From: a virus
Reading direction: 5' to 3' (one strand)
Virus record (IMG/VR): IMGVR_UViG_3300017991_000002
Coordinates: 1 to 64,000 of that record
Length of the DNA stretch: 64,000 nt
The notes beneath the pieces are model-generated. The model saw only the letters and a list, made by a program, of their open reading frames with translations, had not been told where the DNA came from and made no database searches. Of the stretch, positions 1 to 64,000 are shown piece after piece. Every line of letters begins with the position of its first letter. Position 1 is the first letter of the stretch. The translations under genes were made by a program, and so were the position numbers.

Positions 1-529
1 AATATGCTTTTCGACCGGGGTTAAATGAAATTTCATATCCACCGTAAAACTCCTTCAGTGCCAATCGAACATACCCGAGCTTTTCAAGGTCTCCCCTGGG
101 GACGGCAATGAACCTCGTACCGGTCAGCCGTTCATTTAACTTCAGGGATCGATTAATATCGTGGTAAGTTCTCATTGATTTTCTGATTTTAACGGCCGTT
201 ACCCGATCAACATTAAGATACCGACGGGCCATCTCCTTGTCACGAGACTCAGGAGGATACGTCGGCCAGTATGAGGATCTGGCAGTTGCCTGGATTCTAC
301 TGACTGGCTCCTTGATAGAGGTCAATGACTTTTTCAACAAGGAGATACCATAAATTGCCCCGGCCAATGCACTCAAGCTTCCGAAGGTTTTCAGAACCTT
401 CCGGACCACCCTCTTGGTCTTCGTGTCGGCCTTCTTCTCCTGCTTGATCCTCTGGGCTAGATCAGAATAATCTGTATATGGTATCGAGATCGATGACTCA
501 ATCATTTGTCCTGGTATTACTTTAAGCAT
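1..529 (-). CDS. Hypothetical basic protein, C-terminus beyond window
   Basis: The reading frame begins at ATG 529 and is open to the window edge (at least 176 residues), so the protein is partial. A Lys/Arg-rich stretch (about residues 28-48) precedes a short hydrophobic segment, LSALAGAIYGISLL, followed again by basic residues, the plan seen in several neighbours. Its start overlaps the end of the upstream gene by 8 nt, implying translational coupling. No family recognised; a virion or ejected protein is inferred from context only. Confidence 0.75.
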   Translation of the reverse strand, partial: MLKVIPGQMIESSISIPYTDYSDLAQRIKQEKKADTKTKRVVRKVLKTFGSLSALAGAIYGISLLKKSLTSIKEPVSRIQATARSSYWPTYPPESRDKEMARRYLNVDRVTAVKIRKSMRTYHDINRSLKLNERLTGTRFIAVPRGDLEKLGYVRLALKEFYGGYEISFNPGRKAY

Positions 530-1166
530 TTAAACCCTCTGGTAAATAAATCATCACTTTCTTTGTCATTTTCGACCGACTCAGATCCGAAGGAGTCACA
601 AACTTCTTGGGAGATTTGGTCGTAAAGTTAATATCCTTGTATGCAATGGAGATAAGATTAGAGCAAATAACAGAAAAACTATTGGGCCTTTTCTTCTCCT
701 TGAACTTTTTGTGTAATAGTTTTCTTTTTGCTTTGTGTGCCACCGTCTTGACCGTACCCCAAAGAGTTACCCGCATCCCTTTCTTGTGAGCATGCTTAAT
801 AAATTTAATGGCTTCCTTCTTCTGCTGTGGGGTAGCTCTTGGTCGTAACAACAGTACCGGACTCTTCTTAATAAAACGATTTACCGATACGATAAAGGTC
901 CCTGTTGGAATAGCGTTGAATACCTTACCCCCTCCCAAATAAAATGCCGAATGAGGAAAATACTCCTGCTGTGGTAATGATAGTGTATATGACCACCTGC
1001 CTGGCCCTTTAAAACCTCGATACTTGGCCATAGTTCTCGTATTTATTATATCCCCCGGTTTCATGGCACTAATAAACTCCTCCGGATCGTGGGTTATGGG
1101 CACACGTTCAGGTATTCTGGGCTTTAAGGCAAATTCACTCAATACTGCTTCTTGTATACTGGCCAT
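522..1166 (-). CDS. Permuted papain-like (YiiX/NlpC-type) hydrolase
   Basis: A 214-residue protein with the layout of circularly permuted NlpC/P60-like enzymes: GDIINTR near residue 38, then the histidine in PHSAFYLGGGKVFNA (about 70-85), and later the cysteine in FSVICSNLISIAY (about 170), followed by VTPSDLSRS, which is typical of this fold. The family includes amidases and peptidases acting on cell-wall peptides or lipids. The N-terminus MASIQEAVLSE matches that of the gene at 2662-3276 and contains an I-Q-E-A motif like a T4-type prohead-protease site. Likely a virion-borne wall hydrolase; substrate unknown. Confidence 0.6.
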   Translation of the reverse strand: MASIQEAVLSEFALKPRIPERVPITHDPEEFISAMKPGDIINTRTMAKYRGFKGPGRWSYTLSLPQQEYFPHSAFYLGGGKVFNAIPTGTFIVSVNRFIKKSPVLLLRPRATPQQKKEAIKFIKHAHKKGMRVTLWGTVKTVAHKAKRKLLHKKFKEKKRPNSFSVICSNLISIAYKDINFTTKSPKKFVTPSDLSRSKMTKKVMIYLPEGLNA

Positions 1167-1167
1167 G

Positions 1168-2019
1168 TTATCCCTTCATTCTGTCCTGAAGCATTGAAAT
1201 GCGATGACCAAGTCCTTCCCATTTTCTTACTGACTTGTCCGCATCATGAAACACCTTATCTGCTGTTTTAAACTCTGCTTGCCACTTCTTTTCACTTTCC
1301 GTATCTCCCTTTCTATGGGACATCTTAATGAAGTCCTGGGCAACCTTCTTTGCCCTTTCCGCTTCCATCCTAATACCGTTAGCCTCCATTGCATGATCTA
1401 CCACAGAGTCCATCATATTTTTTACACGACTCATAGTCTCGGGCTCGTCTCGGGCTGCGGCCGCACGCCTACGGTACTGACCAATCTCGGCCGCAGTAAG
1501 GTAAAGATCCATTATAAATTTATATGCCTTCCATATTTCACTTAAGGCTAAAGCCAAAAAAACAGCAGGTATAATCTTCCTCCCGAATTCATACCGGTTA
1601 ATATCCCTGAGACGCTTAGGATCGACAAATCTTCCTTGGTGGTCAACATAAACATAGGGCTTTCCCCGAGATTTCCATTTTTTATACACAAAGGAGGCTG
1701 CCCCTACCGAAGCTCCGATAAGAGACCCCATCAGATACCCTAACAGTCCAAACGCAAGAGCACCCACCCCAACCATCCCAACGCCGCTTCTGACTTTGGA
1801 AAGATTAACTATGGCCCGGCGGCCTGTGAGCATACGCTCTTTCGGGACAGTGCTTCTCGGTCTTTCTTGTCCTATAGCTGTAAGAGTTCCTAGGGCTGCA
1901 CCGACTCCTGCACCGATCTTCAGTCCTTTTACACTTCCCTTACCCAGGCCAACCGCAATTGATCTTGTTAGTGTCGGAACCACCACTTTCCCTTTACGGA
2001 TTTTGGGGTAATGGTACAC
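1168..2019 (-). CDS. Glycine-zipper membrane-like protein
   Basis: A 283-residue protein with a GTG start. Two Gly/Ala-rich hydrophobic segments are visible: GLKIGAGVGAALGTLTAIG (about 35-53) and a longer one around residues 80-108, containing GVGALAFGLLGYLMGSLIG, followed by basic YKKWKSRGK. A third hydrophobic stretch lies near 150-165. The C-terminal third is charged and helical. Glycine-zipper segments next to basic clusters fit membrane insertion, as in phage ejection proteins; this is inference. It sits 1 nt upstream of the papain-like gene. Confidence 0.65.
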   Translation of the reverse strand: MYHYPKIRKGKVVVPTLTRSIAVGLGKGSVKGLKIGAGVGAALGTLTAIGQERPRSTVPKERMLTGRRAIVNLSKVRSGVGMVGVGALAFGLLGYLMGSLIGASVGAASFVYKKWKSRGKPYVYVDHQGRFVDPKRLRDINRYEFGRKIIPAVFLALALSEIWKAYKFIMDLYLTAAEIGQYRRRAAAARDEPETMSRVKNMMDSVVDHAMEANGIRMEAERAKKVAQDFIKMSHRKGDTESEKKWQAEFKTADKVFHDADKSVRKWEGLGHRISMLQDRMKG

Positions 2020-2047
2020 AAGCCGTAGCTTCTCTTCCCGTGCCTTC

Positions 2048-2662
2048 TTATGCTTGGGCTCTTAACTTTATGGCCTTAACAGAAGGAGCAATCCCGGTCG
2101 CTGATGGTCGCATTAAGGCACCCATCACCAACGAACCGTATCGATCCCTCCAATCCTTACCAAACCATCCCTTGTAACGATTGGCGGCAATCGGTCTCTC
2201 TATCCTACCCTTCAACTTACCCGAAAAGGCAGCAGTATATGCAGCCTCGGAAACTCTCCCCAATGTATAGTCAACAAAATTACTGGACATTTTATCCAAT
2301 AATGCAGGCTTCGAGAGCAGGGACATAAGCCCAGGACTTGATAACCCCGAATCTTTAAAGTCCTTCAACTCATCTTTATACATAGAAACGGCAAGGTTAT
2401 CCGGGACAAGGCCACTTATATTTTTCTTCACCACCTTGATCCTTGAGGATCTTGCAAGGGCAGACTTAACGGTTATCTTCCTCGGCCCAACCAACTTACG
2501 GGCCTCTTCAACAGCAATGTCCCACGTCCTCTTCAGGATCTGGTCAATAAGATCGATCATCTGGGCACGGGTCTTGGCGGCTCTATGTTTTCGATACCAA
2601 CCCCTTATCAGCTCGAATTCCGTTCTTTTTTTAGACTTCTTTGCTGCTTCCTGCAGGTTCAT
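2048..2662 (-). CDS. Hypothetical basic protein
   Basis: A 204-residue basic protein starting MNLQEAAKKSKKRTEF, whose L-Q-E-A resembles a T4 gp21-type cleavage site and matches similarly placed motifs in neighbours. No membrane segment is obvious, but a small Ala/Gly-rich region occurs near the C-terminus. The start overlaps the upstream stop. No family recognised. Confidence 0.65.
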   Translation of the reverse strand: MNLQEAAKKSKKRTEFELIRGWYRKHRAAKTRAQMIDLIDQILKRTWDIAVEEARKLVGPRKITVKSALARSSRIKVVKKNISGLVPDNLAVSMYKDELKDFKDSGLSSPGLMSLLSKPALLDKMSSNFVDYTLGRVSEAAYTAAFSGKLKGRIERPIAANRYKGWFGKDWRDRYGSLVMGALMRPSATGIAPSVKAIKLRAQA

Positions 2663-3276
2663 TACTTATGCTTCTCCCAATACTCTTCGCCTTCCTTCTC
2701 CATCTTATCGAGCCGGGTGTAATAGTCCGGCAGTTCCATCAAATGTGCCTTGGCGATCGCCTTTGAGATAGTGGGATTATCGTGGTGTTCCTTCTTCTCC
2801 ACCTCAATCCCTCGCTTAAGTTCCCGGGCATCAAACTTCCTATCTGGAACATCAGCATGTTTCAAGTCCGAGGCCCGGACGATAGGATCAACATCTTCTT
2901 CCTCTTCGTCCTCTTCCATGCTACCGGCCTTTACAAGCTTGTGGGCAATTTTGTAGACGAACTCCTCGGCCGTCTCCGGATCAATACCATTCTCCACCGC
3001 AAAATTATGGAACTCTTTATCCGATGGCTCAGGATGTGAAGCAATATACTTAATAATCGCTTTTGCCTGATCAGGGGAGACATCCTCATACATGGGAGTA
3101 CGGAAGCCGCCGGGAACCTTATTAAACCTCAGGGCGGAAGCCCGTAGACTTCGAGCAGACCCACCATCGGTTCCTCGCTCCGGGGTTGCCCACATTCCTT
3201 TCCGTTTTTTATATTCCTGCGGGGACTCGAAGCGTCCTGCACCGGACTCGAGTACCGCTTCTCTGATTGAAGCCAT
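2662..3276 (-). CDS. Hypothetical charged protein, MASIREAVL N-terminus
   Basis: A 204-residue hydrophilic protein. Its N-terminus MASIREAVLESG is nearly the same as that of the papain-like protein at 522-1166, suggesting a shared leader with an I-R-E-A cleavage-like motif. A strongly acidic run (MEEDEEEEDVDP) lies near residue 120. The ATG follows a good AAAAGGAG site. The helical segment SPDQAKAIIKYIASHPEP looks like a small bundle domain. Function unknown. Confidence 0.65.
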   Translation of the reverse strand: MASIREAVLESGAGRFESPQEYKKRKGMWATPERGTDGGSARSLRASALRFNKVPGGFRTPMYEDVSPDQAKAIIKYIASHPEPSDKEFHNFAVENGIDPETAEEFVYKIAHKLVKAGSMEEDEEEEDVDPIVRASDLKHADVPDRKFDARELKRGIEVEKKEHHDNPTISKAIAKAHLMELPDYYTRLDKMEKEGEEYWEKHK

Positions 3277-3279
3277 GTG

Positions 3280-3369
3280 TTACTCCTTTTTCGTGATGAC
3301 ACACCAATACCGACTCCTTCGTTGGAGCTCGGCATGTGTTCCAACTCGTCCCGACCGCATCGATGACAT
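3280..3369 (-). CDS. Possible 29-residue peptide
   Basis: A 29-codon frame starting at ATG 3369, 5 nt after a strong AGGGGGTGA ribosome site and ending just before the next gene's start, so its stop and the next Shine-Dalgarno overlap. The same stretch in another frame, from ATG 3377, begins MTLCHRCGRDELEHMPSS, resembling half a zinc ribbon, but that frame runs on into the next gene. Which frame is used is uncertain. Confidence 0.3.
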   Translation of the reverse strand: MSSMRSGRVGTHAELQRRSRYWCVITKKE

Positions 3370-3381
3370 AATGTCACCCCC

Positions 3382-4284
3382 TTAGAAGCTAAAGGGTTCT
3401 AATGCAGTTGGGGCACTTATTTTTGGTCCACTCGGATACTTTCCGACATTCCTTCCATGGCGAGATGGGGAAACGTTCGAACTGGCGGGCTTCCCGATCG
3501 GCATCTTATCGATCCCGAGGTCCTGAATTGCCATCTGGGCCAGCAACTTGGCGGCACGATCGATAGCAATGCCGGACTTGGCCATCTCAACAGCATGGGT
3601 AATCTTCCGGATCTTCATCGGGTTTCGGATGATTGCCTTGATTGTGTTTCTGACTTCCGCCGGGCTGATGTACATTCCTCGCCGTATTGACTCCTTCAAG
3701 ACAGTGGCAGTAGCGGCTTGCAGCATCTCCCTCGAGTGCCTGGCCTTGAACCACTTAACACCTGCAGCAACCATGGTAGCACCCAGGACCGCAACGAGCG
3801 GTTTCAGCGTCTTGGTAATGTCTGCGATCGGTATCATCCCCCTCTTGAACTTCGAGTCGACTGTTTTAGCAGCAGTAGCCCCTGTTTTGAAATACTCCTC
3901 CGGTCCCATTACCCTGGCCTCTTGTAAACCACCGTTCCTGCGAATGATCCTCCATTGCTCGAGAATAACAGCCCGAGGGTCAGCACTGGAAAGTCTCACC
4001 TTCACCGGTTCATCATCTGCTTCCGCCAGGTAGAGTCCAAAGAGGGAGGCAACGCCTTCTTCATCGATCACTACACAATCCGACAGTAATTGGTCACCGT
4101 CGCCTTCATAAAAGTCCAATAGAAAGAAAAACTCATCCTCGGACAGCCCGCCGTCTACCCCCTCAGCCTCCTCAATGGGGGTCTTGAAGGGGAAGACAAG
4201 GCCGGCACGTTCACCGTGGACGAGATACTCCCCAATGGATCCGATCATGGCGTCGGAAAGATCTACTGGAGTTCTGATCATCAC
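3382..4284 (-). CDS. Acidic N-domain plus membrane-segment protein
   Basis: A 300-residue protein in two parts. Residues 1-120 are very acidic; the rest is basic, with a hydrophobic segment LKPLVAVLGATMVAAGVKWF near 160-180. The junction carries L-Q-E-A (residues 120-123), and L-A-E-A occurs at 86-89; both match the T4 gp21-type consensus (L/I)-x-E|(A/G). This fits an acidic propeptide removed from a basic mature protein, as for T4 internal head proteins, but is inferred. No family recognised. Confidence 0.65.
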   Translation of the reverse strand: MMIRTPVDLSDAMIGSIGEYLVHGERAGLVFPFKTPIEEAEGVDGGLSEDEFFFLLDFYEGDGDQLLSDCVVIDEEGVASLFGLYLAEADDEPVKVRLSSADPRAVILEQWRIIRRNGGLQEARVMGPEEYFKTGATAAKTVDSKFKRGMIPIADITKTLKPLVAVLGATMVAAGVKWFKARHSREMLQAATATVLKESIRRGMYISPAEVRNTIKAIIRNPMKIRKITHAVEMAKSGIAIDRAAKLLAQMAIQDLGIDKMPIGKPASSNVSPSRHGRNVGKYPSGPKISAPTALEPFSF

Positions 4285-4352
4285 GTACTCCTTGGTAATT
4301 TTATATAGTCCCGCGGCGGGCCCGGCAATCGGGCCCTGATTTCATTCCGCGT

Positions 4353-5996
4353 TTACTTCCGGGCTTCTTTCTCTGCTTTCTTCTTCGCGCGTCGTTTCTT
4401 TAAAGCTTTGACTCCTTTGTATGCACCTAATCCGGCAGCAAGACCAGCAGCGGCCGTTCCTATGCGAGCTGTTCTTTGCATTTTGGCATAGTCCTTGTCC
4501 GGTATACCAGCCATATAGGACTTTGTCGCAAAACTACCTGCTTTCCTTGCCTGCTTCCGAGTAAGGCCGGATTTCCTAGCCTTCATTTCTGCATCCACAC
4601 CGGTTTTCACGGCTGCCTTATAATGCCCCTTCTGCCTCTTGTACTCTTGCCCGGCTTTAAATGCCTTCTCTCGCGCCTTTTGGCCTATTTTGAAAGCAAG
4701 GTCTTTTTCCTCGAGGTCGTCTTCTTCAACGTCCCCGATACCGAGAATAGCATCTGCCACTTCAGAAGCATCAAGCTCACCAGCAGCAATCCCTTCAATA
4801 ATTCCTTCAGCGGTGCCGAGTATCTCAGCATCCTCCTCAGCGGCCTCAACCATCTCCATGTAATCATAGAGCTGGGTGGCCTCTTCTTCGGTCAACCCAT
4901 CAACGAAAACGTCGACCTGGCTATCCGGTACCTGCATCAGGTTTTCAAACAATTCGAAGATGAGGTCTTCGCTCATGTTTTCTTCACTTTTACCAGACTC
5001 CCTAGCACCAAGCTCCGCACCCTTCTGAAAACCCTTCTGAAATTGTTTCTGAAGAGACCAAGGTCCTTTCTTACCTTTTCTTGTATAAAGGGACTTAGAG
5101 ACACCAGGTTCCTTGGATAGAAGTTTCTTGTATCTCGGGATGGTGTCTTGTTTTGCCTGGTACTTAGCGCCAACACCTACCAATTTCTTGGCCAGCTTCT
5201 TGGGGGCCCCGACTTCCCTACCCATCCTCGTCAAGGTTTGGTGCATCTTCTCCCCAGATTTCTGACCCCGAAATCCCGTAATACCCATTCTCTGTTTCAT
5301 TTTCCTGGCACCCATACCACGAGCCTTCTTATAAAGCTCCATCTTTCGTTCCTTGGAGACCTCTTCAATTGCGCCTTCGCAGAACGGACACACCAGGAAG
5401 TCACCATCGTCATCTTCAAGCAGGAGACCGTCGACGTCGACAAAGGACTCATTGCAGTGTGGACATTCAATAACATCTTCCTGCTGGGATTTTTTGGCTT
5501 TGCGTCGTTTGTACAGCTTCCGAGCCAGTGCAGCCGCGGCAATACCGGCACCAATACCGGCAGCAGTTTTTGGATGGGCTTTGATGGCCCCGCCAGCCTT
5601 ACCTGCAGTCTCTCCGGTTTTACCGAGAAACTCAGCAGCTTTCCGTTTCCGTTCATAACTCCGCATGCGTTTAACATCGGGGTCTACATACTCGTCCAAC
5701 TCGAGTGTACTTTCACAATAAGGACACTCGTAGTACTGTCCCTCATCGTCTTCATAGAGCTGGACATCTTCTTCGTTAAATTCTTGTTCACAAAATGGAC
5801 ATTCGATAATCATTGATCGTTCCTCCATATTTAAAGTAAAAGGTTTCCCTTCTTGTTCTCCTTCTTGTGCGGGTTCGAGTCCTCGTTTCTTTGCAGTAGC
5901 ATAGAAAACTTGTTTTCCTTTCTTGTTTCCATACTGCCGGATCATACTCCGAAGGACATCCTCCCCTCTTCCTTTGTAGTATTTTGAGATTGGCAT
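4353..5996 (-). CDS. Large basic protein with duplicated acidic zinc ribbon
   Basis: A 547-residue protein. Two similar zinc-ribbon modules occur: IIECPFCEQEF...YYECPYCEST (about 64-98) and VIECPHCNESF...FLVCPFCEGA (about 177-208), both with acidic connecting loops. Gly/Ala-rich hydrophobic segments followed by Lys/Arg clusters occur after the first ribbon (AAGIGAGIAAAALARKLYKR) and at the C-terminus (GTAAAGLAAGLGAYKGVKAL, then a run of Lys/Arg). An acidic helical region lies around 340-420. The plan suggests a membrane-interacting virion or ejected protein; no homologue recognised. Confidence 0.7.
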   Translation of the reverse strand: MPISKYYKGRGEDVLRSMIRQYGNKKGKQVFYATAKKRGLEPAQEGEQEGKPFTLNMEERSMIIECPFCEQEFNEEDVQLYEDDEGQYYECPYCESTLELDEYVDPDVKRMRSYERKRKAAEFLGKTGETAGKAGGAIKAHPKTAAGIGAGIAAAALARKLYKRRKAKKSQQEDVIECPHCNESFVDVDGLLLEDDDGDFLVCPFCEGAIEEVSKERKMELYKKARGMGARKMKQRMGITGFRGQKSGEKMHQTLTRMGREVGAPKKLAKKLVGVGAKYQAKQDTIPRYKKLLSKEPGVSKSLYTRKGKKGPWSLQKQFQKGFQKGAELGARESGKSEENMSEDLIFELFENLMQVPDSQVDVFVDGLTEEEATQLYDYMEMVEAAEEDAEILGTAEGIIEGIAAGELDASEVADAILGIGDVEEDDLEEKDLAFKIGQKAREKAFKAGQEYKRQKGHYKAAVKTGVDAEMKARKSGLTRKQARKAGSFATKSYMAGIPDKDYAKMQRTARIGTAAAGLAAGLGAYKGVKALKKRRAKKKAEKEARK

Positions 5997-6002
5997 TGTT
6001 CC

Positions 6003-6818
6003 TTACCCTGTCCTTTCAATCGATTGTATCTTTGAATCGGGAATCTTGTCAACCGATGGGTATGATTTACTCCGTGCACGATGGGTTGTCACAAAGTATC
6101 CCGTTCCATCTTTCTTGACTGAAACTCCCGAGAATCGTTTCCGTTGTTCCGGCATAAGATTAACATAATAATTACCGTGCCGGTCAGTATTTCCCTTTTC
6201 CTGGAGAGAGATAATGCTCTCTTTTAGCTTTCTCTTTCTCAGCTTCCCCATCCTACCCCGATATTGGACATATCTATAACCCCAAGCCGGAATACTAAGC
6301 AACGCACCCGCGGCTGCAGCAGTTTTTGGGTCTACATGGTAGTGCCCATAAGGCATTCCATGCTTTCGCAATTGCTTCTGCACCTGAGCCGTTGATAATC
6401 CAGCTGCTGCTCCACCGGTCATATAACCTACCAGGGAAGGAGGTCCTTCACCTATTTTCCTGCCTCGTAGTTTCCTGGCCACTGATGAGCCTACATCATA
6501 GCCAAGTCCTGCAGCGAGAGAACCAGTTCCAGCAATTGCACCCGCAGAAGCACCGTGCTTTGCCATATGTTTTGCCATTACTTTGGGATCAGTATTTCCT
6601 CCATACATGTATGAGGGGGCCGATCCGATTGCAGCAGCAGAAAGACCATGCTCACCGGCACGTTTTACTCTATACTGTAACTGTCGACCCGCCCTTCGGA
6701 GAATTGATCGTTCATATAAAAGATCTTCTTTTAACTTCTTCTTGAAAGATGGATCCCTCTTGACCGCAGCCGCGACTCGTTCAAATCGTACTAAGCTAGG
6801 ACTATAATCTATATCCAT
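6003..6818 (-). CDS. Glycine-rich membrane-like protein
   Basis: Start chosen at ATG 6818, which follows GAGGAGTAATAG; 271 residues. Long Gly/Ala-rich stretches (GASAGAIAGTGSLAAGLGYD, SLVGYMTGGAAAGLSTAQ, KTAAAAGALLSIPAWGYRYV) are separated by basic patches, ending in KLRKRKLKESIISLQEKG. That last run looks superficially like the RKLR tag of the next operons but is internal and followed by an L-Q-E motif. The C-terminal 60 residues form a compact polar domain. No family recognised. Confidence 0.65.
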   Translation of the reverse strand: MDIDYSPSLVRFERVAAAVKRDPSFKKKLKEDLLYERSILRRAGRQLQYRVKRAGEHGLSAAAIGSAPSYMYGGNTDPKVMAKHMAKHGASAGAIAGTGSLAAGLGYDVGSSVARKLRGRKIGEGPPSLVGYMTGGAAAGLSTAQVQKQLRKHGMPYGHYHVDPKTAAAAGALLSIPAWGYRYVQYRGRMGKLRKRKLKESIISLQEKGNTDRHGNYYVNLMPEQRKRFSGVSVKKDGTGYFVTTHRARSKSYPSVDKIPDSKIQSIERTG

Positions 6819-6829
6819 TCTATTACTCC

Positions 6830-7312
6830 TCATGTCCACGTTGTTCCGGAGCCATAGTTCTCTTCAGGTTCCCGAGCGTTCTTTCCAACCTCTGCACGAG
6901 GACCCATTACCCTATACTTAGGCTTCCTCATCCTTTCATATAATAAAGCAGCCTCTCGAATGCTCATTCCTTCATTTTTTGTTTTCTCTGCTTTTACAAC
7001 AATCTTCTTGGCCCAAGAATAACCGGGATTTCCTCCCCAAAGGAGCCAGGACACATAAGACTTACTCGGTGGATCAGTCGTATGCTTGTCCTTGAAGGCA
7101 CTGTGTCGGTCAAAGAAGGCCTTCATCCGTTTGACCGTTTCCAGGCTCAGGGCATCGCCGTTCTTAATATTGACTGCACGTTGAACGCCTGAGCCAATCC
7201 CTTCGGCTGCAGCTTGCTTCACTGACAGTCCACCCTTGCCGCCGGACTTCTTTCGAAGTTCCAGGCCGCGGGCCGCTGCTTTCCTGGCTGCTGGTGGTGG
7301 AATGTATCCCAT
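6830..7312 (-). CDS. Conserved phage domain protein (RGLxLR...LWGG type)
   Basis: Start chosen at ATG 7312 after AAAGGTGAGTAAT; 160 residues. The pattern AARKAAARGLELRKKSGGKGG, RAVNIKNGDALSLETVKRM, FFDRH and SWLLWGGNPGYSWAKK is a recurrent small phage domain that I recognise by its motif order, often seen near head-assembly genes, with unknown biochemical role. After it comes EGMSIREAALLYERM, another copy of the S-I-x-E-A signature in this block. Confidence 0.6.
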   Translation of the reverse strand: MGYIPPPAARKAAARGLELRKKSGGKGGLSVKQAAAEGIGSGVQRAVNIKNGDALSLETVKRMKAFFDRHSAFKDKHTTDPPSKSYVSWLLWGGNPGYSWAKKIVVKAEKTKNEGMSIREAALLYERMRKPKYRVMGPRAEVGKNAREPEENYGSGTTWT

Positions 7313-7313
7313 A

Positions 7314-9464
7314 TTACTCACCTTTTGGCTTCTTGGTTCCCCGCCAATCCCATTTCGTTTTCAGCTCAATAATATCAAAAGGAGAAAACCCGAGGTTCAG
7401 CAAACGAGCATAGCCAAAGGACAATGCATCCTCCGGAGAAAGTCCGTGCTTTGACAACAGGTCAACGATCCTGGAACGATTAACCCCACCGGCATTGGCC
7501 GATTCAAACATTGCTTCATCAAGATTTACGGATGCCTCCGCAACCAGCATATCAATATACTCATTAATGTCTTCAATATGGCTCAGATCCTCTTCCACTT
7601 TTCCAATGGAACGAAGGGCAACATCCTTGGACACATTGAAGTTTTCCATCAATTCCCGGACAGCAATCGCAAGGATTTCCCGGTCAGCGTCTTCTTCGAT
7701 CGGTTCACCCTTAATGACTGCCTCTACTCGGGGATACAGGGTCGATACCAGCTCGTAGTGAGCCTCCTTGACCTCCCGTTCCTTCAGGCCCTCCAACATG
7801 GAGAAATCAACGCCATTGAGCACCTCGTCGATCGCTTTGGTCAGTCCGCCAGGCTTAAGATCATAATCACGCTTTAACCGTTCCGCCAATTGTCGACCAA
7901 TGACCCGTTTATGGACCGAGTCAGCGACCGGTCCTGTCTTCCGGAAGAACTTGGCCTTCTTGCGATAATCTACACCGGAACCCCGGGCCTGGGGATTGTA
8001 CCGCTGCATCATCACTTCGCCGGAACGGGCAGCACCTGCAGCGGGCCTATATTCTGACAAGTCAGCTTCCTTCACGTACTGATTACCCTTGCCCATTGAC
8101 GGCTTCGGGGTCATCTCAATGCTTCTTCGATCCGCAGCAAGCGTCCTACGCTCGTCGCCAGTTGTTGCCGTTGAGCCGGAAGCTCCAGTCACCGCAATCC
8201 TGGTTCCTTGATTGTCAATCGGGGCATTACGATCTTTTAACATGGCCGGATCAATTCGACGAACACCGTGGGCTTCTGATATCTTGGCTTTTTTGGCTTT
8301 GCGCTTGGCCAAAAGTTCTTTAGCCTTCTTATAAGCTACAGCACCGGTAATACCGGCCCCCGCTAAAGCGGCTCCTTTTCCAATACGGAAATCTTTTCCT
8401 TTAGTTGGAGCATCCTTTGTTACAGTCACAGTTGCTGAGGGTAAACCTATTCCCTTAGCTGATACAGGCTTAGGAGGCCTACGCAGACCTTTGATCGCTT
8501 GCCCGGCCTTAAACCCGATCTCTCCAGCCTTCAACCTGGTCTTCAGGAGAGGTGAATCTGGACTATACGTCTTCTCGTCCAAATCGTCCTTCTCCATAAC
8601 CTTAACCCTCTTCTTGATCTTGGGCTTTCCCTTCGGCAATCCTGCACGAGGATCCGGTGCATTGTGTGGAAACACGAAGCCGACGCCGGGTTGTTCACTC
8701 AGGCTTTTGGAGACGATCATTTTTCGCTCGGGGCTGAGCTCTTCCAACCCTCCCTTCTCGCCCATATACCCGGGTTCTGCTTTCCAGAAGCGTCGTTTCT
8801 TGGCGCTGGTTCGATCACCGGCTGGCGGAAGTCCCTTACCATGGAAGTCAACCTCGTGGGTCATCGTCGTGTCCTTACCGGAAAGCATTCCGGTGGGGGC
8901 TTCGTCGACATCATCTTCTCGAACATCTTTTCCAGCTTTTGCTTGCTGTATGTTCTTGACGAACTTGGCATGGAGGCGTTTCTCCTTCTCCACTCCAAAG
9001 TCTCTTTTACCGATCCGCTCCGCATGTCTCACGAATTTCGAGCCGATCTCTGACTCCATAAGGGTCCCTTTCTTACCGGCCTCTTCCTTGTCATCCTTCT
9101 CGTCCTTCTGCTTATTATAAACTGCCAATGCTCTCCTATAATCGGACCGAAAGTCCTCCTCAAGAGACTGGCCGCATACTTCTTTGATTTGTTGCTTCAA
9201 TAATTCTCGACTGGTCATGTTTTCACCTACCGTCTTCCCACCTTTCAGTCTACCAGGGGCAACTCCAGTTCCCTGGATACCGTCCGGGGTATGTTTTGTA
9301 TGTTCACGGGCATTCAATGACCCGACGTTTGCTTTTCCGACCCTTCCAAGCGCTCCAGCCTCCGCCACGGTCGCTGTCTTTATCTTCTTCAGCTTCGGAC
9401 GTCTGAACTCCTTACTGGCAGAAACCCAAGCCTTTCCGGAAATGCCGCGGAGTGATTCCTTCAT
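7314..9464 (-). CDS. 716-residue multi-segment basic protein
   Basis: The second largest gene here. The N-terminal half is Lys/Arg/Gly-rich and low complexity; a Gly/Ala-rich hydrophobic segment GAALAGAGITGAVAYKKAKE followed by LLAKRKAKKAK (about 370-400) repeats the plan of its neighbours. Directly after it are I-S-E-A and later L-S-E motifs compatible with prohead-protease cleavage. The C-terminal 200 residues are acidic and helical (SKDVALRSIGKVEEDLSHIE). ATG preceded by AGGAGGAGTCGTAACC and overlapping the upstream gene. Likely structural or ejected. Confidence 0.7.
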   Translation of the reverse strand: MKESLRGISGKAWVSASKEFRRPKLKKIKTATVAEAGALGRVGKANVGSLNAREHTKHTPDGIQGTGVAPGRLKGGKTVGENMTSRELLKQQIKEVCGQSLEEDFRSDYRRALAVYNKQKDEKDDKEEAGKKGTLMESEIGSKFVRHAERIGKRDFGVEKEKRLHAKFVKNIQQAKAGKDVREDDVDEAPTGMLSGKDTTMTHEVDFHGKGLPPAGDRTSAKKRRFWKAEPGYMGEKGGLEELSPERKMIVSKSLSEQPGVGFVFPHNAPDPRAGLPKGKPKIKKRVKVMEKDDLDEKTYSPDSPLLKTRLKAGEIGFKAGQAIKGLRRPPKPVSAKGIGLPSATVTVTKDAPTKGKDFRIGKGAALAGAGITGAVAYKKAKELLAKRKAKKAKISEAHGVRRIDPAMLKDRNAPIDNQGTRIAVTGASGSTATTGDERRTLAADRRSIEMTPKPSMGKGNQYVKEADLSEYRPAAGAARSGEVMMQRYNPQARGSGVDYRKKAKFFRKTGPVADSVHKRVIGRQLAERLKRDYDLKPGGLTKAIDEVLNGVDFSMLEGLKEREVKEAHYELVSTLYPRVEAVIKGEPIEEDADREILAIAVRELMENFNVSKDVALRSIGKVEEDLSHIEDINEYIDMLVAEASVNLDEAMFESANAGGVNRSRIVDLLSKHGLSPEDALSFGYARLLNLGFSPFDIIELKTKWDWRGTKKPKGE

Positions 9465-9466
9465 GG

Positions 9467-11095
9467 TTACGACTCCTCCTGGCCGGCCAGCTCTTTCTTC
9501 TTTCTCTTCAGCAGCCGTTTCAATTTTACCTTGACGGGAATCCCCCTTGGCCCTCTTCCCTTACCAAACGCCTCTCCTCGGCCTTCTCCCTTGGAACGGA
9601 TATTTTTGCCGGGAGTCTTACAGGTAATCTCATCCCCCGAGACGACAAAGTCAGCACCGGATGGGACACCGATCGGTCCTTCTCCCTTCCCGAAGGCTTC
9701 CCCTCGACCTTTTCCCTTGGATCTGATCTTCTCACCGGGGGTCTTGCACTTGGCTTCTTCGATATCCTCATACCGCTGTCGCCTGGCCATGATCATGCGC
9801 TGAATGATTTGACTTTTATAATTCTCTCGTTCCCGGGGGGTGAATTCGCGTTTACTCCTCTTCTCCATAGACGAAACCATGTTGTTCGCCGTCTTCTCGT
9901 ACCGATCGCGTAATACTGCGGGGATCTGGTAGCCAAGGTCAGAGATCGCTACCCCTGGAGGACTCTGGGGCATCCCGTAGTCAATATTTCGCCCGTCGTC
10001 TCCATACTCATGAATCTGTCCGGATCCATACTTCGAAAGGTAATCCGCCATCTGGTAACCAACACCTTCCGGATTCTGTGTCAGGTCAGCAACCCTTGGA
10101 CGCTTCTGGGCGGAAACCTTTTTTCGGCGATGCATCTGGTAAGAGTGCATCACGGGTGTCGTCACGAAGCCTTCAGTATTGCTCATCCATTCTTTTTCTT
10201 CGTGATTGATATCATCAGCCACGAGGGATTTATTCTTGTGCGGCTTCTTCATGGGTTCATAATGGGTGAGAAGCTTCTTGGACACTTGGATGTTCTCGCG
10301 GTGACCGGCAGGCATAAGGTAACTGGCATGCTGCCCTTTTCGGGGAGATTGCTTCCTGTCTTCAACTTCATTGAGTTCATGTCGGGAATAATCCTGGTCA
10401 GTGGGCTGCGATTTCCCAGCTGCTTCACTGAGGTCGATATCCGACAACCTAGGGTACCCTGGTCCAGGAAGTACCCCTCCCCCTACCGTGAAAGTCTGAC
10501 CCCGGGGGTTGGTAAGTACTACATCATATCCCCTATAAGGTGGCATACCCCTGCATACCATCTCCATAATCCAATGTGATCCATCTGACCCATCAAGATC
10601 GAATGCAGAGACGAGACCATTAATTGGCTCGATATCATAGAAGTACCCACTCGCACCCCCCATAACCTGGGTTACCCCCTCCAACAAGGTGGTACTCTGT
10701 ATACCATGTTTATGGGGTACAGGTACCTGGAAAGTATACCCCCGGGTACCAAGATCTTCGACCGAGTGTAAAACTTTCCGGTGCGAGGACATCTTCCTGA
10801 CGACATCCTCCGCAAGAACTTTTCCTGCTATCTTTGGTGACGCTTCTTTGATCCGATTAATCTTGCTCCTCACTGCATGCTCCCTGAGGGAAGACTGGAT
10901 AACCTGAGCAGCAAGACCATAAGAGACCGACTTCCCCGTAAACTCCTCCAGGATCACCCTAGAGGCGGTATCCGAGAACTCCCCGCAGGCGTTTCCGTCT
11001 GATCCGAAGATACCATGGTGGAGAGTCGCCTCATAAATGAGATCGAAGGCGCTGTCTCGGTCAAAGAACTCGTAACTTCCACTATTGTTTATCAT
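9467..11095 (-). CDS. 542-residue protein with C-terminal basic repeats
   Basis: First gene of the leftward virion-like block. The N-terminal half contains a globular region (residues 100-230) ending with L-S-E-A (about 232). The C-terminal 90 residues carry two near-identical units beginning CKTPGEKIRSKGKGRGEAFG and CKTPGKNIRSKGEGRGEAFG, then a poly-basic tail. The DNA for residues roughly 115-220 (10430-10760) is dense in GGTACC and GTATAC sites, like the repeat array just upstream, so repeat-type sequence may extend into the gene. Function unknown. Confidence 0.7.
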   Translation of the reverse strand: MINNSGSYEFFDRDSAFDLIYEATLHHGIFGSDGNACGEFSDTASRVILEEFTGKSVSYGLAAQVIQSSLREHAVRSKINRIKEASPKIAGKVLAEDVVRKMSSHRKVLHSVEDLGTRGYTFQVPVPHKHGIQSTTLLEGVTQVMGGASGYFYDIEPINGLVSAFDLDGSDGSHWIMEMVCRGMPPYRGYDVVLTNPRGQTFTVGGGVLPGPGYPRLSDIDLSEAAGKSQPTDQDYSRHELNEVEDRKQSPRKGQHASYLMPAGHRENIQVSKKLLTHYEPMKKPHKNKSLVADDINHEEKEWMSNTEGFVTTPVMHSYQMHRRKKVSAQKRPRVADLTQNPEGVGYQMADYLSKYGSGQIHEYGDDGRNIDYGMPQSPPGVAISDLGYQIPAVLRDRYEKTANNMVSSMEKRSKREFTPRERENYKSQIIQRMIMARRQRYEDIEEAKCKTPGEKIRSKGKGRGEAFGKGEGPIGVPSGADFVVSGDEITCKTPGKNIRSKGEGRGEAFGKGRGPRGIPVKVKLKRLLKRKKKELAGQEES

Positions 11096-11179
11096 CTTAA
11101 ACTCCCTTGAACAATGCTAAACTCCCAACGGGAGCGTCTTTTTACCTAATCTACCCATTTAGGGGCCAAATTGTCATCA

Positions 11180-11660
11180 ATGTCCAACAAAGTACCCACC
11201 TCATACCCCCTTTTACGTACCTTGATACGGTACTTGTTAGTATACAAGTTCCAACTTCTTTGTATACTGATAGGGTACTTCCCCTATATCAAGTTACATC
11301 TTCTTGAATATCGCACAAGAATGAAACCACACAGCAGACGATCAATCCTTCCCCAATTCAACATGTCGTACCCTCACATAGGACATACCCCCTATCAGTA
11401 CCCTATAAAGTACCCATACAGATACCCTACTTGTTAGTATACAAGTTCCAACTTCTTGGTATACTGATGGGGTACTTCCCCTATATCAAACACCAACTCG
11501 TCATTTTTTGAGGAAGATCCAGCCAAGATGACTCAAAATTCAACAACATAGTATACAGTATGGGTACTTCCTAGCATACAAGTGCTGACTTCCTGGTATA
11601 CAGATAGGGTACTTGTTGGTATACTGATAGGGTACTTCCCTTATATCAAGTTACATAAAT
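11180..11660. repeat. GTATAC/GGTACTT repeat array (left)
   Basis: A gene-free stretch with at least four diverged direct copies of a unit about 50 nt long: TACTTGTTAGTATACAAGTT, CCAACTTCTTGGTATACTGA, then TAGGGTACTTCCCCTATATC. The best copies lie at 11229-11280 and 11428-11479, with weaker ones at 11561-11660. Each has two GTATAC palindromes about 25 nt apart. A nearly identical copy is at 53147-53199 in the same orientation. Could be iterons, partition sites or operators. Confidence 0.8.
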
Positions 11661-11710
11661 AATAAATATCAGCACCATTCGTGTAAAAATTAGGGTTTAT
11701 TTTTCCCTTG

Positions 11711-11734
11711 CAAATACCCCTAAAGGGGTATTTG
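11711..11734. promoter_or_regulatory. Perfect inverted repeat
   Basis: CAAATACCCC, loop TAAA, GGGGTATTTG: a 10-bp perfect stem between the repeat array and the small early-type operon. There is no immediate U-run on either strand, so an operator is as likely as a terminator. The rest of 11661-11848 holds this and a terminator, with no gene seen. Confidence 0.5.
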
Positions 11735-11753
11735 GGGAACAGGCGGTTGGAGA

Positions 11754-11787
11754 CAAAAAAAGCCCCCAAGGATTTCTCCCTGGGGGC
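11754..11787 (-). terminator. Rho-independent terminator
   Basis: On the minus strand GCCCCCAGGG, a 6-nt loop, then CCTTGGGGGC followed by TTTTTTT. It ends the small operon 11849-12176 and insulates it from the virion-like block. Confidence 0.85.
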
Positions 11788-11848
11788 CTAGACCTTACGT
11801 TGGGTTGAACATGAAACCTACCGTTGGACTTATGCAACAATAGGGGAG

Positions 11849-11971
11849 TTATTCTTCTTGAATTCCTCGAGCAGCTTCATATTCAGCAAAAAGAATTCTT
11901 TCATTTTCTGCTGCTTCGAGTATCTCTCTTGCAATCTGTAATGCCTCAGCTCGTGATATAATAAGGGTCAT
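11849..11971 (-). CDS. 40-residue helical peptide
   Basis: ATG 11971 lies 2 nt beyond the end of the preceding gene. The sequence (MTLIISRAEALQIAREILEA at the start) is a single amphipathic helix rich in Ala and Glu, with no Cys or tag. Too short to assign. Co-transcribed with the gene at 11973 from the promoter at 12211-12239. Confidence 0.55.
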   Translation of the reverse strand: MTLIISRAEALQIAREILEAAENERILFAEYEAARGIQEE

Positions 11972-11972
11972 A

Positions 11973-12176
11973 TTAAAAATCCATCAGGTCGATCGGATAG
12001 TTCTCCATCTCATATTTCTCGATAATGATAGCCAAGTGCTCGAGACGGTTCGCCTCATCAGTTCCCTCTTCGGGATCCAGATCAATAAGCGCCTCTATTT
12101 CTCTAAGGGCTTCTTCGTATTGCTCTTCTGTCTCTATCCTATCCATCTCTTCGGGCTCATAATGAATTCCTTCCAC
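11973..12176 (-). CDS. Acidic 67-residue protein
   Basis: Very acidic (MEGIHYEPEEMDRIETEEQY at the start, isoelectric point clearly low), predicted all-helical. It is driven by a consensus sigma70-type promoter, unlike the main block, so early host-polymerase expression is likely. Small acidic early proteins often act as DNA mimics or host inhibitors; that is inference only. Confidence 0.65.
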   Translation of the reverse strand: MEGIHYEPEEMDRIETEEQYEEALREIEALIDLDPEEGTDEANRLEHLAIIIEKYEMENYPIDLMDF

Positions 12177-12210
12177 CTCATTGGTGCTCTCTCTCTCTTT
12201 CTATACCAGG

Positions 12211-12239
12211 ATTATAGCTTCTTGTCCTCCTGTTGTCAA
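12211..12239 (-). promoter_or_regulatory. Consensus sigma70-type promoter
   Basis: Minus strand TTGACA (12239-12234), exactly 17 nt, TATAAT (12216-12211). A perfect match to the vegetative consensus, placed about 35 nt upstream of the acidic 67-residue gene. Confidence 0.85.
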
Positions 12240-12244
12240 GACAA

Positions 12245-12282
12245 GAAAAAACCCACCGTGGGTTTCTTCCCCGCGGTGGGTT
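12245..12282 (-). terminator. Rho-independent terminator of the main operon
   Basis: Minus strand AACCCACCG, loop, CGGTGGGTT followed by TTTTCTTG. It closes the long leftward operon ending at 12347 and lies immediately before the next promoter. Confidence 0.85.
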
Positions 12283-12315
12283 AATTAAGGAGATTTCTGA
12301 ACATCACCATTCAAC
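12246..12315 (-). ncRNA. Possible ~70-nt RNA
   Basis: A promoter (TTGACA 12350-12345, 17 nt, TATATT 12327-12322) points at the terminator 12245-12282 with no reading frame between, so any transcript from it would be a short RNA of about 70 nt ending in the hairpin. Alternatively the promoter-like match is fortuitous. Confidence 0.35.
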
Positions 12316-12321
12316 ACTTTT

Positions 12322-12350
12322 AATATAGGAACAGTGGTTCTGGTTGTCAA
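12322..12350 (-). promoter_or_regulatory. Sigma70-type promoter
   Basis: TTGACA and TATATT with 17-nt spacing on the minus strand; the -35 box overlaps the stop codon of the gene at 12347. Confidence 0.65.
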
Positions 12351-12664
12351 GAATTCAATCGAAGTTTTCGATAACTTTCTCTCTTATTAAATGTGGGCCA
12401 GACGGTCGGTCTTGCCAGCTCTGCATCCTTGGGGTCTGTCGTGGACGTTGTTTGTGGGCGGAACATTTCCTGGGCTGCCTCCCAGCCGTTGTAGGCCATT
12501 ACCATTCGAACGAAGTAGTCGGGACGATCCTCGGGGAAAAAGTCTACTGGGGGGCCGAAGGAGTCCACCCACCAGGACACAAATTCCCGGGTAAAGACGA
12601 CGGACGGAAACCAGCTGGGAAGGTCCTCCGTGTTGAGCATTTCTTTCAGGGTTTCAGTGTTCAT
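12347..12664 (-). CDS. Tagged hypothetical protein (operon end)
   Basis: A 105-residue protein ending YRKLRLNS. It is the last gene before the terminator, and the tag is written CGA AAA CTT CGA TTG, codons that cannot act as a Shine-Dalgarno, so the motif here is not a by-product of translation signals. Body is Trp/Phe-rich (FVSWWVDSFG, DYFVRMVMAYNGWEAAQEM). ATGA overlap with the upstream gene. Function unknown. Confidence 0.7.
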   Translation of the reverse strand: MNTETLKEMLNTEDLPSWFPSVVFTREFVSWWVDSFGPPVDFFPEDRPDYFVRMVMAYNGWEAAQEMFRPQTTSTTDPKDAELARPTVWPTFNKRESYRKLRLNS

Positions 12665-13020
12665 TTCTTCACCCTCAGCTTTCTGTAGAGCTTCACAGGT
12701 TTTCTTTCCTCCTGTTCCTCCATCTTCATCTTGAGTTCTTCATACTTCTGTTTCAGGGCATCTATTTGCCTTCGTAATACCTTCTGATCGATCTCATTCG
12801 CAGACTCTTCTGCGGCAGCCTGCGCCAATAACTCTTCCGCCTCGGGCCCGTGCAGATTAACCATGCGAGGTTCCAGAACAAATCGAGTTATGGCCTGCGA
12901 CTGGCTACGCCGTCGTTCTAGTTCCACCCGGCACTCGTAGCACACGGTCACCCCAACGATCATTTCAGGTTGGCTCAATGCACCGCCGCACTCGGAGCAG
13001 CTGTTCCCTTCCACACTCAT
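12661..13020 (-). CDS. Tagged zinc-ribbon protein
   Basis: 119 residues. N-terminal treble-clef/ribbon CSECGGALSQPEM...TVCYEC (8-31) followed by a basic helix, a middle helical region and a coiled coil (about 75-110), ending LYRKLRVKK. The N-terminal module resembles that of 13885-14169. The tag codons CTG AGG GTG provide the Shine-Dalgarno for the next gene. A nucleic-acid or protein adaptor role is possible; unproven. Confidence 0.7.
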   Translation of the reverse strand: MSVEGNSCSECGGALSQPEMIVGVTVCYECRVELERRRSQSQAITRFVLEPRMVNLHGPEAEELLAQAAAEESANEIDQKVLRRQIDALKQKYEELKMKMEEQEERKPVKLYRKLRVKK

Positions 13021-13319
13021 TTGAGCATCCTCAGCTTTCTTTTGTGAGGTAAGTTGTCTCTTATTGGTTCTACGGTCTTGGATGGGATCCCGCCGTTTCT
13101 GTACTTTCGCAGGCGTTCCAGGATATTCCTGAGTTCTTCATTGGCCGCTTGCTGACCCCAGGCCGCTGTATCCCCATGTTCAAGGAGTTCCTGGACAAGG
13201 CGCTCTCCTATCCTTATTCGATCGATTACCATCCTCTCGAACGCGGCGAGGTTGTACAGGTCCATCAATCCCCCCTCAATGTCTTCCATGATGCCAATTA
13301 TTCTTCCAAGCTCTAACAC
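13017..13319 (-). CDS. Tagged helical protein
   Basis: 100 residues, all-helical by eye, ending HKRKLRMLK. Either GTG 13319 or ATG 13289 may be the start; neither has an ideal ribosome site. Stop overlaps the next ATG (ATGA). Confidence 0.65.
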   Translation of the reverse strand: MLELGRIIGIMEDIEGGLMDLYNLAAFERMVIDRIRIGERLVQELLEHGDTAAWGQQAANEELRNILERLRKYRNGGIPSKTVEPIRDNLPHKRKLRMLK

Positions 13320-13348
13320 CTTTTACGTTCTCCTACCTACTTCGTGAC

Positions 13349-13888
13349 TTATTCCAATCTTTCGAACACGGAAAAGATCCTAATTCGATTATTAAAGCCG
13401 CAGAGAACCCCTACCGCTGCTACGAACTTTGTTGACATTTCCTTCGGAGGGGAGGGAAGAATGTAGTGGATCATCCCAACCCTGCTTCCAGGCTCCACGG
13501 CATTGAGCATGTTCTTCAGCAATGCATTTGGCTTTGGGTAGGCCTCTCGTCCGACCTCGTAGTTCTCTGCATCCTCTGCACTGTATGGCGGGTCCGCCAG
13601 CATTGCCTTGAAGCCCGGGGGCAGCGGTTCCCTTGCATCCCGCAGGTAGTCTGGCCCGGTGGCCGGGTCGAGGTCTAGTGTTTTGTCCAGGGGACCAAAG
13701 CCCCCACGGTAAGGATAGTACCTCGCCATGCCGCCGCAGACATGGAGGACTGGGTCGTGGATGGATACCCCGAGCAATGCCCGGGCACGTTCTGGGAAGC
13801 CACCCAGGTAGGCACCGTAATACTTCCTACCGTCCTTCAACTTTGCCCGGGCAAGAATCCACATATCAGTTATTGGCCTGTAGCTCAT
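13349..13888 (-). CDS. DNA methyltransferase-like (DPPY) protein
   Basis: 179 residues with ADPPYSAEDAENYEVG at about 113-128, the DPPY motif IV of amino-methyltransferases acting on adenine N6 or cytosine N4, and a preceding VLHVCGGMARYYPY region that could be the SAM-binding strand. The C-terminal MIHYILPSPP fits a later strand. The FxGxG motif I is not clear, and the protein is shorter than typical methylases, so activity is uncertain. It lacks the RKLR tag. ATGA overlap with the upstream gene. Confidence 0.55.
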   Translation of the reverse strand: MSYRPITDMWILARAKLKDGRKYYGAYLGGFPERARALLGVSIHDPVLHVCGGMARYYPYRGGFGPLDKTLDLDPATGPDYLRDAREPLPPGFKAMLADPPYSAEDAENYEVGREAYPKPNALLKNMLNAVEPGSRVGMIHYILPSPPKEMSTKFVAAVGVLCGFNNRIRIFSVFERLE

Positions 13889-14169
13889 TTTGTCCTCCTT
13901 ACTCTCAACTTTCTATAAGGTTTGCAGGATTTTTTGGTCTTCTTGGACCGCAGGGGTCTTTCCTGCCGTTCATCATTCATCTCTTTCCTGAGCTCCCTTT
14001 TCATCGCCTCGTAAAAGCCAGCCATATCAGGCTCCTCCCCATAAAAATAGCGGCGGCAATTGGTACACATAGTCACCCCGGACGCCCGTTCGTACTCATT
14101 CAGATCGTCCCCGCACTCGGAGCACCGGTGGCTCTCCTCCTCGAACATCGTGTCGACTGCAATGCTCAT
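13885..14169 (-). CDS. Tagged zinc-ribbon protein
   Basis: 94 residues. CSECGDDLNEYERASGVTMC...C (about 16-38) forms a zinc ribbon like that at 12661-13020. Ends YRKLRVRRTK. Here the leucine-arginine codons are TTG AGA, and the Shine-Dalgarno of the next gene (AAGGAGG) is supplied by the two following arginines, so the tag is kept although its own codons are not the ribosome site. Confidence 0.7.
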   Translation of the reverse strand: MSIAVDTMFEEESHRCSECGDDLNEYERASGVTMCTNCRRYFYGEEPDMAGFYEAMKRELRKEMNDERQERPLRSKKTKKSCKPYRKLRVRRTK

Positions 14170-14471
14170 CGGTCCCCCATATTGAGTCTTCTTCCCGGAC
14201 GCCGGTGTTCTTCCTCACTCAGTTCAGGATGTTCAATTTCCTCCAGTTCTGAAAGGTCTATCCCAAACTCTTCCAGGAGCGGACAGTCCTCATAATTGCA
14301 CGGTGTGCGGGCATGTCTACATCGAGTAGTGTAGTTGGGATTCCTTGGCTGGGTCTCTAACTCTGCTGTAACATAGGTGGTATGTATGCCAACCGTTGCG
14401 TACGGACAAATCCCTTTGGAGTCAGCCATTCTTTCAACAAAATCAACAATCTTTCTTACATTCGGTTTCAT
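14166..14471 (-). CDS. Tagged Cys-rich protein, paralogue of 35395-35628
   Basis: 101 residues. Pattern VDFVERMADSKGICPY, then C..., RCRHARTPCNYEDCPLLEEF is shared with the untagged protein at 35395-35628, indicating paralogy and probable metal binding. The C-terminus extends with an acidic linker and ends GRRLNMGDR, a divergent tag (N in place of R). Confidence 0.7.
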   Translation of the reverse strand: MKPNVRKIVDFVERMADSKGICPYATVGIHTTYVTAELETQPRNPNYTTRCRHARTPCNYEDCPLLEEFGIDLSELEEIEHPELSEEEHRRPGRRLNMGDR

Positions 14472-15031
14472 CTATTTAACCTCAGCTTTCTTTTGTAGTC
14501 CTTGGGCGCGGGGGTAGGAGTACAGAAGGTCCCTATTCTACGAAGGATTTCTTCAACTGCTGCTCGTACTCGTTCCTCCAACCGCTCTTGGGTATCCCTC
14601 AGGGAGGTTTCGAGGTCGAGGTCTTTTGATTCTCTTGTTCCCATGGATGTTGTCCACAGCCGGATTGCTCCATACCGGGTATAGGGAACCATTGGGACAA
14701 AGCGGACCCACGGGCTACGGCAGTTCGACGGGGTAGAGGACCGGGAGATTTGATCAATCTCATCGAGGAGTTCTGAGATAGTATCGTTACTGATCTCGAC
14801 ACAAAAGAGGTAGATCTTACCATCACTACCTTGGAATGCTGTATGTACCGCGATCACCGCTCCCAGAAACCTCTCGACGATGCTGTCGAGACTCTCAAAT
14901 TCCCTACACCTTCCTATGCAGGGACGTCGGTAGAAGCAATCGGACTGATGTCGCATATGGATTACAGTAAGGCCGGCTTCTCTCAAGGTATTAATAATGT
15001 TTGGGAGTCTTACCATTTTTGGGGTTTTCAT
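14468..15031 (-). CDS. Tagged hypothetical protein
   Basis: 187 residues, mixed alpha/beta, with a Cys-containing segment CFYRRPCIGRC (about 31-41) and a helical C-terminal region before KDYKRKLRLNR. The codons CTG AGG of the tag are the ribosome site for the following ATG. No family recognised. Confidence 0.65.
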   Translation of the reverse strand: MKTPKMVRLPNIINTLREAGLTVIHMRHQSDCFYRRPCIGRCREFESLDSIVERFLGAVIAVHTAFQGSDGKIYLFCVEISNDTISELLDEIDQISRSSTPSNCRSPWVRFVPMVPYTRYGAIRLWTTSMGTRESKDLDLETSLRDTQERLEERVRAAVEEILRRIGTFCTPTPAPKDYKRKLRLNR

Positions 15032-15549
15032 TTTCTTTCCCTTGTTTGAACGTTCAGTTTTCTTGTCAGCTTTGTTGGATTTTCAAGCTGGTGGATCCTT
15101 CTTCTTACCGTAATAAGATTGCGGGAGAGCAGATTGATCTCTTCTATGCAATGTTCATACGAAATGTACTCGGTTGTTGAGGGATACTTAAGGCATTCAT
15201 TCGCATCGTCTACCGCTTCCTTTAGCTTCTCAAGGATTTGGACTTCTTGAAGATATAACTCTTGCAGCCTTTTACTATTACCGAACGTCTTGCACGAGAG
15301 CTTATTGTTCCATCGACCCAATTGTCGGACCCGCTGCTCCAGTATTGCTTTCTTGCCTTCTTCACGGATAAGTTCCTCTCCCCAATTATTGAGGGTTTGC
15401 GGGGTTTCATTTTGTCGTGATTGCATAGGTTCTCCAGATCTTCCAGTCCCACAGTTTGCTTCCTGGTACCGGGCTAAAAATTGACGATACTTCTCGCACG
15501 TTCGATCGATTATTCGTGGGTAATATAAGTTCCTCATAATCGTTCCCAT
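15028..15549 (-). CDS. Tagged coiled-coil protein
   Basis: 173 residues, mostly helical with heptad-like stretches, ending TRKLNVQTRERK (asparagine replaces the second arginine). Start ATG 15549 follows AAAAAGGAAAAATA. A 77-nt gap upstream (15550-15626) contains only a possible 13-codon frame (MGSFVRDVKEAAR) after AAAGGAG; its reality is doubtful. Confidence 0.65.
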   Translation of the reverse strand: MGTIMRNLYYPRIIDRTCEKYRQFLARYQEANCGTGRSGEPMQSRQNETPQTLNNWGEELIREEGKKAILEQRVRQLGRWNNKLSCKTFGNSKRLQELYLQEVQILEKLKEAVDDANECLKYPSTTEYISYEHCIEEINLLSRNLITVRRRIHQLENPTKLTRKLNVQTRERK

Positions 15550-15626
15550 TATTTTTCCTTTTTAACGTTCAACGGGCCGCCTCTTTGACGTCGCGGACAA
15601 AACTTCCCATGCATACACTCCTTTGC

Positions 15627-15905
15627 TCATGCTCCTTGTCCTGTGTCTTCAATGCCCGGCAGGTGGGCATAAATATCAACCACTCCATCCATCACAACAT
15701 ACCTGCCGGCACCTAATCCCTCATGGGCGGCCCGTGCATCGAGTAGGTCTCTGAGGATTGAAATCTGCATAAGAGCATTGCTGGCCTCGATCCTTACAAT
15801 ATCATCATACTCGTAGTTAGCCTCAAGGATCTCCTGTGCCTCCTGAATCAGCCTTGCACAGGCCCTGAGTCGCTGCGCGCACCTTGTATGGTTAACTTTT
15901 TTCAT
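15627..15905 (-). CDS. Hypothetical helical protein
   Basis: Start chosen at ATG 15905 after GAGGAAGATC inside the end of the previous gene; 92 residues. Helical repeats (RLRACARLIQEAQEILEANY) resemble other small bundle proteins of the block. No tag. Confidence 0.6.
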   Translation of the reverse strand: MKKVNHTRCAQRLRACARLIQEAQEILEANYEYDDIVRIEASNALMQISILRDLLDARAAHEGLGAGRYVVMDGVVDIYAHLPGIEDTGQGA

Positions 15906-16134
15906 GATCTTCCTCTTCCACAACTACCCACGAAAACATCATATCCAATCGCAGTGTATCACTCTTTGGGTTGTCGAGCAAGTCTACGAAACCTACCTCT
16001 TTCACAGCTTCCATCATTAAAAACACCAGCTCAGCTTCTGCTGCCAGACCCTGGAGTTTTCTGATCATGTTAATTTGTCCCACCGGTATCAATACTGTCA
16101 CTGGTTCTTTCTTATCACCTATCATTTTTGACAC
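15892..16134 (-). CDS. Hypothetical protein
   Basis: Up to 80 residues (GTG 16134, or ATG 16125). Pattern VTVLIPVGQINMIRKLQGLA then a C-terminal beta-strand. The GTG lies within the previous gene's tag region, whose AGG AGG codons give the Shine-Dalgarno. Untagged. Unknown. Confidence 0.6.
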   Translation of the reverse strand: MSKMIGDKKEPVTVLIPVGQINMIRKLQGLAAEAELVFLMMEAVKEVGFVDLLDNPKSDTLRLDMMFSWVVVEEEDHEKS

Positions 16135-16459
16135 GTAGCCTCCTTACATACTTTGATGGCAGCTTGGGCTCTGGGCCTCTAGAGAGCTCATCAATCCTCT
16201 CAGCTATGCTCTTCTTGATCATTTTTAAATTATTGTACTCATTAAGTAGATTGACCTTCAAAGAGTACTCCAGACCAATCCGATCACGGGCGCTGACCTG
16301 ATCAATCCTCTCATACTTGTCAATAAGAGCATGAATTCTCCTGACAGAATCTCGTTGGGAGTTGTGAAGGATTGCAAGGATAAAATCATATGAAGCCTCT
16401 GATTTCTTTATCTCCTTTACAATATCTGCAACTGTAAAATCCAATTGAATTGTGCTCAT
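16115..16459 (-). CDS. Tagged helical-bundle protein
   Basis: Start at ATG 16459 after GGGGAGGAAAAT; 114 residues. All-helical with a long central bundle; ends KYVRRLRVKNDR. In this copy the tag arginines are AGG AGG and form AAGGAGG. The 67 nt upstream (16460-16526) hold no supported gene. Confidence 0.65.
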   Translation of the reverse strand: MSTIQLDFTVADIVKEIKKSEASYDFILAILHNSQRDSVRRIHALIDKYERIDQVSARDRIGLEYSLKVNLLNEYNNLKMIKKSIAERIDELSRGPEPKLPSKYVRRLRVKNDR

Positions 16460-16526
16460 ATTTTCCTCCCCATCACCCGCCATGCCCAAAATGAAACTCA
16501 TGCACCAGCTGAGTTGGGTCATTGTC

Positions 16527-16859
16527 TTACCTGTTTGGACTAACAATCTTCAACTTCCTCTTAAAGTCTACTGGTTGGGCTGGCTCCTTTTTCTCCCCAA
16601 ACTCTTGAATCCTCTTCCCGATGTTATGGTGAATATTTTCCAACTCCAGTCGACTGGCAACCATTATCGCTCTCAGTGCATGGAAGTCCCCAATCTCCCC
16701 GCTACGGCTACATTGTTTATATTCCCTGACTGCGGACTCTAATTTACAGGCCCAATAGTGTTGTTCATCAAACAGACTACTAAGATCCGGGTCAAAGAGT
16801 AAAGAACTCCTATCTTCACATAGTTTTACTGCCTCGTCAACTTCCCTCATAATGTTCAT
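16527..16859 (-). CDS. Tagged helical-bundle protein
   Basis: 110 residues from ATG 16859 (AAGAGGTGAT upstream). Helical hairpin with a mid-protein pattern LESAVREYKQ...HALRAIMVASRLELENI, similar in plan to 16115 and 17037. Ends FKRKLKIVSPNR. Confidence 0.65.
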   Translation of the reverse strand: MNIMREVDEAVKLCEDRSSLLFDPDLSSLFDEQHYWACKLESAVREYKQCSRSGEIGDFHALRAIMVASRLELENIHHNIGKRIQEFGEKKEPAQPVDFKRKLKIVSPNR

Positions 16860-16883
16860 TATGATCACCTCTTTTTCGTATCT

Positions 16884-17044
16884 TCAGTCAGGGGACTTTC
16901 CATTAATACTCAAAGTCGGTCTTACCTTCAGCTTCCTGTGCTTGTATTTCCTGGTCTATCTTTCACTTTTATAATCCTTCCCGCCTCTTCGAGTAGGGAC
17001 ATATAGTCTTTGAGCTCAAGTGCCCTCTTATATGCCTTAAACAT
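16884..17044 (-). pseudogene. Tagged gene split by a -1 frameshift
   Basis: From ATG 17044 a 38-codon frame reads MFKAYKRALELKDYMSLLEE then stops at 16928. In the -1 frame the same DNA continues through KYKHRKLKVRP, a good copy of the tag, to a stop at 16884. The tag has therefore been put out of frame, either by mutation, sequence error or programmed frameshifting. The start overlaps the end of 17037-17381. Confidence 0.5.
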
Positions 17045-17381
17045 TTGGCAACCTCAATCTTCTACAAGACGCCCTGGATTTTCTTGGCCTCTTACCAGCC
17101 TTCTCTAGTTCCCATTCCTTGGCCCGTTCCGAGGCCATGCGCTTGGTTTCCCTGCACAACTCTGCAATGTCCATAATTGTGTCAAGTCGATACTGAAGGA
17201 TAGGATCCGACGGGTTCCTTCCCGACCTCTCATATCGATTGGAAGCCCTCTCGATCTCTTCAATAAGATTTTTCCTCTCGTTGTCATACCATGAAAGAAG
17301 ATGAGCCAGCTCAGGATCAAATGTTCCAGCCATTGTAGCTTCCCGTATAATGTCTGCTGCTTCTTTTAATCGATCAGTCAT
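17037..17381 (-). CDS. Tagged helical-bundle protein
   Basis: 114 residues. Pattern LAHLLSWYDNERKNLIEEIE...RLDTIMDIAELCRE is shared in spacing with 16115 and 16527. Ends SCRRLRLPNV; TTG AGG in the tag is the ribosome site for the overlapping downstream start. Confidence 0.65.
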   Translation of the reverse strand: MTDRLKEAADIIREATMAGTFDPELAHLLSWYDNERKNLIEEIERASNRYERSGRNPSDPILQYRLDTIMDIAELCRETKRMASERAKEWELEKAGKRPRKSRASCRRLRLPNV

Positions 17382-17404
17382 TCAGGACACCTGCTTTCAA
17401 CGCC

Positions 17405-17803
17405 TCACTCGTTTAATTCAGGAAAGAGGTGAGCCACTCTGCCGATAGAATCCCGACCCGAGTCCGGCATCCTTCCCTCCTCCAATGCCTTCTTCGTCTC
17501 CTCCGGGATAACCTTTATATCAATCGAGTCCACAAAAATATTGATCTCTGGAATTCCACTATCATTACCGGACACCGTTGTCTCCGGATCTTCCTGCACC
17601 ATGTAAAATACTGAACCGCTGGAAAACGGCTGCTTTGCAATCTCCTCAACTTGCCGCGGTACCGACAACTTCCCAAAGTCAAAAGAGCATTCCTTCGGTG
17701 GCCGGGGTTCCAGGAAGTTGCCAACGTAATTCAACTCCTCTTTAAAGTAGTCAAGGATCTCCTGTTCGGTCCCTGAAATTATCAAATCTTTTTTAATCGC
17801 CAT
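17405..17803 (-). CDS. Hypothetical protein
   Basis: Start moved to ATG 17803 (GGAAGGAAAATT upstream); 132 residues, acidic, alpha/beta. No tag, no family recognised. Its leader (17804-17877) contains a 9-bp inverted repeat, GGGCCATTT...AAATGGCCC. Confidence 0.6.
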   Translation of the reverse strand: MAIKKDLIISGTEQEILDYFKEELNYVGNFLEPRPPKECSFDFGKLSVPRQVEEIAKQPFSSGSVFYMVQEDPETTVSGNDSGIPEINIFVDSIDIKVIPEETKKALEEGRMPDSGRDSIGRVAHLFPELNE

Positions 17804-17823
17804 AATTTTCCTTCCTTTCGGTT

Positions 17824-17852
17824 TTCGGGCCATTTATCAGGCCAAAATGGCC
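17824..17852. promoter_or_regulatory. 9-bp inverted repeat
   Basis: GGGCCATTT and AAATGGCCC separated by 8 nt in the gap between two genes, followed by two further ATGG/CCAT-type half-sites. Candidate operator or processing hairpin; no U-run. Confidence 0.4.
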
Positions 17853-17877
17853 CACAAATGGCTCATTTGGGTCATTT

Positions 17878-18111
17878 TTACTCTTTATTGAAAAGTCGAG
17901 CAAGGTGTCCTTTTCTTTCTTCCATTGCTTTATCAAGATCCAGCAATCTTAGCCATCGCTCTATCCTCTCCTCATCCATCTGACGAATCTCCTGCACAAG
18001 CTCCTTGGCTGTAATTGACAGATCCTCATGAATTCTCGCCCTCATCTTCATCGGTGCCCTTTGTTCTGTGTCTACTACGGACAAAATCAGAGATAACGTA
18101 GGTCTACTCAT
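17878..18111 (-). CDS. Hypothetical protein
   Basis: 77 residues from ATG 18111, preceded by AAGGAGGACGACC. N-terminal strand MSRPTLSLILSVV then a charged helix. Could be a small regulator; no tag and no known motif. Confidence 0.6.
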   Translation of the reverse strand: MSRPTLSLILSVVDTEQRAPMKMRARIHEDLSITAKELVQEIRQMDEERIERWLRLLDLDKAMEERKGHLARLFNKE

Positions 18112-18304
18112 GGTCGTCCTCCTTAGGGTCGGTAGCATCCTCAAATTCGAGACAGGTCCCGGTTATCGGCCCTCCAACCGGACGACGCTCCCCCGCGGAA
18201 AGCATACAAAGAAATATTTCCGGATGACCAACCAAATGTGCTCCGTGCTTACACATATCGCAAGTTTTACCAAGACGTATATTTTCCTCGAGTCTCCAGT
18301 CCAT
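18104..18304 (-). CDS. Small Cys-containing protein
   Basis: 66 residues from ATG 18304 (AAGGAGGTTGACATA). TCDMCKHGAHLVG...FLCML...GTCLEF gives four cysteines that could bind metal. Acidic C-terminus. Follows the structured element 18396-18526 in the direction of transcription. Confidence 0.6.
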   Translation of the reverse strand: MDWRLEENIRLGKTCDMCKHGAHLVGHPEIFLCMLSAGERRPVGGPITGTCLEFEDATDPKEDDHE

Positions 18305-18395
18305 TATGTCAACCTCCTTGACCATGACCTTATCAGACTCACTACTGTGACAAATGATTTGGCTCGTCTGCTCATTTATTCCCCCTAAAAAATAA

Positions 18396-18526
18396 GAGGT
18401 GGGCCGGGCGCTACTCCGGCTGGCTTAAAAGGCCTCAGCCTCGGGTTACATCACGTATAGTCCCGTCAAGGACGACCCCGATATTCTGCGACGGCTTAGC
18501 GTGTCTGCTTTCCACGCCGCCACCTC
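18396..18526 (-). ncRNA. Candidate structured RNA, 131 nt
   Basis: A GC-rich intercistronic element whose ends pair perfectly (GAGGTGG with CCACCTC). Inside are GCGTG...CACGC, TCGGG...CCCGA and GCCGG...CCGGC helices, giving a multibranch junction. The flanking DNA is AT-richer and coding. Strand is inferred from the operon. Not matched to any riboswitch or ribozyme I know; it could be a cis-regulatory or processed RNA. Confidence 0.55.
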
Positions 18527-18815
18527 ATAATATTTCAGTAACCTTACCATATACCCGTTTCGTCCATCCATTGATCCTGCCATGATTATTTCCTATTAGG
18601 CAGCCTCTTTTGTCGTTCTTGGCCTTTACCAGATGGGTATAGAAGTTGCCCTTGACCTTACAATAAACAATGTCCCCAACCTCAACTTCCTCCCAAGTTG
18701 CCGGGGAGAGCTTCACCGGCTGCCGAGACTTCAGGATCGGGGTCATAGAGTTTCCGGGTTCCTTGGAAACAACGATCTCACCTGCTAACAATTTTTGTGC
18801 TTTGATATTATTCAT
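18525..18815 (-). CDS. S24/S26 peptidase-like (LexA/signal-peptidase fold) protein
   Basis: 96 residues if started at ATG 18815; a longer start at TTG 18857 is possible. PGNSMTPILKSRQPV has the catalytic-type serine (S-M-x-P), EVEVGDIVYCKVKGNFYTH is the conserved following strand, and LVKAKNDKRGCLIGN supplies a possible general-base lysine. There is no helix-turn-helix, so it is a stand-alone peptidase-like domain as in some phages, perhaps cleaving or mimicking a repressor. Untagged. Confidence 0.65.
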   Translation of the reverse strand: MNNIKAQKLLAGEIVVSKEPGNSMTPILKSRQPVKLSPATWEEVEVGDIVYCKVKGNFYTHLVKAKNDKRGCLIGNNHGRINGWTKRVYGKVTEIL

Positions 18816-18859
18816 TAGGTTTTTATAACCCTCCCGTGTCCTCGAGATCTTCTTCAATG

Positions 18860-19042
18860 TCAGGGCAAAAAACCATCAACAATTTCGGCATTTTCAAACG
18901 GCCTGAATTTTCTCGCCTCAGCCAATGCCGCAAGTGCATCTTTGATATTGTCATAATTCTTCGCGTTCTCTTCGACAGTGGTTCGCGGTGGATCGCCTTC
19001 GCCATCGGCAATCCACACCCCTTTTTCTAATAATACTTTCAT
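18860..19042 (-). CDS. 60-residue hypothetical protein
   Basis: ATG 19042 overlaps the preceding stop region (ATAAGATG). Alpha/beta, with a helix NYDNIKDALAALAEARKFRP. Unknown, untagged. Confidence 0.5.
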   Translation of the reverse strand: MKVLLEKGVWIADGEGDPPRTTVEENAKNYDNIKDALAALAEARKFRPFENAEIVDGFLP

Positions 19043-19043
19043 C

Positions 19044-19514
19044 TTATTTCCCGCTTTCTTTACATTTTTCAGGAGTGCTGAAAATATCCCCTACCACCTT
19101 ATGAAGAACATTCGTTCCACTCCGCAGTATGTCTTCCGACACAATATACGGGCCCAGTAGGTAATATTTAAACGCCGACTGCTTCTGATTATATCGAACC
19201 AATCTCAGCCCTTTATCAGTCTCAACAATATCCCCCTCATAAATACGAAGTCCTCGCCATGTATTCTCTTCCTGTCCCTTTCTTTGTTCCTCAGTCGCCT
19301 CATCCCACGAGGTGGCATCATATTGTCCAATGAACTGCATCAAGATAACATGCTGGAGCATACTGTCTGGCTCTTGATCACCCAGGATGACGGGATCTCC
19401 ATCTTCGTTAACAACAAATACTCCCAGGTCATCAAAAAAGACATCATAAACCATCTCTTTGTCTTTTGTAAGCCATGCCCGATATAGATGATCTCTTGGC
19501 TCCAATGTTTCCAT
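19044..19514 (-). CDS. YopX-family protein
   Basis: 156 residues. Matches the YopX family, widespread in phages and prophages of Firmicutes and others, by the pattern HVILMQFIGQYDA...RIYEGDIVETDKGLRLV, then a C-terminal strand VGDIF. The N-terminal RAWLTKDKEMVYDVFF is also typical. YopX folds into a beta-rich decamer; the role is unknown. Preceded by a good GGAGGGC site. Confidence 0.8.
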   Translation of the reverse strand: METLEPRDHLYRAWLTKDKEMVYDVFFDDLGVFVVNEDGDPVILGDQEPDSMLQHVILMQFIGQYDATSWDEATEEQRKGQEENTWRGLRIYEGDIVETDKGLRLVRYNQKQSAFKYYLLGPYIVSEDILRSGTNVLHKVVGDIFSTPEKCKESGK

Positions 19515-19517
19515 GGT

Positions 19518-19952
19518 CTAGCCCTCCCCTCCCGACATCCTCAGTTTTCTGGGATTACGCTTAATTCCTTCCGGCACAGGTCTACCCTCCAACCATCCCG
19601 CCTCTTTTGCAACCTTCCTGGCCTTTTCCATATCTTCAAATACCACCATTTCCACCTTTACTACTGCCCTCCCATTACTCCTATAATCAAGGTCTGGAAA
19701 AATAACCTGCCTCACTCTCCAAGATTCAATACCGGGGCCTCTTACGTCAAAATTACAAGATCTTGGAGGGATCTCTGGCCTATTCCCATCCATGATCTCA
19801 TTTCCGTGATCATCATACAGCGTTATCCTCAGATCAGCCAAGCTGACCTCGACCGTCTCTATGACCGGAAGTGTCTCTGTCTTCAGGCAAGGCAGTCTGG
19901 CCGTATAAGCTAAAGACCCCTCAAAAACCCCGTTGATGGTGGTCGTTGTCAT
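19518..19952 (-). CDS. Tagged beta-rich protein
   Basis: 144 residues, beta-rich (IETVEVSLADLRITLYDD...AVVKVEMVVFEDME), ending NPRKLRMSGGEG. ATG overlaps the antirepressor stop. Function unknown. Confidence 0.65.
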   Translation of the reverse strand: MTTTTINGVFEGSLAYTARLPCLKTETLPVIETVEVSLADLRITLYDDHGNEIMDGNRPEIPPRSCNFDVRGPGIESWRVRQVIFPDLDYRSNGRAVVKVEMVVFEDMEKARKVAKEAGWLEGRPVPEGIKRNPRKLRMSGGEG

Positions 19953-20935
19953 TCTCCAAGCCTCCGGGGGATGACGGCAGGTAGGCTTCGTCTTCCGGGG
20001 TCTACAACATTTGGAAGAACGGGGGAAGAGACCAAATCCTCTATTGAATAGTTCTTGACCTTGCTGATATATTTTATCGTTTTAACTGGGTACCATAACA
20101 ACTGCACCGTTCCCTTATCCCCATTTGAGCTGAGACGAACCCCATGGATATATACCAGCCCGTTTTCCTTGGCCTTTTTAGTTGGCTCATATCTCTTGTT
20201 TCCGTGAGTATCTTTCACGTTTTTCTGAAGACCTATATTGGTCAACAGCCTGTTTACACATCTGGATCGATGCCACGAAGACATCGATTCAAAGTGACGG
20301 AACCACAAACCAAAATCGGTCACATTAAGGGCAGTATTGTCAGGATAAGTCTCTGCCAGAGGGCCGTTTGAGGAAAAATAGTCGATATAGACGGTTTCGC
20401 CTGTCGACCGCTGAACCTCTCTGGCCACTGCCTGTTTTTCATCCGATGTAAGTTTTCTATCCCTAGAATACCTGGCAATTCTCATTTCATGTTTGAGAAT
20501 CTCATAGACTTCCTTTCTTCTGCGAGCAAATTCCTGCAGACTTTTGGGAGGCTTCTTCATCTCTGGGAGGGCATCGTGTTTGATTTTCTGCAACTCTTCC
20601 TCAGCATCAATCAGGTACTGCCGAACGGCCTTTCCCGTTTCCGTCTTCTCGAGCTGGGCAAAATGCTTCGCTTGATTGAGGGTGATAGTGTATTCTATTG
20701 CCTTTGAGCCACCACCCATGTTCTCACGTTTGATAATTTTATCAAATGTGAAAAAGTCTTTCCCTTCAACAAGTTCTAAATCTCTGATCCGATTTTTGAC
20801 CCAATTGGAAAACTCTTGTTTCGATCCCAATGCTTCCCACAATGATCGGGCATCAACTCCCAACTTTTCCTCATCGCCAAAGTTATAGTTCTTAACTTCA
20901 ACCTTCTGAAACTTCTGTAAACTCTCTTGTGTCAT
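19949..20935 (-). CDS. AntA/AntB-type antirepressor
   Basis: 328 residues. The N-terminal domain DARSLWEALGSKQEFSNWVK, ELVEGKDFFTFDKI, IEYTITLNQAKHFAQLEKTE and GKAVRQYLIDAEEELQ is the AntA/AntB antirepressor signature (DNA or repressor binding). The C-terminal half (about 150-310) contains a helical region and a winged-helix-like segment of the kind found in KilAC-type proteins. Such proteins inactivate repressors or regulate late genes. Untagged; first of a subcluster with YopX and the S24-like gene. Confidence 0.85.
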   Translation of the reverse strand: MTQESLQKFQKVEVKNYNFGDEEKLGVDARSLWEALGSKQEFSNWVKNRIRDLELVEGKDFFTFDKIIKRENMGGGSKAIEYTITLNQAKHFAQLEKTETGKAVRQYLIDAEEELQKIKHDALPEMKKPPKSLQEFARRRKEVYEILKHEMRIARYSRDRKLTSDEKQAVAREVQRSTGETVYIDYFSSNGPLAETYPDNTALNVTDFGLWFRHFESMSSWHRSRCVNRLLTNIGLQKNVKDTHGNKRYEPTKKAKENGLVYIHGVRLSSNGDKGTVQLLWYPVKTIKYISKVKNYSIEDLVSSPVLPNVVDPGRRSLPAVIPRRLGE

Positions 20936-20976
20936 AGTTCTTCCTTTCTTTAGGGTTTTTTACCTATCCTGGACAC

Positions 20977-21258
20977 TCAGGATTTATCTTTATGAATCCT
21001 AACAGTTTTTACTGCATCAAGGAGACATCGAAGATCCATTTCGATAAGGTCCTTGGTACGTCCACATTCTTCCTTGTCTCTCTCAGTCTGAGCCAACTCC
21101 ACTACCTCAACCCAATGAAGGACCCTTTTAATAAGTCTCTGTACTGCATTGTCCAACAAATCCTTAACGTAGTCGAGACGATAACCATAATGTATGGGTC
21201 GCTCGGTCTCAATATCGATCGTCACCGTAAATTTCGTTGTCCCTCTTTTCACCATCAA
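20977..21258 (-). CDS. Hypothetical protein
   Basis: 93 residues, alpha/beta; N-terminal basic strand MMVKRGTTKFTVTIDIE then a helix-rich part. The TGATG overlap couples it to 21255-21425. No tag. Confidence 0.6.
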   Translation of the reverse strand: MMVKRGTTKFTVTIDIETERPIHYGYRLDYVKDLLDNAVQRLIKRVLHWVEVVELAQTERDKEECGRTKDLIEMDLRCLLDAVKTVRIHKDKS

Positions 21259-21425
21259 TCATCCTCCCCATCATCCAATGGAAATACATCCCCAGCCAGC
21301 ACCTGAATTAAGACAATTACCGTAAGGAATGCCGAAACGAAACCAAGAACCGGCCGGCCCCATAAAAAGGACAACAAGGTAGAGAAACATCCAAGGAAGA
21401 CAACAAATCTTTCAGTCAACGTCAT
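21255..21425 (-). CDS. Small two-helix membrane protein
   Basis: 56 residues from ATG 21425 with two hydrophobic segments (FVVFLGCFSTLLSFLWG and LGFVSAFLTVIVLIQVLAG) and an acidic tail. Both ends overlap neighbouring genes, as usual here. Could be an inner-membrane or holin-like protein; no direct evidence. Confidence 0.6.
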   Translation of the reverse strand: MTLTERFVVFLGCFSTLLSFLWGRPVLGFVSAFLTVIVLIQVLAGDVFPLDDGEDD

Positions 21426-21777
21426 TTCCAATCTCCTCTACAGACATGATCATATTTGGTGGAACATGTTTTACTGGGATCTCCCCTTTTGCTACGATTG
21501 GGATATCTATTACGTAGACATAACCGGATCCGTCCAACTTTCCCCAACCGAGCTCCAGCCTCACATTACTCTCAAAATTCGACCCGGTCCTAGCATAGCC
21601 CAATGCCTCCTCAAACTTATCCGTCAGGTAGACAAACATGCACTCGCGTTTACGCCTGATGTGATCATCTATTTCAGAATTAAGCCCCTCGCACTTCAAG
21701 AGGTCAGTCTGACAAGGTTTCAGGCCCTCAGCGAATATAACTTCCGGCTTTACTTTTGTTCCATGGTAAAATATCAT
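21412..21777 (-). CDS. ADP-ribosyltransferase-fold candidate
   Basis: 121 residues. The pattern MIFYHGTKVKPEVIFAEGL, FVYLTDKFEEALGYA and VYVIDIPIVAKGEIPV resembles PARP/Tpt1-like ADP-ribosyltransferase folds, with a histidine in YHGT and a tyrosine in VYLTD corresponding to two of the three usual catalytic positions; the third is not clear. These enzymes use NAD+ or act on RNA 2'-phosphate. Its neighbourhood contains ADP-ribose hydrolases and a nucleotide-binding SLOG protein. Activity is inferred. Confidence 0.5.
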   Translation of the reverse strand: MIFYHGTKVKPEVIFAEGLKPCQTDLLKCEGLNSEIDDHIRRKRECMFVYLTDKFEEALGYARTGSNFESNVRLELGWGKLDGSGYVYVIDIPIVAKGEIPVKHVPPNMIMSVEEIGNDVD

Positions 21778-22277
21778 TACGTCTTCCCCTTACCTTGTAT
21801 CCTAAGCCTCCTCTTGAACACCGTGGGACAAACAACGCCCTCTCCTGCAATAAAAAATTCCTTGTTAATGATCGATAAATCGTCGACATTAATCCTAACA
21901 GACTTTATCATATTTGATAACGTCATCCCATGGCAAGTGGGAGCCATCATCACCCCCAAAACATGCGAGCAATACCGTTCCCGAACTATGTTCGTTGCCT
22001 TCAAGACAAAAGATTTGTACATCACGTACACTCCCTCCTCTACCTCCAATGCCTCTTTGCCTTTCAGGAATCCCTCGTTTACTATCTCAAGGTCATTAAT
22101 ACCGAAAAACTCACACATCCAAAATCCATCTTCTGTATACCACTCACATAAAGCAGATTCTGATACAACCTCTGAACGTGGCCAGCAGTAATTCTCGGAT
22201 ATATTGCAGACTTTCATGACAACATTATTTGCTTTATGCATGACATACATGCCTCTTTTAATCTTAACTTCTTTCAT
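21777..22277 (-). CDS. Tagged hypothetical protein
   Basis: 166 residues with a duplicated feel: VKIKRGMYVMHKANNVVMKVC at the start and VEEGVYVMYKSFVLKATNIV in the middle look like two copies of the same strand pair. Ends FKRRLRIQGKGKT. Unknown. Confidence 0.65.
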   Translation of the reverse strand: MKEVKIKRGMYVMHKANNVVMKVCNISENYCWPRSEVVSESALCEWYTEDGFWMCEFFGINDLEIVNEGFLKGKEALEVEEGVYVMYKSFVLKATNIVRERYCSHVLGVMMAPTCHGMTLSNMIKSVRINVDDLSIINKEFFIAGEGVVCPTVFKRRLRIQGKGKT

Positions 22278-22286
22278 TTAAGGGCC

Positions 22287-22622
22287 TCAAAATTTAACAC
22301 CATGCTTTGGTTCCCTTGTCTTGTTGTACTTCATCTTCCAGTCAACTTGCCTCTGAATGTCGACCCCCAAAGCCCCACATAGGTCAAACGTTCGAATCAA
22401 AACGTCGGCCAATTCATCTTCGAAAGTATCCTTTTCCTCTATCCCAAATCTCTCTTCCCTGAGCGCATCACAAGCCTCAGCCAACTCTGAGACGATCAAC
22501 ATCAGCTTGGAGTTATAGTAATGAAGACACCCCCGGTCCTTATGCCAAGGAGGAATGTCATCCCAAAACTTCTTCTCCTTGGCTGTTGCGTAGCATTTTT
22601 TACAGTAGTCATTCAGATCCAT
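22287..22622 (-). CDS. MazG-like nucleotide pyrophosphohydrolase
   Basis: 111 residues from ATG 22622. An all-helical MazG/dUTPase-like domain: LMLIVSELAEACDALREERF gives the E-x-x-E metal ligands and DTFEDELADVLIRTFDLCG the second E-x-x-D pair. Such phage enzymes hydrolyse (d)NTPs or ppGpp to nucleoside monophosphates. No tag; a second homologue lies at 39384. Confidence 0.85.
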   Translation of the reverse strand: MDLNDYCKKCYATAKEKKFWDDIPPWHKDRGCLHYYNSKLMLIVSELAEACDALREERFGIEEKDTFEDELADVLIRTFDLCGALGVDIQRQVDWKMKYNKTREPKHGVKF

Positions 22623-22854
22623 GTGACTCTCCATTTTTATTGTATTTAAACATCATCTCAAAAGGAGCCACCACGGGCTTAAATCTGGGCATCTCTATCC
22701 AGTAACACAATTCATCCGGCGGTATGTGGCCAGGAACACGAAGTTTCCGCTGCGGTTTTGGTTTCTTCGCAGCCACGAGGGAAAATTCATCCGTAAAACA
22801 GTAACCTTTCTCCCAAAATTCAGCTATTGCACGCTTTAACTCACATATGAGCAT
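22609..22854 (-). CDS. Small protein with internal tag motif
   Basis: 81 residues from ATG 22854 (GAGGAGAAGTG). The helix-rich N-terminus is followed at about 35-45 by QRKLRVPGHIPPDE, an internal copy of the tag motif, then by another 35 residues (CYWIEMPRFKPVVAPFEMM). It may be a tag followed by a later extension or a fused peptide. Confidence 0.6.
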   Translation of the reverse strand: MLICELKRAIAEFWEKGYCFTDEFSLVAAKKPKPQRKLRVPGHIPPDELCYWIEMPRFKPVVAPFEMMFKYNKNGESHGSE

Positions 22855-22865
22855 CACTTCTCCTC

Positions 22866-23066
22866 TTAAGCAAACTGTGCAAGGAAAGGCATAACGAGAT
22901 AAAAAGCAACCATGACTCCCGATATGTATGCCAGAGTTACCCTGGAAGGTTCCACCAGAAGAACAAGCAAGAACCCGATCATTACCCCGCCTATAAGATG
23001 ATACAGGGTAGAAATTAAATAACCCCACTGATCTCTCGTAGATAGTTTTTCTTTGATAAATATCAT
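22866..23066 (-). CDS. Two-helix membrane protein
   Basis: 66 residues: basic start MIFIKEKLSTRDQ, then hydrophobic segments LYHLIGGVMIGFLLVLLVE and LAYISGVMVAFYLVMPFL. Small inner-membrane protein; could be a holin-type or superinfection factor, but no cluster evidence for lysis. Confidence 0.65.
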   Translation of the reverse strand: MIFIKEKLSTRDQWGYLISTLYHLIGGVMIGFLLVLLVEPSRVTLAYISGVMVAFYLVMPFLAQFA

Positions 23067-23416
23067 TATTTATGTAACCTCAACTTTCTTTTAAACTCCG
23101 CAGGCTCCACGGTCTCCGTCTCATTATCCTGGGTTTCCCATTGCCACGTCGCTGGGGCTCCTACTATAGGAGGGGGCATTGAACCGGTTTCCCAGGTTAT
23201 TACCACATTACGTGACACCACACCAGTTCGTCCGAACCTATTTTTGGCTATGTAGACATTATGATCCGGGCCGGTGATCATTACAACTTCCGCCTGGTGG
23301 AAAGAGCTCATCGGTATCCCGGTCAAAGCCTCACGAACCTCTTCCGCAGTTGTGACCACCGTCTCGGATCTGACAATCATCATGGACACCTGCGTATAAG
23401 TAAATTGATTTGACAT
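23066..23416 (-). CDS. Tagged hypothetical protein
   Basis: 116 residues, beta-rich in the middle (EVVMITGPDHNVYIAKN), ending FKRKLRLHK. Unknown. Confidence 0.65.
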   Translation of the reverse strand: MSNQFTYTQVSMMIVRSETVVTTAEEVREALTGIPMSSFHQAEVVMITGPDHNVYIAKNRFGRTGVVSRNVVITWETGSMPPPIVGAPATWQWETQDNETETVEPAEFKRKLRLHK

Positions 23417-23417
23417 G

Positions 23418-23825
23418 CTATTCTACTTTCTTGGAATCACACTCCATAATTTCATGTTTGGCATCTTCCGGATATTTTTTGATGAGATTCTTCATTCTTT
23501 CTTTCTCTTCTTTCTCCTTATCTTTCCTATTCTTTCTCTCTTGTCTGCTCTTCGCACTCTTTCTCTTTAATATAATCCTATCCACCATTTCTTGATCCGC
23601 CTCAAACTTATCCGTCACATCAGTCACTACCAGTATCTCATCCACCTCCCGATCATCACCATTCTCCTCCACAGGAATTTCTTGACTTGCTTTAATCTCC
23701 GTAAGAAAGTCAATAACCTCCTCCTCAGTGTCCATCTCCTCGTACTCTGACCACGTCCTTCTGCAGCACCCGCAATAATAACCATTCCCTTGAGTATAAT
23801 TGACCCTAAATTTCTTTTCTTGCAT
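23418..23825 (-). CDS. First gene of a leftward operon; CxxC protein
   Basis: 135 residues. A CGCCRRTW motif near the N-terminus and an extended basic coiled-coil C-terminus; untagged. It starts 13 nt after the conserved promoter element at 23838-23880, so it heads the operon that runs to 12347. Its role is unknown. Confidence 0.65.
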   Translation of the reverse strand: MQEKKFRVNYTQGNGYYCGCCRRTWSEYEEMDTEEEVIDFLTEIKASQEIPVEENGDDREVDEILVVTDVTDKFEADQEMVDRIILKRKSAKSRQERKNRKDKEKEEKERMKNLIKKYPEDAKHEIMECDSKKVE

Positions 23826-23837
23826 AAGAACACCTCC

Positions 23838-23880
23838 TTCTACTATACTTATACGTTTCTGGAACGAAAAAAGGAAAAGT
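23838..23880 (-). promoter_or_regulatory. T4-late-like promoter element
   Basis: Minus strand: A/T-rich leader CTTTTCCTTTTTTCG, then TTCCAGAAACGTATAAGTAT, AGTAGAAGGAGG. One of six copies of a conserved element in the window with a TATAAGTATA core resembling T4 late promoters (TATAAATA). No -35 box. Confidence 0.75.
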
Positions 23881-23903
23881 TTTTTGACTGATTACTCGGG
23901 GGA

Positions 23904-24323
23904 CTACTTATCTTGCTTCTTCGTGGGGATTGGGATAGGTCGGATTCGCAGCTTTCTGGTAATTCTCCTCTCTGATACTTCCAAATCATCAGAGTAACCC
24001 CTTTCCAACTGCTCGAGTACCCACTTCAGGGTATTGATCGATGACTCATAAACTTCACAGGAGAGTTTGTCCCTTGGGAGTAATCCCTGCCTCTTCCTCA
24101 TTTCCCTAATCTCTTCATATATAGACTCGACAATCGTCGGGCTATTGCATTCTCTGTGTGTTCCATGTTCTATTTCATTTTTAATGAAGACTGCAACAGT
24201 CTCGAGGAATTCATCCATAGTAGAATCTCTGGAACATTCCACAGGCACTAAGAGACAAGAGTCCAGGGCATATCGAACAATCCATTTTAAATCATTCTTT
24301 GACAAGAAGCCTAAATAGCTCAT
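23904..24323 (-). CDS. Tagged helical protein
   Basis: 139 residues from ATG 24323 (GGAGGTGTCT). Helical, ending TRKLRIRPIPIPTKKQDK, the tag being followed by a Pro/Lys tail. Its ATG lies within the end of the AAA+ gene. Confidence 0.65.
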   Translation of the reverse strand: MSYLGFLSKNDLKWIVRYALDSCLLVPVECSRDSTMDEFLETVAVFIKNEIEHGTHRECNSPTIVESIYEEIREMRKRQGLLPRDKLSCEVYESSINTLKWVLEQLERGYSDDLEVSERRITRKLRIRPIPIPTKKQDK

Positions 24324-25777
24324 AGACACCTCCACACATTATCATCAACGACCTTGACCAACTCCGAAGGCATATCTTCCGACTCACTCAACTCTTTCAT
24401 TACCTTGCCCGCTATCTTCAGCCGTTGATCTTTCCATTTTCCAGACAATGCTCTCTGGACACAGATATCCATAAACTGGGCAGGGGTCCTTCCTTGTCCT
24501 GCCCTAGCCATCTTATCTACTTCTTCTTCAGGAAGCTCGGGTATGATGTGCTTGACCATTTTTAAGCAATCCTCGTACGTAAACTCTCCGAGCTCATAAA
24601 TGGCATCGACCCGTCCAGGCCTGGAGCTGACTCCTGAATCTTCGTCAATGGTCCCAATGGCCGGATCGACTTTATCGATGTTATTCGTCGTAATGAATAG
24701 TAATATGCCGTCCGATCGACTCACCCCATCAATACAGTTGAGGAATGTATCGAAGGAAAGGGGACGGGACATTATAGTGTTCCCCTTTACAATATTCTCC
24801 CTTCCATGAAACACAGAGTCGATATCCTCGACCAAAAAGATACAGGGAGCCCTGCGAGACCTGTCATTCCAAGTGGTCACAAATTCCTGATCATCAAATG
24901 TGGAGAGATGAAAACTGAAGATGGGAAGATCAAACTTCTCCCCAAGGTAACGAATAACCATGGATTTTCCACAACCAGGCTTCCCGTGCAACAGAAACCC
25001 ACGACGCCACAGTATCCCGCGTTCCCGATACCACTTTTTACCTTCATACCACATATTAACCGCGCCTGCCAAACGTTCCACCTGCTCCGTCAATATAATA
25101 GAAGAGCTGGCTGATGTTCTCGTATCCTTTCCTCGCCCCAATTGGTCAGGCCTCCAGCCAAGGTATCGTATATGACTATTTCTCATGTAATCGGTCACAT
25201 CATAATCTCTCACTGTAGAAGGGGCCTCATTTTCCGTCTTGTTCATCCTTTCATAAACAGCCTCTCCAAACAGATCAATGACGGAAAAACGACTACTGAA
25301 TCCGTTCTCCTTTCTTTCCTCGTTAAAGTTCTTCAACCCCTCAACAATGATTCGCTCAATATCAACTTGCCCTCTTATGTATGTCACGGTCATTGACTTG
25401 CCGTTCATCTCATTAGGATTGTAGTCCTCCGTGTTATTTGTTACTGATCGCTTTATTATTACAGATTTCCAAGGTCTTTTACCCAGGCAAAAAACAGGGT
25501 CTGTCGTCAAGAGCAGCTCCCCGGAGACCAACTCAACTCTGTCGATCGGACGGACAAAAACACTTTGACCAATAAACCATCGCAAACCGATCCTGACCGG
25601 CTTAAATTCCCGATAAATCTGAGCTATGGTCGACATAGTCAGTGACGTAGAATTCTTTACTTCAATCGTCACAAAGATTATTGAATAGAGCTTAAAAAAT
25701 ATTGTCTTAATATGTCCCCAGGTACTGGCCACAATAGCGGCCAAAGCACCAAGACCAACTATTTGTGCTCCTTCCAT
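24320..25777 (-). CDS. BCS1-like AAA+ ATPase
   Basis: 485 residues. An N-terminal hydrophobic segment and BCS1-type N-domain precede a AAA module: Walker A GKPGCGKSM (about 265), Walker B CIFLVEDIDSVF, sensor 1 LFITTNNIDKV, and SSRPGRVDAIYELG with the arginine-finger region. Bcs1 proteins translocate folded proteins across membranes; bacterial and phage relatives are less known. A membrane-associated remodelling motor is therefore likely. No tag. Preceded by AAAGAAAGGATTTACC. Confidence 0.8.
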   Translation of the reverse strand: MEGAQIVGLGALAAIVASTWGHIKTIFFKLYSIIFVTIEVKNSTSLTMSTIAQIYREFKPVRIGLRWFIGQSVFVRPIDRVELVSGELLLTTDPVFCLGKRPWKSVIIKRSVTNNTEDYNPNEMNGKSMTVTYIRGQVDIERIIVEGLKNFNEERKENGFSSRFSVIDLFGEAVYERMNKTENEAPSTVRDYDVTDYMRNSHIRYLGWRPDQLGRGKDTRTSASSSIILTEQVERLAGAVNMWYEGKKWYRERGILWRRGFLLHGKPGCGKSMVIRYLGEKFDLPIFSFHLSTFDDQEFVTTWNDRSRRAPCIFLVEDIDSVFHGRENIVKGNTIMSRPLSFDTFLNCIDGVSRSDGILLFITTNNIDKVDPAIGTIDEDSGVSSRPGRVDAIYELGEFTYEDCLKMVKHIIPELPEEEVDKMARAGQGRTPAQFMDICVQRALSGKWKDQRLKIAGKVMKELSESEDMPSELVKVVDDNVWRCL

Positions 25778-25801
25778 GGTAAATCCTTTCTTTCGTTCGG
25801 G

Positions 25802-26104
25802 TTAAAGACCTTTTATCCTTAACTGATTTTGCCTAGCGAGCCACTCCCTACCATGTCGTGTTCTTTTAAGATTGCCAGTCGACTTATCCCTGACAAGCAT
25901 ACCCTTGACAGGAGTGTCGTTGCTTATGGGAAGTGGACAATCGTCTGGTATCTCGTACACAGCCCTGTAAGAATGTTTCTCCGTCGTATGCAGGGTTCTT
26001 CCAGTAATCCCACACCGTTGTATACTGGACATTGCCTCCCCGCTAAAATGAGGGCACTGTGAACACTCTTTGACATAAACGACGGCCTTTCTCGTTTTTC
26101 CCAT
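25802..26104 (-). CDS. Hypothetical Cys-containing protein
   Basis: 100 residues from ATG 26104. VKECSQCPHFSGE...RCGITGRTL suggests a zinc site. The C-terminus RQNQLRIKGL keeps only L-R-I and is at most a relic of the tag. Confidence 0.55.
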   Translation of the reverse strand: MGKTRKAVVYVKECSQCPHFSGEAMSSIQRCGITGRTLHTTEKHSYRAVYEIPDDCPLPISNDTPVKGMLVRDKSTGNLKRTRHGREWLARQNQLRIKGL

Positions 26105-26111
26105 GGAACCA

Positions 26112-26411
26112 TTATACCTCACTGGGGCTCGACAACATGATCCTCTCGACCTGATCAACTTCACAGCCGAACACATCGGTCAGCAACTCTACATCGATCG
26201 GTCCTCCATACTCCCGAGAGAATAGAACAACGAGATTACTCAGTTCCCGATCCTCATACCTTCTTTGCTGCTGGAAGTGCTCTTCCTTTAAATCATCAAA
26301 TATCTCCTTCGAAATATTACCCAAGGCAAAGTCGAGTTGATAACCCAGAAAATCCATGCGCTCCCTCATTGTGTCTACAATTATTCGAAGCAAGGCATCA
26401 AATCCGTTCAT
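26112..26411 (-). CDS. Hypothetical helical protein
   Basis: 99 residues: helices RIIVDTMRERMDFLGYQL and a C-terminal VDVELLTDVFGCEVDQVERI. No tag. Confidence 0.6.
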   Translation of the reverse strand: MNGFDALLRIIVDTMRERMDFLGYQLDFALGNISKEIFDDLKEEHFQQQRRYEDRELSNLVVLFSREYGGPIDVELLTDVFGCEVDQVERIMLSSPSEV

Positions 26412-27520
26412 TATCCATCCTCCTTGAAACTTGTTACCATATTCACCTTAGAGTTCAAGGTCATGTTCTGTATTATATCATTCAGCTCCTGGCCCTTCCT
26501 AAGACGAAACAGTATTGACCCCACCGGGGTATCTTTAACTTTGAAAGCAAATTCCCTCTGATCTTTAATATCCTTTGTCGACAACCACAATCCTTCGACG
26601 TAGCCAAGCATTCTGTGATACGCCAACTCAAAAGGCAAAAAGAACTTCCTGTCCTCGGGAAAATAACTGAGATACTCCTCATGATCATTTCCCAGGATCA
26701 ACAAGATGATCCTCTTGGGGGACAGGGCATTCTCGCCCCGAAGATGAGCAACCGCCAAATATGATGGATTCTTTACTTTAAGTCTCCAGTCCATTCTCAA
26801 TTTTGGATCAGCGATTCGGCAAACGTATCCCTCGTCGAGAGCATGTAGATCATTCATACTCTTCAATGCCTCATCGAAGGAATTGAAGTAATACTTTCTC
26901 GGGTATTTGAATGCATAATCAAGCCGATTATATTCTTTCCAATCATACTCCCCGGATTCCCTGTCCCTTACCGCAAGAAGATAAATTTCCGTCTCAGTAT
27001 AAGGCTTTACTACCCGTGACTCAGGGGACACCAGTTCAAATATGTAGGTATAGTGCTCTTTTGCTTTCAAAGCGCAATTGAAAACCACATCCAATCCCTC
27101 TTTAATTGCCTCGGACACCAGCTCTGAGAAGGTCTTCTTGTTCAAGTGGGTCTCACCCTCCGCAAATGCCATTCTTCTCGTTGCCGCACACCACTTATCT
27201 CCGTCATGGTAGACATTAATCAAAGACCCGTCCAGCTTCTCCGTAACCTCTGCCCTGGTAATATCAAACTCATCAGTGTCCGGGTCCTCCCCATAATTCC
27301 AAAACCGATCGAAGCTCCGACAAAGGACACGATAGTCCGGCAAGGAAAGGATTAGTCCCCGACATTCCATCACCATGGGGTCAAATCGACAATGATGGGA
27401 GTCAATCATATGATAATTCAAAACAACTCGATCGTCGTATTTATTGATGACAATCCCAAATTTCTCCTCTAAGGACTCAAGGGAATTTTCTTTAAGGTAT
27501 TCCTGAACAAGCATTGTCAC
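26411..27520 (-). CDS. rnlA: T4 Rnl1-type RNA ligase
   Basis: 369 residues, close to T4 RNA ligase 1 (374). Nucleotidyltransferase motif I EKLDGS (lysine about 95) forms the AMP-lysine; MECRGLIL, the RNA-ligase-specific upstream motif, is at 51-58; YTYIFELVSPESRVV matches motif III/IIIa, DEGYVCRIAD motif IV, and LKVKN motif V. Family enzymes repair tRNA cleaved by host anticodon nucleases. No partner kinase-phosphatase was seen in this window. GTG start behind AGAGAGG. No tag. Confidence 0.9.
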   Translation of the reverse strand: MTMLVQEYLKENSLESLEEKFGIVINKYDDRVVLNYHMIDSHHCRFDPMVMECRGLILSLPDYRVLCRSFDRFWNYGEDPDTDEFDITRAEVTEKLDGSLINVYHDGDKWCAATRRMAFAEGETHLNKKTFSELVSEAIKEGLDVVFNCALKAKEHYTYIFELVSPESRVVKPYTETEIYLLAVRDRESGEYDWKEYNRLDYAFKYPRKYYFNSFDEALKSMNDLHALDEGYVCRIADPKLRMDWRLKVKNPSYLAVAHLRGENALSPKRIILLILGNDHEEYLSYFPEDRKFFLPFELAYHRMLGYVEGLWLSTKDIKDQREFAFKVKDTPVGSILFRLRKGQELNDIIQNMTLNSKVNMVTSFKEDG

Positions 27521-27804
27521 AATCGACCTCTCTTTCTTTTCACTCTTCTGCTCATCCGATGCTTACAGTCTCCCGGGTGCTTCTTTCGCCATTTAATATA
27601 TGACTTCATCTTATCAGTCTTTAGGAGTTTACTAAGACTCATACCCGATAACTCTTTATTACTAAACAACATATGTATCTGCTGGGAACAGGTAAAGCAA
27701 CATCTGATGGTCTCACCCTTACTCCCTCCTTTTGATTTAGGGGTTACATGATGTTTGTGCAAATCGGACGTTTCAAGACCGCATATGGAACAACAGTCAC
27801 TCAT
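27517..27804 (-). CDS. HNH-like zinc protein
   Basis: 95 residues. CCSICGLETSDLHKHHVTPKS then CCFTCSQQIHMLF is the HNH layout (C-x2-C, HH, C-x2-C, H). The C-terminus is very basic. Could be a small HNH endonuclease or DNA-binding protein. Untagged. Confidence 0.75.
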   Translation of the reverse strand: MSDCCSICGLETSDLHKHHVTPKSKGGSKGETIRCCFTCSQQIHMLFSNKELSGMSLSKLLKTDKMKSYIKWRKKHPGDCKHRMSRRVKRKRGRL

Positions 27805-28075
27805 TCACCATTCCTCCAAGACGCAGACGACGGCAGGGAGTACTTGCCTCTTCCTTCAGAGATTCGTTCCACAGTCTCCGTGCCGATGACCAATGCCTCT
27901 TGGATCCCATAAAGAACAAAGTTATAGCATCCCGAAGATTCTCAACTGCTTCCTCCTCATCGATCCCTAATGTATACAGATCAAGCTCTGGACAACGAAT
28001 AATGATATGATCATCCTTCTTCTTGAATTCATAATAAACATCGACCCTTACCTCAAGAAGCCCTTTAACTGTCAC
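27797..28075 (-). CDS. HicB-like protein with tag
   Basis: 92 residues. The pattern YYEFKKKDDHIIIRCPELDL, DEEEAVENLRDAITLFF is the HicB partial RNase-H-fold domain used by antitoxins. No HicA toxin is adjacent. C-terminus CRRLRLGGMVNE carries the tag 10 residues from the end. Role as a lone antitoxin-like or regulator is inferred. Confidence 0.65.
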   Translation of the reverse strand: MTVKGLLEVRVDVYYEFKKKDDHIIIRCPELDLYTLGIDEEEAVENLRDAITLFFMGSKRHWSSARRLWNESLKEEASTPCRRLRLGGMVNE

Positions 28076-28080
28076 CGTAT

Positions 28081-28578
28081 TCAGTTCTCCTTATGTGGCC
28101 GCGAGCGCAAAGAGATGCCTTCCAACAAAGAAATGAAATACTCCACCTCTTTTCTCCAACGTCTTCTATCCAGCCATAAAATATATCGAAGTCTTCTACA
28201 CTCGGTCATTAGCTGTATCTCGGTATCAAATTTATCTTCCATGGGCCTGAGGAGGAGGTCAACGACCTTCTCCAGAGAAAGTGATGATCTGAAGGAGAAG
28301 TGAGCTTTTTTCTTCAAATGCCCTCCTACGTGACCCGTGCAGCATGCAGTGGTTACAATAAAATCAAAGGAATTTATCTTTCTGAGGTAGGGGATAAAGT
28401 ACTTATCCACTTCCCCTTCCTTGATTTCCGTCTCCAAAGACAACGTTCGATATTCTTTCTCCTCGGGGGTCAAAAGATTACCGATGAAATCGCCCAACTG
28501 TGCCGGGGGATCTCTATCAAGAAATGCTTTAAGGGTCTTTACCGGATCCCTTGGGGGTAGGTCTTGAATAATATCCAT
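28081..28578 (-). CDS. Hypothetical protein
   Basis: 165 residues, alpha/beta, with YFIPYLRKINSFDFIVTTAC...GHVGG. The cysteines (TTACCTGHVGGH) and histidines could be a metal site. No tag, no match. Confidence 0.6.
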   Translation of the reverse strand: MDIIQDLPPRDPVKTLKAFLDRDPPAQLGDFIGNLLTPEEKEYRTLSLETEIKEGEVDKYFIPYLRKINSFDFIVTTACCTGHVGGHLKKKAHFSFRSSLSLEKVVDLLLRPMEDKFDTEIQLMTECRRLRYILWLDRRRWRKEVEYFISLLEGISLRSRPHKEN

Positions 28579-28589
28579 AACTTCCCTTT

Positions 28590-29060
28590 CTAAGAAATAA
28601 TGATACCCCTGGCTTGGGCACGAAGCATCTGCGTCACCTCCGCTGAGTTGCTTATTGTCCCCGCAGAGTCAATAATAACAAGTTTACCATTTACCCGATC
28701 AATATTCTGACGAATATTTTTCAAGGTGAGAGGTTGTGGATCAGCCCCGGTCGAATGAAGACCGGCTATTCTCTGATTCAAGAATATCAACTCAACATCA
28801 TACGGGTAGGCCAATTTTATGGCCTTCCACAAAGTAGTATTCCCGGAACCAATACCCATATACAGATTTATAGGGCTCCTCCCGTAGGGCATCACGTTCC
28901 GTATCCAATAGCTGATCAGATAGATCATATGACGCTGGCACGTATTAAGGTGCATGCCATCAAGATGAGACTCGATAGCGTCAAAAGACAAACCCTCCGT
29001 AATAGGGGGACACTTTTCCGTATCTGGAATCTCCCTTATATACGCTCTACTTGTCTTCAT
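28590..29060 (-). CDS. P-loop-like protein
   Basis: 156 residues from ATG 29060. MGIGSGNTTLWKAI resembles a Walker A (G-x-G-x-G-N-T-T, with the usual lysine missing) and KLVIIDSAG an acidic Walker B. A degenerate NTPase is possible. Untagged. Confidence 0.55.
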   Translation of the reverse strand: MKTSRAYIREIPDTEKCPPITEGLSFDAIESHLDGMHLNTCQRHMIYLISYWIRNVMPYGRSPINLYMGIGSGNTTLWKAIKLAYPYDVELIFLNQRIAGLHSTGADPQPLTLKNIRQNIDRVNGKLVIIDSAGTISNSAEVTQMLRAQARGIIIS

Positions 29061-29460
29061 CTTTCTCCTCATTTTGGCGGGATATCTCCTTCAAGGCCTT
29101 CACGTACCAAATATTGTCAATATCCTCATCAGTGATCTTATGAAGTTGATCCTCGTCTTCAATCGGAGTCCACCAGCTCTCACACCCGAAAATAATGGTC
29201 TTCAGGTCAAACACATAAATTGCAGGATTATGATGACCGTGAGTAATCTCCATCGTCCCCTTGTCAGATATGCTGTACCCAAAAGAAAGAGCAATATCAC
29301 CAATATAAAGACCAAGAAAGGTCTTACCTTCGTAATTCTCCGCACAGGGTCGAATACTAACAAACTTCCCCAGGTGTCCACTGGATATAACGGGCTTCTC
29401 CCATACATGGGTTTCTGGGTGTAAATCTACGCTTTTAATTTTGGCTGGCAATTTCTTCAT
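29047..29460 (-). CDS. Hypothetical protein
   Basis: 137 residues, beta-rich with a FDLKTIIFGCESWW segment and an acidic-basic C-terminus. Untagged. Overlaps the start of the next gene by 14 nt. Confidence 0.6.
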   Translation of the reverse strand: MKKLPAKIKSVDLHPETHVWEKPVISSGHLGKFVSIRPCAENYEGKTFLGLYIGDIALSFGYSISDKGTMEITHGHHNPAIYVFDLKTIIFGCESWWTPIEDEDQLHKITDEDIDNIWYVKALKEISRQNEEKDEDK

Positions 29461-29474
29461 TTTTACTTCCTTTC

Positions 29475-29999
29475 TTAAATTAATCTTAGGATTCGTTTCG
29501 CTCTTTTATCAAATATGGGCCGTCTGGGCCTTGTGAATGTATCAGACCTATTCACCGGCCAACTGACGGCCTCTATTCTTACATGGTACCGACCGTGCAT
29601 AATAACCAGGTATCTTTCCCCTGCCTCTTCCCAGGATGTCTCTGTGGGGTGAATAAAGACATCGACATTAAAAATCTCACATGAATCTCGAAGTGATCTG
29701 ACATTTTCATCGGTAACACAAATTTTCAAGGGCTGCATCGTGTAGACATGACTCTGTGAGCCTCGATGGAAGAACAGCTCACCACACTGATTAAGCGGAG
29801 ACTCTTTCAAGGCTGGATCATGCGGTCGACCATATAGATCTTGAGGCATGCCTTTGTGTGTTCCAGTGCGTAAAAGACCCCTCGTCGGTATAGCCGGCGA
29901 CTCTATTAGACCGTTCATATGAGCAAACTTTTTCACCCTATAATCTATTTCAGCAGATGCTTCCCAACCGTAACTCTTCCCATAGCCATCAAAATTCAT
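29475..29999 (-). CDS. Hypothetical protein, divergent tag
   Basis: 174 residues, alpha/beta, ending DKRAKRILRLI, which keeps K-R-x-L-R-L and may be a divergent tag with one inserted residue. No family recognised. Confidence 0.6.
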   Translation of the reverse strand: MNFDGYGKSYGWEASAEIDYRVKKFAHMNGLIESPAIPTRGLLRTGTHKGMPQDLYGRPHDPALKESPLNQCGELFFHRGSQSHVYTMQPLKICVTDENVRSLRDSCEIFNVDVFIHPTETSWEEAGERYLVIMHGRYHVRIEAVSWPVNRSDTFTRPRRPIFDKRAKRILRLI

Positions 30000-30403
30000 T
30001 TTTGGATCCTCAACTTCCTAATATGTCTAAAGGCCTTAGGTGGTTTTGACTCCACTTTACGAACCAGAACTTCGCTTGGTGGTTCTTTGTCGGAAAACCT
30101 ACTTCTCAAATGAAAAATTTCACCTGTTGGTCCCAGCATTGGTTGGACATTAATCAACTGGGGGGTGATCCTAAAAAAGGCCCGGTCGGCGATGGCCGAT
30201 TCTTCAGTATTGCAAACAGTCGCTTCCGGATTAGCGGGAGTATCTTGGGACGAAAACATTTCCGACTGAACCATAGACGTCAAGTCAACTTCAGTCCTCG
30301 ATCTATTTCGTCTTATAAGATCCAAAAATGCCTCTATAAGAGCACCTTCCTCATTATGACGAGCACGTCTCTCGTCCATCCTCTTTTTAATCCACCGAAT
30401 CAT
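29996..30403 (-). CDS. Tagged hypothetical protein
   Basis: 135 residues if started at ATG 30403; a longer form from ATG 30481 adds the hydrophobic MIIGVCLGIIGSG and would overlap the upstream gene by 95 nt. Ends RHIRKLRIQK. Confidence 0.6.
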   Translation of the reverse strand: MIRWIKKRMDERRARHNEEGALIEAFLDLIRRNRSRTEVDLTSMVQSEMFSSQDTPANPEATVCNTEESAIADRAFFRITPQLINVQPMLGPTGEIFHLRSRFSDKEPPSEVLVRKVESKPPKAFRHIRKLRIQK

Positions 30404-30896
30404 CAACTTTGCCCTTAATAAGACAGATAACTCCTCTCGCAGCCCCGAGCCAATTATGCCTAGACAAACTCCAATAATCATCAAACCTGATTGGCAACGA
30501 TGTCGAATCTTCCCTCCTCTTTATGTACCCATGGAAGAACTGACTGGCTAATATCTTGGCTACTGCCCCCTCCGAGCTGCTATGCTCACGAGGAACTCCA
30601 TCCCTATACTCATGGATCGTATTAAGATATCCATGGATATCACCCAAGTGGTCTGTCAACTCCTCCTCAATACGATTAAGCTCCTCTGCATATTCCTTGG
30701 ATCCCTTCTCTGCTCTGATTTCATATTCCTCATCCTCACCAAGGGCACTCCAGCAAGCACCATTATAAGCATCCCAACCAATAAACAAGACATTCGGCCT
30801 CCCCTCAAAAAACTCATTATCTCCCTCGATATCGGTTTCAAGGATGAGTCCCAAATCCTTAATAAGCATTCCGGGTTCAATGTCCTTATACTTCAT
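30387..30896 (-). CDS. Hypothetical protein
   Basis: 169 residues, acidic, alpha/beta (NVLFIGWDAYNGACWSALGE). Untagged; unknown. Confidence 0.6.
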   Translation of the reverse strand: MKYKDIEPGMLIKDLGLILETDIEGDNEFFEGRPNVLFIGWDAYNGACWSALGEDEEYEIRAEKGSKEYAEELNRIEEELTDHLGDIHGYLNTIHEYRDGVPREHSSSEGAVAKILASQFFHGYIKRREDSTSLPIRFDDYWSLSRHNWLGAARGVICLIKGKVDDSVD

Positions 30897-31371
30897 AGAA
30901 AGGCCTCTCCTTCTTTATTTCATTGATAATGGCCCCTATATCATCCTCACTACCCAAATTACAGATAGGGATATTATTCATCTCCGCCAGGGTGATAGCA
31001 TACCTAGTGCCCCCCACCTTATGTCCTTTAAGGGTCCAGCAAAGGACAAAATCCGAGGGAGTCTCCAGATCTTTTCCCATAACCTGGTACATATTTCTGG
31101 CGAGAAGATCTCTCACATAAGTTCTCATAGAATTAATATTTATCGAACTGCCCTGCTCTTTATTAAGCCCCTCAATAACCCGATTTAGCATATTAAAGGC
31201 CGCACGATCGTTTGCAACATCATAAGGGCGCCATATTTCCTTCTGACCCTTGGCCCCTCCAGAACGAAGAAGGTATCCCTTCCCTGCAAGAATCTCGGCT
31301 ATCCCTCGCATACAATCACACACATGAGACGGGGTAAGCCTACTCCCTATTCCTGTATAGATTTTGTTCAC
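30886..31371 (-). CDS. SLOG/DprA-like Rossmann protein
   Basis: 161 residues, GTG start. IYTGIGSRLTP, LRSGGAKGQKEI, RNMYQVMGKDLETPSDFVLC, GHKVGGTRYAITLAEMNNIP match a widespread phage SLOG/DprA-like family. SLOG domains bind nucleotide or ADP-ribose-type ligands and often sit in NAD-based defence systems. A role in sensing or sequestering such ligands is inferred. Confidence 0.8.
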   Translation of the reverse strand: MNKIYTGIGSRLTPSHVCDCMRGIAEILAGKGYLLRSGGAKGQKEIWRPYDVANDRAAFNMLNRVIEGLNKEQGSSININSMRTYVRDLLARNMYQVMGKDLETPSDFVLCWTLKGHKVGGTRYAITLAEMNNIPICNLGSEDDIGAIINEIKKERPFYEV

Positions 31372-31372
31372 T

Positions 31373-31516
31373 TTAATCTCCCCTCCCCGGTAACTTACAA
31401 AGCCTCAATTTTCTTTTGTGTTTTATCTCCTCCACTACCTGTCGTTGGGGTCGAGTGATGCCACATTCATTCAGTCCAAGCCTTTGCCGCTCAGCCTCAG
31501 TCAGACCATACGTCAC
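31373..31516 (-). CDS. Small tagged protein
   Basis: 47 residues from GTG 31516 (GAGGAT upstream); the frame is open to a TGA at 31562 so a non-canonical upstream start near the AAGGAGGAG site is also possible. Reads MTYGLTEAERQRLGLNECGI and ends KHKRKLRLCKLPGRGD. Fills an otherwise empty 190-nt gap. Confidence 0.6.
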   Translation of the reverse strand: MTYGLTEAERQRLGLNECGITRPQRQVVEEIKHKRKLRLCKLPGRGD

Positions 31517-31561
31517 TATATCCTCAAAAGTAGTCGCAACCTGCGAATCTCCTCCTTCTTG

Positions 31562-31831
31562 TCACCCCCATCCGGTATAATCACACCAAGCACGCAACGA
31601 AACATACCTACCATCTTTTAGCTGGAAGACTCCAATCCAAGTGTCCCCGTCATTCTCTCCCTCCTCCAGGGCAAGAATAAACATGACGTCCTCTCTGGTA
31701 TAAGAATCGGTTGACACATTATCATCTACAATCACTGCCTGGGGACCATGATTATGACCTCTTTGGCATACCGTGGGTGAGGCATATTTAAAAGCTTCCT
31801 CCCAATCATAAGTATCAAGCATCTCCAGCAT
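31562..31831 (-). CDS. Hypothetical protein
   Basis: 89 residues from ATG 31831. Beta-rich: REDVMFILALEEGENDGDTW, IGVFQLKDGRYVSLRAWC. Untagged. Confidence 0.6.
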   Translation of the reverse strand: MLEMLDTYDWEEAFKYASPTVCQRGHNHGPQAVIVDDNVSTDSYTREDVMFILALEEGENDGDTWIGVFQLKDGRYVSLRAWCDYTGWG

Positions 31832-31833
31832 AA

Positions 31834-32064
31834 TCACCTCTCCTCTTCGGATCGGACATTAAGTCGTCTTCCCGGCCTCTTAGTGACCGGATCCTCAGAA
31901 TCCCCCTGATTTATCTCCTCTTCAAGCATCCCAATAGTGGATCTTATCTCCGATGTCCATAAATCCAGGTCACCCCCCGGTATGTCAAAAGGGGAAAGGA
32001 ACGACTCTAACTTAGTCAGCTGCCTTTTAAGAATCTTCACCAATATTTCAACATTTCGGCCCAT
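31834..32064 (-). CDS. Tagged helical protein
   Basis: 76 residues: a helix VEILVKILKRQLTKLESFL, a second helix, then GRRLNVRSEEER, the N-variant of the tag, also used at 14166. Confidence 0.65.
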   Translation of the reverse strand: MGRNVEILVKILKRQLTKLESFLSPFDIPGGDLDLWTSEIRSTIGMLEEEINQGDSEDPVTKRPGRRLNVRSEEER

Positions 32065-32066
32065 CT

Positions 32067-32354
32067 TTACTTACTCAACCTTAGTTTCCTGCTTGGTTTA
32101 AACTTCTGCGGTGTCAATTTTTCCTCCTTCCTATAACTTGCCCCGCCGTGAAATACCTCCACCTTCTTGAGTTCAAAGGCCACAATATGGACTTCCCCTT
32201 TCAGGAGGCTATGGTGTCCTGCATAGAGGGAAGCACTTTTCTTATTGTTGAACAAAGTAGCCTTCTCCAATTCGTCCGTAAATACATTTCCATACTCGCC
32301 TGTACTTCTCGTCAGCCATAATCCTCCATTATTACGGACGGCATATTGCCTCAT
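32067..32354 (-). CDS. Tagged hypothetical protein
   Basis: 95 residues, alpha/beta (VRNNGGLWLTRSTGEYGNVF), ending PSRKLRLSK. Resembles short phage proteins with a lone alpha/beta core; function unknown. Confidence 0.65.
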   Translation of the reverse strand: MRQYAVRNNGGLWLTRSTGEYGNVFTDELEKATLFNNKKSASLYAGHHSLLKGEVHIVAFELKKVEVFHGGASYRKEEKLTPQKFKPSRKLRLSK

Positions 32355-32560
32355 CTCTGCATCCTCAACTTTCTGACAGAATAGACTCTTTTTGGGGGAG
32401 CCCTATCAAATGCAGCATTATAGTCCACTCGAAGTGTGAACTCCTCCGGATAATCAAGAATATGACCACCCGGGACATCAAAACGTACACCTTCTTCAGT
32501 ACGAGATAGACGTTCCAATATCTCATTAACCTTCGATACTGCCAATCGATTTTCCATCAC
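32351..32560 (-). CDS. Tagged hypothetical protein
   Basis: 69 residues, ending YSVRKLRMQR. The tag codons CTG/TTG-AGG-ATG contain the next ribosome site. Confidence 0.65.
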   Translation of the reverse strand: MMENRLAVSKVNEILERLSRTEEGVRFDVPGGHILDYPEEFTLRVDYNAAFDRAPPKRVYSVRKLRMQR

Positions 32561-32952
32561 TTAACCTTCAGCTTTCTCTTCTTACCTTCCTTTTCAGTTT
32601 TAGGATCTTCCCAGGGCATAAACCTGGCGGAGGGGAAAAGGAACGTAACGAATGAGTCCTCATCAAAAAAGACTCCAAGTTTAAGGTCAAGATCCTCATT
32701 GTAGGCAAAATTATCCACTTCTTCCGTCGCTTTTACCGGGGGATCCAGAATTTCAACAACGATTGCCGGGCTACCTTCCCCCGGATGTTTCTTAATCCGA
32801 AGACCGGGCTTCCACTGCACAATATCTCCTACACTAAATTCATGCCTTTCGTTAAGAACTTGAACAGCCTTTCTTAAATCCTCCGCGGAATACTCAAAAA
32901 CATTCTCTTCCCTCTCCTCCGAAATGGCACTCAATATGTCCGACATATTCAT
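32557..32952 (-). CDS. Tagged hypothetical protein
   Basis: 131 residues from ATG 32952 (GGAAGGTGTAAC). Central beta-rich domain with EFSVGDIVQWKPGLRIKKHP and APIVVEIL-like strands, suggesting a SH3-like barrel. Ends GKKRKLKVK. Confidence 0.65.
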   Translation of the reverse strand: MNMSDILSAISEEREENVFEYSAEDLRKAVQVLNERHEFSVGDIVQWKPGLRIKKHPGEGSPAIVVEILDPPVKATEEVDNFAYNEDLDLKLGVFFDEDSFVTFLFPSARFMPWEDPKTEKEGKKRKLKVK

Positions 32953-32953
32953 G

Positions 32954-33247
32954 TTACACCTTCCTTCCATTTGATTCTTTGACCTGGGCCTTCAACCCAA
33001 GAGCGTTAAGTATGTCAATAAAAGTCCGGAACCTTGTCTCGTCCGGGCTATTCAAAAATCTGGAGACTGTTGATTCGCTTCTTCCTGACATTCTCGCCAG
33101 GTCTTTTTTGGAGATATTCCTGGACTCCATGATTTCACAAATGGCTTCCGTGATTTCCATACACGACTCCCCTATAGCAGACAGCCTGGCAAACTCCGGG
33201 TCGCTTTTCAGTAATTTCGCTCTATAGTCTCTTAGGGTCTTCATCAT
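32954..33247 (-). CDS. XRE-type helix-turn-helix protein
   Basis: 97 residues. A Cro/CI-type helix-turn-helix RNISKKDLARMSGRSESTVS with the following RFLNSPDETRFRTFIDILNA, as in HigA-like antitoxins. No adjacent toxin is recognised. Probable transcription factor for this operon. Untagged. Confidence 0.8.
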   Translation of the reverse strand: MMKTLRDYRAKLLKSDPEFARLSAIGESCMEITEAICEIMESRNISKKDLARMSGRSESTVSRFLNSPDETRFRTFIDILNALGLKAQVKESNGRKV

Positions 33248-33675
33248 CCCACTTCATCCTTTTTATCTTCTTCTTGGGGAACATCCTCCAACTTTCCAGT
33301 AACCGGCATCACCTCAAAAACGCCTTTGTATTCATTATAAAGTCTTTCCGCCCGACGCTTTACTTGAGGATCGACATCGTTAAGTGTATGCGCCAGTTTC
33401 TTTGCACCCAGCCATTCAAGGTAGAGGTCACTGTTCCTTGAATTCTTTCCCTCTTTCCTTTTTCGATTCTCCTCCATATCTCTCAATATTTCCTCGTCCG
33501 TCATCATCAAGTAATAGAGGGGGATAGCCTCCTCCTCATATTGACCATTTACATCTTTGAAGACAACCACAATTTCCCGGTCAATACGGAAACCAGAAAA
33601 ATCACTGATATTACATACAGTATGCAAAAGATCCTTAACCTTTTTCTGTACCTTCAACGTTTCGTCTACGAGCAT
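33244..33675 (-). CDS. Hypothetical protein
   Basis: 143 residues, alpha/beta with acidic C-terminus. The 200 nt upstream (33676-33875) hold a GC-rich hairpin (GTCCGG...CCGGAC) followed at a distance by T7 on the minus strand, maybe a weak terminator, and no supported gene. Untagged. Confidence 0.6.
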   Translation of the reverse strand: MLVDETLKVQKKVKDLLHTVCNISDFSGFRIDREIVVVFKDVNGQYEEEAIPLYYLMMTDEEILRDMEENRKRKEGKNSRNSDLYLEWLGAKKLAHTLNDVDPQVKRRAERLYNEYKGVFEVMPVTGKLEDVPQEEDKKDEVG

Positions 33676-33875
33676 GATCCACTCCTTTCTTGGTATTATT
33701 TAATGATTGACAGAGGTATACATTAAACAAAAAAATGGAACCAAGTCCGGCTGAGGATACCGGACTCGATTCCCGGAGGTGTAACTGTGTGACTACGTCC
33801 ACTGTCTCAGCAGTGAATATATTAGGAGGGGCACAAAGTCCGCAACCTCGTAGCCTATGCTCAGTATAAACCATC

Positions 33876-34196
33876 CTAGCCCACCTTGTCAATCCTTAGT
33901 CTTCTTTTTACTCTCCCCGAACTATACATATCCTCATCGAAAAATACCAAAGCAGCTGCTTCCCAAGGATACTTCGCAGCTCCTCTATAAACCCATTCCG
34001 TCTTACTCTTTTCCCATATAAAGAGAAGGGATACAGGTACGAGGCCTATAACCTCGCTCTCAACGTAACACTTTCTTACTTGATAAACAACATCTTTGAC
34101 ATGATCAACCCTAAAGTATCCCCATTGCTGACATTCCCACCCGAGACTGGTCATTTTTTCTGATTCACTGTTTGACATTTCTTCGCTTTCTGTCAT
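33876..34196 (-). CDS. Tagged hypothetical protein
   Basis: 106 residues. The centre has TSLGWECQQWGYFRVDHVKD, aromatic-rich strands, then acidic MYSS, ending RVKRRLRIDKVG. Confidence 0.65.
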   Translation of the reverse strand: MTESEEMSNSESEKMTSLGWECQQWGYFRVDHVKDVVYQVRKCYVESEVIGLVPVSLLFIWEKSKTEWVYRGAAKYPWEAAALVFFDEDMYSSGRVKRRLRIDKVG

Positions 34197-34420
34197 TTTT
34201 TATTTATCCTTAACTTGCGAAACGTTTTTGCTGGAGGACACTGCTCTTTATTTTCCACCCTTGTCACCCACAAGGAAGGGCTCTCTGCACCGACAAGGTG
34301 CATAAACCGCAAAAGACCCAAACTGGACTTCATATTATCGAGAGTCTCCAGAGATTTAATATAATCCTCAAGATCTCCCTTGATGTCCCCAAACGACAGT
34401 TGATTATTACTATTTGACAT
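34193..34420 (-). CDS. Tagged helical protein
   Basis: 75 residues: helix LSFGDIKGDLEDYIKSLETL, second helix, ending KTFRKLRINKK. ATGA-type overlaps with both neighbours. Confidence 0.65.
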   Translation of the reverse strand: MSNSNNQLSFGDIKGDLEDYIKSLETLDNMKSSLGLLRFMHLVGAESPSLWVTRVENKEQCPPAKTFRKLRINKK

Positions 34421-34733
34421 TTGATTTCCTCATCCTCAACTTTCTTACTGTTCTCTTTTCCATTCTTTCCTCTATATTATCAATCAGATTCTCCAACTCA
34501 ATCCTCACCCATTGCAACACTTTCAGCCTGGCCATATCGGCCGAATATTCCGAAGCATTCTGAGAAGCCAGATGATCTATTTCTTCCTCCTGCTCACATA
34601 TCTTGTCCACCAGCTCTAAGATTTTCACTTCATATTTTCTTCTGACATGGCCAAAGTCAGACAGGTCATCCGGCAAATCACATATCACTCTCCACTCCCC
34701 TGCTGTCAGATCTACTTTTTTACGATCCACCAT
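34410..34733 (-). CDS. Tagged helical-bundle protein
   Basis: 107 residues: HVRRKYEVKILELVDKICEQ, a Ser/Ala helix and KVLQWVRIELENLIDNIEER; ends RTVRKLRMRKSNVK. Same two-helix plan as 16115-17381 and 36643-37318. Confidence 0.65.
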   Translation of the reverse strand: MVDRKKVDLTAGEWRVICDLPDDLSDFGHVRRKYEVKILELVDKICEQEEEIDHLASQNASEYSADMARLKVLQWVRIELENLIDNIEERMEKRTVRKLRMRKSNVK

Positions 34734-35394
34734 TTGGAATCCTCAGCTTTCTGCTCATTCTGTTTGTGCCCGTCCCTTCCTGCCCCGGATCTTCTTCATT
34801 TGGGAGGACAACTTGAAATTTATGATTAACTTTCATAAATACCTGTCCTCCTGCTTCATTAATACGACTCATAAAATCGGGCAACGAAGTACCAGCATAA
34901 ATAGAAACCTTAGGTCCTGCAACATAATCCGGGGTAGCAAGCCATGGAACTCCACCCTTATTTATAATCTCTACCGAATAGGGACTATTACGATAACCTT
35001 CGTCTGGGGTATCCAAATTCCCCGTAAAAAATACGCTGATAATATCCCACGCCTTCCTACCTTCCTTCCTATCATGGTCACCATACTCATAAGGTGCACC
35101 GGCATTATGCTCATACGGAGCGTCATTCCAATCATCCCCCCACTGTTCTAACAGTGGCTGGGTTGTGAAATAAGCCCTATAGTCTTCAACATAGCAGAGT
35201 TTATAAGTATGCAAAAGGGAGGCGGTTCGATCATCATCCCGAACAATCCAATCATCCCTTGTCAGTAGATCAATTTCAGACTCGCCTTCATCCACCTCTA
35301 TCCCCAAATCCATATTATCCCCTAATACGAACCACTCCTTCGATTGAGGAAGTTTGAATGGCTTACCTGTCCCTATGGCCTCATAAATGTTCAT
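34720..35394 (-). CDS. Tagged larger hypothetical protein
   Basis: 224 residues, one of the largest tagged proteins. N-terminal 90 residues acidic; core beta/alpha with WDIISVFFTGNLDTPDEGY; ends RMSRKLRIPNGGS. Start overlaps 35395-35628's end. No family recognised. Confidence 0.65.
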   Translation of the reverse strand: MNIYEAIGTGKPFKLPQSKEWFVLGDNMDLGIEVDEGESEIDLLTRDDWIVRDDDRTASLLHTYKLCYVEDYRAYFTTQPLLEQWGDDWNDAPYEHNAGAPYEYGDHDRKEGRKAWDIISVFFTGNLDTPDEGYRNSPYSVEIINKGGVPWLATPDYVAGPKVSIYAGTSLPDFMSRINEAGGQVFMKVNHKFQVVLPNEEDPGQEGTGTNRMSRKLRIPNGGS

Positions 35395-35628
35395 TCAGTC
35401 CTCCAACGGTGTCAACTCAAACTCCTGAAAAAGGGGACAATGTAGACGGCAACATTTTTGGCTCGAGGTGCATCCGTGAAAGCACTTGGCCGCCCCCTCA
35501 AATTTGATACCCTTCTCCAGACTACCTGCTAGGCTCCTAACCTCAAAATCGGAATAAGGGCACCTACCTTTATTGGCAACCATATTTATAAGGAAGTCAA
35601 TTAACTTTCTATCCCTTTCTGTTTTCAT
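35395..35628 (-). CDS. Untagged paralogue of 14166-14471
   Basis: 77 residues. KLIDFLINMVANKGRCPY then CFHG...CCRLHCPLFQEFELTP parallels the Cys-rich protein at 14166, but here the protein stops soon after CPL and has no tag, so the tag is separable from the fold. Confidence 0.65.
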   Translation of the reverse strand: MKTERDRKLIDFLINMVANKGRCPYSDFEVRSLAGSLEKGIKFEGAAKCFHGCTSSQKCCRLHCPLFQEFELTPLED

Positions 35629-36014
35629 AAAATCCCTTTCATTTTCCCATAATCCCTGGCATTCTTTGAATACCCCTGATTAGCTGTAATCCAAGAACCC
35701 AACCAATCCCACTCATCAAGGACAAAGTTACGAAACTCTTCAGCAGTAAGGCTTATGACCTTTTCCTCAGTCCACTCGAGCATACCGATCACCTGATCAT
35801 AAATACTTGTCTTGTCCTCAGGAACAGTAAGCCCAAAGATCAAACGCTCCACTTTGCCCTCCTCAAGGCTATTAAGCTTCTCAATAATTTTCTCTTTTGC
35901 CTTCTGGATATAGCCGGCCCTCGCCTCAAGATACATACTACGATGATTATCCCGGTTATCTTTGAGCTTGACCAACAATTTATCTTTCTCGATCTTGGTT
36001 TTCATTTCTATCAT
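35625..36014 (-). CDS. Hypothetical protein heading an operon
   Basis: 129 residues, helical, Lys-rich. Follows the promoter-like element 36041-36085 and heads the set of genes running to 23904. Untagged. Confidence 0.6.
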   Translation of the reverse strand: MIEMKTKIEKDKLLVKLKDNRDNHRSMYLEARAGYIQKAKEKIIEKLNSLEEGKVERLIFGLTVPEDKTSIYDQVIGMLEWTEEKVISLTAEEFRNFVLDEWDWLGSWITANQGYSKNARDYGKMKGIL

Positions 36015-36040
36015 GGATCCTCCCTTCGATTAAACTTTCC

Positions 36041-36085
36041 TCTATTATACTTATACGCCTGTGAAGACAAAAAAGTAAAAGAAAA
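36041..36085 (-). promoter_or_regulatory. T4-late-like promoter element
   Basis: Minus strand TTTTTTGTCTTCACAGGCG, then TATAAGTATAATAGAGG. A diverged copy of the element at 23838, again with TATAAGTATA 27 nt upstream of a start codon. Confidence 0.7.
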
Positions 36086-36105
36086 TGTAGATAGAATACC
36101 GATTT

Positions 36106-36399
36106 TTAGTTGACTGTGTCTTCTCTATTCTTTTTCAGGTACTCCGCAGCCATCTTACACTCTCCTTCAATCTGGTCGACTTTATCCTGGCCAATAACAT
36201 TAGCAATTCTCTTCTTCAGTTCGATCAACCTCTCTTCCTGCATCTTTTTGTACCTGCCATGGAATCCGGACTCCCTCAGCTTTTCGATCGCCCACCTCTT
36301 CATAAGATCCGGAATTTCACCATCCCCCATATTCCCATGTACGGCCAAAATCAACAGCCACTCAACCGGCATATACACAGACACCTTTCTTTCCATCAT
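36106..36399 (-). CDS. Hypothetical helical protein
   Basis: 97 residues with coiled-coil character (MKRWAIEKLRESGFHGRYKK). No tag. Start MMERKVSV overlaps the previous stop. Confidence 0.6.
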   Translation of the reverse strand: MMERKVSVYMPVEWLLILAVHGNMGDGEIPDLMKRWAIEKLRESGFHGRYKKMQEERLIELKKRIANVIGQDKVDQIEGECKMAAEYLKKNREDTVN

Positions 36400-36653
36400 A
36401 ATCTCAATCTCCTTTTACTTCTTACAGAGTCCACAAGAATAGACTTTGAATTTTGGACATCATCCCCCTTTATCTCCCAATCATCAGCAAGGGCATCCGC
36501 AGCATCCAAATGCGCATTTTCCAACAGTTCCAGACTACCGTCCTCCAAGACAGCATGGAATTCACCATCTTTATACACATGCCACTTGTCCCCGGTTCCT
36601 CAAGCCTCTCTTTTGAAGGGACAACCACTCAGGGCCGCTTCTCTAAAATTCAT
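36396..36653 (-). pseudogene. Tagged gene with in-frame TGA
   Basis: The frame from ATG 36653 (GAGGATAGGGA upstream) reads MNFREAALSGCPFKREA, then TGA, then continues in the same frame for 66 codons to ...RSKRRLRL, a tag. Downstream translation could start at GTG 36578. Either one gene broken by a nonsense codon, two coupled genes, or stop readthrough. The N-terminal FREAALS resembles the SIREA leaders of the virion-like block. Confidence 0.5.
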
Positions 36654-36861
36654 TCCCTATCCTCAACTTTCTCCCTACTTCCTTACTACCTACCTTGAGA
36701 TTACTCAACATTTCTATTTCGTCCAAACTATCAAGAACATATCTCAGGGTACCATGAACATAACTAAGGCCTATTCGATCAATACCATATCCTGCCATTT
36801 GTGCCTGTGCTTCATCCATCCGCCCTTGAAGCCATTCAGCCAAAACTTCTTTTTTAATCAC
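36643..36861 (-). CDS. Tagged helical paralogue
   Basis: 72 residues, MIKKEVLAEWLQGRMDEAQA, ending VGRKLRIGNEF. Clearly related in start and layout to the next gene upstream (MIKEESLIEWLESEIEKLEE). Confidence 0.7.
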   Translation of the reverse strand: MIKKEVLAEWLQGRMDEAQAQMAGYGIDRIGLSYVHGTLRYVLDSLDEIEMLSNLKVGSKEVGRKLRIGNEF

Positions 36862-37082
36862 TTTAGTACCTTCAACTTCCTTTTAAATCCTTTAACGTTT
36901 CCTTCGGCCACTTTGTCTTCACTTAAAGCCTTTATATCATCTATATGATGAAGAATATAAGTGAAGACTGTCTTATTCCGAAGAGCCATCACCTTCTCAA
37001 AATAAGACCCCACCTTCGCCACCTCCTCAAGCTTTTCTATCTCACTCTCAAGCCACTCTATAAGAGATTCTTCCTTGATCAT
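36858..37082 (-). CDS. Tagged helical paralogue
   Basis: 74 residues, a sibling of 36643-36861; ends FKRKLKVLK. Overlap ATGATC-type coupling with both neighbours. Confidence 0.7.
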   Translation of the reverse strand: MIKEESLIEWLESEIEKLEEVAKVGSYFEKVMALRNKTVFTYILHHIDDIKALSEDKVAEGNVKGFKRKLKVLK

Positions 37083-37318
37083 TTGGGTACTCTTAATTTC
37101 CTTTTATACTCAAATATGACAGGAACATCCTTCTTGTCTTCTTCCAATTCGGTCAAAATTTTCATTATGCTGTCTATCTCATCCTTCATGACCGTGACAT
37201 GATAAACATTAGTGAATCCACTTTGGAGTAGTGCCTTCTTGACCGTATCTTTCAATAGAACCAATCGATCCTGAAGATAAGACTCAAACTCCTCCCGAGA
37301 TCCAAACTTTACCGACAT
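37079..37318 (-). CDS. Tagged helical paralogue
   Basis: 79 residues; SREEFESYLQDRLVLLKDTV...VTVMKDEIDSIMKIL repeats the two-helix plan of the two genes downstream; ends EYKRKLRVPK. Third member of a tandem family. Confidence 0.7.
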   Translation of the reverse strand: MSVKFGSREEFESYLQDRLVLLKDTVKKALLQSGFTNVYHVTVMKDEIDSIMKILTELEEDKKDVPVIFEYKRKLRVPK

Positions 37319-37550
37319 TCAATTTCCTCTCCTTTGAAGCCTTCCTCGATTCTCTATAGACCGATCTTCTCTTAATAGACTCCCCCTCGATATATAAATG
37401 ATCCCACTTCTGAAATATGGCTATGGTTTCATCATACTTCAATGATGATACAGTCAAGAGGCCGCCGGTCGTAACCTTATAAAGGACCTCTCCGAACACC
37501 CACTCATCTCCGCCAACCACAACAACAAGCCCTTTTCGCCTATCATCCAT
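37284..37550 (-). CDS. Tagged hypothetical protein
   Basis: 88 residues, beta-rich (GLVVVVGGDEWVFGEVLYKV), with ERKLNVGKVWISGGV at the end: the tag is N-variant and followed by 9 residues reading into the next gene. Overlap with 37079-37318 is 35 nt. Confidence 0.65.
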   Translation of the reverse strand: MDDRRKGLVVVVGGDEWVFGEVLYKVTTGGLLTVSSLKYDETIAIFQKWDHLYIEGESIKRRSVYRESRKASKERKLNVGKVWISGGV

Positions 37551-37551
37551 G

Positions 37552-37923
37552 TCAATCCCTCTCCACTATCTCACCTTGGACGGCCTCATATTCATCCTCA
37601 CTTAACCACATAAAAGACTGAACAACACCGGGGTCATCGAAGTCTTTAAAACCCTCTACTCGAAGGCCAAGACTGTCACCACAAAGAACCCTCGTAATCG
37701 TGGCAATTAATGACAAAAACGATACTCCCTCGTCATCTTTGTCATAACGAGCAATTCCAAGCTCCGGATATTTTTTCTCAAGCTCTCGGAGTTCGTTGAC
37801 CTTTTCTTCGAAGGGTATAACCTTGTTCAAGTCATCGTAGGACACAGTCCTGATTTTAAGCATCTCATTCAATATATCGAGAAGCCTTTCCTTCCTTTCA
37901 TCTAGATACATGTATGGATTCAC
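37552..37923 (-). CDS. Hypothetical protein
   Basis: 123 residues from GTG 37923 (AAAGGAGAAATATA), helical, ending QGEIVERD. Untagged. Confidence 0.6.
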   Translation of the reverse strand: MNPYMYLDERKERLLDILNEMLKIRTVSYDDLNKVIPFEEKVNELRELEKKYPELGIARYDKDDEGVSFLSLIATITRVLCGDSLGLRVEGFKDFDDPGVVQSFMWLSEDEYEAVQGEIVERD

Positions 37924-37971
37924 TATATTTCTCCTTTCCAAGAACAAACTGTGGTTATATCGTCTACCGGG

Positions 37972-38307
37972 CTATTCCCCGACAACATCCAAACCCGCTA
38001 TAATCAAGTGTCTCACCGCCCCTTCCGCATCAAAATCATGATAAAGACGAAGCATCCTGACCTGAATAAGGCCGATGGTCAAATAAAAAACGTTTCCCGC
38101 CACACGAAGTCCTATTCTCCAATCATTCGCGGACGGCTCTACATTCACAAGGGAAACATGATCAGGCAACGTTTCCTTCGCAATTTTGGTCACCATAACA
38201 AAGCTTGGGTCATCAAACCATTCTCCCTTGTCACAGATGTACTCACCAACACTGCCGGATCTCGACACCTCCATAAGTTCCTTAGCATCAACCATCACAT
38301 TCATCAT
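37972..38307 (-). CDS. Hypothetical protein
   Basis: 111 residues; beta-rich NVFYLTIGLIQVRML in the C-terminal half. Untagged. Confidence 0.6.
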   Translation of the reverse strand: MMNVMVDAKELMEVSRSGSVGEYICDKGEWFDDPSFVMVTKIAKETLPDHVSLVNVEPSANDWRIGLRVAGNVFYLTIGLIQVRMLRLYHDFDAEGAVRHLIIAGLDVVGE

Positions 38308-38557
38308 TATCCTCCCTATTCTTGGACAGTCTTAACTTTCTGGTTATGGGTCCAAGACTTCTTATTTCTTCTTCTTTCACCTCACCGTTCGATGTCATCA
38401 AAGAATAGATTGTGTCCCTCATGAAACCTATCATTATTTCCCGTTTATTACTCTCCTCCTTCGAATCATTGGATGATTTACTACAACTTTCCCTGATCGC
38501 CTCTTCATATTTCAACAACAACCTCCACATGCTATTCTTACCTTCCAATGTCACCAC
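38288..38557 (-). CDS. Tagged hypothetical protein
   Basis: 89 residues, GTG start after GGGGAG. Helical. TRKLRLSKNREDNDECDG: the tag is followed by a 12-residue acidic tail. Confidence 0.65.
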   Translation of the reverse strand: MVTLEGKNSMWRLLLKYEEAIRESCSKSSNDSKEESNKREIMIGFMRDTIYSLMTSNGEVKEEEIRSLGPITRKLRLSKNREDNDECDG

Positions 38558-38567
38558 CTCCCCTTCC

Positions 38568-38864
38568 TCATTTGGGCAATCTCAACTTCCTGTAAAATTT
38601 TTGATTATTGCATTTTTGGGGTTTCGAAGCAAGAGCTATATCCATCAACAGGGAATTTCCAGGCCACAAATTAACCTCAACCATCGTCGCATCCTCCCTA
38701 TAAAAACAGGAAACACTTGCATCGATATCATATCTGGCACTAAGCATATCAGCTATTACCTCTTCCATGGCCACGAGAAGAGTGGTATCCTTCACTTCAT
38801 ATCTGAATAATGATACAATAGATTCGACTGACTCAGACACCTCATTCATATAATTATCCACCAA
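38568..38864 (-). CDS. Tagged hypothetical protein
   Basis: 98 residues, start GTG or TTG after GAGGTGATGG. Ends FYRKLRLPK, coded AGG AAG TTG AGA TTG, while the next gene has its own GGGGAGG site, so this tag is not needed for ribosome binding. Confidence 0.65.
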   Translation of the reverse strand: MVDNYMNEVSESVESIVSLFRYEVKDTTLLVAMEEVIADMLSARYDIDASVSCFYREDATMVEVNLWPGNSLLMDIALASKPQKCNNQKFYRKLRLPK

Positions 38865-38867
38865 CCA

Positions 38868-39380
38868 TCACCTCCGTACTCTCAGCCTTCTTGCCGGCCT
38901 CTTTCCTAACTCCCCCACATAAACTGGCTTATCCGCCTGAGATGCCTCTTTTAATAACCGAATAACCTCGTCATACGCCTCTATTCTCCCTTGCATAACA
39001 GCTGAAGATGTCCTCCCTCCGGATAAAAGCTCCTGCCTAGCCCCTTCCCGAACTTCCGATATTGTTATTATAATTTCACCTCTATTAATTAAATGATGGT
39101 TGTCTGCACTCCCTTTATCCAGAAGGATAAGATGCCTCATAAGTTTACTCACTTCTTTTACAGACATTCCGGTCTTCAACAAAGACTTCCTGATAATCTG
39201 TATTACTTCAAGAACATCATCAGAGGGAACCTTATCAATAACACCAAGAGCCTTCATTATAGTAACTTTGACCTCAGGCCATACAAAGTCCTGCTCAATC
39301 AGCCACATAAGATAATTGGGATCAACCTGGGCAACCTTTTCAATCTCCTTGCCCTTATATTTACCAAACAAAAGACGCAT
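38868..39380 (-). CDS. ExoX-like C-terminal domain protein with tag
   Basis: 170 residues. The start MRLLFGKYKGKEIEKVAQVD, PNYLMWLIEQDFVWPEV is the small domain (FGKYKG...DPxYLxWL) found at the C-terminus of exodeoxyribonuclease X-like proteins and stand-alone in phages. The middle is helical; ends GKRPARRLRVRR. Likely DNA-associated; nuclease motifs absent. Confidence 0.65.
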   Translation of the reverse strand: MRLLFGKYKGKEIEKVAQVDPNYLMWLIEQDFVWPEVKVTIMKALGVIDKVPSDDVLEVIQIIRKSLLKTGMSVKEVSKLMRHLILLDKGSADNHHLINRGEIIITISEVREGARQELLSGGRTSSAVMQGRIEAYDEVIRLLKEASQADKPVYVGELGKRPARRLRVRR

Positions 39381-39383
39381 AAT

Positions 39384-39647
39384 TTACCATTCCAAGGATC
39401 CAGCACGAATACATATCAGACCGAACAGACAGGCAACACACAAGTCGGCCAACTCCCCCTCAAAGTCCTCCACAGGACCCCTAACAGCCTCGGCCAACTC
39501 ATAAAACTCTTCAGACACGGCACCGAACACTTCATGCCTGCTGGAGAATGTCCCGTAACCTTTTCTCGAGAGTTCAGTATCCAAAGCCTCGACCAAAAAA
39601 TCTATCCCTTTGGTAACCTCATTATCGGTTATCTGTCTCCTCATCAT
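39384..39647 (-). CDS. Second MazG-like pyrophosphohydrolase
   Basis: 87 residues. AVSEEFYELAEAVRG gives E-E-x-x-E and FEGELADLCVACLFG the E-x-x-D motif of MazG-like enzymes. Shorter than the copy at 22287. Untagged. Confidence 0.75.
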   Translation of the reverse strand: MMRRQITDNEVTKGIDFLVEALDTELSRKGYGTFSSRHEVFGAVSEEFYELAEAVRGPVEDFEGELADLCVACLFGLICIRAGSLEW

Positions 39648-39869
39648 TTAACCTCTTCTTCTCAAATGAACGGGAATATCTCCCCGAAGGTGAACTCCAC
39701 TGTTGACTTCTCCTGCAATGGCAAAGAAATTACGCCTAGGGATGATAACCATGGATGTATTATCCTCAAGACTACCTCTCCTCTTAAAGATATTTATTCT
39801 GGTTACCTTATTCCCTCTCCTAAGATATTCCTCTGTTGCCATTTTGATGTCGTCTCTTGTAATTGACAT
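39648..39869 (-). CDS. Small basic protein
   Basis: 73 residues from ATG 39869 (AAAGAGAGGCTTCT). Beta-rich basic C-terminus VHLRGDIPVHLRRRG; not the tag. Confidence 0.6.
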   Translation of the reverse strand: MSITRDDIKMATEEYLRRGNKVTRINIFKRRGSLEDNTSMVIIPRRNFFAIAGEVNSGVHLRGDIPVHLRRRG

Positions 39870-39889
39870 AGAAGCCTCTCTTTCCATAA

Positions 39890-40216
39890 TTACTGTAATC
39901 TCAACTTTCTAGAAGGTCTCATTTCTTCTTCACCTTTACATTGGGGACTGAAATCTCCCGCTAGGGAAGATATAATCTTACGCTTTATCCTCAAACAATT
40001 ATCCCTGTCAACAATATTCATTTTGAGGAGTTGAACCATTATCTTCTCAACAAGAGCCTCAAGACAAAGCATTTCCTTGTCCCCGATCATCGCAAATTCC
40101 TGGGCATCCTTCCAGAATGCCCTAAGCCAATAGCTGTCCACACCTATTACTTTATGACCCTCCTCTTCCAGCAACTCTGGAAACCTAATACCTATGTATT
40201 CTTCGAATGATGACAT
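39890..40216 (-). CDS. Tagged hypothetical protein
   Basis: 108 residues, helical, ending RPSRKLRLQ. Confidence 0.65.
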   Translation of the reverse strand: MSSFEEYIGIRFPELLEEEGHKVIGVDSYWLRAFWKDAQEFAMIGDKEMLCLEALVEKIMVQLLKMNIVDRDNCLRIKRKIISSLAGDFSPQCKGEEEMRPSRKLRLQ

Positions 40217-40530
40217 GCATTTATTTTCCTTTTAGAATTCCTGTTATCGACACCTTTGTTCTTTTTTATTAATTTATCAGAAACCGACCTGAGTTCCTGC
40301 AATCTTTTCAATCTATAATGCTCATGGACTAAGTTCATCAATCTACCTCTTTCCTCGGACACTGTTCCCACATCAAAACTCAGCCCCTTTACTGCCCCGT
40401 TATGGTCAACAGATATACCGGTCCCCGTGTGAGTAGCCGTCACCACATAAAACTCACCAGCTGCTCCCTTATTTAGCTCCCAATCCTCCGGGTTATTTTC
40501 AAGTGAGTGTATCACAGAGCAGATAAACAT
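40192..40530 (-). CDS. Hypothetical protein, weak tag-like end
   Basis: 112 residues. A GTG 40512 is an alternative start. Middle beta strands (GEFYVVTATHTGTGISVDHN). C-terminus NSKRKINACHHSKNT shows K-R-K-I only, probably a degraded tag; the AAAAGGAAAATAAATG there is the next ribosome site. Confidence 0.55.
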   Translation of the reverse strand: MFICSVIHSLENNPEDWELNKGAAGEFYVVTATHTGTGISVDHNGAVKGLSFDVGTVSEERGRLMNLVHEHYRLKRLQELRSVSDKLIKKNKGVDNRNSKRKINACHHSKNT

Positions 40531-41098
40531 CCGATCCCCTTCCTCTCTTCCTTTCTCTTCCTTTCTCGTCCCTTATTTCCCCACGTACCTGTTTATCGAC
40601 ATTTTCAAGGGTGGTCCGAGAGATATCCAATCCAAGGAGTTCATGACTCGGGGGTCTTACTCTGGTCATCTTCTTCCCCCTTCCCATTCTCAGCCTGCGA
40701 AACAGGCGTTTCGGTTTCTCTTCCTCTCTCCCGTCCTCAATTTCCTCTTCTTGACGACGCACAGCCTCCCTGTTCACTTCATCAACCCACTCTTTCAGAA
40801 CCCTAAACACCTCTAACCGATACTCCTTCGGAAGAGTCACCCCCGGGATCTGGGCTGCTGCTATTACAATCTCCCTTGATCTATTACAGATATAGTCCAA
40901 TGCCCAACTACTCCAGACCATGATAATCCCAGGCCACACTAATAGATCCATTTCAAGGTCGGAACCAACCCATATGAGGCTTATAACTTGAAACAAAAGA
41001 GTGGTGAGAAATAGTGTGTAAGCTACCACACTGTAAAGCCTTCTTACCTTTTCACCTTTATCGAGTTCTCTTTTTATTATACCAAGCCATGTGTCCAT
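40499..41098 (-). CDS. Membrane protein with internal tag
   Basis: 199 residues. Two hydrophobic segments (LYSVVAYTLFLTTLLFQVI and LVWPGIIMVWSSWALDYI) after a short amphipathic start give a two-pass inner-membrane protein. A cytoplasmic part includes LFRRLRMGRGKKM near 140, an internal tag, followed by a basic 55-residue tail. Confidence 0.65.
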   Translation of the reverse strand: MDTWLGIIKRELDKGEKVRRLYSVVAYTLFLTTLLFQVISLIWVGSDLEMDLLVWPGIIMVWSSWALDYICNRSREIVIAAAQIPGVTLPKEYRLEVFRVLKEWVDEVNREAVRRQEEEIEDGREEEKPKRLFRRLRMGRGKKMTRVRPPSHELLGLDISRTTLENVDKQVRGEIRDEKGRERKRGRGSDVYLLCDTLT

Positions 41099-41421
41099 TA
41101 CACCCTCAGCCTCCTTGTGGTCCCCCCAGAATCCCTACTATCTTCCCCTAAAGAATTACGGACGTCAACCATAAGGCGCTTTACCTTGCGAAAAAAGCAA
41201 TCGACGCAAAGGTCTCCATCCTTGCTATATACGAAAGAGATCGTTACACCGATACTAAGGACACCTTTAGTCTCAACCGTCACAGTATACCCTCCCCCAG
41301 AGACGGTTACCTCATCATCTGACACCTTCTCCCGTAGGAGTTGTATAGCTTGCTCTCTGTTCCCTCTTCGATCTTCAATCTCTTTCCCACAATCATCACA
41401 TTTATACGTGACTACTTTCAT
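41098..41421 (-). CDS. Tagged zinc-binding protein
   Basis: 107 residues from ATG 41421. CDDCGKEI near the start and CVDCFF later give a four-cysteine zinc site flanking a beta-rich core. Ends TTRRLRV with nothing after it, the shortest tag. Confidence 0.65.
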   Translation of the reverse strand: MKVVTYKCDDCGKEIEDRRGNREQAIQLLREKVSDDEVTVSGGGYTVTVETKGVLSIGVTISFVYSKDGDLCVDCFFRKVKRLMVDVRNSLGEDSRDSGGTTRRLRV

Positions 41422-41681
41422 TTCCGCCAACCTTTTCTCATTTCTTTGGTACTTCTCTCCTTCACAATGGGGGTTAGCATTTTTATCTTTTCCAAAGAAT
41501 CCCTGTCTCTCCCCCACCACGAAAGAAGCTCATCTGGGTCCAACGGACTCGATGTTAATATCCCGCCCAACTGATCATAATGACGATCACACAATCCAAG
41601 CGAGCCATCCAACACCTGCCAAGCGGCCAACGACTGACACCCAGGATGACTACATTTAAGTTTTTCATCAGACATGCTCAT
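41418..41681 (-). CDS. Zinc protein heading an operon
   Basis: 87 residues from ATG 41681 (GAGGTGTTTCTA). KCSHPGCQSLAAWQV and LCDRHYDQ (C, C, H-rich) are typical of small phage zinc proteins. Untagged. Preceded by the late-like promoter 41697-41737. Confidence 0.65.
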   Translation of the reverse strand: MSMSDEKLKCSHPGCQSLAAWQVLDGSLGLCDRHYDQLGGILTSSPLDPDELLSWWGRDRDSLEKIKMLTPIVKERSTKEMRKGWRK

Positions 41682-41696
41682 TAGAAACACCTCTCT

Positions 41697-41737
41697 CTAC
41701 TATACTTATACGTTTGTGGCGAGGATAAAGAAAATTT
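41697..41737 (-). promoter_or_regulatory. T4-late-like promoter element
   Basis: Minus strand ...TCCTCGCCACAAACG, TATAAGTATAGTAGAGAGAG. Same TATAAGTATA core and spacing to the following start as the other copies. Confidence 0.7.
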
Positions 41738-42187
41738 TTATTCATTTATTCTCAACTTTCTTCCCCTCTGCTGGGTAGGTTCAGAATGAGTCGCCTCTCT
41801 GTTTCTGCTTACCCACCCCATGCTTATCAGAAATAGCAAAACATCAGACCGGAGTATAACCTCTGAATAGGCATGAAACGTGTGTAATTTCGTCCCATCC
41901 CACACCTGACCAATAAACATTGGACCATCAATTCTATCACTACTATGCCCAAAATACACCTTCTTTATCGATCCCTTGAAGATGGCAATCCCTAACTCCT
42001 GTACAGTATATGCAGGATAGTACCTCAGGCCTTCATACTGAGTACCGAGACATCCCATCTTCACAAGATCGGGACTCCCCATACCTTCGGGCGGGTGTTT
42101 CCACAAAAACAAGGTCTCATGTTCATACCCGGCTTCAAATATCTTCTGTGAAGTATGGAAGGACGTTAAAATATTCTGGAATTTCAC
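41738..42187 (-). CDS. Tagged hypothetical protein
   Basis: 149 residues, beta-rich (LGIAIFKGSIKKVYFGHSSD), ending QRGRKLRINE; the tag is at the very end of the operon segment before the promoter. No downstream gene lies within 45 nt. Confidence 0.65.
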   Translation of the reverse strand: MKFQNILTSFHTSQKIFEAGYEHETLFLWKHPPEGMGSPDLVKMGCLGTQYEGLRYYPAYTVQELGIAIFKGSIKKVYFGHSSDRIDGPMFIGQVWDGTKLHTFHAYSEVILRSDVLLFLISMGWVSRNREATHSEPTQQRGRKLRINE

Positions 42188-42483
42188 TACCGTCTCCTAA
42201 CTCTCTTACCTGCAGCACTTCTCCCTGATAATATCTGTCTTTTAGCCTTTTCATAAGCAATATGGCCGTCATCGATTGCCTTAAGAAAGTCTCTCTTCGG
42301 TACCATTCGATCTCCTTCGCTCAACCCACCTTCTAGGACTATAAAATGCATCTCTACTCTAACCACTTTACAGTCCCCCATCTCTGGGATGGTAAAAACC
42401 TGACCCTCCCGAACGACATTCCCATTAGGGGTCCTAACCTCCTTCGGGGGTATTCTCAGCTTCCTTCTTTCTTTCTCTTTCAC
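42187..42483 (-). CDS. Protein with N-terminal tag motif
   Basis: 98 residues, GTG start after GGAGATAGGCT. Here R-R-K-L-R-I-P-P is at residues 6-13, i.e. at the N-terminus, followed by a beta-rich SH3-like core (VVREGQVFTIPEMGDCKVVR). The C-terminus AAGKRVRRR is basic but not a tag. Confidence 0.6.
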   Translation of the reverse strand: MKEKERRKLRIPPKEVRTPNGNVVREGQVFTIPEMGDCKVVRVEMHFIVLEGGLSEGDRMVPKRDFLKAIDDGHIAYEKAKRQILSGRSAAGKRVRRR

Positions 42484-42486
42484 AGC

Positions 42487-42909
42487 CTATCTCCAAACAC
42501 AAACGAGTATCTCCACCTCAACATTCTTGAATAAGTCATGAATCATTTCCCTGACTTTTGGCCACTGCAAACGATCGAGTCCACATCCTATCTTCGGCAT
42601 GGCCACTTTCTCTATACCTTCATCCACAATAATATCCCTCATAATCTCCAGGGGTTTATGCAGGGAGGTATATGTCGGCTTCCCACAACTTCTTCGTTTT
42701 GTTATAAGGTTAAAGACACGATCCACCAGAATACAGGTCGGATGAACAGGGGACTCCCTACTGCTTTTTATCTTCTCCCGAAGACCAAATTTCTTTCTCA
42801 TCGGGACGGCAATCCCCTTACCCATCCCAAGATCGCTGGCAATACAGTGGGCCAAATAAAAATCCTCTGGTACAGTAAAGATATCTCTCTTCTCCTCCCT
42901 GTAGTACAT
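42487..42909 (-). CDS. Macrodomain (ADP-ribose-binding/hydrolase)
   Basis: 140 residues. LAHCIASDLGMGKGIAVPMR is the ligand loop with D-x-x-M-G-K-G-I; IEKVAMPKIGCGLDRLQWPK gives the second glycine-rich loop, as in TARG1/DarG-type macrodomains. Such enzymes remove ADP-ribose from DNA or protein. It lies three genes from a NADAR protein. No tag. Reversal of host DarT-like DNA ADP-ribosylation is a plausible job. Confidence 0.85.
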   Translation of the reverse strand: MYYREEKRDIFTVPEDFYLAHCIASDLGMGKGIAVPMRKKFGLREKIKSSRESPVHPTCILVDRVFNLITKRRSCGKPTYTSLHKPLEIMRDIIVDEGIEKVAMPKIGCGLDRLQWPKVREMIHDLFKNVEVEILVCVWR

Positions 42910-43151
42910 CAGTCCTTCTCCTTAAAATGGCTCTTTAGGGCCTCAAATAGGAGCTTCCAGAATCGCTCTTTTTGACGGGGAAAACCTTCTACCGAAGAAG
43001 AAAAAGATAATCCGTCATCATCATAAAAACGACAAACATAGTCCCCTTTCTCTAAAGTCCCCTTTCCCGTATTGATAATATGGGCCTCGCCGATCCTCCT
43101 CCTATTATCCTCATTCCCGAACGGTACTATCTCTACATATGCTCTCAACAT
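42909..43151 (-). CDS. Hypothetical protein
   Basis: 80 residues, mixed alpha/beta (VEIVPFGNEDNRRRIGEAHI), sandwiched between the macrodomain gene and the next tagged gene. Untagged. Confidence 0.6.
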   Translation of the reverse strand: MLRAYVEIVPFGNEDNRRRIGEAHIINTGKGTLEKGDYVCRFYDDDGLSFSSSVEGFPRQKERFWKLLFEALKSHFKEKD

Positions 43152-43161
43152 ACAAAACCCC

Positions 43162-43812
43162 CTATTTAATCCTTAATTTTCTGTAATACCTTTTTCCCTC
43201 AGGCTTCCTGCCCTGTATTTCATACAACATTACAACACACATCCAAGAGGCATCAAAAAACTTTCCAGGAATCATACTGTGAAGATGATTCTCGCTTATC
43301 CCTGACAGGTTAAAGAGATGATTACTAAACTCCCTAGCCCTCATTACTGTCAATTCGGAGACTTTTATGGTTATTCTGCAAAACGAGGGATTCATGCTGC
43401 TGGATGCCCTCCACACAGAAGATTGGGTTTGCCATTTTGGCACAGGACTAAGGCCCACTTTCCCGACCCATTCAGTGGATGTTCTCTCCTTCCCTATTCG
43501 ATACCTAGGATATCTATACTCAATAACCTGCTCTCCCCTCGTCACCACATAAGGTCTCCATTGCTCCTTGCACCTCAAGACATCCCCAACTACAGGGAAG
43601 AGGCCCCTCCCCCAATACTCCCCATTTATCTTTAAAAAGTTAAATTTCCCATTACTACTTAACGAAAACTCATAAGGAATACTTTCACCGGAGGCATTAG
43701 GAACAACAGGCCGGATCAAAGCACCCGTCGTGGAGAACCCCTTACTCTCTAAAAGCTCCACAGCCTTTATGATCTCCCACTCCCTCAAATTTACATACCC
43801 TAAAGCCAACAT
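43162..43812 (-). CDS. Tagged hypothetical protein
   Basis: 216 residues, beta-rich (QVIEYRYPRYRIGKE, CRITIKVSELTVMR), ending RYYRKLRIK. It separates the macrodomain and NADAR genes; may share a task with them, but no catalytic motif is visible. Confidence 0.65.
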   Translation of the reverse strand: MLALGYVNLREWEIIKAVELLESKGFSTTGALIRPVVPNASGESIPYEFSLSSNGKFNFLKINGEYWGRGLFPVVGDVLRCKEQWRPYVVTRGEQVIEYRYPRYRIGKERTSTEWVGKVGLSPVPKWQTQSSVWRASSSMNPSFCRITIKVSELTVMRAREFSNHLFNLSGISENHLHSMIPGKFFDASWMCVVMLYEIQGRKPEGKRYYRKLRIK

Positions 43813-44249
43813 TACTTCTCCTTAAGTTCATCTCTTATCTTCATAAGGATCTTTCCAAGTTCATTTCTTCCCTCCCCAGTTCTCTCATCGACACCCCAAA
43901 AAACATCGTGCCACCAATTACCTTCTACCAGTTCCCTGTCACCAGTGTTAAGGAGCTTATACTTCATAAAATTCCTACTGAACTTTTGTCGGACCAGGTC
44001 CTCCATAATCCCGACCTTAACATCTTCCCAATCCTCCCTTAAAGTAACCCTTCGCCCTATTCTCTTGGCCGAGCCGGGATCCTGCGATGACCGTATCTTC
44101 GCTCTTTCTTTCTCACTTAACGTCTTTGCCGCCTGGAACGCATGCTCCACAGTTCTATATACCTTCCCCTCGAACACAACATCCGTCCGATAGTAATTGG
44201 ACAGATATCTAAACTTCCCCACAAACATCCTTATAGGATCAGTCTTCAT
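43812..44249 (-). CDS. NADAR (YbiA-like) ADP-ribose N-glycosidase
   Basis: 145 residues. FVGKFRYLSNYYRTDVVFEG, YRTVEHAFQAAKTLSEKERA, GRRVTLREDWEDVKVGIMED, LVRQKFSRN and GNWWHDVFWGVD make a complete NADAR domain (DUF1768), including conserved W and D residues. Family members cleave ADP-ribose N-glycosidic links, including ADP-ribosylated guanine in DNA. Untagged. Likely protects against DarT-type or other NAD-consuming defences. Confidence 0.85.
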   Translation of the reverse strand: MKTDPIRMFVGKFRYLSNYYRTDVVFEGKVYRTVEHAFQAAKTLSEKERAKIRSSQDPGSAKRIGRRVTLREDWEDVKVGIMEDLVRQKFSRNFMKYKLLNTGDRELVEGNWWHDVFWGVDERTGEGRNELGKILMKIRDELKEK

Positions 44250-44571
44250 AATATTCCTCCGTTGTCATAAACCTCTGTCGAAAGCTTTCCCTAAAGCACT
44301 TCCATGAGCAAAATTTTCCTGTCTCATCGTTTATCCACGCCTCTTCCAATTTCACACCACAATATGTACATGATCCCCTCTCAAAAGGCAGCCTCATCTT
44401 TCGAACGACAGAGGCTATATACCGCGCATCTTCCTCCGGAATATCATACAAAACAGAATACATCAGATCCATTACCTCGTCCACCGACAGCAACCTTACA
44501 TTACGCCCCTCGCTGTTTTTAAACTTAGGAACCACTTTCAATGCCCTCTCCCTGTGTTTACGATCTCTCAT
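44239..44571 (-). CDS. Zinc-finger protein
   Basis: 110 residues with CTYCGVKLEEAWI...FCSWKCFRESF, a C-x2-C...C-x3-C treble-clef-like site. VRKMRLPF in the middle resembles the tag by chance or as an internal relic. Confidence 0.6.
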   Translation of the reverse strand: MRDRKHRERALKVVPKFKNSEGRNVRLLSVDEVMDLMYSVLYDIPEEDARYIASVVRKMRLPFERGSCTYCGVKLEEAWINDETGKFCSWKCFRESFRQRFMTTEEYYED

Positions 44572-44574
44572 CTC

Positions 44575-45144
44575 TTATCCTCCGGACCCGCTGGGAATCC
44601 TCAACTTCCTTACCTTTATAACCTTTTTTGTTTCACCCTTCTCAGTTTCCTTCGGATTTGATGAGGTATAATAATAACCTCCTTCCAACAGCACCCTCAC
44701 CCGGGGACCACCAATATGTCGCATATGATAGTCTACCAAAAGCCCCCCAAGGTATTCAGTGGGAGGACTTTCCACATCTATCCTTGTAATCGAAAGATAA
44801 TGGACATTTTGTCCGGTATTGACAAAGACCCCTGTATCCTGACTCTTACAATAAAAAAACCCCTCAGAGTGTCCCCCGTCTGTGCACCGAATATAGGAGT
44901 CCTCAAAATCACCCCACGGAGGGTTCCTCTTCTCCATTTTAGAGAGGAAAAACTTAATAAGGTCATCCTCACAGATCCTTACCTCTACCTCAACCTGTGA
45001 AAACCCTGGGATCCCCGCACCTTGAATAAATACAACACACCTACCCCATGAGAGGTCCTGATGTGTTCCAAAGTCAATAGAGGATATTTGGTAGGAGTTG
45101 CCGGGAGCGAAGAAGATCCGCTCCGCGGGAAGATTTCTTTCCAT
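44575..45144 (-). CDS. Tagged protein heading an operon
   Basis: 189 residues, beta-rich with two predicted sheet regions, ending IKVRKLRIPSGSGG. It is first after the promoter element 45206-45245 and begins MERNLPAERIFFAPGNSYQI. Confidence 0.65.
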   Translation of the reverse strand: MERNLPAERIFFAPGNSYQISSIDFGTHQDLSWGRCVVFIQGAGIPGFSQVEVEVRICEDDLIKFFLSKMEKRNPPWGDFEDSYIRCTDGGHSEGFFYCKSQDTGVFVNTGQNVHYLSITRIDVESPPTEYLGGLLVDYHMRHIGGPRVRVLLEGGYYYTSSNPKETEKGETKKVIKVRKLRIPSGSGG

Positions 45145-45205
45145 TTTCGCGTTCCTTTCTCATCGTATAAAAAACAGAGTGATCATCTTGCAGATTCACA
45201 CTAAT

Positions 45206-45245
45206 CTCTACTATACTTATACGTTTCTGGAACGAAAAAGGAAAA
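45206..45245 (-). promoter_or_regulatory. T4-late-like promoter element
   Basis: Minus strand CTTTTTCGTTCCAGAAACG, TATAAGTATAGTAGAGATT; identical to the 23838 copy across the core. The leader to ATG 45144 is about 70 nt, longer than at other copies, and holds no gene. Confidence 0.75.
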
Positions 45246-45247
45246 GT

Positions 45248-45943
45248 TTATTCTTTTTTTGCTTCTTTTTCAGCTTCTTGCTGTGTTTCTTTTTGGAGTT
45301 CCGAGGCTTCAACAAGGCCTATAACCTCGGTGGATAGCTTGGCCTTCTCCGCCAGGGAGGTTCTTTCCTTTAAAGACATCCCATCGGGATTGGATATAAG
45401 ATACTCAACCACACCAACCGATTCCATCTTGATCTTCTTATGATCCTCTTCCTTGTTCCACTCCAAAACCTCATCAATTCTTTCTTTCGTCGGAAGTCCC
45501 ATTATCCTATTCAGCGCTTTCTGATACTCCATCACCCGATCAAAGGATTCCTGGAGAGATGAGTCATCCATAACACCAGAGCGTTCAAGAAGATCCATCG
45601 TTGCCTCCAGACGAGACAGCATATATTGTGTCAAACCCTTGAGCATGGAATACTGTTCAATAAGGACATCAGCCGTGCTCTTCGTCTTTCCTTCAACAAA
45701 CTTGATCTGTTTATCCATTTCCTTCAATTTATTCTCAAACTCGAGCCGTGTCGGCGGCGTATGAAAGCGCTTTATTCTCTTAAGACTCTCCTCGGAAGAT
45801 TTCTTCCCAGAAGGCTGAGGTTCTGGAGGGTCTACCTCATCCAGAGCCTCTTTAATCTCTCTGGCGGTTGACTTCGCCTCCAATTCAACAACTTTATCAG
45901 ACTCATCTATCAGCTTAGAAATTTTCTCGTCTACATCTTTCAT
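45248..45943 (-). CDS. Coiled-coil protein
   Basis: 231 residues, almost entirely helical with heptads (FENKLKEMDKQIKFVEGKTK), a Pro-rich hinge and an acidic C-terminus KETQQEAEKEAKKE. Scaffold- or tether-like; untagged, first of the genes before the promoter at 45206. Confidence 0.65.
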   Translation of the reverse strand: MKDVDEKISKLIDESDKVVELEAKSTAREIKEALDEVDPPEPQPSGKKSSEESLKRIKRFHTPPTRLEFENKLKEMDKQIKFVEGKTKSTADVLIEQYSMLKGLTQYMLSRLEATMDLLERSGVMDDSSLQESFDRVMEYQKALNRIMGLPTKERIDEVLEWNKEEDHKKIKMESVGVVEYLISNPDGMSLKERTSLAEKAKLSTEVIGLVEASELQKETQQEAEKEAKKE

Positions 45944-45955
45944 CGTATCTCCAAT

Positions 45956-46189
45956 CTATGATATCCATTTACCTGCTTTAGGGTCCCATCTCCGTCTTTT
46001 TTTGGGGAGCTCAAATGCGGACATCCCTTTCTGTCTTCCCGCAAGCCTCCGAATAACCGGGCTTTCCCTGTGAATCGTCTCTGGGTCAAACAAACGGCCA
46101 AGCTTAAACTCAAGAATACCTTCAGCAGCTTCAGCCGGAGTAATGTCCTGACTCACAACACTATCAATATACTCATGTATCTCTTTCAT
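45956..46189 (-). CDS. Hypothetical protein
   Basis: 77 residues, helical start then ...RRWDPKAGKWIS. Untagged. Confidence 0.6.
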   Translation of the reverse strand: MKEIHEYIDSVVSQDITPAEAAEGILEFKLGRLFDPETIHRESPVIRRLAGRQKGMSAFELPKKRRRWDPKAGKWIS

Positions 46190-46252
46190 CTTCTGAAATC
46201 CTCCTGATTTTTATCACTATTGGCCTATAATACCACAAATAAGCCTATCTTT

Positions 46253-46825
46253 TCAAATGTTTATAATTCCCCTTCCTTTCAACTCATAAAAGATAGTTTT
46301 AAGGGCAAAAACATCAGAGTGGGCTGTATGAGCATCTTCCATGTCCTCATTCAAGGCACACTTGAACAATTCTCCAAGCTTCGGCCACTTATAGCCTCTA
46401 CCTCTTCCCCGCTTGGGAAGCTGACAAAACTCAGTAAGCTCACGCATCGTACAGTATTTCGGTATCGAATCAAAGGACTTAATAGCCTTCCCCAGGCCAA
46501 CCTTATAAAGCTCCTGCCTGATTATTTCTGCATCGAATTCGATATTATGCGCAATAACATAATCCGCTATCATACAATGCATTAAAAAAGTCTTCAGGGC
46601 CACGATAGTAGGAACCCCTACCCTCTCTGCATAAGCAGTAGTTATTCCGTGAATGTTCGTGGCAGATCCCGGGATCGTCCACCCAACCGGCTTGATAATC
46701 ATACTCATTGAGGCCATCTCCTCAGCCTCTTCATTGGCCAATAAAGAAGCCAACTGTACCATCTCGTGGTGCTCGTGCTCTAGAAGTCCACAGCTTTCTA
46801 TATCAAAAAACAGATACGTCTTCAC
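46253..46825 (-). CDS. DnaQ-family 3'-5' exonuclease
   Basis: 190 residues with the DEDDh exonuclease motifs: FDIESCG (D, E), HNIEFDAE with the second aspartate, and HSDVFALKTIF with the H-x4-D. The fold fits DnaQ/RNase T-like proofreading or RNA-maturation exonucleases. No polymerase lies nearby. Untagged. Confidence 0.85.
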   Translation of the reverse strand: MKTYLFFDIESCGLLEHEHHEMVQLASLLANEEAEEMASMSMIIKPVGWTIPGSATNIHGITTAYAERVGVPTIVALKTFLMHCMIADYVIAHNIEFDAEIIRQELYKVGLGKAIKSFDSIPKYCTMRELTEFCQLPKRGRGRGYKWPKLGELFKCALNEDMEDAHTAHSDVFALKTIFYELKGRGIINI

Positions 46826-46851
46826 AACAGCTCTCTCTTTCTAGAAGAACT

Positions 46852-47307
46852 TCACCGTGGGGTTCTTCTTACCCACCTATATGACAAAACCCTCTCTATC
46901 GGAAAGGGCATCACATTAAACTGGTTATTCTGATTTCCCCCCAGGATATAAACAAACTGCCTGCTTCCGTCAAGACCTATGAAAAGACCGACATGGCCAT
47001 AAGGGCTATCGGGAGAAATCCTCCACAAGACAACAACACAACCGAGGCGAGGCTCAGGAATATCAGTCCCCCATACCAACCAAGAACGAGCATTGGGGAG
47101 ACCTGTACCCCCACACCCGGACTCCCTCATAATTAAATTCAACGCAGCAGAGCACCAAGGAATCTCATCATTCGGCTCCATTCCTACAGACAGCAGATAT
47201 TCATCAATCTGAGGATTGCTCTCCGGTCCTGGTATCTCCGTTACCCCATAATGACGGAATGCCACTTCCAGCCAAGGAGGAACTATCAAAGATCTCATCG
47301 TCGTCAC
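46852..47307 (-). CDS. TIGR02594-type NlpC/P60-like wall hydrolase
   Basis: 151 residues from GTG 47307 (AAGGAAATT). PWLEVAFRHYGVTEIPGPES, EIPWCSAALNLIMRESG, GLPNARSWLVWGT, GHVGLFIGLDG...ILGGNQNNQF is a near-complete TIGR02594 domain, with the catalytic-type cysteine in PWCSA and histidine in GHVGLF. Used as endolysin or virion peptidase. Ends VRRTPR, not a tag. Overlaps the next gene by 104 nt. Confidence 0.85.
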   Translation of the reverse strand: MTTMRSLIVPPWLEVAFRHYGVTEIPGPESNPQIDEYLLSVGMEPNDEIPWCSAALNLIMRESGCGGTGLPNARSWLVWGTDIPEPRLGCVVVLWRISPDSPYGHVGLFIGLDGSRQFVYILGGNQNNQFNVMPFPIERVLSYRWVRRTPR

Positions 47308-47479
47308 AATTTCCTTCCCCATACTTAACCAACGTCTCATACCACCACGTGTTCACATAAGTGGCCCCTCTGAAAGGCTGCCAGCCTTCTTGCAACAGGG
47401 CTCTGACCTTCTTACAAAGGTCATCGTCCCCTTCAGGACTGATAACAACTTTGTAATCAACTATCCGCTTCCTCATCAT
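47204..47479 (-). CDS. Hypothetical protein
   Basis: 91 residues, MMRKRIVDYKVVISPEGDDD, alpha/beta. The start MRKRIVDY is shared with the possible peptide at 48080-48190. Overlaps both neighbours. Confidence 0.6.
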   Translation of the reverse strand: MMRKRIVDYKVVISPEGDDDLCKKVRALLQEGWQPFRGATYVNTWWYETLVKYGEGNCDDDEIFDSSSLAGSGIPSLWGNGDTRTGEQSSD

Positions 47480-47588
47480 CCTTTTCTTCCCTCACCACCG
47501 CATCCTTAGGGGTCTTAAACTCCCGAATAGGCCTATCGCTCATTCTAAGGGTTGTGGGACCAGGTCTGACTTCATTAATTTTCATCAT
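47457..47588 (-). CDS. 43-residue peptide
   Basis: ATG-ATG start after AGAGGTATTAA; reads MMKINEVRPGPTTLRMSDRP, then a charged helix ending EEADS. Stop overlaps the next start. Unknown. Confidence 0.5.
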   Translation of the reverse strand: MMKINEVRPGPTTLRMSDRPIREFKTPKDAVVREEKDDEEADS

Positions 47589-47612
47589 TTAATACCTCTC
47601 CCCTCAATCTCC

Positions 47613-48125
47613 CTATTGATGTGTCAGCACCTGAGCACCTATGCCATATTTTCCACTTTTCTTTCTATATTCATGTCCCCTCTCTCTCGATGCGGCAACC
47701 TTCATCGACTTAAGAAGTCCAGGCCGTTTCACTCCCTTGGTCCGTTTAATTGCCTTCTGCATGATCGGCTTCATTTCCTTTTTATATGCTGTCTTGAATT
47801 CACGCTTCAGTAGCTGTTTCCTCCTTTTGTGGGCTTCGGCAGCGGGCCAAACTGGCCTCGGATCATTTCTTCCCATCTTTTTACCTTGTAATTCAGTCCG
47901 CCAGTAATCTATATGGCGTCTGGCGTCTTCTTTTGCCCGCTTTCGAACCTCTGGATCCTTCATGCGTTCCCGCACCTTTTTACGTGCCCAAGCAAGTGCC
48001 TCTTTCTTACTCTTAAACTTGGCCTCTAATAGTTCATCAATCACGTCAGATGGAGGGTACCCATCGAGGACTGCTTCAATCATCTCTTGCGTTCTTGATA
48101 GTTCAAGTTTTTTGTCCATTCCCAT
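47613..48125 (-). CDS. Basic helical protein
   Basis: 170 residues, strongly basic and helical (KKEALAWARKKVRERMKDPE, KRTKGVKRPGLLKSMKVAAS). Could bind nucleic acid. Untagged. Confidence 0.6.
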   Translation of the reverse strand: MGMDKKLELSRTQEMIEAVLDGYPPSDVIDELLEAKFKSKKEALAWARKKVRERMKDPEVRKRAKEDARRHIDYWRTELQGKKMGRNDPRPVWPAAEAHKRRKQLLKREFKTAYKKEMKPIMQKAIKRTKGVKRPGLLKSMKVAASRERGHEYRKKSGKYGIGAQVLTHQ

Positions 48126-48190
48126 ACTCCTGGTTCTGCCTTCCCTGGGAAGGTTACGTTTTCCCCGTAATCAACTATCTTCTTTCTCAT
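48080..48190 (-). CDS. Possible 36-residue peptide
   Basis: Frame MRKKIVDYGENVTFPGKAEP overlapping the start of 47613-48125. Its N-terminus resembles that of 47204-47479, suggesting a duplicated fragment. May not be expressed. Confidence 0.35.
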   Translation of the reverse strand: MRKKIVDYGENVTFPGKAEPGVWEWTKNLNYQERKR

Positions 48191-48341
48191 CTTCTCTTTC
48201 TTCCCTCACCACCACCTGCAACGCCTGCAACTGGGTCATGAAAGCTTCTACCTCTACCCACGGCTTTGTCTTAAGATAAGAGAACAGAGACCTCAGCAAT
48301 GCAGCAGGGATAATGAAATTTGTTTCATCCATCTTACTCAT
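48171..48341 (-). CDS. Hypothetical protein
   Basis: 56 residues from ATG 48341, helical (ALLRSLFSYLKTKPWVEVEA), with an acidic tail. Overlaps the end of the upstream gene. Confidence 0.55.
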   Translation of the reverse strand: MSKMDETNFIIPAALLRSLFSYLKTKPWVEVEAFMTQLQALQVVVREEREDEKEDS

Positions 48342-49053
48342 CTTCTCTCCCGAAGAATATTTCTTCAATCTTGTCCTCAAAAACTCCGACAGCATCTCCC
48401 CACTCATCTTTATCGTCCATTACGGACGTTAAGTACCTGATACTGCCATAAAGCTTAATAGAGTCTTCGCCTCTTGCAATGATAAGGGTAAACATATTGA
48501 CCCCGAATTCATGCTCGGTGTTGAACACAATATCCTCGTCCTTATACAAGGCGTTAAGACTTTTCAATAACTTGCCCAAGGCGCTTCTCGCCTCATTTTT
48601 GTATTTCACTATCTTCTGATTAAACCATTCTTTCAGTTTAATCAACCCCTTCTTCATCCCAGCCACGACCCACTCAATACATAGGTCAATAATAATCGAG
48701 GCATAAGGTATTTGAGATGATATCCCTACCTTGGCCAAAATAACCGCAACGTTCGCAGCGGCCAGCAATTTCTTCAGGAACCCGCCAGACGCCAGATTAA
48801 CCAATGCTTCCGTGATCCCATGGCCAAACTCAACCCCCTTATCCTTGATAACGGCAATTATCTCTTCCTTGCTATGCTTGACTATACCATCATTGTTGAG
48901 ATCAACCTTTGATACGTTCTCCGCCACCAATACACAAATATCCCACAGATCCGACAGTATATTCGAACTTTGCCCCCTAAAAAAGGTCATAGCTGTGTTG
49001 ACAAATTCATCCTTACATTCCTGACCAGTGGTCAGGGAGATTGCTGTAGTCAT
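48334..49053 (-). CDS. Protein with hydrophobic helical core
   Basis: 239 residues. Residues about 85-140 are helical and hydrophobic (LKKLLAAANVAVILAKVG, SIIIDLCIEWVVAGMKKG), with an amphipathic helix after. Membrane insertion is possible. Untagged. Confidence 0.6.
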   Translation of the reverse strand: MTTAISLTTGQECKDEFVNTAMTFFRGQSSNILSDLWDICVLVAENVSKVDLNNDGIVKHSKEEIIAVIKDKGVEFGHGITEALVNLASGGFLKKLLAAANVAVILAKVGISSQIPYASIIIDLCIEWVVAGMKKGLIKLKEWFNQKIVKYKNEARSALGKLLKSLNALYKDEDIVFNTEHEFGVNMFTLIIARGEDSIKLYGSIRYLTSVMDDKDEWGDAVGVFEDKIEEIFFGREDE

Positions 49054-49745
49054 TTTCCTGACTCCTTCGATAGTATTTTTAGCTTGCGCCCTCGCAAATG
49101 ATCAGACGGGACAGTTCCTTTTGTCCTCAAGCTTCTGATACAATTATCGATGATTTTACGAAATGAGTCAAGTGAAATATCCTGATTCATGTAAGAATCT
49201 CTAAAAGGATACTTATACCACTGGATGCCAAATCCGGTTGGATTGTAATGAAAATTATCTTTCACCAGATAACAATCTGACTTATGACCTTCATGCCCAA
49301 AGATGACAGCATACTGCCGGATGATTACCTGCCTTCTCTCCTCAAGATCGCACGTACACTTCACTGCACAGCCATGCCACCAATCATCTCCTTCGGTGCT
49401 AAAACCATATTCACTATAAAGGATCCTCATTTGAGCGAGCCAATTTTCCACATGGGACAGGCCTCTAAAGGAGTCATCTATCCTCCTATACTTGGTGTGG
49501 AAACAATGTGCACGATGTGCAAGATCTTGATAAGACCGATGACCGTCATCAACATTATTCCAACCACACGTGCAGTCACCCCACCAATAAGGAAAAATCC
49601 AGAAAGTATCGTTCTCAAATTCATCTTGATAATCAATGCCGGTCACAGGCCACAGCCTTTGAAACTCCTCCTCCCAGCCCTTCCCCCGTGGAATTGATAT
49701 CTCCCCTCGAGAGTTCCCGAGGAGGACGTTTCCAAGATCCGTCAT
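49050..49745 (-). CDS. Conserved phage-type protein, tagged
   Basis: 231 residues. Cys/His pairs (CTCGWNN, HCFH, CAVKCTC) and GHKSDCYLVKDNF, GIQWYKYPFRDSYMNQ recall a conserved family in phages where H/C residues frame WYKY and DF segments; biochemistry unknown. Ends GRKLKILSKESGK. Confidence 0.55.
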   Translation of the reverse strand: MTDLGNVLLGNSRGEISIPRGKGWEEEFQRLWPVTGIDYQDEFENDTFWIFPYWWGDCTCGWNNVDDGHRSYQDLAHRAHCFHTKYRRIDDSFRGLSHVENWLAQMRILYSEYGFSTEGDDWWHGCAVKCTCDLEERRQVIIRQYAVIFGHEGHKSDCYLVKDNFHYNPTGFGIQWYKYPFRDSYMNQDISLDSFRKIIDNCIRSLRTKGTVPSDHLRGRKLKILSKESGK

Positions 49746-50245
49746 TTTCTGATCCTTAACTTTCGAAATAATTTTTTCTTTTTCCTTAGGAGTCCAGAAG
49801 TCATTTGCGGAGACATATGAAAGTTCTCAATAAAGGCGACATTGTCACTTGAAGGGGACATACTTATATTGACATTGAAAATATCCATATTCTCAACAAT
49901 ATTGGATTCGTTAACATTAACCGTTCCACAAATACTAAACCCAAACCGTGCTCCATTCCTCGCCATGGCAGTAATCTGGTCACCGCAGGGGGTATTAAGC
50001 ACCCGCACCGTACATCTTACCTTGCCGGAGACCTCCAGGACTAATTCTTCGACCCGATGAGATGTTCTGCAAAGAGGAAGAGTTCTAAAACCGGCCTCCT
50101 CCCCATGGGTAAAAGCCCCAAACTCCTCCCGCATTGAAGATACAGCCCTCTCCAGGACATCTCTCGGATACACACGACCGTTGCCATCGACCCTATCAGC
50201 TTCCAGATTCAGGTACCCTGTCAGTCGACCTTCCCTCTCGCTCAT
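49742..50245 (-). CDS. Prohead-protease-like protein with tag
   Basis: 167 residues from ATG 50245 (GGAAGATTATTT). GYLNLEADRVDGNGRVYPRD is the start typical of T4 gp21/phage maturation proteases; TSHRVEELVLEVSGKVRCTV carries the catalytic-type histidine and NGARFGFSICGTVN the serine. The fold cleaves scaffold and internal head proteins at (L/I)-x-E sites. It ends LFRKLRIRK, so an enzyme expected inside the prohead carries the tag. Confidence 0.7.
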   Translation of the reverse strand: MSEREGRLTGYLNLEADRVDGNGRVYPRDVLERAVSSMREEFGAFTHGEEAGFRTLPLCRTSHRVEELVLEVSGKVRCTVRVLNTPCGDQITAMARNGARFGFSICGTVNVNESNIVENMDIFNVNISMSPSSDNVAFIENFHMSPQMTSGLLRKKKKLFRKLRIRK

Positions 50246-50450
50246 AAATAATCTTCCTCTCCTCACGACAAATCCCGGAGTGGCATATCGTCCCATACTT
50301 CCTACAAATCAAAAAGGTAGCCCCCGGTAATGGGCCTTCACAGCAAGGACAGTGAACATCCGGAACGCACACCCTATCTTCCTTACAAGCAATCATCTGC
50401 CTGCGGAATGACCCATGCCTTACTTTATAATTAAGAAAACTCTCGCTCAC
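50196..50450 (-). CDS. Zinc-ribbon protein
   Basis: 84 residues from GTG 50450 (GGGAGGAATGTT). CPCCEGPLPGATFLIC...ICREERK gives a zinc ribbon. Untagged. Overlaps both neighbours. Confidence 0.6.
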   Translation of the reverse strand: MSESFLNYKVRHGSFRRQMIACKEDRVCVPDVHCPCCEGPLPGATFLICRKYGTICHSGICREERKIIYEREGRSTDRVPESGS

Positions 50451-50946
50451 AACATTCCTCCCCGACACTGGAAGGGCTTCCAGTGGAGCGATGGTTCTCC
50501 TCCCCCTCAGAAGAATGGAGCCGAAGCGTTCGTGAAATACCATCCCTCCGTCTCTCTACCCTGAGCATACCATCATGTGGCACATCGCCATTCTCATCAA
50601 TACCCCAATAGGTCTCCATAAAATCAGCCAAAGCACAGGAAATAGAAACTGTACGACGTTCTAAATCTCCCATCGACTCAAGCCTTCTCATAAGAATATG
50701 GAGCTTTTCTTTCAGCCTCCTATGTTCAAACACCGCCCTATCCTTTTCTCTGATGACCTGATGTACCTTCTTTTGATGATCCCTGTGGGAATCAACTAAC
50801 AACCTTTCGGCATCTTTAGCCCTCATTTGATACAGTGTATAGTTCCCCTCAAAAAACTTCCTGGCGGCCCTTTGCTGTAAACCATACGATATGGACGCCG
50901 CGCTAACAGCGATCAGAAATACTACCAGAAAAGAAACCATTGGCAC
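50431..50946 (-). CDS. Membrane-anchored coiled-coil protein
   Basis: 171 residues. N-terminal anchor MVSFLVVFLIAVSAASISYG, then a long coiled coil to about residue 110 and a low-complexity tail with SRTLRLHS at about 145, perhaps a degraded tag. Spanin-like topology, but no partner. Confidence 0.6.
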   Translation of the reverse strand: MPMVSFLVVFLIAVSAASISYGLQQRAARKFFEGNYTLYQMRAKDAERLLVDSHRDHQKKVHQVIREKDRAVFEHRRLKEKLHILMRRLESMGDLERRTVSISCALADFMETYWGIDENGDVPHDGMLRVERRRDGISRTLRLHSSEGEENHRSTGSPSSVGEECCEREFS

Positions 50947-51370
50947 ACTCCTCTCTAGAATAAACAGGCCCTACTCTCAACTTCCTAACCGGCACTGTGA
51001 CCGATTGTAGCGCCGGTTCTGGTGTAATAACATTCCTGCCGGAGTTGAGGATAGTAACCACTTCGTCCTCCCCACGTGTTTCCCGCCGTTCAGGGTTTCG
51101 AGGTAACTGAAGTGACTCAAGCGACGGAACATACATCATCCCGAGTTTCATCTCCTCGTAAAGTACCTCCATAATGGATCCTTTTCTGAGAGGAGGAAAA
51201 AACAAAAGGAAATTGGAGTCTCTTACGAAATAAGGACCCTTATATGTACGACCATCTGGCAAATCCTTCCCATCAATGGTAATAACCACCTCCCCCTTAA
51301 TGGGAGAGGGTAACCACAACCTATCTACTTCCGCTGCGATTTCATACGTTATTAGTCTCAATTCCGACAT
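50903..51370 (-). CDS. Hypothetical protein with near-terminal tag
   Basis: 155 residues, beta-rich (GEVVITIDGKDLPDGRTYKG). PVRKLRVGP lies 26 residues from the end; the tail reads into the next gene's start region, as if a stop had been lost. Confidence 0.6.
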   Translation of the reverse strand: MSELRLITYEIAAEVDRLWLPSPIKGEVVITIDGKDLPDGRTYKGPYFVRDSNFLLFFPPLRKGSIMEVLYEEMKLGMMYVPSLESLQLPRNPERRETRGEDEVVTILNSGRNVITPEPALQSVTVPVRKLRVGPVYSREECANGFFSGSISDRC

Positions 51371-51914
51371 TCTGCACCTTTAGCTTTCTTATACCGACCC
51401 CGGAAATCTTCATTTTTTCTATTCTTCCCTTCTCCAGAGTTTCCGCCTGTTTAATAATGTTCATTTCGTTTTTGGGGAGACAAATATCCACTCCAAGGAG
51501 TTCATATTCGGAGATGACCTTTACCTGATCAACCGCCCCAGCATACCCGTGAAGACTCGTCCTAAAAGGACAATTACCCAATAAAAGCCCCTGAAGTGTC
51601 CTGCTCCTCTCCGACAGGTCATCCACATTCATGTCGGCCATGACAATGTCCTCATCGTTAATCCAGAGCTTTACAAGGGTATGCGTTGTCGGTTCACGAT
51701 GCTCAGCCCGATGAGTATTGGATGTTTCAACATCAAAGATACAACACCTTGGATGTACATCTTCAACAACTTTTATAGCCTTCTCTATCTCTTCCCGGGG
51801 ATATATATACCCTGAAGAAGTAGGGGCACCAACTGGAATAACTCCGGCAGTTACAACAACTACTTTCCTCCCCTTCATGATATATTCCCAAATCTTCGGT
51901 TCTGGTATCTTCAT
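51342..51914 (-). CDS. Second prohead-protease-like protein with tag
   Basis: 190 residues from ATG 51914. SGYIYPREEIEKAIKVV, THTLVKLWINDEDIVMADMN (histidine), CPFRTSLHGYAGAV (serine), and YELLGVDICLPKNE follow the order of T4 gp21-like proteases, though the NGRVYP start is weaker. Near the C-terminus GVGIRKLKVQNVGIETNNV carries the tag. A possible paralogue of 49742-50245. Confidence 0.6.
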   Translation of the reverse strand: MKIPEPKIWEYIMKGRKVVVVTAGVIPVGAPTSSGYIYPREEIEKAIKVVEDVHPRCCIFDVETSNTHRAEHREPTTHTLVKLWINDEDIVMADMNVDDLSERSRTLQGLLLGNCPFRTSLHGYAGAVDQVKVISEYELLGVDICLPKNEMNIIKQAETLEKGRIEKMKISGVGIRKLKVQNVGIETNNV

Positions 51915-51939
51915 AATAATACCTGCGCTTTCCTTAAAT

Positions 51940-52182
51940 TCATGGGGCATTCTTTGAAGGGCCAGTAACATCGATAGACTGAGAGAAGGTAATGTTGCCC
52001 GCATTTCCCGAAATGATATTGACATACAATGGTCTCCTTCTGAGGACTACCTTCCACAACCAGGGCCAAAATCGGACGTGGTATACCACATTGATCGTTA
52101 CCGGTTTATCCCAGCGGTTATTATACAAGGTAAATGGCCGATCCACAACAGTAAAGTTATCTGGTAAGTTTACCGGCATCAT
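51940..52182 (-). CDS. Small beta-rich protein
   Basis: 80 residues: NYNRWDKPVTINVVYHVRFW-like strands after MMPVNLPDNFTVVD. Untagged; unknown. Confidence 0.55.
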   Translation of the reverse strand: MMPVNLPDNFTVVDRPFTLYNNRWDKPVTINVVYHVRFWPWLWKVVLRRRPLYVNIISGNAGNITFSQSIDVTGPSKNAP

Positions 52183-52397
52183 TTATTCCAAGTTTCGTCC
52201 TCGATCATATCGAGGAATTTATCACTCTCAACAACCTTAATCGGGATACCCCTGGCCATCTTCTTTATCTTCTTCAAACCCAAAGGTTCCTTTCCTGAGG
52301 CAACATTCGTTTCGACATAGGACTGATACCATCGTTTTCCCTTCTCATCAGGCGAAGACAAAATTCTCCTGACAGCTTTCTCTTTTCGTTCGCTCAT
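52179..52397 (-). CDS. Basic helical protein heading an operon
   Basis: 72 residues: KEKAVRRILSSPDEKGKRWY. Untagged. Follows the promoter element 52432-52475. Confidence 0.6.
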   Translation of the reverse strand: MSERKEKAVRRILSSPDEKGKRWYQSYVETNVASGKEPLGLKKIKKMARGIPIKVVESDKFLDMIEDETWNK

Positions 52398-52431
52398 CCT
52401 TTACCCCTTTCCTTGTTTTCTGTGTTATCTT

Positions 52432-52475
52432 CCTACTATACTTATACGTTTCTGAACAGAAAAAAGAAAAAGAAT
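52432..52475 (-). promoter_or_regulatory. T4-late-like promoter element
   Basis: Minus strand CTTTTTTCTGTTCAGAAACG, TATAAGTATAGTAGGAAG. Heads the leftmost-directed long operon region. Confidence 0.75.
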
Positions 52476-52679
52476 TTACTGAGGAGAGGGAAAATTTCCG
52501 GTTATGATCCCTTCTGCGTAGTCTTGGATATTTGTTGTTCCTTTTCTTTTTCTACACTCTGTACAAATCCTAAAGGAAATTTGTCCTTCATCTGCAGAGA
52601 ATGTTTTAAATTCCCAAGTGTCTTCAATAAGGACTTTTCTCTGACAGGACTGACAGGTTACGAGGGTATTCAAGCTCAT
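52476..52679 (-). CDS. Zinc-ribbon protein next to the origin-like region
   Basis: 67 residues: VTCQSCQRKVLIEDT...RICTECRKRKG, a complete four-cysteine ribbon. First minus gene after the divergent region. Untagged. Confidence 0.65.
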   Translation of the reverse strand: MSLNTLVTCQSCQRKVLIEDTWEFKTFSADEGQISFRICTECRKRKGTTNIQDYAEGIITGNFPSPQ

Positions 52680-53140
52680 CTTTTCCTCCTTTGAAAAAAT
52701 TGCGGTATCATTACTAATGACCCCAATTGTGATGAAGCTATTTCTTCAGTACATATTGTGGTCATATTAATGTGACAGAAATCGGGCACTTACTTTGAAC
52801 CAATCACTCTGTTTTATTATAGTATTTACATCAGGAGTATTCAAGGTAATCTGTTTCAACAAAAGACTCTTTTTCTTTTGTTGAGCTGCCTCCTAAGTGG
52901 TCTTAAAAACGTGATGGCGCTATTACTTATAGCGTCGCAGAGGTAAAATCTGTGGATAACTCCAGAAACCTCTTCAGTCATATGAAGTTAACACGACTTT
53001 AGTTTCATTAAATAAACGTAAAAAAATAAAAAATAATCAAAAATAACGTAAAAACCCCCTTTTTCGCCTTTAAACGGTTATTTTTTATTTTTTCGGGGGG
53101 TATTTATTATTTATAGGGTATTTTCAACTTGTTGGGTATC
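52680..53140. other. Origin-like divergent region
   Basis: No gene. It contains TGTGGATAA (52951-52959; the reverse complement TTATCCACA is a consensus DnaA box), a very AT-rich run near 53008-53060 with repeated A-tracts, and T-rich tracts near 53080-53125. Genes point away on both sides. Consistent with a replication origin. Confidence 0.45.
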
Positions 53141-53570
53141 TGTATAGGTACTTGTTAGTATACAAGTTCCAACTTCTTGGTATACCGATGGGGTACTTGT
53201 CGGATCCCAATGCCTCTAAATCTTGGGTCCTCAGATTCGACTTGACCCCTATCAAGTTCCGACTTTAGGGTAACCTGATATGGTACTTGTATGGTATCTG
53301 TATAGGTACTTCCCCGGGTAGTGATATGGTACTTGTATGGGGGAGGTGTAGGTACTTGTCGGTACTTCGGTGACATGTATGGTTTTTCGGGTCAAAAAGT
53401 CATCAAGTTCCGACTTTATGGCATGGGCAGGTATGGGCAGGTGTGGGCAGGTTTGGTACTGCCTAATGTGTATCAAGTATCAACAAGTTGACATTTGTAT
53501 GGGTACTTGTTGGTATACTGACTAGGTACTTGTCAGGTAGTTGATGGGGTACTTGTCTGGGAGGGTGTGA
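53141..53570. repeat. GTATAC/GGTACTT repeat array (right)
   Basis: The unit at 53147-53199 matches those at 11229 and 11428 nearly base for base and in the same orientation. Diverged relatives follow (for example GGTACTTGTTGGTATACTGA near 53503). The rest of 53571-53782 holds an 8- to 10-bp inverted repeat (GATTGCC...GGCAATC, 53631-53655) after a T-run, and the leader of the next gene. Confidence 0.75.
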
Positions 53571-53782
53571 TAACTTTATGGTCTCCGAATACCATAAAAG
53601 TGAAAAATCGAAAAAAGAAAAAATTTTTTTGATTGCCCCTGGAAAAGGCAATCAAATCGACCCAAAATCGGTAGAATGGGGGTGGGACTGAGATTAGATA
53701 GCTTTTTTATTATTCTTCGTGGTTTTTCGGATAAAGTTCTTTATGAAACTTCATTGTTTTTTGTGAACCTAAAGGAGGAAAA

Positions 53783-54744
53783 ATGAACAAACTCACTGAG
53801 AAGGAAGCGAAACAGATATTCAATCTCCTGCAGACTGACCTGTTTTACATGGCAGAGATAGCAAGACTGTTCAGGGTTTCGACGGAGATGATTCGTCAGA
53901 TTGCGGATGGTCTGGCTTGGAAATCGGTGACGGGAGGAGTGGTCACTAACCCCCACAAAAAATTGTATGAGGCTTTTGGGGAGTTTAAGACTTTGCAGGA
54001 GTGGTCGGAAGATCCGCGATTGACGACGACACGTTCCTCCTTCTTCCAATCTGTTAGGGACGGGTACAGGATTGAGATCTCTCTGGTAGGGATTGTCGAA
54101 TTCAAAGCGAGTAAGAGACTTCAGAAAATCAAACTCCTGAGACAGAAGGGATTTAAAGATAAGGATATTGCTGTCTCCCTGGAAACAGTCCCATCAGGTA
54201 TTTACAGAGCCGCCAACAATCATCAAACAGGGTCCGGCAGCAGGTCGATATTGAGGGAAGCCTTTGGAGAGAAGAAGACTGCAAGCCAATGGTCCAAGGA
54301 TCCCAGATGTAAGGTTAGCTACCTTTCCCTTAATAAGAGATTAAAAAATGGTTGGGGTTTGGAGGAAGCTTTACTAACCCCCCTTCCCGTAGGAGATCGA
54401 GTTCCAGTGGAGTTCCATTGCATGAGGCCTTTGGTGAGTCAAAGACTGCGGCTGAGTGGTCTAGGGATAGTAGATGCAGGGTTCCCTACTACACTTTATG
54501 CTCAAGACTGAGGGGAGGTTGGGATACTGAGGATGCTCTTCTGTCCCCGGGCCGGGGGAGAGGATCAGAAGGAACTCTATACGAGGCCTTTGGAGTCAAG
54601 AAGACTATAATTGCCTGGTCAAAAGACCAGAGGTGTGTTGTTAAGTATTGCACGCTTACTTACAGATTACGGACCGGCTGGGATATAAAGGACGCCCTTA
54701 TGACACCCCCAGGAGGAAGACATGCTCAATGTAAAAGCGATTGA
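53783..54744 (+). CDS. AFGE-repeat DNA-binding protein, frameshifted
   Basis: Frame 1 (53783-54511) holds two helix-turn-helix segments (FYMAEIARLFRVSTEMIRQI; GFKDKDIAVSLETVPSGI) and two repeats of the type A-F-G-x-x-K-T-x-x-x-W-S-x-D...GW-x-x-E-A-L. Two more repeats follow in the -1 frame to 54744, so a shift near the CCCCCC run at 54378-54383 is needed to read all four. Repeats of this kind occur with phage homing endonucleases; no nuclease domain is visible here. Mutation, sequence error and programmed slippage are all possible. Confidence 0.6.
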
Positions 54745-54940
54745 CAACACTGTGGTTATTACCGGCGGTCGTTTCTCCGACCTGCCGGAGAGGAAGGTTG
54801 TCCTATCAAAAGAGGAAGCACTGCACGTCTCCATAGATACATGGAGGCATCGGCTGCCGGAATTCTCCTACGTATGCCCCTGTACTTTATGTAAAATTTC
54901 TCGAGAGGCAAAGAAACTTATAACCAGGGAGGAGTCATGA
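54722..54940 (+). CDS. Hypothetical protein
   Basis: 72 residues, ATG after CCAGGAGGAAGAC. Beta-strand start, helix, CPCTLCKIS near residue 55 (possible metal site). Confidence 0.65.
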   Translation: MLNVKAIDNTVVITGGRFSDLPERKVVLSKEEALHVSIDTWRHRLPEFSYVCPCTLCKISREAKKLITREES

Positions 54941-55269
54941 ACTTCGATACAATTTTCATTATTTCCAGCCTGCTCTATGCAGCTGTGATAGTTATTGTCT
55001 TTTTGCTGGGCTATAAGACAGGCCAAAGAGACGAGAATCAGGACAGCAGGGAAGTGCTTACAATGCTCAGGTCAGTAGTGGATGCTGCAGAGGGAGATCT
55101 TCACGAATCCTGTGACCAGCTTCTGATGGATGCCAGGGTGTTGATTGCGGAGAGGGAAGGATCGATTACCAGTGATCCTCCTCGAATATGTACATCCCTT
55201 GGAAGATTTCTTATGTACCGGGGTGGTGAATGGATTGAATTACCCGGAAGGGAGGTGAGGTCAATTTGA
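54937..55269 (+). CDS. Membrane-anchored protein
   Basis: 110 residues: N-terminal TM IISSLLYAAVIVIVFLLGY, then a helix and C-terminal beta part (GRFLMYRGGEWIELPG). First of three consecutive TM proteins; a membrane complex is possible. Confidence 0.65.
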   Translation: MNFDTIFIISSLLYAAVIVIVFLLGYKTGQRDENQDSREVLTMLRSVVDAAEGDLHESCDQLLMDARVLIAEREGSITSDPPRICTSLGRFLMYRGGEWIELPGREVRSI

Positions 55270-55358
55270 AAGATGTTGTGATTTTCGGTATTATATGCGG
55301 GATACTCACAGTAGCCGTATTCCTGTGGGCCTACCCCTGGAGAAGAAAGGGAGACTAA
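55266..55358 (+). CDS. 30-residue single-TM peptide
   Basis: TTG 55266 after GGGAGGTGAGGTCAA; MKDVVIFGIICGILTVAVFL then a basic end WRRKGD. Overlaps the neighbouring gene by 4 nt. Small holin-pinholin or assembly factor; unproven. Confidence 0.55.
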   Translation: MKDVVIFGIICGILTVAVFLWAYPWRRKGD

Positions 55359-55359
55359 G

Positions 55360-55878
55360 ATGAGTGGATGGGTTCCTTTAATTTTAACGGTTTCATTGGT
55401 GATTTTTCTGTTCATTATTGTTAGCATCGCTACCTCTTATTCCATCAGAAGGCATGAGTCTGTTCAGAAAGAGGTTATTCGAGCAATAAGGGCCAGAGAA
55501 AAGTATATCGATATCCTCGATCATGTATATGGCCAGGAAGAGTTTGATGACGAGGAAGTCATTTATCTTCTTCCCTGTAAGAGCAGAAACGGTAGTAATG
55601 GGTTTTTTGTGCGGGCAGTTGAGGGGAAGAGCCGTGATAAGGTAAATTATTTTCTTGGCCTCGGTAAGGAACATTGGATACCAATAAGCCGGGGTCTTTA
55701 TGAGGAGTTTAGGAGAGAGTCGGCAAAAAACTTTTACCTCTTCATTGATGGAAGGATGGACAGCCGTGAAAAAGAAATGCAAGATCTGTGGGAAAATGGT
55801 TCCACGAAACTACCTGGTGAGTCACCAGAGTTATCACAAGAAGAAACGTCAGACGGATCCACGCAGCAAGAAATCTAA
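55360..55878 (+). CDS. Membrane-anchored protein
   Basis: 172 residues: N-terminal TM LILTVSLVIFLFIIVSIAT, then a helical-beta cytoplasmic or periplasmic part. The C-terminus overlaps 55766-55894 by 113 nt. Confidence 0.65.
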   Translation: MSGWVPLILTVSLVIFLFIIVSIATSYSIRRHESVQKEVIRAIRAREKYIDILDHVYGQEEFDDEEVIYLLPCKSRNGSNGFFVRAVEGKSRDKVNYFLGLGKEHWIPISRGLYEEFRRESAKNFYLFIDGRMDSREKEMQDLWENGSTKLPGESPELSQEETSDGSTQQEI

Positions 55879-55894
55879 CCCCAAGTCATCTTGA
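55766..55894 (+). CDS. Small zinc finger protein
   Basis: 42 residues from GTG 55766 (AAGGATGG upstream): KKKCKICGKMVPRNYLVSHQ...H, a C2H2-like finger followed by a basic tail. Out of frame with the overlapped gene. Confidence 0.55.
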   Translation: MKKKCKICGKMVPRNYLVSHQSYHKKKRQTDPRSKKSNPKSS

Positions 55895-56560
55895 TCACGA
55901 TTACTGGGAGTGCCTCTGACGAGGCCCCAGGGTCGGGGGGGAGATGACACTAACCCAAGACTGGCTATGCTGTAGAGTGCATCAGTTATGCTTCTGCGGA
56001 TCGGCCAGTCTGAAGGGCTACGCTGCTAAAGAGCCACGGGGTATGATTTGATTCCATCGGTCTTGTAAGAAGACTTAATGTCCAAGCTGTGGTGCTGATG
56101 TTCCACACCGGGTGACGGTGTCTCTAAGGACGATGATTGAGGGTCATATCCGACAAAGCAGTGAAGGGAGGTGTAGTATGCGTTCGGGCCTCGGCTGTCG
56201 GGGGTTGGCGATGGGAACAAGACCCAGACAGGTGGTAGTCGTCAGGTGAGCGGGACTTTTAGCCGATCCTGATCATTGCCCATTTGCTCATGACCAGGGA
56301 TCTTGTAATCCAGAACCAACAAAAACTGCCGGTCGAGATGAAAATAGGTTTGAAAACGATCTGGGTGCCAGTTCGAGGAGCCAGCTTAGACAGAAGGCCT
56401 CCGAACAAAAGACACGCGTATGCTAATCTTTTCCAGAGATAAGTGTATCCCGCTTGAGCATGCCGACATTTCGAACCGCCAAATCCGGACTATCTTTTTT
56501 GAGAATTTCTGATCCACACCAGCCCCGGGCACCATGCCCGGGGCCCTACGCGAAGGAAGA
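55895..56560 (+). ncRNA. Large structured RNA candidate (~650 nt)
   Basis: A GC-rich gene-free region with strong local helices: CTGGG/GCCTC-TGAC-GAGGC/CCCAG (55904-55930), AGACTGGC...GCCAGTCT (55958-56011), GTCTT...AAGAC near 56063, ACACC...GGTGT near 56105, GATCCTG...CAGGGATC (56265-56302) and a 9-bp hairpin GCCCCGGGC...GCCCGGGGC (56522-56544) at its end. No long reading frame on the plus strand. Length, GC jump and phage context recall ROOL/GOLLD-type RNAs, but sequence identity was not checked. Confidence 0.6.
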
Positions 56561-56570
56561 GAGGTATAGA

Positions 56571-56798
56571 ATGGCTCATACATACTGCAAGGTATGCGCA
56601 CTGCCTTACGATTCACTTATTGGCAGAGACTGTCCCCATTGTCGAGAGCGTACCCAAAGAAGACTTGACAAAGAGGATGAAGACCAAGCCTGGATTGAAG
56701 ATAGTTTAAACCTTCTACATCAAAAACTTGATCGGCTGCTGTCACTTGTAGATAAGGACGCAGGGCCAATCAAGAGGAAGGGGGAATTGTACTTATAA
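56571..56798 (+). CDS. Zinc-ribbon protein
   Basis: 75 residues from ATG 56571 (GAAGGAAGAGAGG). YCKVCALPYDSLIGRDCPHC is a C-x2-C...C-x2-C ribbon, then a helix and a basic tail. A 4-nt overlap (TAATG) with a possible next frame. Confidence 0.7.
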   Translation: MAHTYCKVCALPYDSLIGRDCPHCRERTQRRLDKEDEDQAWIEDSLNLLHQKLDRLLSLVDKDAGPIKRKGELYL

Positions 56799-56926
56799 TG
56801 AACTCACACTTTTGGTGGACCATACGAAGGTGGTGGCACCTTCCGCACATGATGGCAATGACTTGTCGACCAGAGCACCCCAGGAAGTATTTATCATGCT
56901 CCTTATTGTATTTGCCCTGTTTGTAA
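56798..56926 (+). CDS. Possible 42-residue peptide
   Basis: ATG overlaps the upstream stop; Trp/Met-rich start MNSHFWWTIRRWWHLPHMMA. It overlaps the likely start of 56896-57180, so only one may be used. Confidence 0.35.
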   Translation: MNSHFWWTIRRWWHLPHMMAMTCRPEHPRKYLSCSLLYLPCL

Positions 56927-57180
56927 CTGCCGCGGCTGTGCACAATACTTGGGGTATGTGTGGTGATTTAACTGTGTGTATTAAGGATGGGGAGGTTACA
57001 GTTTTCGAGGGGATAAATTATTGGGATTTCTTTAACAGAAAAAACTGCCTAAGCATAAACACGGGCGAGTGGACAACTATCTATATCCCCTGGGAGGAGA
57101 TAGAAAGAGTTGAGTTTATGATAACGGAGTGGGATGATGAGGACTTTAAGAAATCACAGAGTAAAATTCCTGGGGAGTGA
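56896..57180 (+). CDS. Membrane-anchored protein
   Basis: 94 residues if started at ATG 56896 (CAGGAAG upstream): TM LLIVFALFVTAAAV followed by a beta-rich domain (WTTIYIPWEEIERVEFMI), acidic end. Confidence 0.6.
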   Translation: MLLIVFALFVTAAAVHNTWGMCGDLTVCIKDGEVTVFEGINYWDFFNRKNCLSINTGEWTTIYIPWEEIERVEFMITEWDDEDFKKSQSKIPGE

Positions 57181-57204
57181 TCGACAGGACAGAGAGGAGA
57201 GATT

Positions 57205-57399
57205 ATGAATGGCTCAGAATTGAATGTTCAAACATGGGGATTATCCCAATCACGGGAAACCAGGCAAGAGACACTCAGTTCTATTTTTGAGGAGTGGGAT
57301 AGCCCAGGTAATCAATTCAGGGTACCAATCGGCGGTTACTTGTATAATGAGGGGTCATATAGAAGCTTGCCCCCCTGCATACTTCATGAGGAGTTATGA
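57205..57399 (+). CDS. Hypothetical protein
   Basis: 64 residues, ATG after GAGAGGAGAGATT; polar, Gly/Tyr-rich C-terminus. Stop overlaps the next ATG. Confidence 0.6.
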   Translation: MNGSELNVQTWGLSQSRETRQETLSSIFEEWDSPGNQFRVPIGGYLYNEGSYRSLPPCILHEEL

Positions 57400-57575
57400 G
57401 CTCGGTCCTCAATCCAATCACCATCCTCCTTGTTCTTTTATTTGTTTACGCAATCTGTCTGACGGTTGAGCACCTACGGACAGTCTGCGACAGATTAAGG
57501 AGAGATATATCTATTATTAAAGACGAACGTTTATTAGTCCTTTTACGAAAGAAAGGGGAGAAACAATGTCGCTGA
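57396..57575 (+). CDS. Small membrane protein
   Basis: 59 residues from ATG 57396: TM ITILLVLLFVYAICLTV, then a basic helix. Overlaps the next gene by 10 nt. Confidence 0.6.
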   Translation: MSSVLNPITILLVLLFVYAICLTVEHLRTVCDRLRRDISIIKDERLLVLLRKKGEKQCR

Positions 57576-58141
57576 CTATCAATGAATTCAAGAAAATGAT
57601 CGTTAACAGGGAAGAGCCTGCTTGGCTCTCCAGTGTTGCAAAAGAAGCACGAAGACGTCATCATGAACGAAGCCGTGAAAGGAGACAGTTTCAGAAGATG
57701 CGTGGTGGACGGACAACAATGTGCAAGAAAGTGGAAGAGATGGTTTACCGTAACGGCTTTTCTCATATGTCCGTCGGACACATCTTTCACTGTGCCCACT
57801 GTAAAGATCGATTTACTGGACCGGAGTCGTTGTGTTCCCTGTTTGATGAGGTATTCAAGCGCGAACGGTATGGCTTAAAAAGGATTCACAGGAAACAGGA
57901 TATTCAGTTAGTCAACGATCACGTCGAGAAGTGTGCCAGGTGCTGGAGGATTCGGCAGGAGACCCTTGAAGAGGAGGCACATGATTGTCTTCGTTTCCGG
58001 GAGCTGCTCGAGTATGCCCTCCAAGATCCCGGTTGGCTGGAGACTCGATACGAAGACGTAAAATGGTTCTTCGAGCACAAGAACATTAAGTGTGGCAAGT
58101 GCCATCGTCTATTTAATGATATTTTACCGGATTATAAATGA
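57566..58141 (+). CDS. Zinc-binding helical protein
   Basis: 191 residues (GGGGAGAAACA ATG). Three C-x2-C/H sets: IFHCAHCKDRF, HVEKCARCWRI and NIKCGKCHRLF, in a helical frame; the SVGHIFHCAHC and NDHVEKCARC patterns resemble anti-sigma/zinc-helix modules. Unknown. Confidence 0.65.
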   Translation: MSLTINEFKKMIVNREEPAWLSSVAKEARRRHHERSRERRQFQKMRGGRTTMCKKVEEMVYRNGFSHMSVGHIFHCAHCKDRFTGPESLCSLFDEVFKRERYGLKRIHRKQDIQLVNDHVEKCARCWRIRQETLEEEAHDCLRFRELLEYALQDPGWLETRYEDVKWFFEHKNIKCGKCHRLFNDILPDYK

Positions 58142-58314
58142 TTATTTCTGAGTTTGAGGACGAATTCGGAAACCCTCTCTTTAATATTGAAGTAAACCTC
58201 GAAGTGTTGGAAAGGAGGACCAAAGGCTTGGAGGATATTCTCAAGAGCATTCGAAAAAGCATTGAGGGGTTAAAGGAACTAAAGCAGAAGGTTTCCGAGG
58301 AAGGAGTCATATGA
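58138..58314 (+). CDS. Small coiled-coil protein
   Basis: 58 residues: NIEVNLEVLERRTKGLEDIL and KGLEDILKSIRKSIEGLKEL, a clear amphipathic coiled coil. ATG overlaps the preceding stop. Confidence 0.6.
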   Translation: MIISEFEDEFGNPLFNIEVNLEVLERRTKGLEDILKSIRKSIEGLKELKQKVSEEGVI

Positions 58315-58324
58315 GCAGAAATTT

Positions 58325-58362
58325 TTACTTTTTCTGTCCCAGAAACGTATAAGTATTATAGA
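58325..58362 (+). promoter_or_regulatory. T4-late-like promoter element (plus strand)
   Basis: CTTTTTCTGTCCCAGAAACG, TATAAGTATTATAGAAAGGAG: the only plus-strand copy of the late-like element, ending in the ribosome site of 58376. Confidence 0.75.
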
Positions 58363-58375
58363 AAGGAGAATTGCG

Positions 58376-58828
58376 ATGCACATTTTGTATGATCAGGACG
58401 GAACCAAGTGCTTGTTCCACCACGAGAATGCTGAGGTGGAGTTGATACACAACGGCACGGTGATTATTGGCGGTAGTATTTTCAATGTTGACGTGTTAAA
58501 CATCCTACGCCAGAATGATATGTTGGAAAGGTTGGCAATGCATGCTGCCGACATCAAGGGTTGGCTGGACATTTTGGGATACTCCGTATTGTCCAAGTCA
58601 GATCAGGGACTTGTTCCGGATCAAAGTATCATCATCAACTGTGGTCATGACTACAAGGTCAGGACCAGGGTAAGAATGAAGGATAACATTATTATATTCA
58701 CACAGGAAGAATTCAACGTGGATACGAACAGATGGGAGGAGGTGGAGTTATATCGGGAGGATTTTGGCACGTTGAGGAAAGTAGTTACTTTCTTCGAAAC
58801 TTTTAACACGGCTTCACAGGAGGTGTAA
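58376..58828 (+). CDS. Hypothetical protein
   Basis: 150 residues, beta-rich (VELIHNGTVIIGGSIFNVDV) and acidic. It precedes the split AAA+ gene by 1 nt with an AGGAGGTG site. Confidence 0.65.
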   Translation: MHILYDQDGTKCLFHHENAEVELIHNGTVIIGGSIFNVDVLNILRQNDMLERLAMHAADIKGWLDILGYSVLSKSDQGLVPDQSIIINCGHDYKVRTRVRMKDNIIIFTQEEFNVDTNRWEEVELYREDFGTLRKVVTFFETFNTASQEV

Positions 58829-58829
58829 T

Positions 58830-59789
58830 TTGCCGGAAAACAAAGCGGAAATAAAGGATACATATCAACGATTCTTCGATTACATGAATGCCGGATATCC
58901 TCTTATCTGGATCCAGACACAGGAGGATGCCCGCGTCATTTCTGAAATATCCCGACATGATAAGGATGAGACGCAGTGGTATGTCTGGGATATTGCCGCC
59001 GGCTTTCGTCAGCTAATCGAGAATGCTCAGGCAGAGGAGATGGAAGACCCAACTGGTCCGATTAAGAAGATTGAATCCCTTCCTGATCGGTCGGTAGTGT
59101 TCTTAAAGGACTTTCATCTTTTCATCACCAACCCGACCGTCTTTCGAATGATGAAGAACCTGATCCCTGTATTGGAGACAACGGAGAAGCATTTAGTGGT
59201 TATTTCCCCCACCGACAAAATGCCGATAGAGATCGAGACGGACTTCGTAATATGGGATTTTCCACTTCCCGATAGGGACGAGCTCGTAAATGAGGCAAAG
59301 AAACTGGCGGAGGATAACGACCTCACAAACATCAATGAGGAGTATGCTGCCTCTGCCGCCGGAATGGGATTAAATCCGGCCAGGAACGCTTTCTCCTTGT
59401 CCTTGGTTACCAGGGGAGGTAAGCTCGATCGTGAGCTTATTGAGGAGCAGAAGAAGGACAACATTCGAAGAGTGGAAGGACTCGAGTGGTTTCCGGTCGT
59501 TGAGGAGAAGGAAGTCGGGGGACTCGACAATATGAAAGATTACTTCAAATCACGTTGTCGAGGATTTACCGATCCGAAGCTTCCACTGCCGAAGGGAGTT
59601 CTGCTTGTTGGTCTTCCCGGCGCCGGCAAGTCGTTGTCTGCCAAGATGGCGGCACATATTTTCCAGACACCGCTCATCAGGTTCGATCTTGGGTCTCTGA
59701 AGGGATCCCTGGTTGGTGAGACGGAGAGCAAGACTCGTAAGGCACTGCAAGTGATCGATGCAAACGCACCGTTGGTGGTGTGGGTGGAT
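58830..59789 (+). CDS. Ycf46-type AAA+ ATPase, exon 1
   Basis: TTG start behind CACAGGAGGTG. The N-domain (YQRFFDYMNAGYPLIWIQTQ) and AAA start (GLPGAGKS Walker A, about residue 267) are the Ycf46 pattern. The exon ends at codon 320 in VVWVD of Walker B. Joined to 60815-61375 it gives 506 residues. Spliced reading gives VVWVDEIEKALGG. Ycf46-like proteins are AAA+ ATPases in plastids, cyanobacteria and phages. Loading of the next two genes' products is a guess. Confidence 0.85.
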
Positions 59790-60814
59790 GAAAAGTCGAT
59801 CTTGTCCACCTTAAATCCCGTGAACTGCTGGGACACTGAAACAGGTAGTGCTGTCAGCTATCAGCAGCCAAGCCTTGGGAGGAATTCCTTGGAAGGTTCA
59901 GAGGTCAGAGCATACCGTCCAGAACGGACGATGAAGCTCGTAGGGTCCAAGAGGACTCGAAGCGCGGGACAGATAGTTGACTTTTTTGATTAACCTGCTA
60001 TAGTATTAGAAAAGGTTCTTCTAATATTGACTAAAGCAGGAGGTTTTGAAATGTGGTCCAAGAAGTATGATGAATGTGTAAAATGTGGTTCCTCTGAGAG
60101 AAAGCATGTAGGCAGGGGTCTATGTTCCCTTTGTTACTCAAGAGACTGGGGAAATAAAAATGCTGACAAGCTTCGGAAACAACGGCATGAATGGTACATA
60201 AGAAGTGGGGGGAAGAATAGAGCCAGAATATTAAGGGAAGAGCGTTATTATGCAGGTAAAAGGAATCACATTCTGGAGCGAGATGGTTATAAGTGCGTCA
60301 AGTGTGGAGAAGATAGGGTAAGTCAATTGATTGTGCATCATGGAGACGGGAGTGGCAGGGGATCTAAAGAGCACAATAATGAAGACGATAATCTTGTAAC
60401 TTGGTGCCGAAGTTGCCATGCGAGACATCATAGTCCTCATAGAGGTAGGATATACAAGCCAGCTGGGTGGTCAGCTTGTTATTCAGCATGTATTGAATGC
60501 GGAACTACGGAGAGGCCACACGGTAGTAAAGGTTTGTGTAAGACCTGCTATGCCCGTAAGCTAAGAGCTGGTAAGGGTTATATGTGGACAGGATGGTCTT
60601 TTCATTATGAACACTGTATAGACTGTGGGACCACAGAAGTGAAACATCATTCGAAGGGTCTATGCACACGTTGCTATGATAAAAAGCGGCGTGAGGAGGC
60701 CAGAATGAAACGTCAACTATCTGATGATATGATCCGAACTCATGCGAAAGTATGAGAGGTTAATCGGACTCGGATTGACCGTAACATATAAATCCTTGTA
60801 TTTAAAGGGTTTTG
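59790..60814 (+). other. Group I self-splicing intron
   Basis: 1025 nt. The 5' exon ends in U and the intron in G. The last exon bases GGUGGAU (59783-59789) pair with intron GUCCACC (59804-59810) with a U.G at the splice site (P1); the 3' exon GAGATC pairs with intron GATCTT (59798-59803) as P10. Core-like strands TGAACTGCTGGGA, CAGCAGCCAAGC and GTTCAGAGGTCAGAGC are present upstream of the HNH gene, as in phage group I introns. The splice restores the Walker B. Confidence 0.9.
60051..60755 (+). CDS. HNH homing endonuclease in the intron
   Basis: 234 residues from ATG 60051 (AGCAGGAGGTTTTGAA). HNH core NHILERDGYKCVKC, LIVHHGDGSG, DNLVTWCRSCHARHH. Three zinc-finger-like repeats of the form C-x2-CG(S/T)(S/T)E...GLC-x2-CY flank it and probably read DNA. 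Typical intron-borne nuclease that cuts intronless alleles. Confidence 0.85.
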   Translation: MWSKKYDECVKCGSSERKHVGRGLCSLCYSRDWGNKNADKLRKQRHEWYIRSGGKNRARILREERYYAGKRNHILERDGYKCVKCGEDRVSQLIVHHGDGSGRGSKEHNNEDDNLVTWCRSCHARHHSPHRGRIYKPAGWSACYSACIECGTTERPHGSKGLCKTCYARKLRAGKGYMWTGWSFHYEHCIDCGTTEVKHHSKGLCTRCYDKKRREEARMKRQLSDDMIRTHAKV

Positions 60815-61375
60815 GAGATCGAAAAAGCATTGGGAGGAGTGATGTCTTCGTCCAGATCAGACGCTGGAACAACCAGTAATATGTTCTCGGCACTGCTGAC
60901 GTGGATGCAGGAGTCTACGAAACCGCACTTCATCGTGGCAACGTGCAATGAAATTAGTGAATTGCTCGAGATCTCACAAGGTGCCCTCCTCCGTCGGTTT
61001 GATGATATCTTCTTCGTCGATCTTCCCACCCAGAAAGAGCGGGAAGAGATTATCAAGATTATGAACGAGCGGTATGGGACGAAGATACCGGTTAAGATGG
61101 CAAACGATATGCCGAATTGGACAGGTGCCGAAATAGAGCGCTTTGCCAGGGACTTGCTCTTCTGCAATGCCAAGACAAAGGCTGAGATGGATGAGGTCAA
61201 GGACGGAATTCGGTTGATTTACAACCAAAACCAGAATATAATTGAAACACTAAGACGGTGGGCGAAGGTTAACGCTCGCCGAGCGAATGCGTATCTGCCA
61301 GAGGAAGATGCCAGCGCTTCTGATAAGAAGTCGAAACGATCCTTGAGGTATCCCTCACAAACAACCAATGTGTAA
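60815..61375 (+). CDS. Ycf46-type AAA+ ATPase, exon 2
   Basis: 186 residues. Restores EIEKALGG of Walker B, then sensor 1 IVATCNEISEL and arginine-finger region LLRRFDDIFFVDLP, typical for the family. C-terminal lid and a helical end with a Lys/Ser tail. The frame matches exon 1 exactly. Confidence 0.85.
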   Translation, partial: EIEKALGGVMSSSRSDAGTTSNMFSALLTWMQESTKPHFIVATCNEISELLEISQGALLRRFDDIFFVDLPTQKEREEIIKIMNERYGTKIPVKMANDMPNWTGAEIERFARDLLFCNAKTKAEMDEVKDGIRLIYNQNQNIIETLRRWAKVNARRANAYLPEEDASASDKKSKRSLRYPSQTTNV

Positions 61376-61391
61376 CCAGGAGGTAAGGTAA

Positions 61392-61754
61392 ATGAGTCAT
61401 ACATCAGATATCAATCTGAAAATAAATTCTATTGAGGCTCTCCGCAGAGTTTGCGACAAGCTCGGTTGGGAGATGAACGAGAATGGTTCTGCTACTTTCT
61501 ATGATGGAAAGAAACGGGACGGTATCACCGTCAAGCTTCCGGGCTGGAGGTATGCCGTCGTTATCAATCGTGAGGAGGGGAAGGTCCTCTTCGACAACTA
61601 CAATGGTAGTTGGGGGAACATTAAACATCTGAATAAGTTAAAGGCACACTACGCGATCGAGTATGGAAAGATCCAAGCTCGAAGGATGGGATACACAACC
61701 GTGTATCAGGAAAACAATGAGGGCGAACTTGTCCTCACGGTTAACGTAGAATAG
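61392..61754 (+). CDS. DUF1257 (Ycf35-like) protein
   Basis: 120 residues. MSHTSDINLKINSIEALRRV, CDKLGWEMNENG, YAVVINREEGKVLFDNYNGS, LNKLKAHYAIEYGKIQARRM and GYTTVYQENNEGELVLTVNV match the DUF1257/Ycf35 layout. Partner of Ycf46 in this cassette; function unknown. Confidence 0.8.
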   Translation: MSHTSDINLKINSIEALRRVCDKLGWEMNENGSATFYDGKKRDGITVKLPGWRYAVVINREEGKVLFDNYNGSWGNIKHLNKLKAHYAIEYGKIQARRMGYTTVYQENNEGELVLTVNVE

Positions 61755-61765
61755 AGAGGTGTACG

Positions 61766-61960
61766 ATGGGAAAAAAGATCATTATCTCTGCCAACGAAAA
61801 CACCGGTGATATCAATGTGACAACAGAGGGATTTAAAGGGGCCCAATGTCTTAAGGCCTCGAAATTCCTCGAGGAGGGTCTTGGTGGCGGTAAGATGACA
61901 AAGACCGCTGAATTTTACGAGGCCGAAAAGTTCGATGAGCATGTCCAGCTCAATACCTAA
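61766..61960 (+). CDS. DUF2997 protein
   Basis: 64 residues: KKIIISANENTGDINVTTEG, FKGAQCLKASKFLEEGLGG, the compact DUF2997 fold often beside DUF1257 and Ycf46. The lone cysteine in GAQCLKA is conserved in this family by my recollection. Confidence 0.75.
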   Translation: MGKKIIISANENTGDINVTTEGFKGAQCLKASKFLEEGLGGGKMTKTAEFYEAEKFDEHVQLNT

Positions 61961-62141
61961 GAATAAACTCATAATATCTGTCGGCCTGTGGGATCCTGAC
62001 CGTGTCAGGATCCGCACCGACGGGTGCGTTGACCCGGAAACGATCCTTGCGATCTGCCCTGAGGACGAGCAATTCAAGAAATGGGTAAACAAGAATCGTC
62101 CGGAGGAAGGTATGTTCTTTAGTACCCACCTATGTGGTTAA
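61935..62141 (+). CDS. Hypothetical protein
   Basis: Up to 68 residues starting within the end of the previous gene; KLIISVGLWDPDRVRIRTDG, then CVDPETILAIC, possibly another small beta-alpha partner of the cassette. No strong ribosome site. Confidence 0.5.
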   Translation: MSMSSSIPKNKLIISVGLWDPDRVRIRTDGCVDPETILAICPEDEQFKKWVNKNRPEEGMFFSTHLCG

Positions 62142-62151
62142 CAGTACTATC

Positions 62152-62195
62152 AGGCCCACTGTCTGTGGGCCTCGCAATAATCATTTATTTTTCTT
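62152..62195 (+). terminator. Hairpin followed by T-rich tract
   Basis: AGGCCCAC, loop TGTCT, GTGGGCCT, then a T-rich stretch (TTATTTTTCTTTATTT) beginning 11 nt later. Ends the Ycf46 cassette; not a perfect intrinsic terminator. Confidence 0.55.
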
Positions 62196-62232
62196 TATTT
62201 GAATCACTGTTCTCTACGGAAGGAGGTACTCC

Positions 62233-62841
62233 ATGGCCTTCAAGTTCGACATTATCTTGAAGCCAAAGAAGAGAGGTAACTGGCGTCCTGAAGTTATTAT
62301 TACTCTGGAAATCCTGGCTCCGGCATTTCCACACAGGCCTTACGTACCACGATTACACATAGTCTCAATAAATATGAAGGACTTTATTGAGAAAGGGATA
62401 AGGCCTGAAGAGGCAGAATGGTTTTGGCCTGTTACACACGAAAAGCCCTTCAAAATAATTTCACGAGATAAGTGGTTCCTTGATCTCAGCGACCTTGCAA
62501 GGGATTCTTCTGATAATCTGAAGGAGGATTGCACCCATGCTTTTCATGATAGTCCAAAGAGGGGCGTGGAGGCTGCTTATCCCTTAACGGGAGGAGACAT
62601 AGGTCCCGGTGGATTTCTTGAGGTAAACTATAGACACGATCTACATTTATTTCTGCCGTGGAGGCCGGGAATCAGGCCGGACTATTCAGACTATATGGCC
62701 AGGTTTGAAAATGCAGGTCGCTGGTTTGCTGAAAGATTAAAGGACGGCGAAGATAGCGGACAAAACGATGAGATGATTATCTCTGTAACCTCTGCGAGAA
62801 AAAAGTCGAGGGAGCAGGGTGTCAGGAAATTACGCTTTTGA
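62233..62841 (+). CDS. Tagged hypothetical protein (plus strand)
   Basis: 202 residues, ATG after GGAAGGAGGTACTCC. Beta-rich N-half (PEVIITLEILAPAFPHRPYV), C-terminal helical region ending QGVRKLRF, the tag, coded AGG AAA TTA CGC TTT. No gene follows within 560 nt, so it is not a ribosome site. The only tagged protein recognised on this strand. Confidence 0.7.
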   Translation: MAFKFDIILKPKKRGNWRPEVIITLEILAPAFPHRPYVPRLHIVSINMKDFIEKGIRPEEAEWFWPVTHEKPFKIISRDKWFLDLSDLARDSSDNLKEDCTHAFHDSPKRGVEAAYPLTGGDIGPGGFLEVNYRHDLHLFLPWRPGIRPDYSDYMARFENAGRWFAERLKDGEDSGQNDEMIISVTSARKKSREQGVRKLRF

Positions 62842-62849
62842 ATCTTTGA

Positions 62850-63337
62850 TTACAGGGGGTGAAAATTGCGGCATAAGGATACTATAGCCGAAGCTGGCTC
62901 GCCCGCGACCGATCCCTTTCAGAAGAAAGGGCAAATCGGGGAGTTGCACCATAAGGTGCGCCTGCGGAGGAGGAACCGAGAGGATTCTACGGTGGGGCAA
63001 GCGCCGGCCATGCCTGACCAGAGGTCCTATCGCACATTCTTGGGGATGCCTCGGGTGACTCGACAGAAAATAGAATCGAGGCCCAACTTATAAGAGGATT
63101 ATAATAGGATGAACGAAAAAGGAGACCGTGTTCAGTGTGCGAGCTTTATTATCATACTTGGGGATTCCATAGGCTAAGAAGCAGGGATTGATCCTACTCT
63201 TAGAGGATTCCGTTTCAATCTCGGTGGAGCTCAGGGTGGCCACCTTTAAAAACCCCTTGAGGTGGCGGGTGTGGTGAGGAAAGGACTAACCCATAACGGA
63301 GTGTGCAGATGCTGCTCTTACAAAAGGGGTTTTTTAT
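62850..63337 (+). ncRNA. Structured RNA candidate (~490 nt)
   Basis: Helices: CCGATCCCTTT...AAAGGG...ATCGG (62909-62939), GCACC-ATAA-GGTGC (62946-62959), CTCGA...TCGAG (63059-63080), GCCACCT...AGGTGGC (63239-63265), and AAAAACCCCTT (63248-63258) pairing with AAGGGGTTTTT (63325-63335) in a terminator-like end followed by T. A 75-codon frame (TTG 62866 to 63093) also spans the first part and has a fair ribosome site; a small protein or a structured RNA cannot be told apart here. Confidence 0.5.
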
Positions 63338-63404
63338 TTCCGCACAAATATAGTGGTCATTATGGCCACTTGAAATATACCCAACCTTTTCAGAAAGGAT
63401 TCAA

Positions 63405-63569
63405 GTGAGAAAGAATCAACGCTGTCCGGGGTGTGGTCGTCGGTACAAAAAATCCCACGACGATCGAGAAAAGAAGTATACGAAGGAATGCTTGTCTTAC
63501 AAGGAATACAAGGCAGCAGCTGCAAAAATTCGAGAAGCAAGAAATATAACCACCAAATCATCTTCGTAG
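63405..63569 (+). CDS. 54-residue zinc protein
   Basis: GTG 63405 (AGAAAGGATTCAA): RKNQRCPGCGRRYKKSHDDR, C-x2-C then a lone cysteine, basic helix end. Overlooked because of its size; ends 11 nt before the Lon-like start. Confidence 0.6.
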   Translation: MRKNQRCPGCGRRYKKSHDDREKKYTKECLSYKEYKAAAAKIREARNITTKSSS

Positions 63570-63579
63570 GAGGTGTCAC

Positions 63580-64000
63580 TTGAAGAAGAAGTTCAAAGAA
63601 GTACCCGTCGAATTACTCAGAAAAGTTTGTCCGACCGATATCATGAAATTCAAGACCACCGATGATATCGAACCGTCGTCCAATATCCTTGGCCAAAAAC
63701 GTGCCGTCGATGCTTTAAATATGGGCATTGAGATGAAAGGGAAGGGATTCAATATATTTATCACCGGCGCGCCAGGGACCGGAAGAAGGGAGATGGTTAA
63801 ATCATTTCTCGGGGGCTTGGAGGAGCAGAAGAAGGAGTTTCACGATATATGCTACGTGAACAACTTCCAGAATGAAGACATGCCTACCTTGCTTGCCCTG
63901 CCTAAGGGGCATGGTGTTGAATTGAAGATGGATATGGAGAACCTGACGGAAACAGTTATCCGGAGCACTCCCTCGATTCTTGAAAGTGATGAATACAGGG
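63580..64000 (+). CDS. Lon-family (LonB/YcbZ-type) protease, partial
   Basis: TTG 63580 after GTAGGAGGTGTCAC; runs off the window with at least 140 residues. FKTTDDIEPSSNILGQKRAV, DALNMGIEMKGKGFNIFITG, APGTGRREMVKSFL and CYVNNFQNEDMPTLLALPKG match the start of Lon-related ATP-dependent proteases of the YcbZ/LonB class, with a Walker-A-like GAPGTGRRE (arginine instead of lysine). Substrate unknown; a degradation link to tagged proteins is only a thought. Confidence 0.8.
   Translation, partial: MKKKFKEVPVELLRKVCPTDIMKFKTTDDIEPSSNILGQKRAVDALNMGIEMKGKGFNIFITGAPGTGRREMVKSFLGGLEEQKKEFHDICYVNNFQNEDMPTLLALPKGHGVELKMDMENLTETVIRSTPSILESDEYR

Follow-up and report, generated by a model that had tools for sequence, protein, structure and literature searches.

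A short basic motif, possibly for docking, shared by about sixty unrelated proteins of a large bacterial virus

The peroxisomal signal PTS1 must sit at the extreme C-terminal end of a protein, and the bacterial clamp box follows a consensus of the Gln-Leu-x-Leu-Phe type. In phages, the CTS of T4 is an N-terminal propeptide of 10-20 residues that is removed by a protease (PMC5694885), while the import system of the Chimalliviridae works with no conserved signal sequence (PMC11087766). We describe here a motif of five residues, met mostly at the C-terminus of small proteins, in a large isolated bacterial virus. This is a myovirus record of 205,367 bp, the first 64 kb of which make up the stretch of DNA under study (the window); its head genes are of the T4 type (portal, capsid protein Gp23 and head maturation protease) and its PolA is of the SPO1 type.

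All 42 minus-strand stops where a first-pass annotation had placed a shared C-terminal tag do close genes with it, as seen by looking for [RK][RK]L[RKN][ILVM] within 30 residues of the C-terminus; in 37 of these 42 genes at most eight residues separate it from the stop, and in gene 50903 there are 22 between it and the C-terminal end. The plus-strand gene listed at 62233 also ends as claimed, in RKLRF, but with a phenylalanine that falls outside the hydrophobic class then proposed. Genes were called with a simple codon and ribosome-binding-site model, which gives approximate starts and 351 proteins genome-wide. When the strict motif R[RK]LR[ILVM] was scored in their last 25 residues against 1000 shuffles of those same residues, it was found at 45 of the 351 C-termini for 0.24 expected, the shuffles never yielding more than two. 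A looser form reaches 60 C-termini (1.4 expected, shuffle maximum 8, last 25 residues), the reduced alphabet ++h+h reaches 55 (2.8 expected, no shuffled 5-mer above 12), and the relaxed variants RKIR, RVLR and RKLT are enriched too (13 against 1.5 expected, maximum 7), for a total of about 73 proteins. Scanning the window in six frames recovers the strict motif 39 times in the minus frames, nearly always at gene ends, and never in the plus frames. Copies beyond those first noticed are N-terminal in gene 42187-42483 and internal in genes 22609-22854 and 40499-41098; the remainder of the 205-kb record contains more core copies at C-termini. The bodies upstream had been described as unrelated, and this is borne out by a mean column identity of 6% across 64 aligned proteins and by only about four paralogous pairs of tagged proteins at E<1e-3.

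Table. Copies of the motif in the window, with neighbouring features (tail: residues following the motif).
Position	Strand	Feature	Tail	Remarks
12347-51950	-	Block of small genes, 98 called		42 with C-terminal core tag
12356-12370	-	RKLRL	2	codons CGA AAA CTT CGA; downstream 170 nt without gene
12670-12684	-	RKLRV	2	
13026-13040	-	RKLRM	2	
13900-13914	-	RKLRV	4	
14178-14192	-	RRLNM	3	paralogue 35395-35628 untagged
14477-14491	-	RKLRL	2	
15049-15063	-	RKLNV	6	
16130-16144	-	RRLRV	4	
16545-16559	-	RKLKI	5	
17049-17063	-	RRLRL	3	
19536-19550	-	RKLRM	5	SD-like GGGAGGGG comes after tag
21798-21812	-	RRLRI	6	
22735-22749	-	RKLRV		internal, 41 residues before end; chance possible
23075-23089	-	RKLRL	2	
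23844-23855	-	Promoter-like CGTATAAGTATA		
23943-23957	-	RKLRI	12	gene overlaps BCS1-like AAA+ gene
27818-27832	-	RRLRL	6	codons CGT CGT CTG CGT CTT
30005-30019	-	RKLRI	2	
31400-31414	-	RKLRL	8	
31855-31869	-	RRLNV	6	
32076-32090	-	RKLRL	2	
32360-32374	-	RKLRM	2	
32563-32577	-	RKLKV	1	
33891-33905	-	RRLRI	4	
34205-34219	-	RKLRI	3	
34431-34445	-	RKLRM	6	
34738-34752	-	RKLRI	5	
36046-36057, 41701-41712, 45212-45223, 52437-52448	-	Further promoter-like copies of CGTATAAGTATA		
36399-36413	-	RRLRL	0	
36658-36672	-	RKLRI	4	
36867-36881	-	RKLKV	2	
37088-37102	-	RKLRV	2	
37314-37328	-	RKLNV	9	
38327-38341	-	RKLRL	12	
38577-38591	-	RKLRL	2	
38877-38891	-	RRLRV	2	
39896-39910	-	RKLRL	1	
40685-40699	-	RRLRM		internal, 61 before end; chance possible
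41101-41115	-	RRLRV	0	
41747-41761	-	RKLRI	2	
42451-42465	-	RKLRI		close to N-terminus (MKEKERRKLRIPP), gene 42187-42483
43168-43182	-	RKLRI	1	
44596-44610	-	RKLRI	6	
49074-49088	-	RKLKI	7	
49742-50245	-	Degenerate prohead S77 protease copy		tagged RKLRI at 49751-49765
50972-50986	-	RKLRV	22	
51375-51389	-	RKLKV	10	body protease-like by eye only
58346	+	Near copy of promoter-like CGTATAAGTATA		
62824-62838	+	Variant RKLRF		final five residues of gene 62233-62841

Across 61 tags the first column is Arg in every case, though Lys was permitted; the second is Lys in 43 and Arg in 18, the Leu at position 3 is near-fixed, the fourth is Arg in 46, Lys in 8 and Asn in 7, and the fifth is Ile in 22, Val in 18, Leu in 15 and Met in 6. 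Such column preferences argue for a specificity that goes beyond charge. The residues ahead of the motif are enriched in Pro (2.2-fold) and Lys (1.5-fold), and in the single tagged protein that was modelled the pLDDT of the tail is about 50, whereas most of the body scores 80-95; from this composition and this one model, we infer that the segment before the motif is probably flexible or disordered. The bodies are acidic, with a median charge of -3.3 per 100 amino acids against -0.2 in untagged proteins, and two tagged proteins have an N-terminal membrane anchor. The tail after the motif runs from 0 to 22 residues and there are three N-terminal copies for 0.42 expected (P=0.0085), both of which argue against the need for a free carboxylate.

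The carriers are mostly small non-virion proteins, and none of the 83 proteins of the virion region is tagged. Within the replication and packaging module the motif is met only on the DNA polymerase and the large terminase subunit, apparently in N-terminal extensions whose predicted starts overlap the upstream gene and for which the distant homologues compared show no matching motif; the ends of two helicases, a primase-like protein, RecA, SbcC, RuvC and a 5'-3' exonuclease are free of it. Because the capsid protein and the prohead protease, untagged themselves, both have diverged copies that carry the tag, the tag is a modular add-on. Gene 51342 was considered as a third protease copy, which BLAST against the protease did not support (one short match to 49742 was seen). 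The promoter-like CGTATAAGTATA is common to tagged operons and replication genes and, with zero or one mismatch allowed, was not found between genes in the virion block (136-205 kb).

The first-pass annotation had proposed looking for the tag in related phages. This was done by means of RNA ligase, portal, polymerase and terminase, of alignments and of one DNA 14-mer, yet it reached distant relatives only, none of them tagged. The best match was 36% identity at the terminase (a 7.9-kb locus, L023), and the match of another candidate, L017, proved spurious. Around polymerase and portal, 160 loci yielded 6 tags against 5 in the reversed control; five large distant relatives showed neither the strict tag nor enrichment of any terminal motif; and none of the 120 contigs sharing the 14-mer was tagged. 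When 41 whole records were compared, this phage alone stood out (45 against 13).

It had also been asked whether the motif might merely track overlapping ribosome sites; it would then be a by-product of these or, more widely, of some other nucleotide-level signal at gene ends. Leu-Arg codons do lie 4-11 nt ahead of the next start in 22 of the 61 tags, with AGG preferred there, and the slight codon bias inside the tag, a modest difference from other gene ends (P 0.015-0.04), indicates some nucleotide-level selection. This accounts for at most a third of the tags, and at the codon level only, when a by-product would put all of them at Shine-Dalgarno (SD) distance: 39 of the 61 are elsewhere, several with no close downstream gene, some use CGN codons while frame and amino acids stay constant, 31 different 12-mers spell 46 tags with synonymous codons, and the upstream gene is tagged in only 42 of 171 close pairs. 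An explanation of this kind is extremely unlikely and already largely refuted. We know from the literature of no paper joining RKLR, phage and C-terminal, many subscription papers lying outside the coverage of the search; together with the shuffle enrichment, the ++h+h pattern and the codon and ribosome-site analysis, this supports the earlier claim of an undescribed shared tag. The tag is a real shared motif at the protein level. That the basic-hydrophobic peptide would itself anchor proteins to nucleic acid or membrane fits its strong positive charge and the acidic bodies, but the invariant first Arg, the near-fixed Leu and the alternating pattern exceed what charge requires, and Asn is tolerated at position 4, so that we hold it very unlikely.

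Of the reading first offered the shared tag itself stands; of the functions then ranked, prohead sorting, nucleus import and C-terminal degron are each weakened. Tagged proteins might bind the prohead core, be packaged with DNA and be ejected into the next host, as T4 internal proteins are; the T4-type head is in keeping with this, as are the tagged protease and capsid copies and the N-terminal tag of the terminase. In T4 a single terminal peptide is common to internal proteins that are otherwise unrelated; giant phages, for their part, have about 50 head proteins together with inactive protease copies (PMC5694885). The T4 signal, however, is N-terminal and cut off, and the untagged virion region, the promoter shared with replication genes, the two membrane anchors and the apparently tagged DNA polymerase weaken prohead sorting to the point where it is unlikely. 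Less likely again is that an AAA+ machine would recognise the motif as a degron, or substrate tag, and so remove or remodel early proteins. The phage does encode AAA+ genes in or beside the tag region, one BCS1-like (24320-25777, overlapped by the tagged gene 23904-24323) and a second that is split (58830-61375), but variable tails and N-terminal copies are unlike C-terminal degrons and weaken this reading, no ClpP homologue was found in the phage, and DNA polymerase and terminase, which are required throughout infection, appear tagged. Import into, or retention in, a nucleus-like or other replication compartment, to which we give a lower chance still, would agree with the motif on these same two proteins; it is weakened by the untagged helicases, primase-like protein, RecA, SbcC, RuvC and exonuclease, by the membrane anchors, and by the fact that known phage-nucleus import relies on a surface, with no conserved signal sequence (PMC11087766).

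Docking is more likely than prohead targeting, degradation or compartment import. A convergent short motif, in segments whose flexibility is judged from composition and one model, on unrelated proteins, is what a docking motif would look like, and we take R-[KR]-L-[RKN]-[ILVM] to be, probably, though with limited assurance, a phage-specific short linear docking motif for one common partner. The phage would have attached it, on a flexible Pro/Lys-rich tail, to about 60 unrelated proteins; DNA polymerase and large terminase subunit would apparently have received it as well, in their N-terminal extensions. We infer a single receptor: one partner, from phage or host, may offer a pocket that accommodates the Arg side chains, the Leu and the following aliphatic residue, and would bind all tagged proteins, so that inside an infected cell the tag would gather them on a single hub. 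Candidates for this partner among the phage's own products are the AAA+ proteins and a protein with an acidic tail (105103-106050). A bolder reading, possible rather than probable, is that of a proteome-wide address system with one receptor, in which the tag moves copied genes, even dead head-gene copies, to a new assembly or compartment. A sixth or more of the phage gene products are tagged, DNA polymerase and terminase apparently included. For hundreds of small accessory proteins in phages no function is known; through a shared tag about 60 of these would be tied to one partner, and a single pull-down could bring their hub to light. If docking is true, the motif would also be a portable peptide with which proteins could be sent to that hub.

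We may now return to the described systems, of which T4 CTS, ssrA and clamp box fail as matches, on sequence or on position. As with the T4 CTS of internal proteins, Alt and core proteins, one short terminal peptide is borne by unrelated small phage proteins, in a phage with T4-type head genes; unlike it, the tag has five residues and is mainly C-terminal (60 copies against three N-terminal ones), on about 60 non-virion proteins rather than internal head proteins. The bacterial clamp box and the PIP-box of PCNA likewise combine a short terminal motif, a flexible tail and unrelated clients that include DNA polymerase, but the Arg that opens all 61 tags departs from the clamp consensus. A phage-encoded DnaN-type clamp (PF00712) is absent where the control matched in 10 genomes, a host clamp being possible; the gp45- and gp32-family searches had no matching positive control. 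Like ssrA and C-terminal degrons, the tag marks the C-terminus of many proteins; it differs from them in being basic, in its variable distance from the carboxyl end and in its N-terminal copies, and no tmRNA gene was found in the phage. If the tag sorts, it would recall the selective sorting of phage proteins by Chimalliviridae nuclear import (PicA), but this phage belongs to another lineage by polymerase and portal, and only DNA polymerase and terminase, not replication proteins generally, carry the mark. Peroxisomal PTS1 and encapsulin cargo-loading peptides share no sequence likeness with the tag, and here a compartment shell is not identified; they nevertheless offer the same logic of an address peptide at the C-terminus that a single receptor or shell reads, and if this holds, phages can evolve address labels comparable to those of cellular organelles.

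The window makes up the first 64,000 bases of a 205,367-base virus record; that record was read piecewise in full, and a simple gene-calling model yielded 351 genes in it. It had been proposed in the first-pass annotation that about 45 small proteins with unrelated bodies share a C-terminal tag, R-[KR]-L-[RKN]-[ILVM]. All 42 of its minus-strand positions are indeed gene ends with [RK][RK]L[RKN][ILVM], at most 8 residues from the stop in 37 of them; its plus-strand case, at 62233, does carry a terminal motif, but as RKLRF. The strict form, R[RK]LR[ILVM], is found in the final 25 residues of 45 proteins, against a mean of 0.24 and a maximum of 2 in 1000 same-composition shuffles, and the loose form in 60 (shuffle mean 1.4, maximum 8). 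An unbiased search in a reduced alphabet returned the tag as the top terminal motif (55 versus 2.8), the shuffles reaching at most 12 for any motif whatever. Relaxed variants (RKIRV, RVLRI, RKLTV and similar) are enriched among the remaining proteins, 13 versus 1.5, mostly on the plus strand at 53-92 kb.

The first column is Arg in 61 of 61 tags, the second Lys or Arg and the third Leu; the fourth prefers Arg over Lys over Asn, and the fifth is Ile, Val, Leu or Met, often with Pro or a basic residue next. Pro and Lys abound in the tail ahead of the motif, and 0-22 residues come after it. The bodies are acidic and, as had been claimed, mutually unrelated; for a few there is a match to a known domain (DUF932, ExoX-like C-terminal, Gp23, S77 protease), and two tagged proteins (66096, 66254) have an N-terminal hydrophobic segment. 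The tag extends over a sixth of the phage proteome and occurs in none of the 83 genes of virion-related regions. N-terminal copies occur in three proteins (0.42 expected, P 0.0085), preceding the homologue-shared region in both DNA polymerase and large terminase subunit; this set is weaker than the C-terminal one, because the polymerase and terminase starts are predicted.

Features of the tag and of associated loci
Feature	Position	Strand	Detail
Minus block	12.2-52.1 kb	-	42/98 genes tagged
Plus block	53-92 kb	+	14/90 genes tagged
Region	92-136 kb		5/64 genes tagged
N-terminal motif	gene 42187
N-terminal motif	100878		MRKLNLP, DNA polymerase
N-terminal motif	113693		TRRLNIP, large terminase subunit
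CGTATAAGTATA	23855, 36057, 41712, 45223, 52448		ahead of tag-block operons
CGTATAAGTATA	58, 95, 117, 127 kb	+	ahead of plus-strand operons
Tagged prohead protease copy	49742-50245
Untagged prohead protease	172416-174005
Tagged Gp23-like protein	134738-135736		E 4e-10, above Pfam's cut-off
Gp23 pieces	171151-171777, 169647-170114	-	either side of endonuclease ORF
TnsA-like endonuclease ORF	170235-171101		between Gp23 pieces
Group I intron	171885-172165		RF00028, E 7e-14
HNH-endonuclease ORF	60051-60755		interrupts second AAA+ gene

Since the Leu-Arg codons lie 4-11 nt ahead of the next start in 22 of the 61 cases, with AGG favoured, the DNA of these tags can double as a ribosome site. That the tag tracks only such sites, as the first-pass annotation had allowed, does not fit the other 39, which fall outside that distance, some of them with no nearby downstream gene. 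Tag codons are diverse (31 distinct 12-mers among 46, for example CGT CGT CTG CGT CTT), and codon use differs slightly from that of other gene ends. We infer that the peptide is the main target of selection, any nucleotide effect being secondary.

A promoter-like element, CGTATAAGTATA, with a T-rich stretch upstream, precedes operons of both strands; in the 136-205 kb virion block all its matches are weaker, with 2 mismatches, and a single one of them lies outside genes. From this distribution the tagged genes look early or middle. Left of the tag block (11220-11640), an element CCTATCAGTATAC / AACTTGATATA is repeated between genes, perhaps another promoter or operator class.

Tagged copies stand beside untagged capsid and protease genes, the true capsid pieces lying near 169.6-171.8 kb, and the tag therefore behaves as an add-on module. 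The tagged protease copy still has the Ser-His column, along with one Ser; it is probably inactive, because the family's conserved His-Pro and Ser-Arg signature residues are missing. Its predicted structure matches viral prohead proteases, the tail being of low confidence. Inactive protease copies are known in SPN3US and relatives (PMC5694885). The major capsid gene is apparently split (169647-172387, minus strand; L014:5647-8387, L014 being a piece of the record). Two virion-region proteins (522-1166, 2662-3276) have a common N-terminus, MASI(Q/R)EAVL(S/E), which recalls the T4 capsid-targeting sequence and is a head-targeting candidate separate from the tag.

Within the tag block lie a BCS1-like AAA+ ATPase (24320-25777), phage-encoded and untagged, and untagged genes for a T4-type RNA ligase (26411-27520) and an AntA/AntB antirepressor (19949-20935). 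A second AAA+ gene (58830-61375) is split into 58830-59993 and 60842-61375, with no Rfam intron at threshold; its second part has a tag-like KRSLRYP near the end. Between polymerase and RecA, a protein with an acidic run, DEEEEEEEDVE (105103-106050; L011:1103-2050, another piece), looks like a single-strand DNA-binding protein; a gp32 model, in a search without a working control, gave no match to it. Amid tail genes (190752-191946, in piece L015), a response-regulator receiver domain and a sulfotransferase-like protein were recognized by eye.

Motif, specificity, position and distribution are matters of observation, and the tag has the features of a short linear docking motif, which a single putative receptor would read. 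Prohead targeting, degradation, import into a compartment, and direct nucleic-acid or membrane binding were considered as rival, less likely readings. A reduced-alphabet terminal-motif search of five large distant relatives gave nothing similar, and no tagged relative came from the collections searched. Neither this tag sequence nor its spread over a phage proteome was in any paper found, most subscription journals lying outside the search. Terminal targeting and docking peptides are of a known kind, and the known tags differ from this one in sequence or in position.

Follow-up and report, generated by a model that had tools for sequence, protein, structure and literature searches.

A candidate orphan large structured RNA in a gene-free stretch of a divergent myophage

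A gene-free stretch in the genome of an uncultivated phage was found to lack coding capacity and to carry a significant fold, as would be expected of a large structured phage noncoding RNA. The reading that we favor, and to which we give about an even chance, is that the stretch specifies an orphan large structured RNA (~660 nt, 55885-56545, + strand), which would be cut from a rightward transcript and act in trans. Positions refer to the window, the 64-kb stretch of DNA that was analyzed, which is the first part of a virus record of 205,367 bases (205 kb). The strength of the fold, the strand bias of the P2 and P3 elements, the P4 arms that surpass their controls, the lack of coding signal, and the shift in G+C content all count in favor of an RNA, as do the hairpins that persist across folding contexts, the long gene-free gap, and the precedent of phage ICP1. 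Counted against an RNA are the lack of any homologue found, the dependence of P3 and P4 on the flanks, the single outstanding tile, and the lack of a convincing promoter or terminator.

Genomic setting and coding potential

The gene content of the record is that of a divergent, uncultivated myophage, and includes a T4-gp23-like capsid protein, a head maturation protease, a family A DNA polymerase, a DnaB-like helicase, and a baseplate wedge protein. The closest relative found for the capsid protein (70% identity) is encoded on a 20.5-kb IMG/VR contig, and the best identity in the phage collection is about 35%. The whole 205-kb record was found to contain no tRNA genes. Genes run mostly leftward up to ~52.7 kb and rightward from 53.8 kb; the noncoding stretch sits 2.1 kb inside the rightward block, where its neighbors are small genes without known relatives. 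The stretch and its immediate surroundings are laid out as follows.

55360-55878, +: upstream gene, 172 aa, with a putative N-terminal membrane helix (by eye)
55766-55894, +: C2H2-like ORF, 42 aa, GTG start, overlapping; weak zf-C2H2 match below the cut-off
55895-56570, +: whole noncoding stretch (676 bases), without coding signal; its structured part is taken as 55885-56545 (661 nt)
56571-56798, +: downstream gene, 75 aa, a cysteine-rich zinc ribbon (Cys_rich_CPXG, 22.8 bits, below the cut-off)

Both genes that flank the stretch are complete, and the start of the zinc-ribbon gene at 56571 is preceded by a good Shine-Dalgarno sequence. Across the stretch, the best codon log-odds of any frame were 0.01-0.09, always in frames that contain stops, compared to 0.12-0.22 for most neighboring genes and 0.04-0.06 for a few small ones. 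The longest stop-free run, of 76 codons, was reached by 93% of shuffles, and none of the four ORF pieces tested against PHROG gave a match. On these grounds, a hidden protein gene was rejected. The initial annotation had described a region with no gene and with a sharp boundary, and this description was borne out by the gene ends and the G+C step as well as by the codon statistics and stop counts; a conserved coding frame, which it had named as one finding that would speak against an RNA, was looked for, and no frame carried a coding signal.

The G+C content of the stretch is 0.525, compared to 0.456 for the window, and rises sharply at the left border (about 55.9 kb) from about 0.40-0.47 to 0.57. 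The stretch is present in a single copy, and neither direct repeats nor long perfect inverted repeats were found within it; no convincing promoter or terminator of its own, including a U-tract terminator, was found nearby. In this record, where genes are densely packed, it is among the longest gene-free gaps, and the remaining long gaps within the window are G+C-poor or repeat-bearing. A gap of 1438 nt (record 184719-186156), which emerged from a crude census of gene gaps, is probably an artefact, with a leftward gene cut at the boundary of a sequence piece at 184000. Two gene-free intervals, 11180-11650 and 53100-53600, have in common the iteron-like repeats GTACTTGTTAGTATAC (at most 2 mismatches), which are absent elsewhere in the record at up to 2 mismatches. 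The second of these intervals forms the junction between the leftward and rightward gene blocks, and is a candidate origin or control region.

Predicted structure of the stretch

The sense strand of 55885-56545 was predicted to fold with an energy of -250.1 kcal/mol, compared to a mean of -222.9 kcal/mol for 60 dinucleotide-preserving shuffles (z -3.88), whereas the minus strand showed an ordinary fold (z -1.05). Control windows of the same length (n = 72) had a mean z of -0.83 (sd 1.68), and three of the 72 fell below -3.88, namely the window at 61401 on both strands and that at 10201 on the minus strand. The earlier observation of a structured, G+C-rich, gene-free region of ~650 nt was thereby confirmed. 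In the predicted layout, two hairpins at the 5' end are followed by a long arm, then by a large domain with long-range pairing, and finally by a G+C-rich 3' hairpin; the elements, from 5' to 3', are listed below.

55885-55948, +: P1, 64-nt hairpin of 8+10+5 bp, loop UGAC; pair probabilities 0.95-1.0, z -3.51
55954-56017, +: P2, 64-nt hairpin of 3+9+12 bp, loop CAGUU; pair probabilities 0.86-0.99, z -5.11
56018-56166, +: P3, 149-nt arm of stacked helices; probability 0.78-0.96 in isolation, lost with long flanks
56168-56472, +: P4, 305-nt domain with successive long-range closing helices; probability 0.55-0.70
56229-56286, +: P5, hairpin within P4; mean pair probability 0.94, stable with longer flanks
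56303-56359, +: A-rich stretch within P4, predicted to be mostly unpaired; low pairing probabilities
56419-56447, +: P6, hairpin on the 3' side of P4; mean pair probability 0.90
56522-56544, +: 3' hairpin GCCCCGGGCA-CCA-TGCCCGGGGC, perfect 10 bp with 9 G+C pairs; z -4.75

The P1 and P2 hairpins, which make the 5' end the firmest part of the prediction, are stable with longer flanks, and the 5' arm of P1 overlaps the final codons of the small C2H2-like ORF. The P2 duplex was reached by none of 1000 shuffles, and its purine/pyrimidine pattern is unique within the window. On the minus strand, the score of P2 weakens from -5.11 to -2.28 and that of P3 from -2.17 to -0.38; greater stability on the + strand is the pattern expected for RNA rather than DNA, whereas P1 and the 3' hairpin are roughly equally stable on both strands. 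The 3' hairpin has no T tract downstream and lies 26 nt upstream of the next start codon. Among the five perfect stems in the record with at least 9 bp and at least 6 G+C pairs, it is the richest in G+C.

The long-range pairing of P4 was compared with two kinds of controls. Its 47-nt arms (56182-56228 with 56360-56406), which lie 131 nt apart, pair with -49.0 kcal/mol, compared to -29.2 +- 4.3 kcal/mol for shuffles, none of which (0/1000) was as stable. In a grid search that controls for the choice of arms, P4 reached -46.8 kcal/mol, compared to -32.8 +- 3.8 kcal/mol for shuffles (0/60 as low), and the best value in 91 other windows was only -40.1 kcal/mol. The pairing probabilities of P3 and P4 drop once 120-330 nt of flanking sequence are added, whereas P1, P2, P5, P6, and the 3' hairpin are retained in the folding contexts tried. 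When uniform 200-nt tiles were scored, only the 5' tile of the region was outstanding (-3.31, rank 20 of 974). Given the context dependence of P3 and P4 and the single high tile, the fold as a whole is best treated as hypothetical, and P1, P2, P5, P6, and the 3' hairpin as its safer parts.

Known RNA families and possible relatives

The phage RNAs ROOL and GOLLD assemble into nanocages without protein; the ROOL cage is homo-oligomeric, and the RNA, which is very abundant, spans 574 positions in its model (RF03087) and 659 nt in env-120. A likeness to these RNAs had been proposed in the initial annotation, together with searches using the ROOL, GOLLD, and OLE models; these searches matched none of the three. 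In the whole 205-kb record, neither the ROOL covariance model RF03087 (gathering threshold 99.1 bits) nor the GOLLD model RF02032, including its conserved 3' region, gave a match at E<=10, and the OLE model gave none at E<=5 in 55600-56800. All 4227 Rfam families were also run on the region at E<=5, and returned only two matches, both meaningless, with none to riboswitch or leader families or to group I or group II introns. These negatives are not absolute, since no positive control gave a signal in the ROOL search (the phage K record likewise had no ROOL match) and a clear group I-type intron of this phage was missed by Rfam. Judged from these model searches, the candidate RNA is outside every family in Rfam.

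The proposed likeness therefore holds for size and phage setting but is not supported as membership, as neither the ROOL nor the GOLLD model matched at E<=10 and the record has no tRNA genes. The candidate resembles ROOL further in its multi-domain fold and, by look, in its A-rich unpaired stretch, which recalls the disordered inner stretch of ROOL. In phages and prophages, however, ROOL and GOLLD often have a tRNA island nearby (PMC12286853), whereas the candidate has none. Its likeness to GOLLD is that of a large phage RNA, but many GOLLD members exceed 800 nt, and neither their conserved 3' region, a model match at E<=10, nor a nearby tRNA was found for the candidate. OLE is likewise an ornate RNA of ~600 nt, but occurs chiefly in the chromosomes of Gram-positive Bacillota and gave no model match here.

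The closest published parallel is found in ICP1, a phage without tRNAs, in which a gap of about 1 kb without ORFs gives rise to the most abundant transcript, a noncoding RNA of ~800 nt; the authors of that study likened the RNA to GOLLD and ROOL by size only (PMC7567579). The ICP1 RNA differs in that its abundance has been demonstrated and in that it is located at the start of the lysis cluster. The stretch had no sequence match at E<=1 in the phage collection, which is expected to include ICP1. Kayvirus phage K also produces abundant long noncoding RNAs, which were likened to GOLLD and ROOL by location and abundance (PMC9241854). These too are large noncoding phage RNAs, but they adjoin tRNA genes and their abundant transcription has been shown (PMC9241854).

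Homologues of the stretch were sought by several routes. Neither blastn in distant mode against named phages and plasmids nor a search at the DNA level in 19 related records of IMG/VR revealed one. Covariance models of P1 and P2 (R1; run on 88 sources as well as 18 further loci and 47 records) and of P3 (R2; 47 records) matched only the query's own locus; models built from a single sequence can detect no more than fairly close relatives. Junction 17-mers gave only chance matches in IMG/VR and in the genomes of 84,980 species. One Massilia match (L125) was rejected, its alignment being confined to the surroundings of the anchoring 17-mer, at the ends of protein genes. As bait, the upstream 172-aa protein found no relative in phages or IMG/VR, while the downstream AAA ATPase reached 80 loci (best identity 44%, at L042). 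In these relatives, only one or two of the following genes accompany the AAA gene, and the small genes around the RNA are kept at none of the 80 loci. The accessory region in which the RNA lies changes fast, and IMG/VR contains hardly any close relatives of the phage; the missing homologues are therefore weak evidence either way.

Mode of action and alternative readings

If the stretch does specify a large RNA, it would be transcribed inside the rightward gene block that starts at ~53.8 kb. Since neither a promoter nor a U-tract terminator is conspicuous nearby, the RNA would be excised from a polycistronic transcript or protected inside it, and the end hairpins may keep it stable. It would then act in trans as an abundant folded molecule, possibly in a manner like that of ROOL, GOLLD, and the ICP1 noncoding RNA, to judge from size and setting. 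A bolder proposal, which we regard as doubtful, is that it is the first member seen of a new class of large ornate phage RNAs, not related to ROOL, GOLLD, or OLE by sequence, which would accumulate during infection and may form an RNA-only particle. If so, large ornate RNAs would have had several origins among phages, also in those that lack tRNA islands. The occurrence of such an RNA, in the size class of ROOL and GOLLD but not related to them, in a tRNA-free phage would argue for a general role in infection, independent of such islands. The inventory of large phage RNAs is limited by its dependence on existing Rfam families, and candidates from single genomes are thus where new classes would appear.

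Of the other readings, the two main ones are each unlikely. The stretch could lie between cistrons as a structured leader or a processing element that works only in cis, setting the stability or translation of the mRNA of the zinc-ribbon and AAA operon and never existing as a separate RNA. Such an element would be consistent with flanking genes on the same strand, with the absence of both a stand-alone promoter and a U-tract terminator, and with the G+C-rich hairpin just ahead of the next start codon, but 676 nt with several independent domains far exceed the usual need of cis elements, and no riboswitch or leader family was matched. Chance or decay, in which what is left of lost genes, or a recently inserted piece, folds strongly because of its G+C content and has no function, is improbable to us as well. 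The lack of conservation anywhere searched and the context-dependent inner helices would agree with it, as would the fact that a z of -3.9 is not unique, other stretches reaching -5 to -6.7. However, composition is already allowed for by the dinucleotide-preserving shuffles, 0/1000 of which matched the P2 or P4 duplexes; no protein remnant was detected by codon statistics or family searches, and phages seldom keep 0.7 kb of idle DNA.

We consider it very unlikely that the hairpins work as DNA, in a replication origin or a packaging or recombination site. The near-equal stability of P1 and the 3' hairpin on either strand would suit such an element, as would the junction of divergent gene blocks, with its iteron-like repeats, just 2.3-2.8 kb upstream; the strand bias of P2 and P3 and the lack of direct repeats or long perfect inverted repeats argue against it, and the repeat-bearing, A+T-rich junction at 52.7-53.7 kb is the better origin candidate. 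Least probable of all is a diverged self-splicing intron or similar ribozyme between the genes. This reading gains some plausibility from the presence in the phage of at least three group I-type introns, one of them missed by Rfam, but the stretch itself gave no group I or group II match at E<=5, and the core motifs common to the AAA-gene intron and contig L003 are absent from it at up to 3 mismatches. Because these motifs are missing and the neighboring genes are complete, so that no splicing is required, the stretch was rejected as an intron.

The AAA ATPase gene (58830-61375; ycf46-like by eye) is interrupted by a group I-type intron of ~1 kb that contains an HNH ORF (60027-60755) and has its core motifs in common with IMG/VR contig L003; in the AAA gene, the Rfam models matched nothing even at E<=5. 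In the capsid gene, one group I intron scores above the Rfam cut-off (64.2 bits), and another, which adjoins a 340-aa endonuclease-like ORF, stays below it (29.6 bits); the coordinates of the capsid-gene introns are L009:7885-8165 (-) and record 170228-170433 (-).

Among the background windows, the strongest fold on either strand belongs to 61401-62061, farther downstream (z of -6.7 on one strand and -5.8 on the other). This interval lies within small genes downstream of the AAA gene, and contains a perfect hairpin, GGATCCTGAC-CGT-GTCAGGATCC, at 61991-62013. After the AAA gene, 61392-61960 holds DUF1257-like and DUF2997-like ORFs (by eye), each of which several phages in IMG/VR retain close to their AAA gene.
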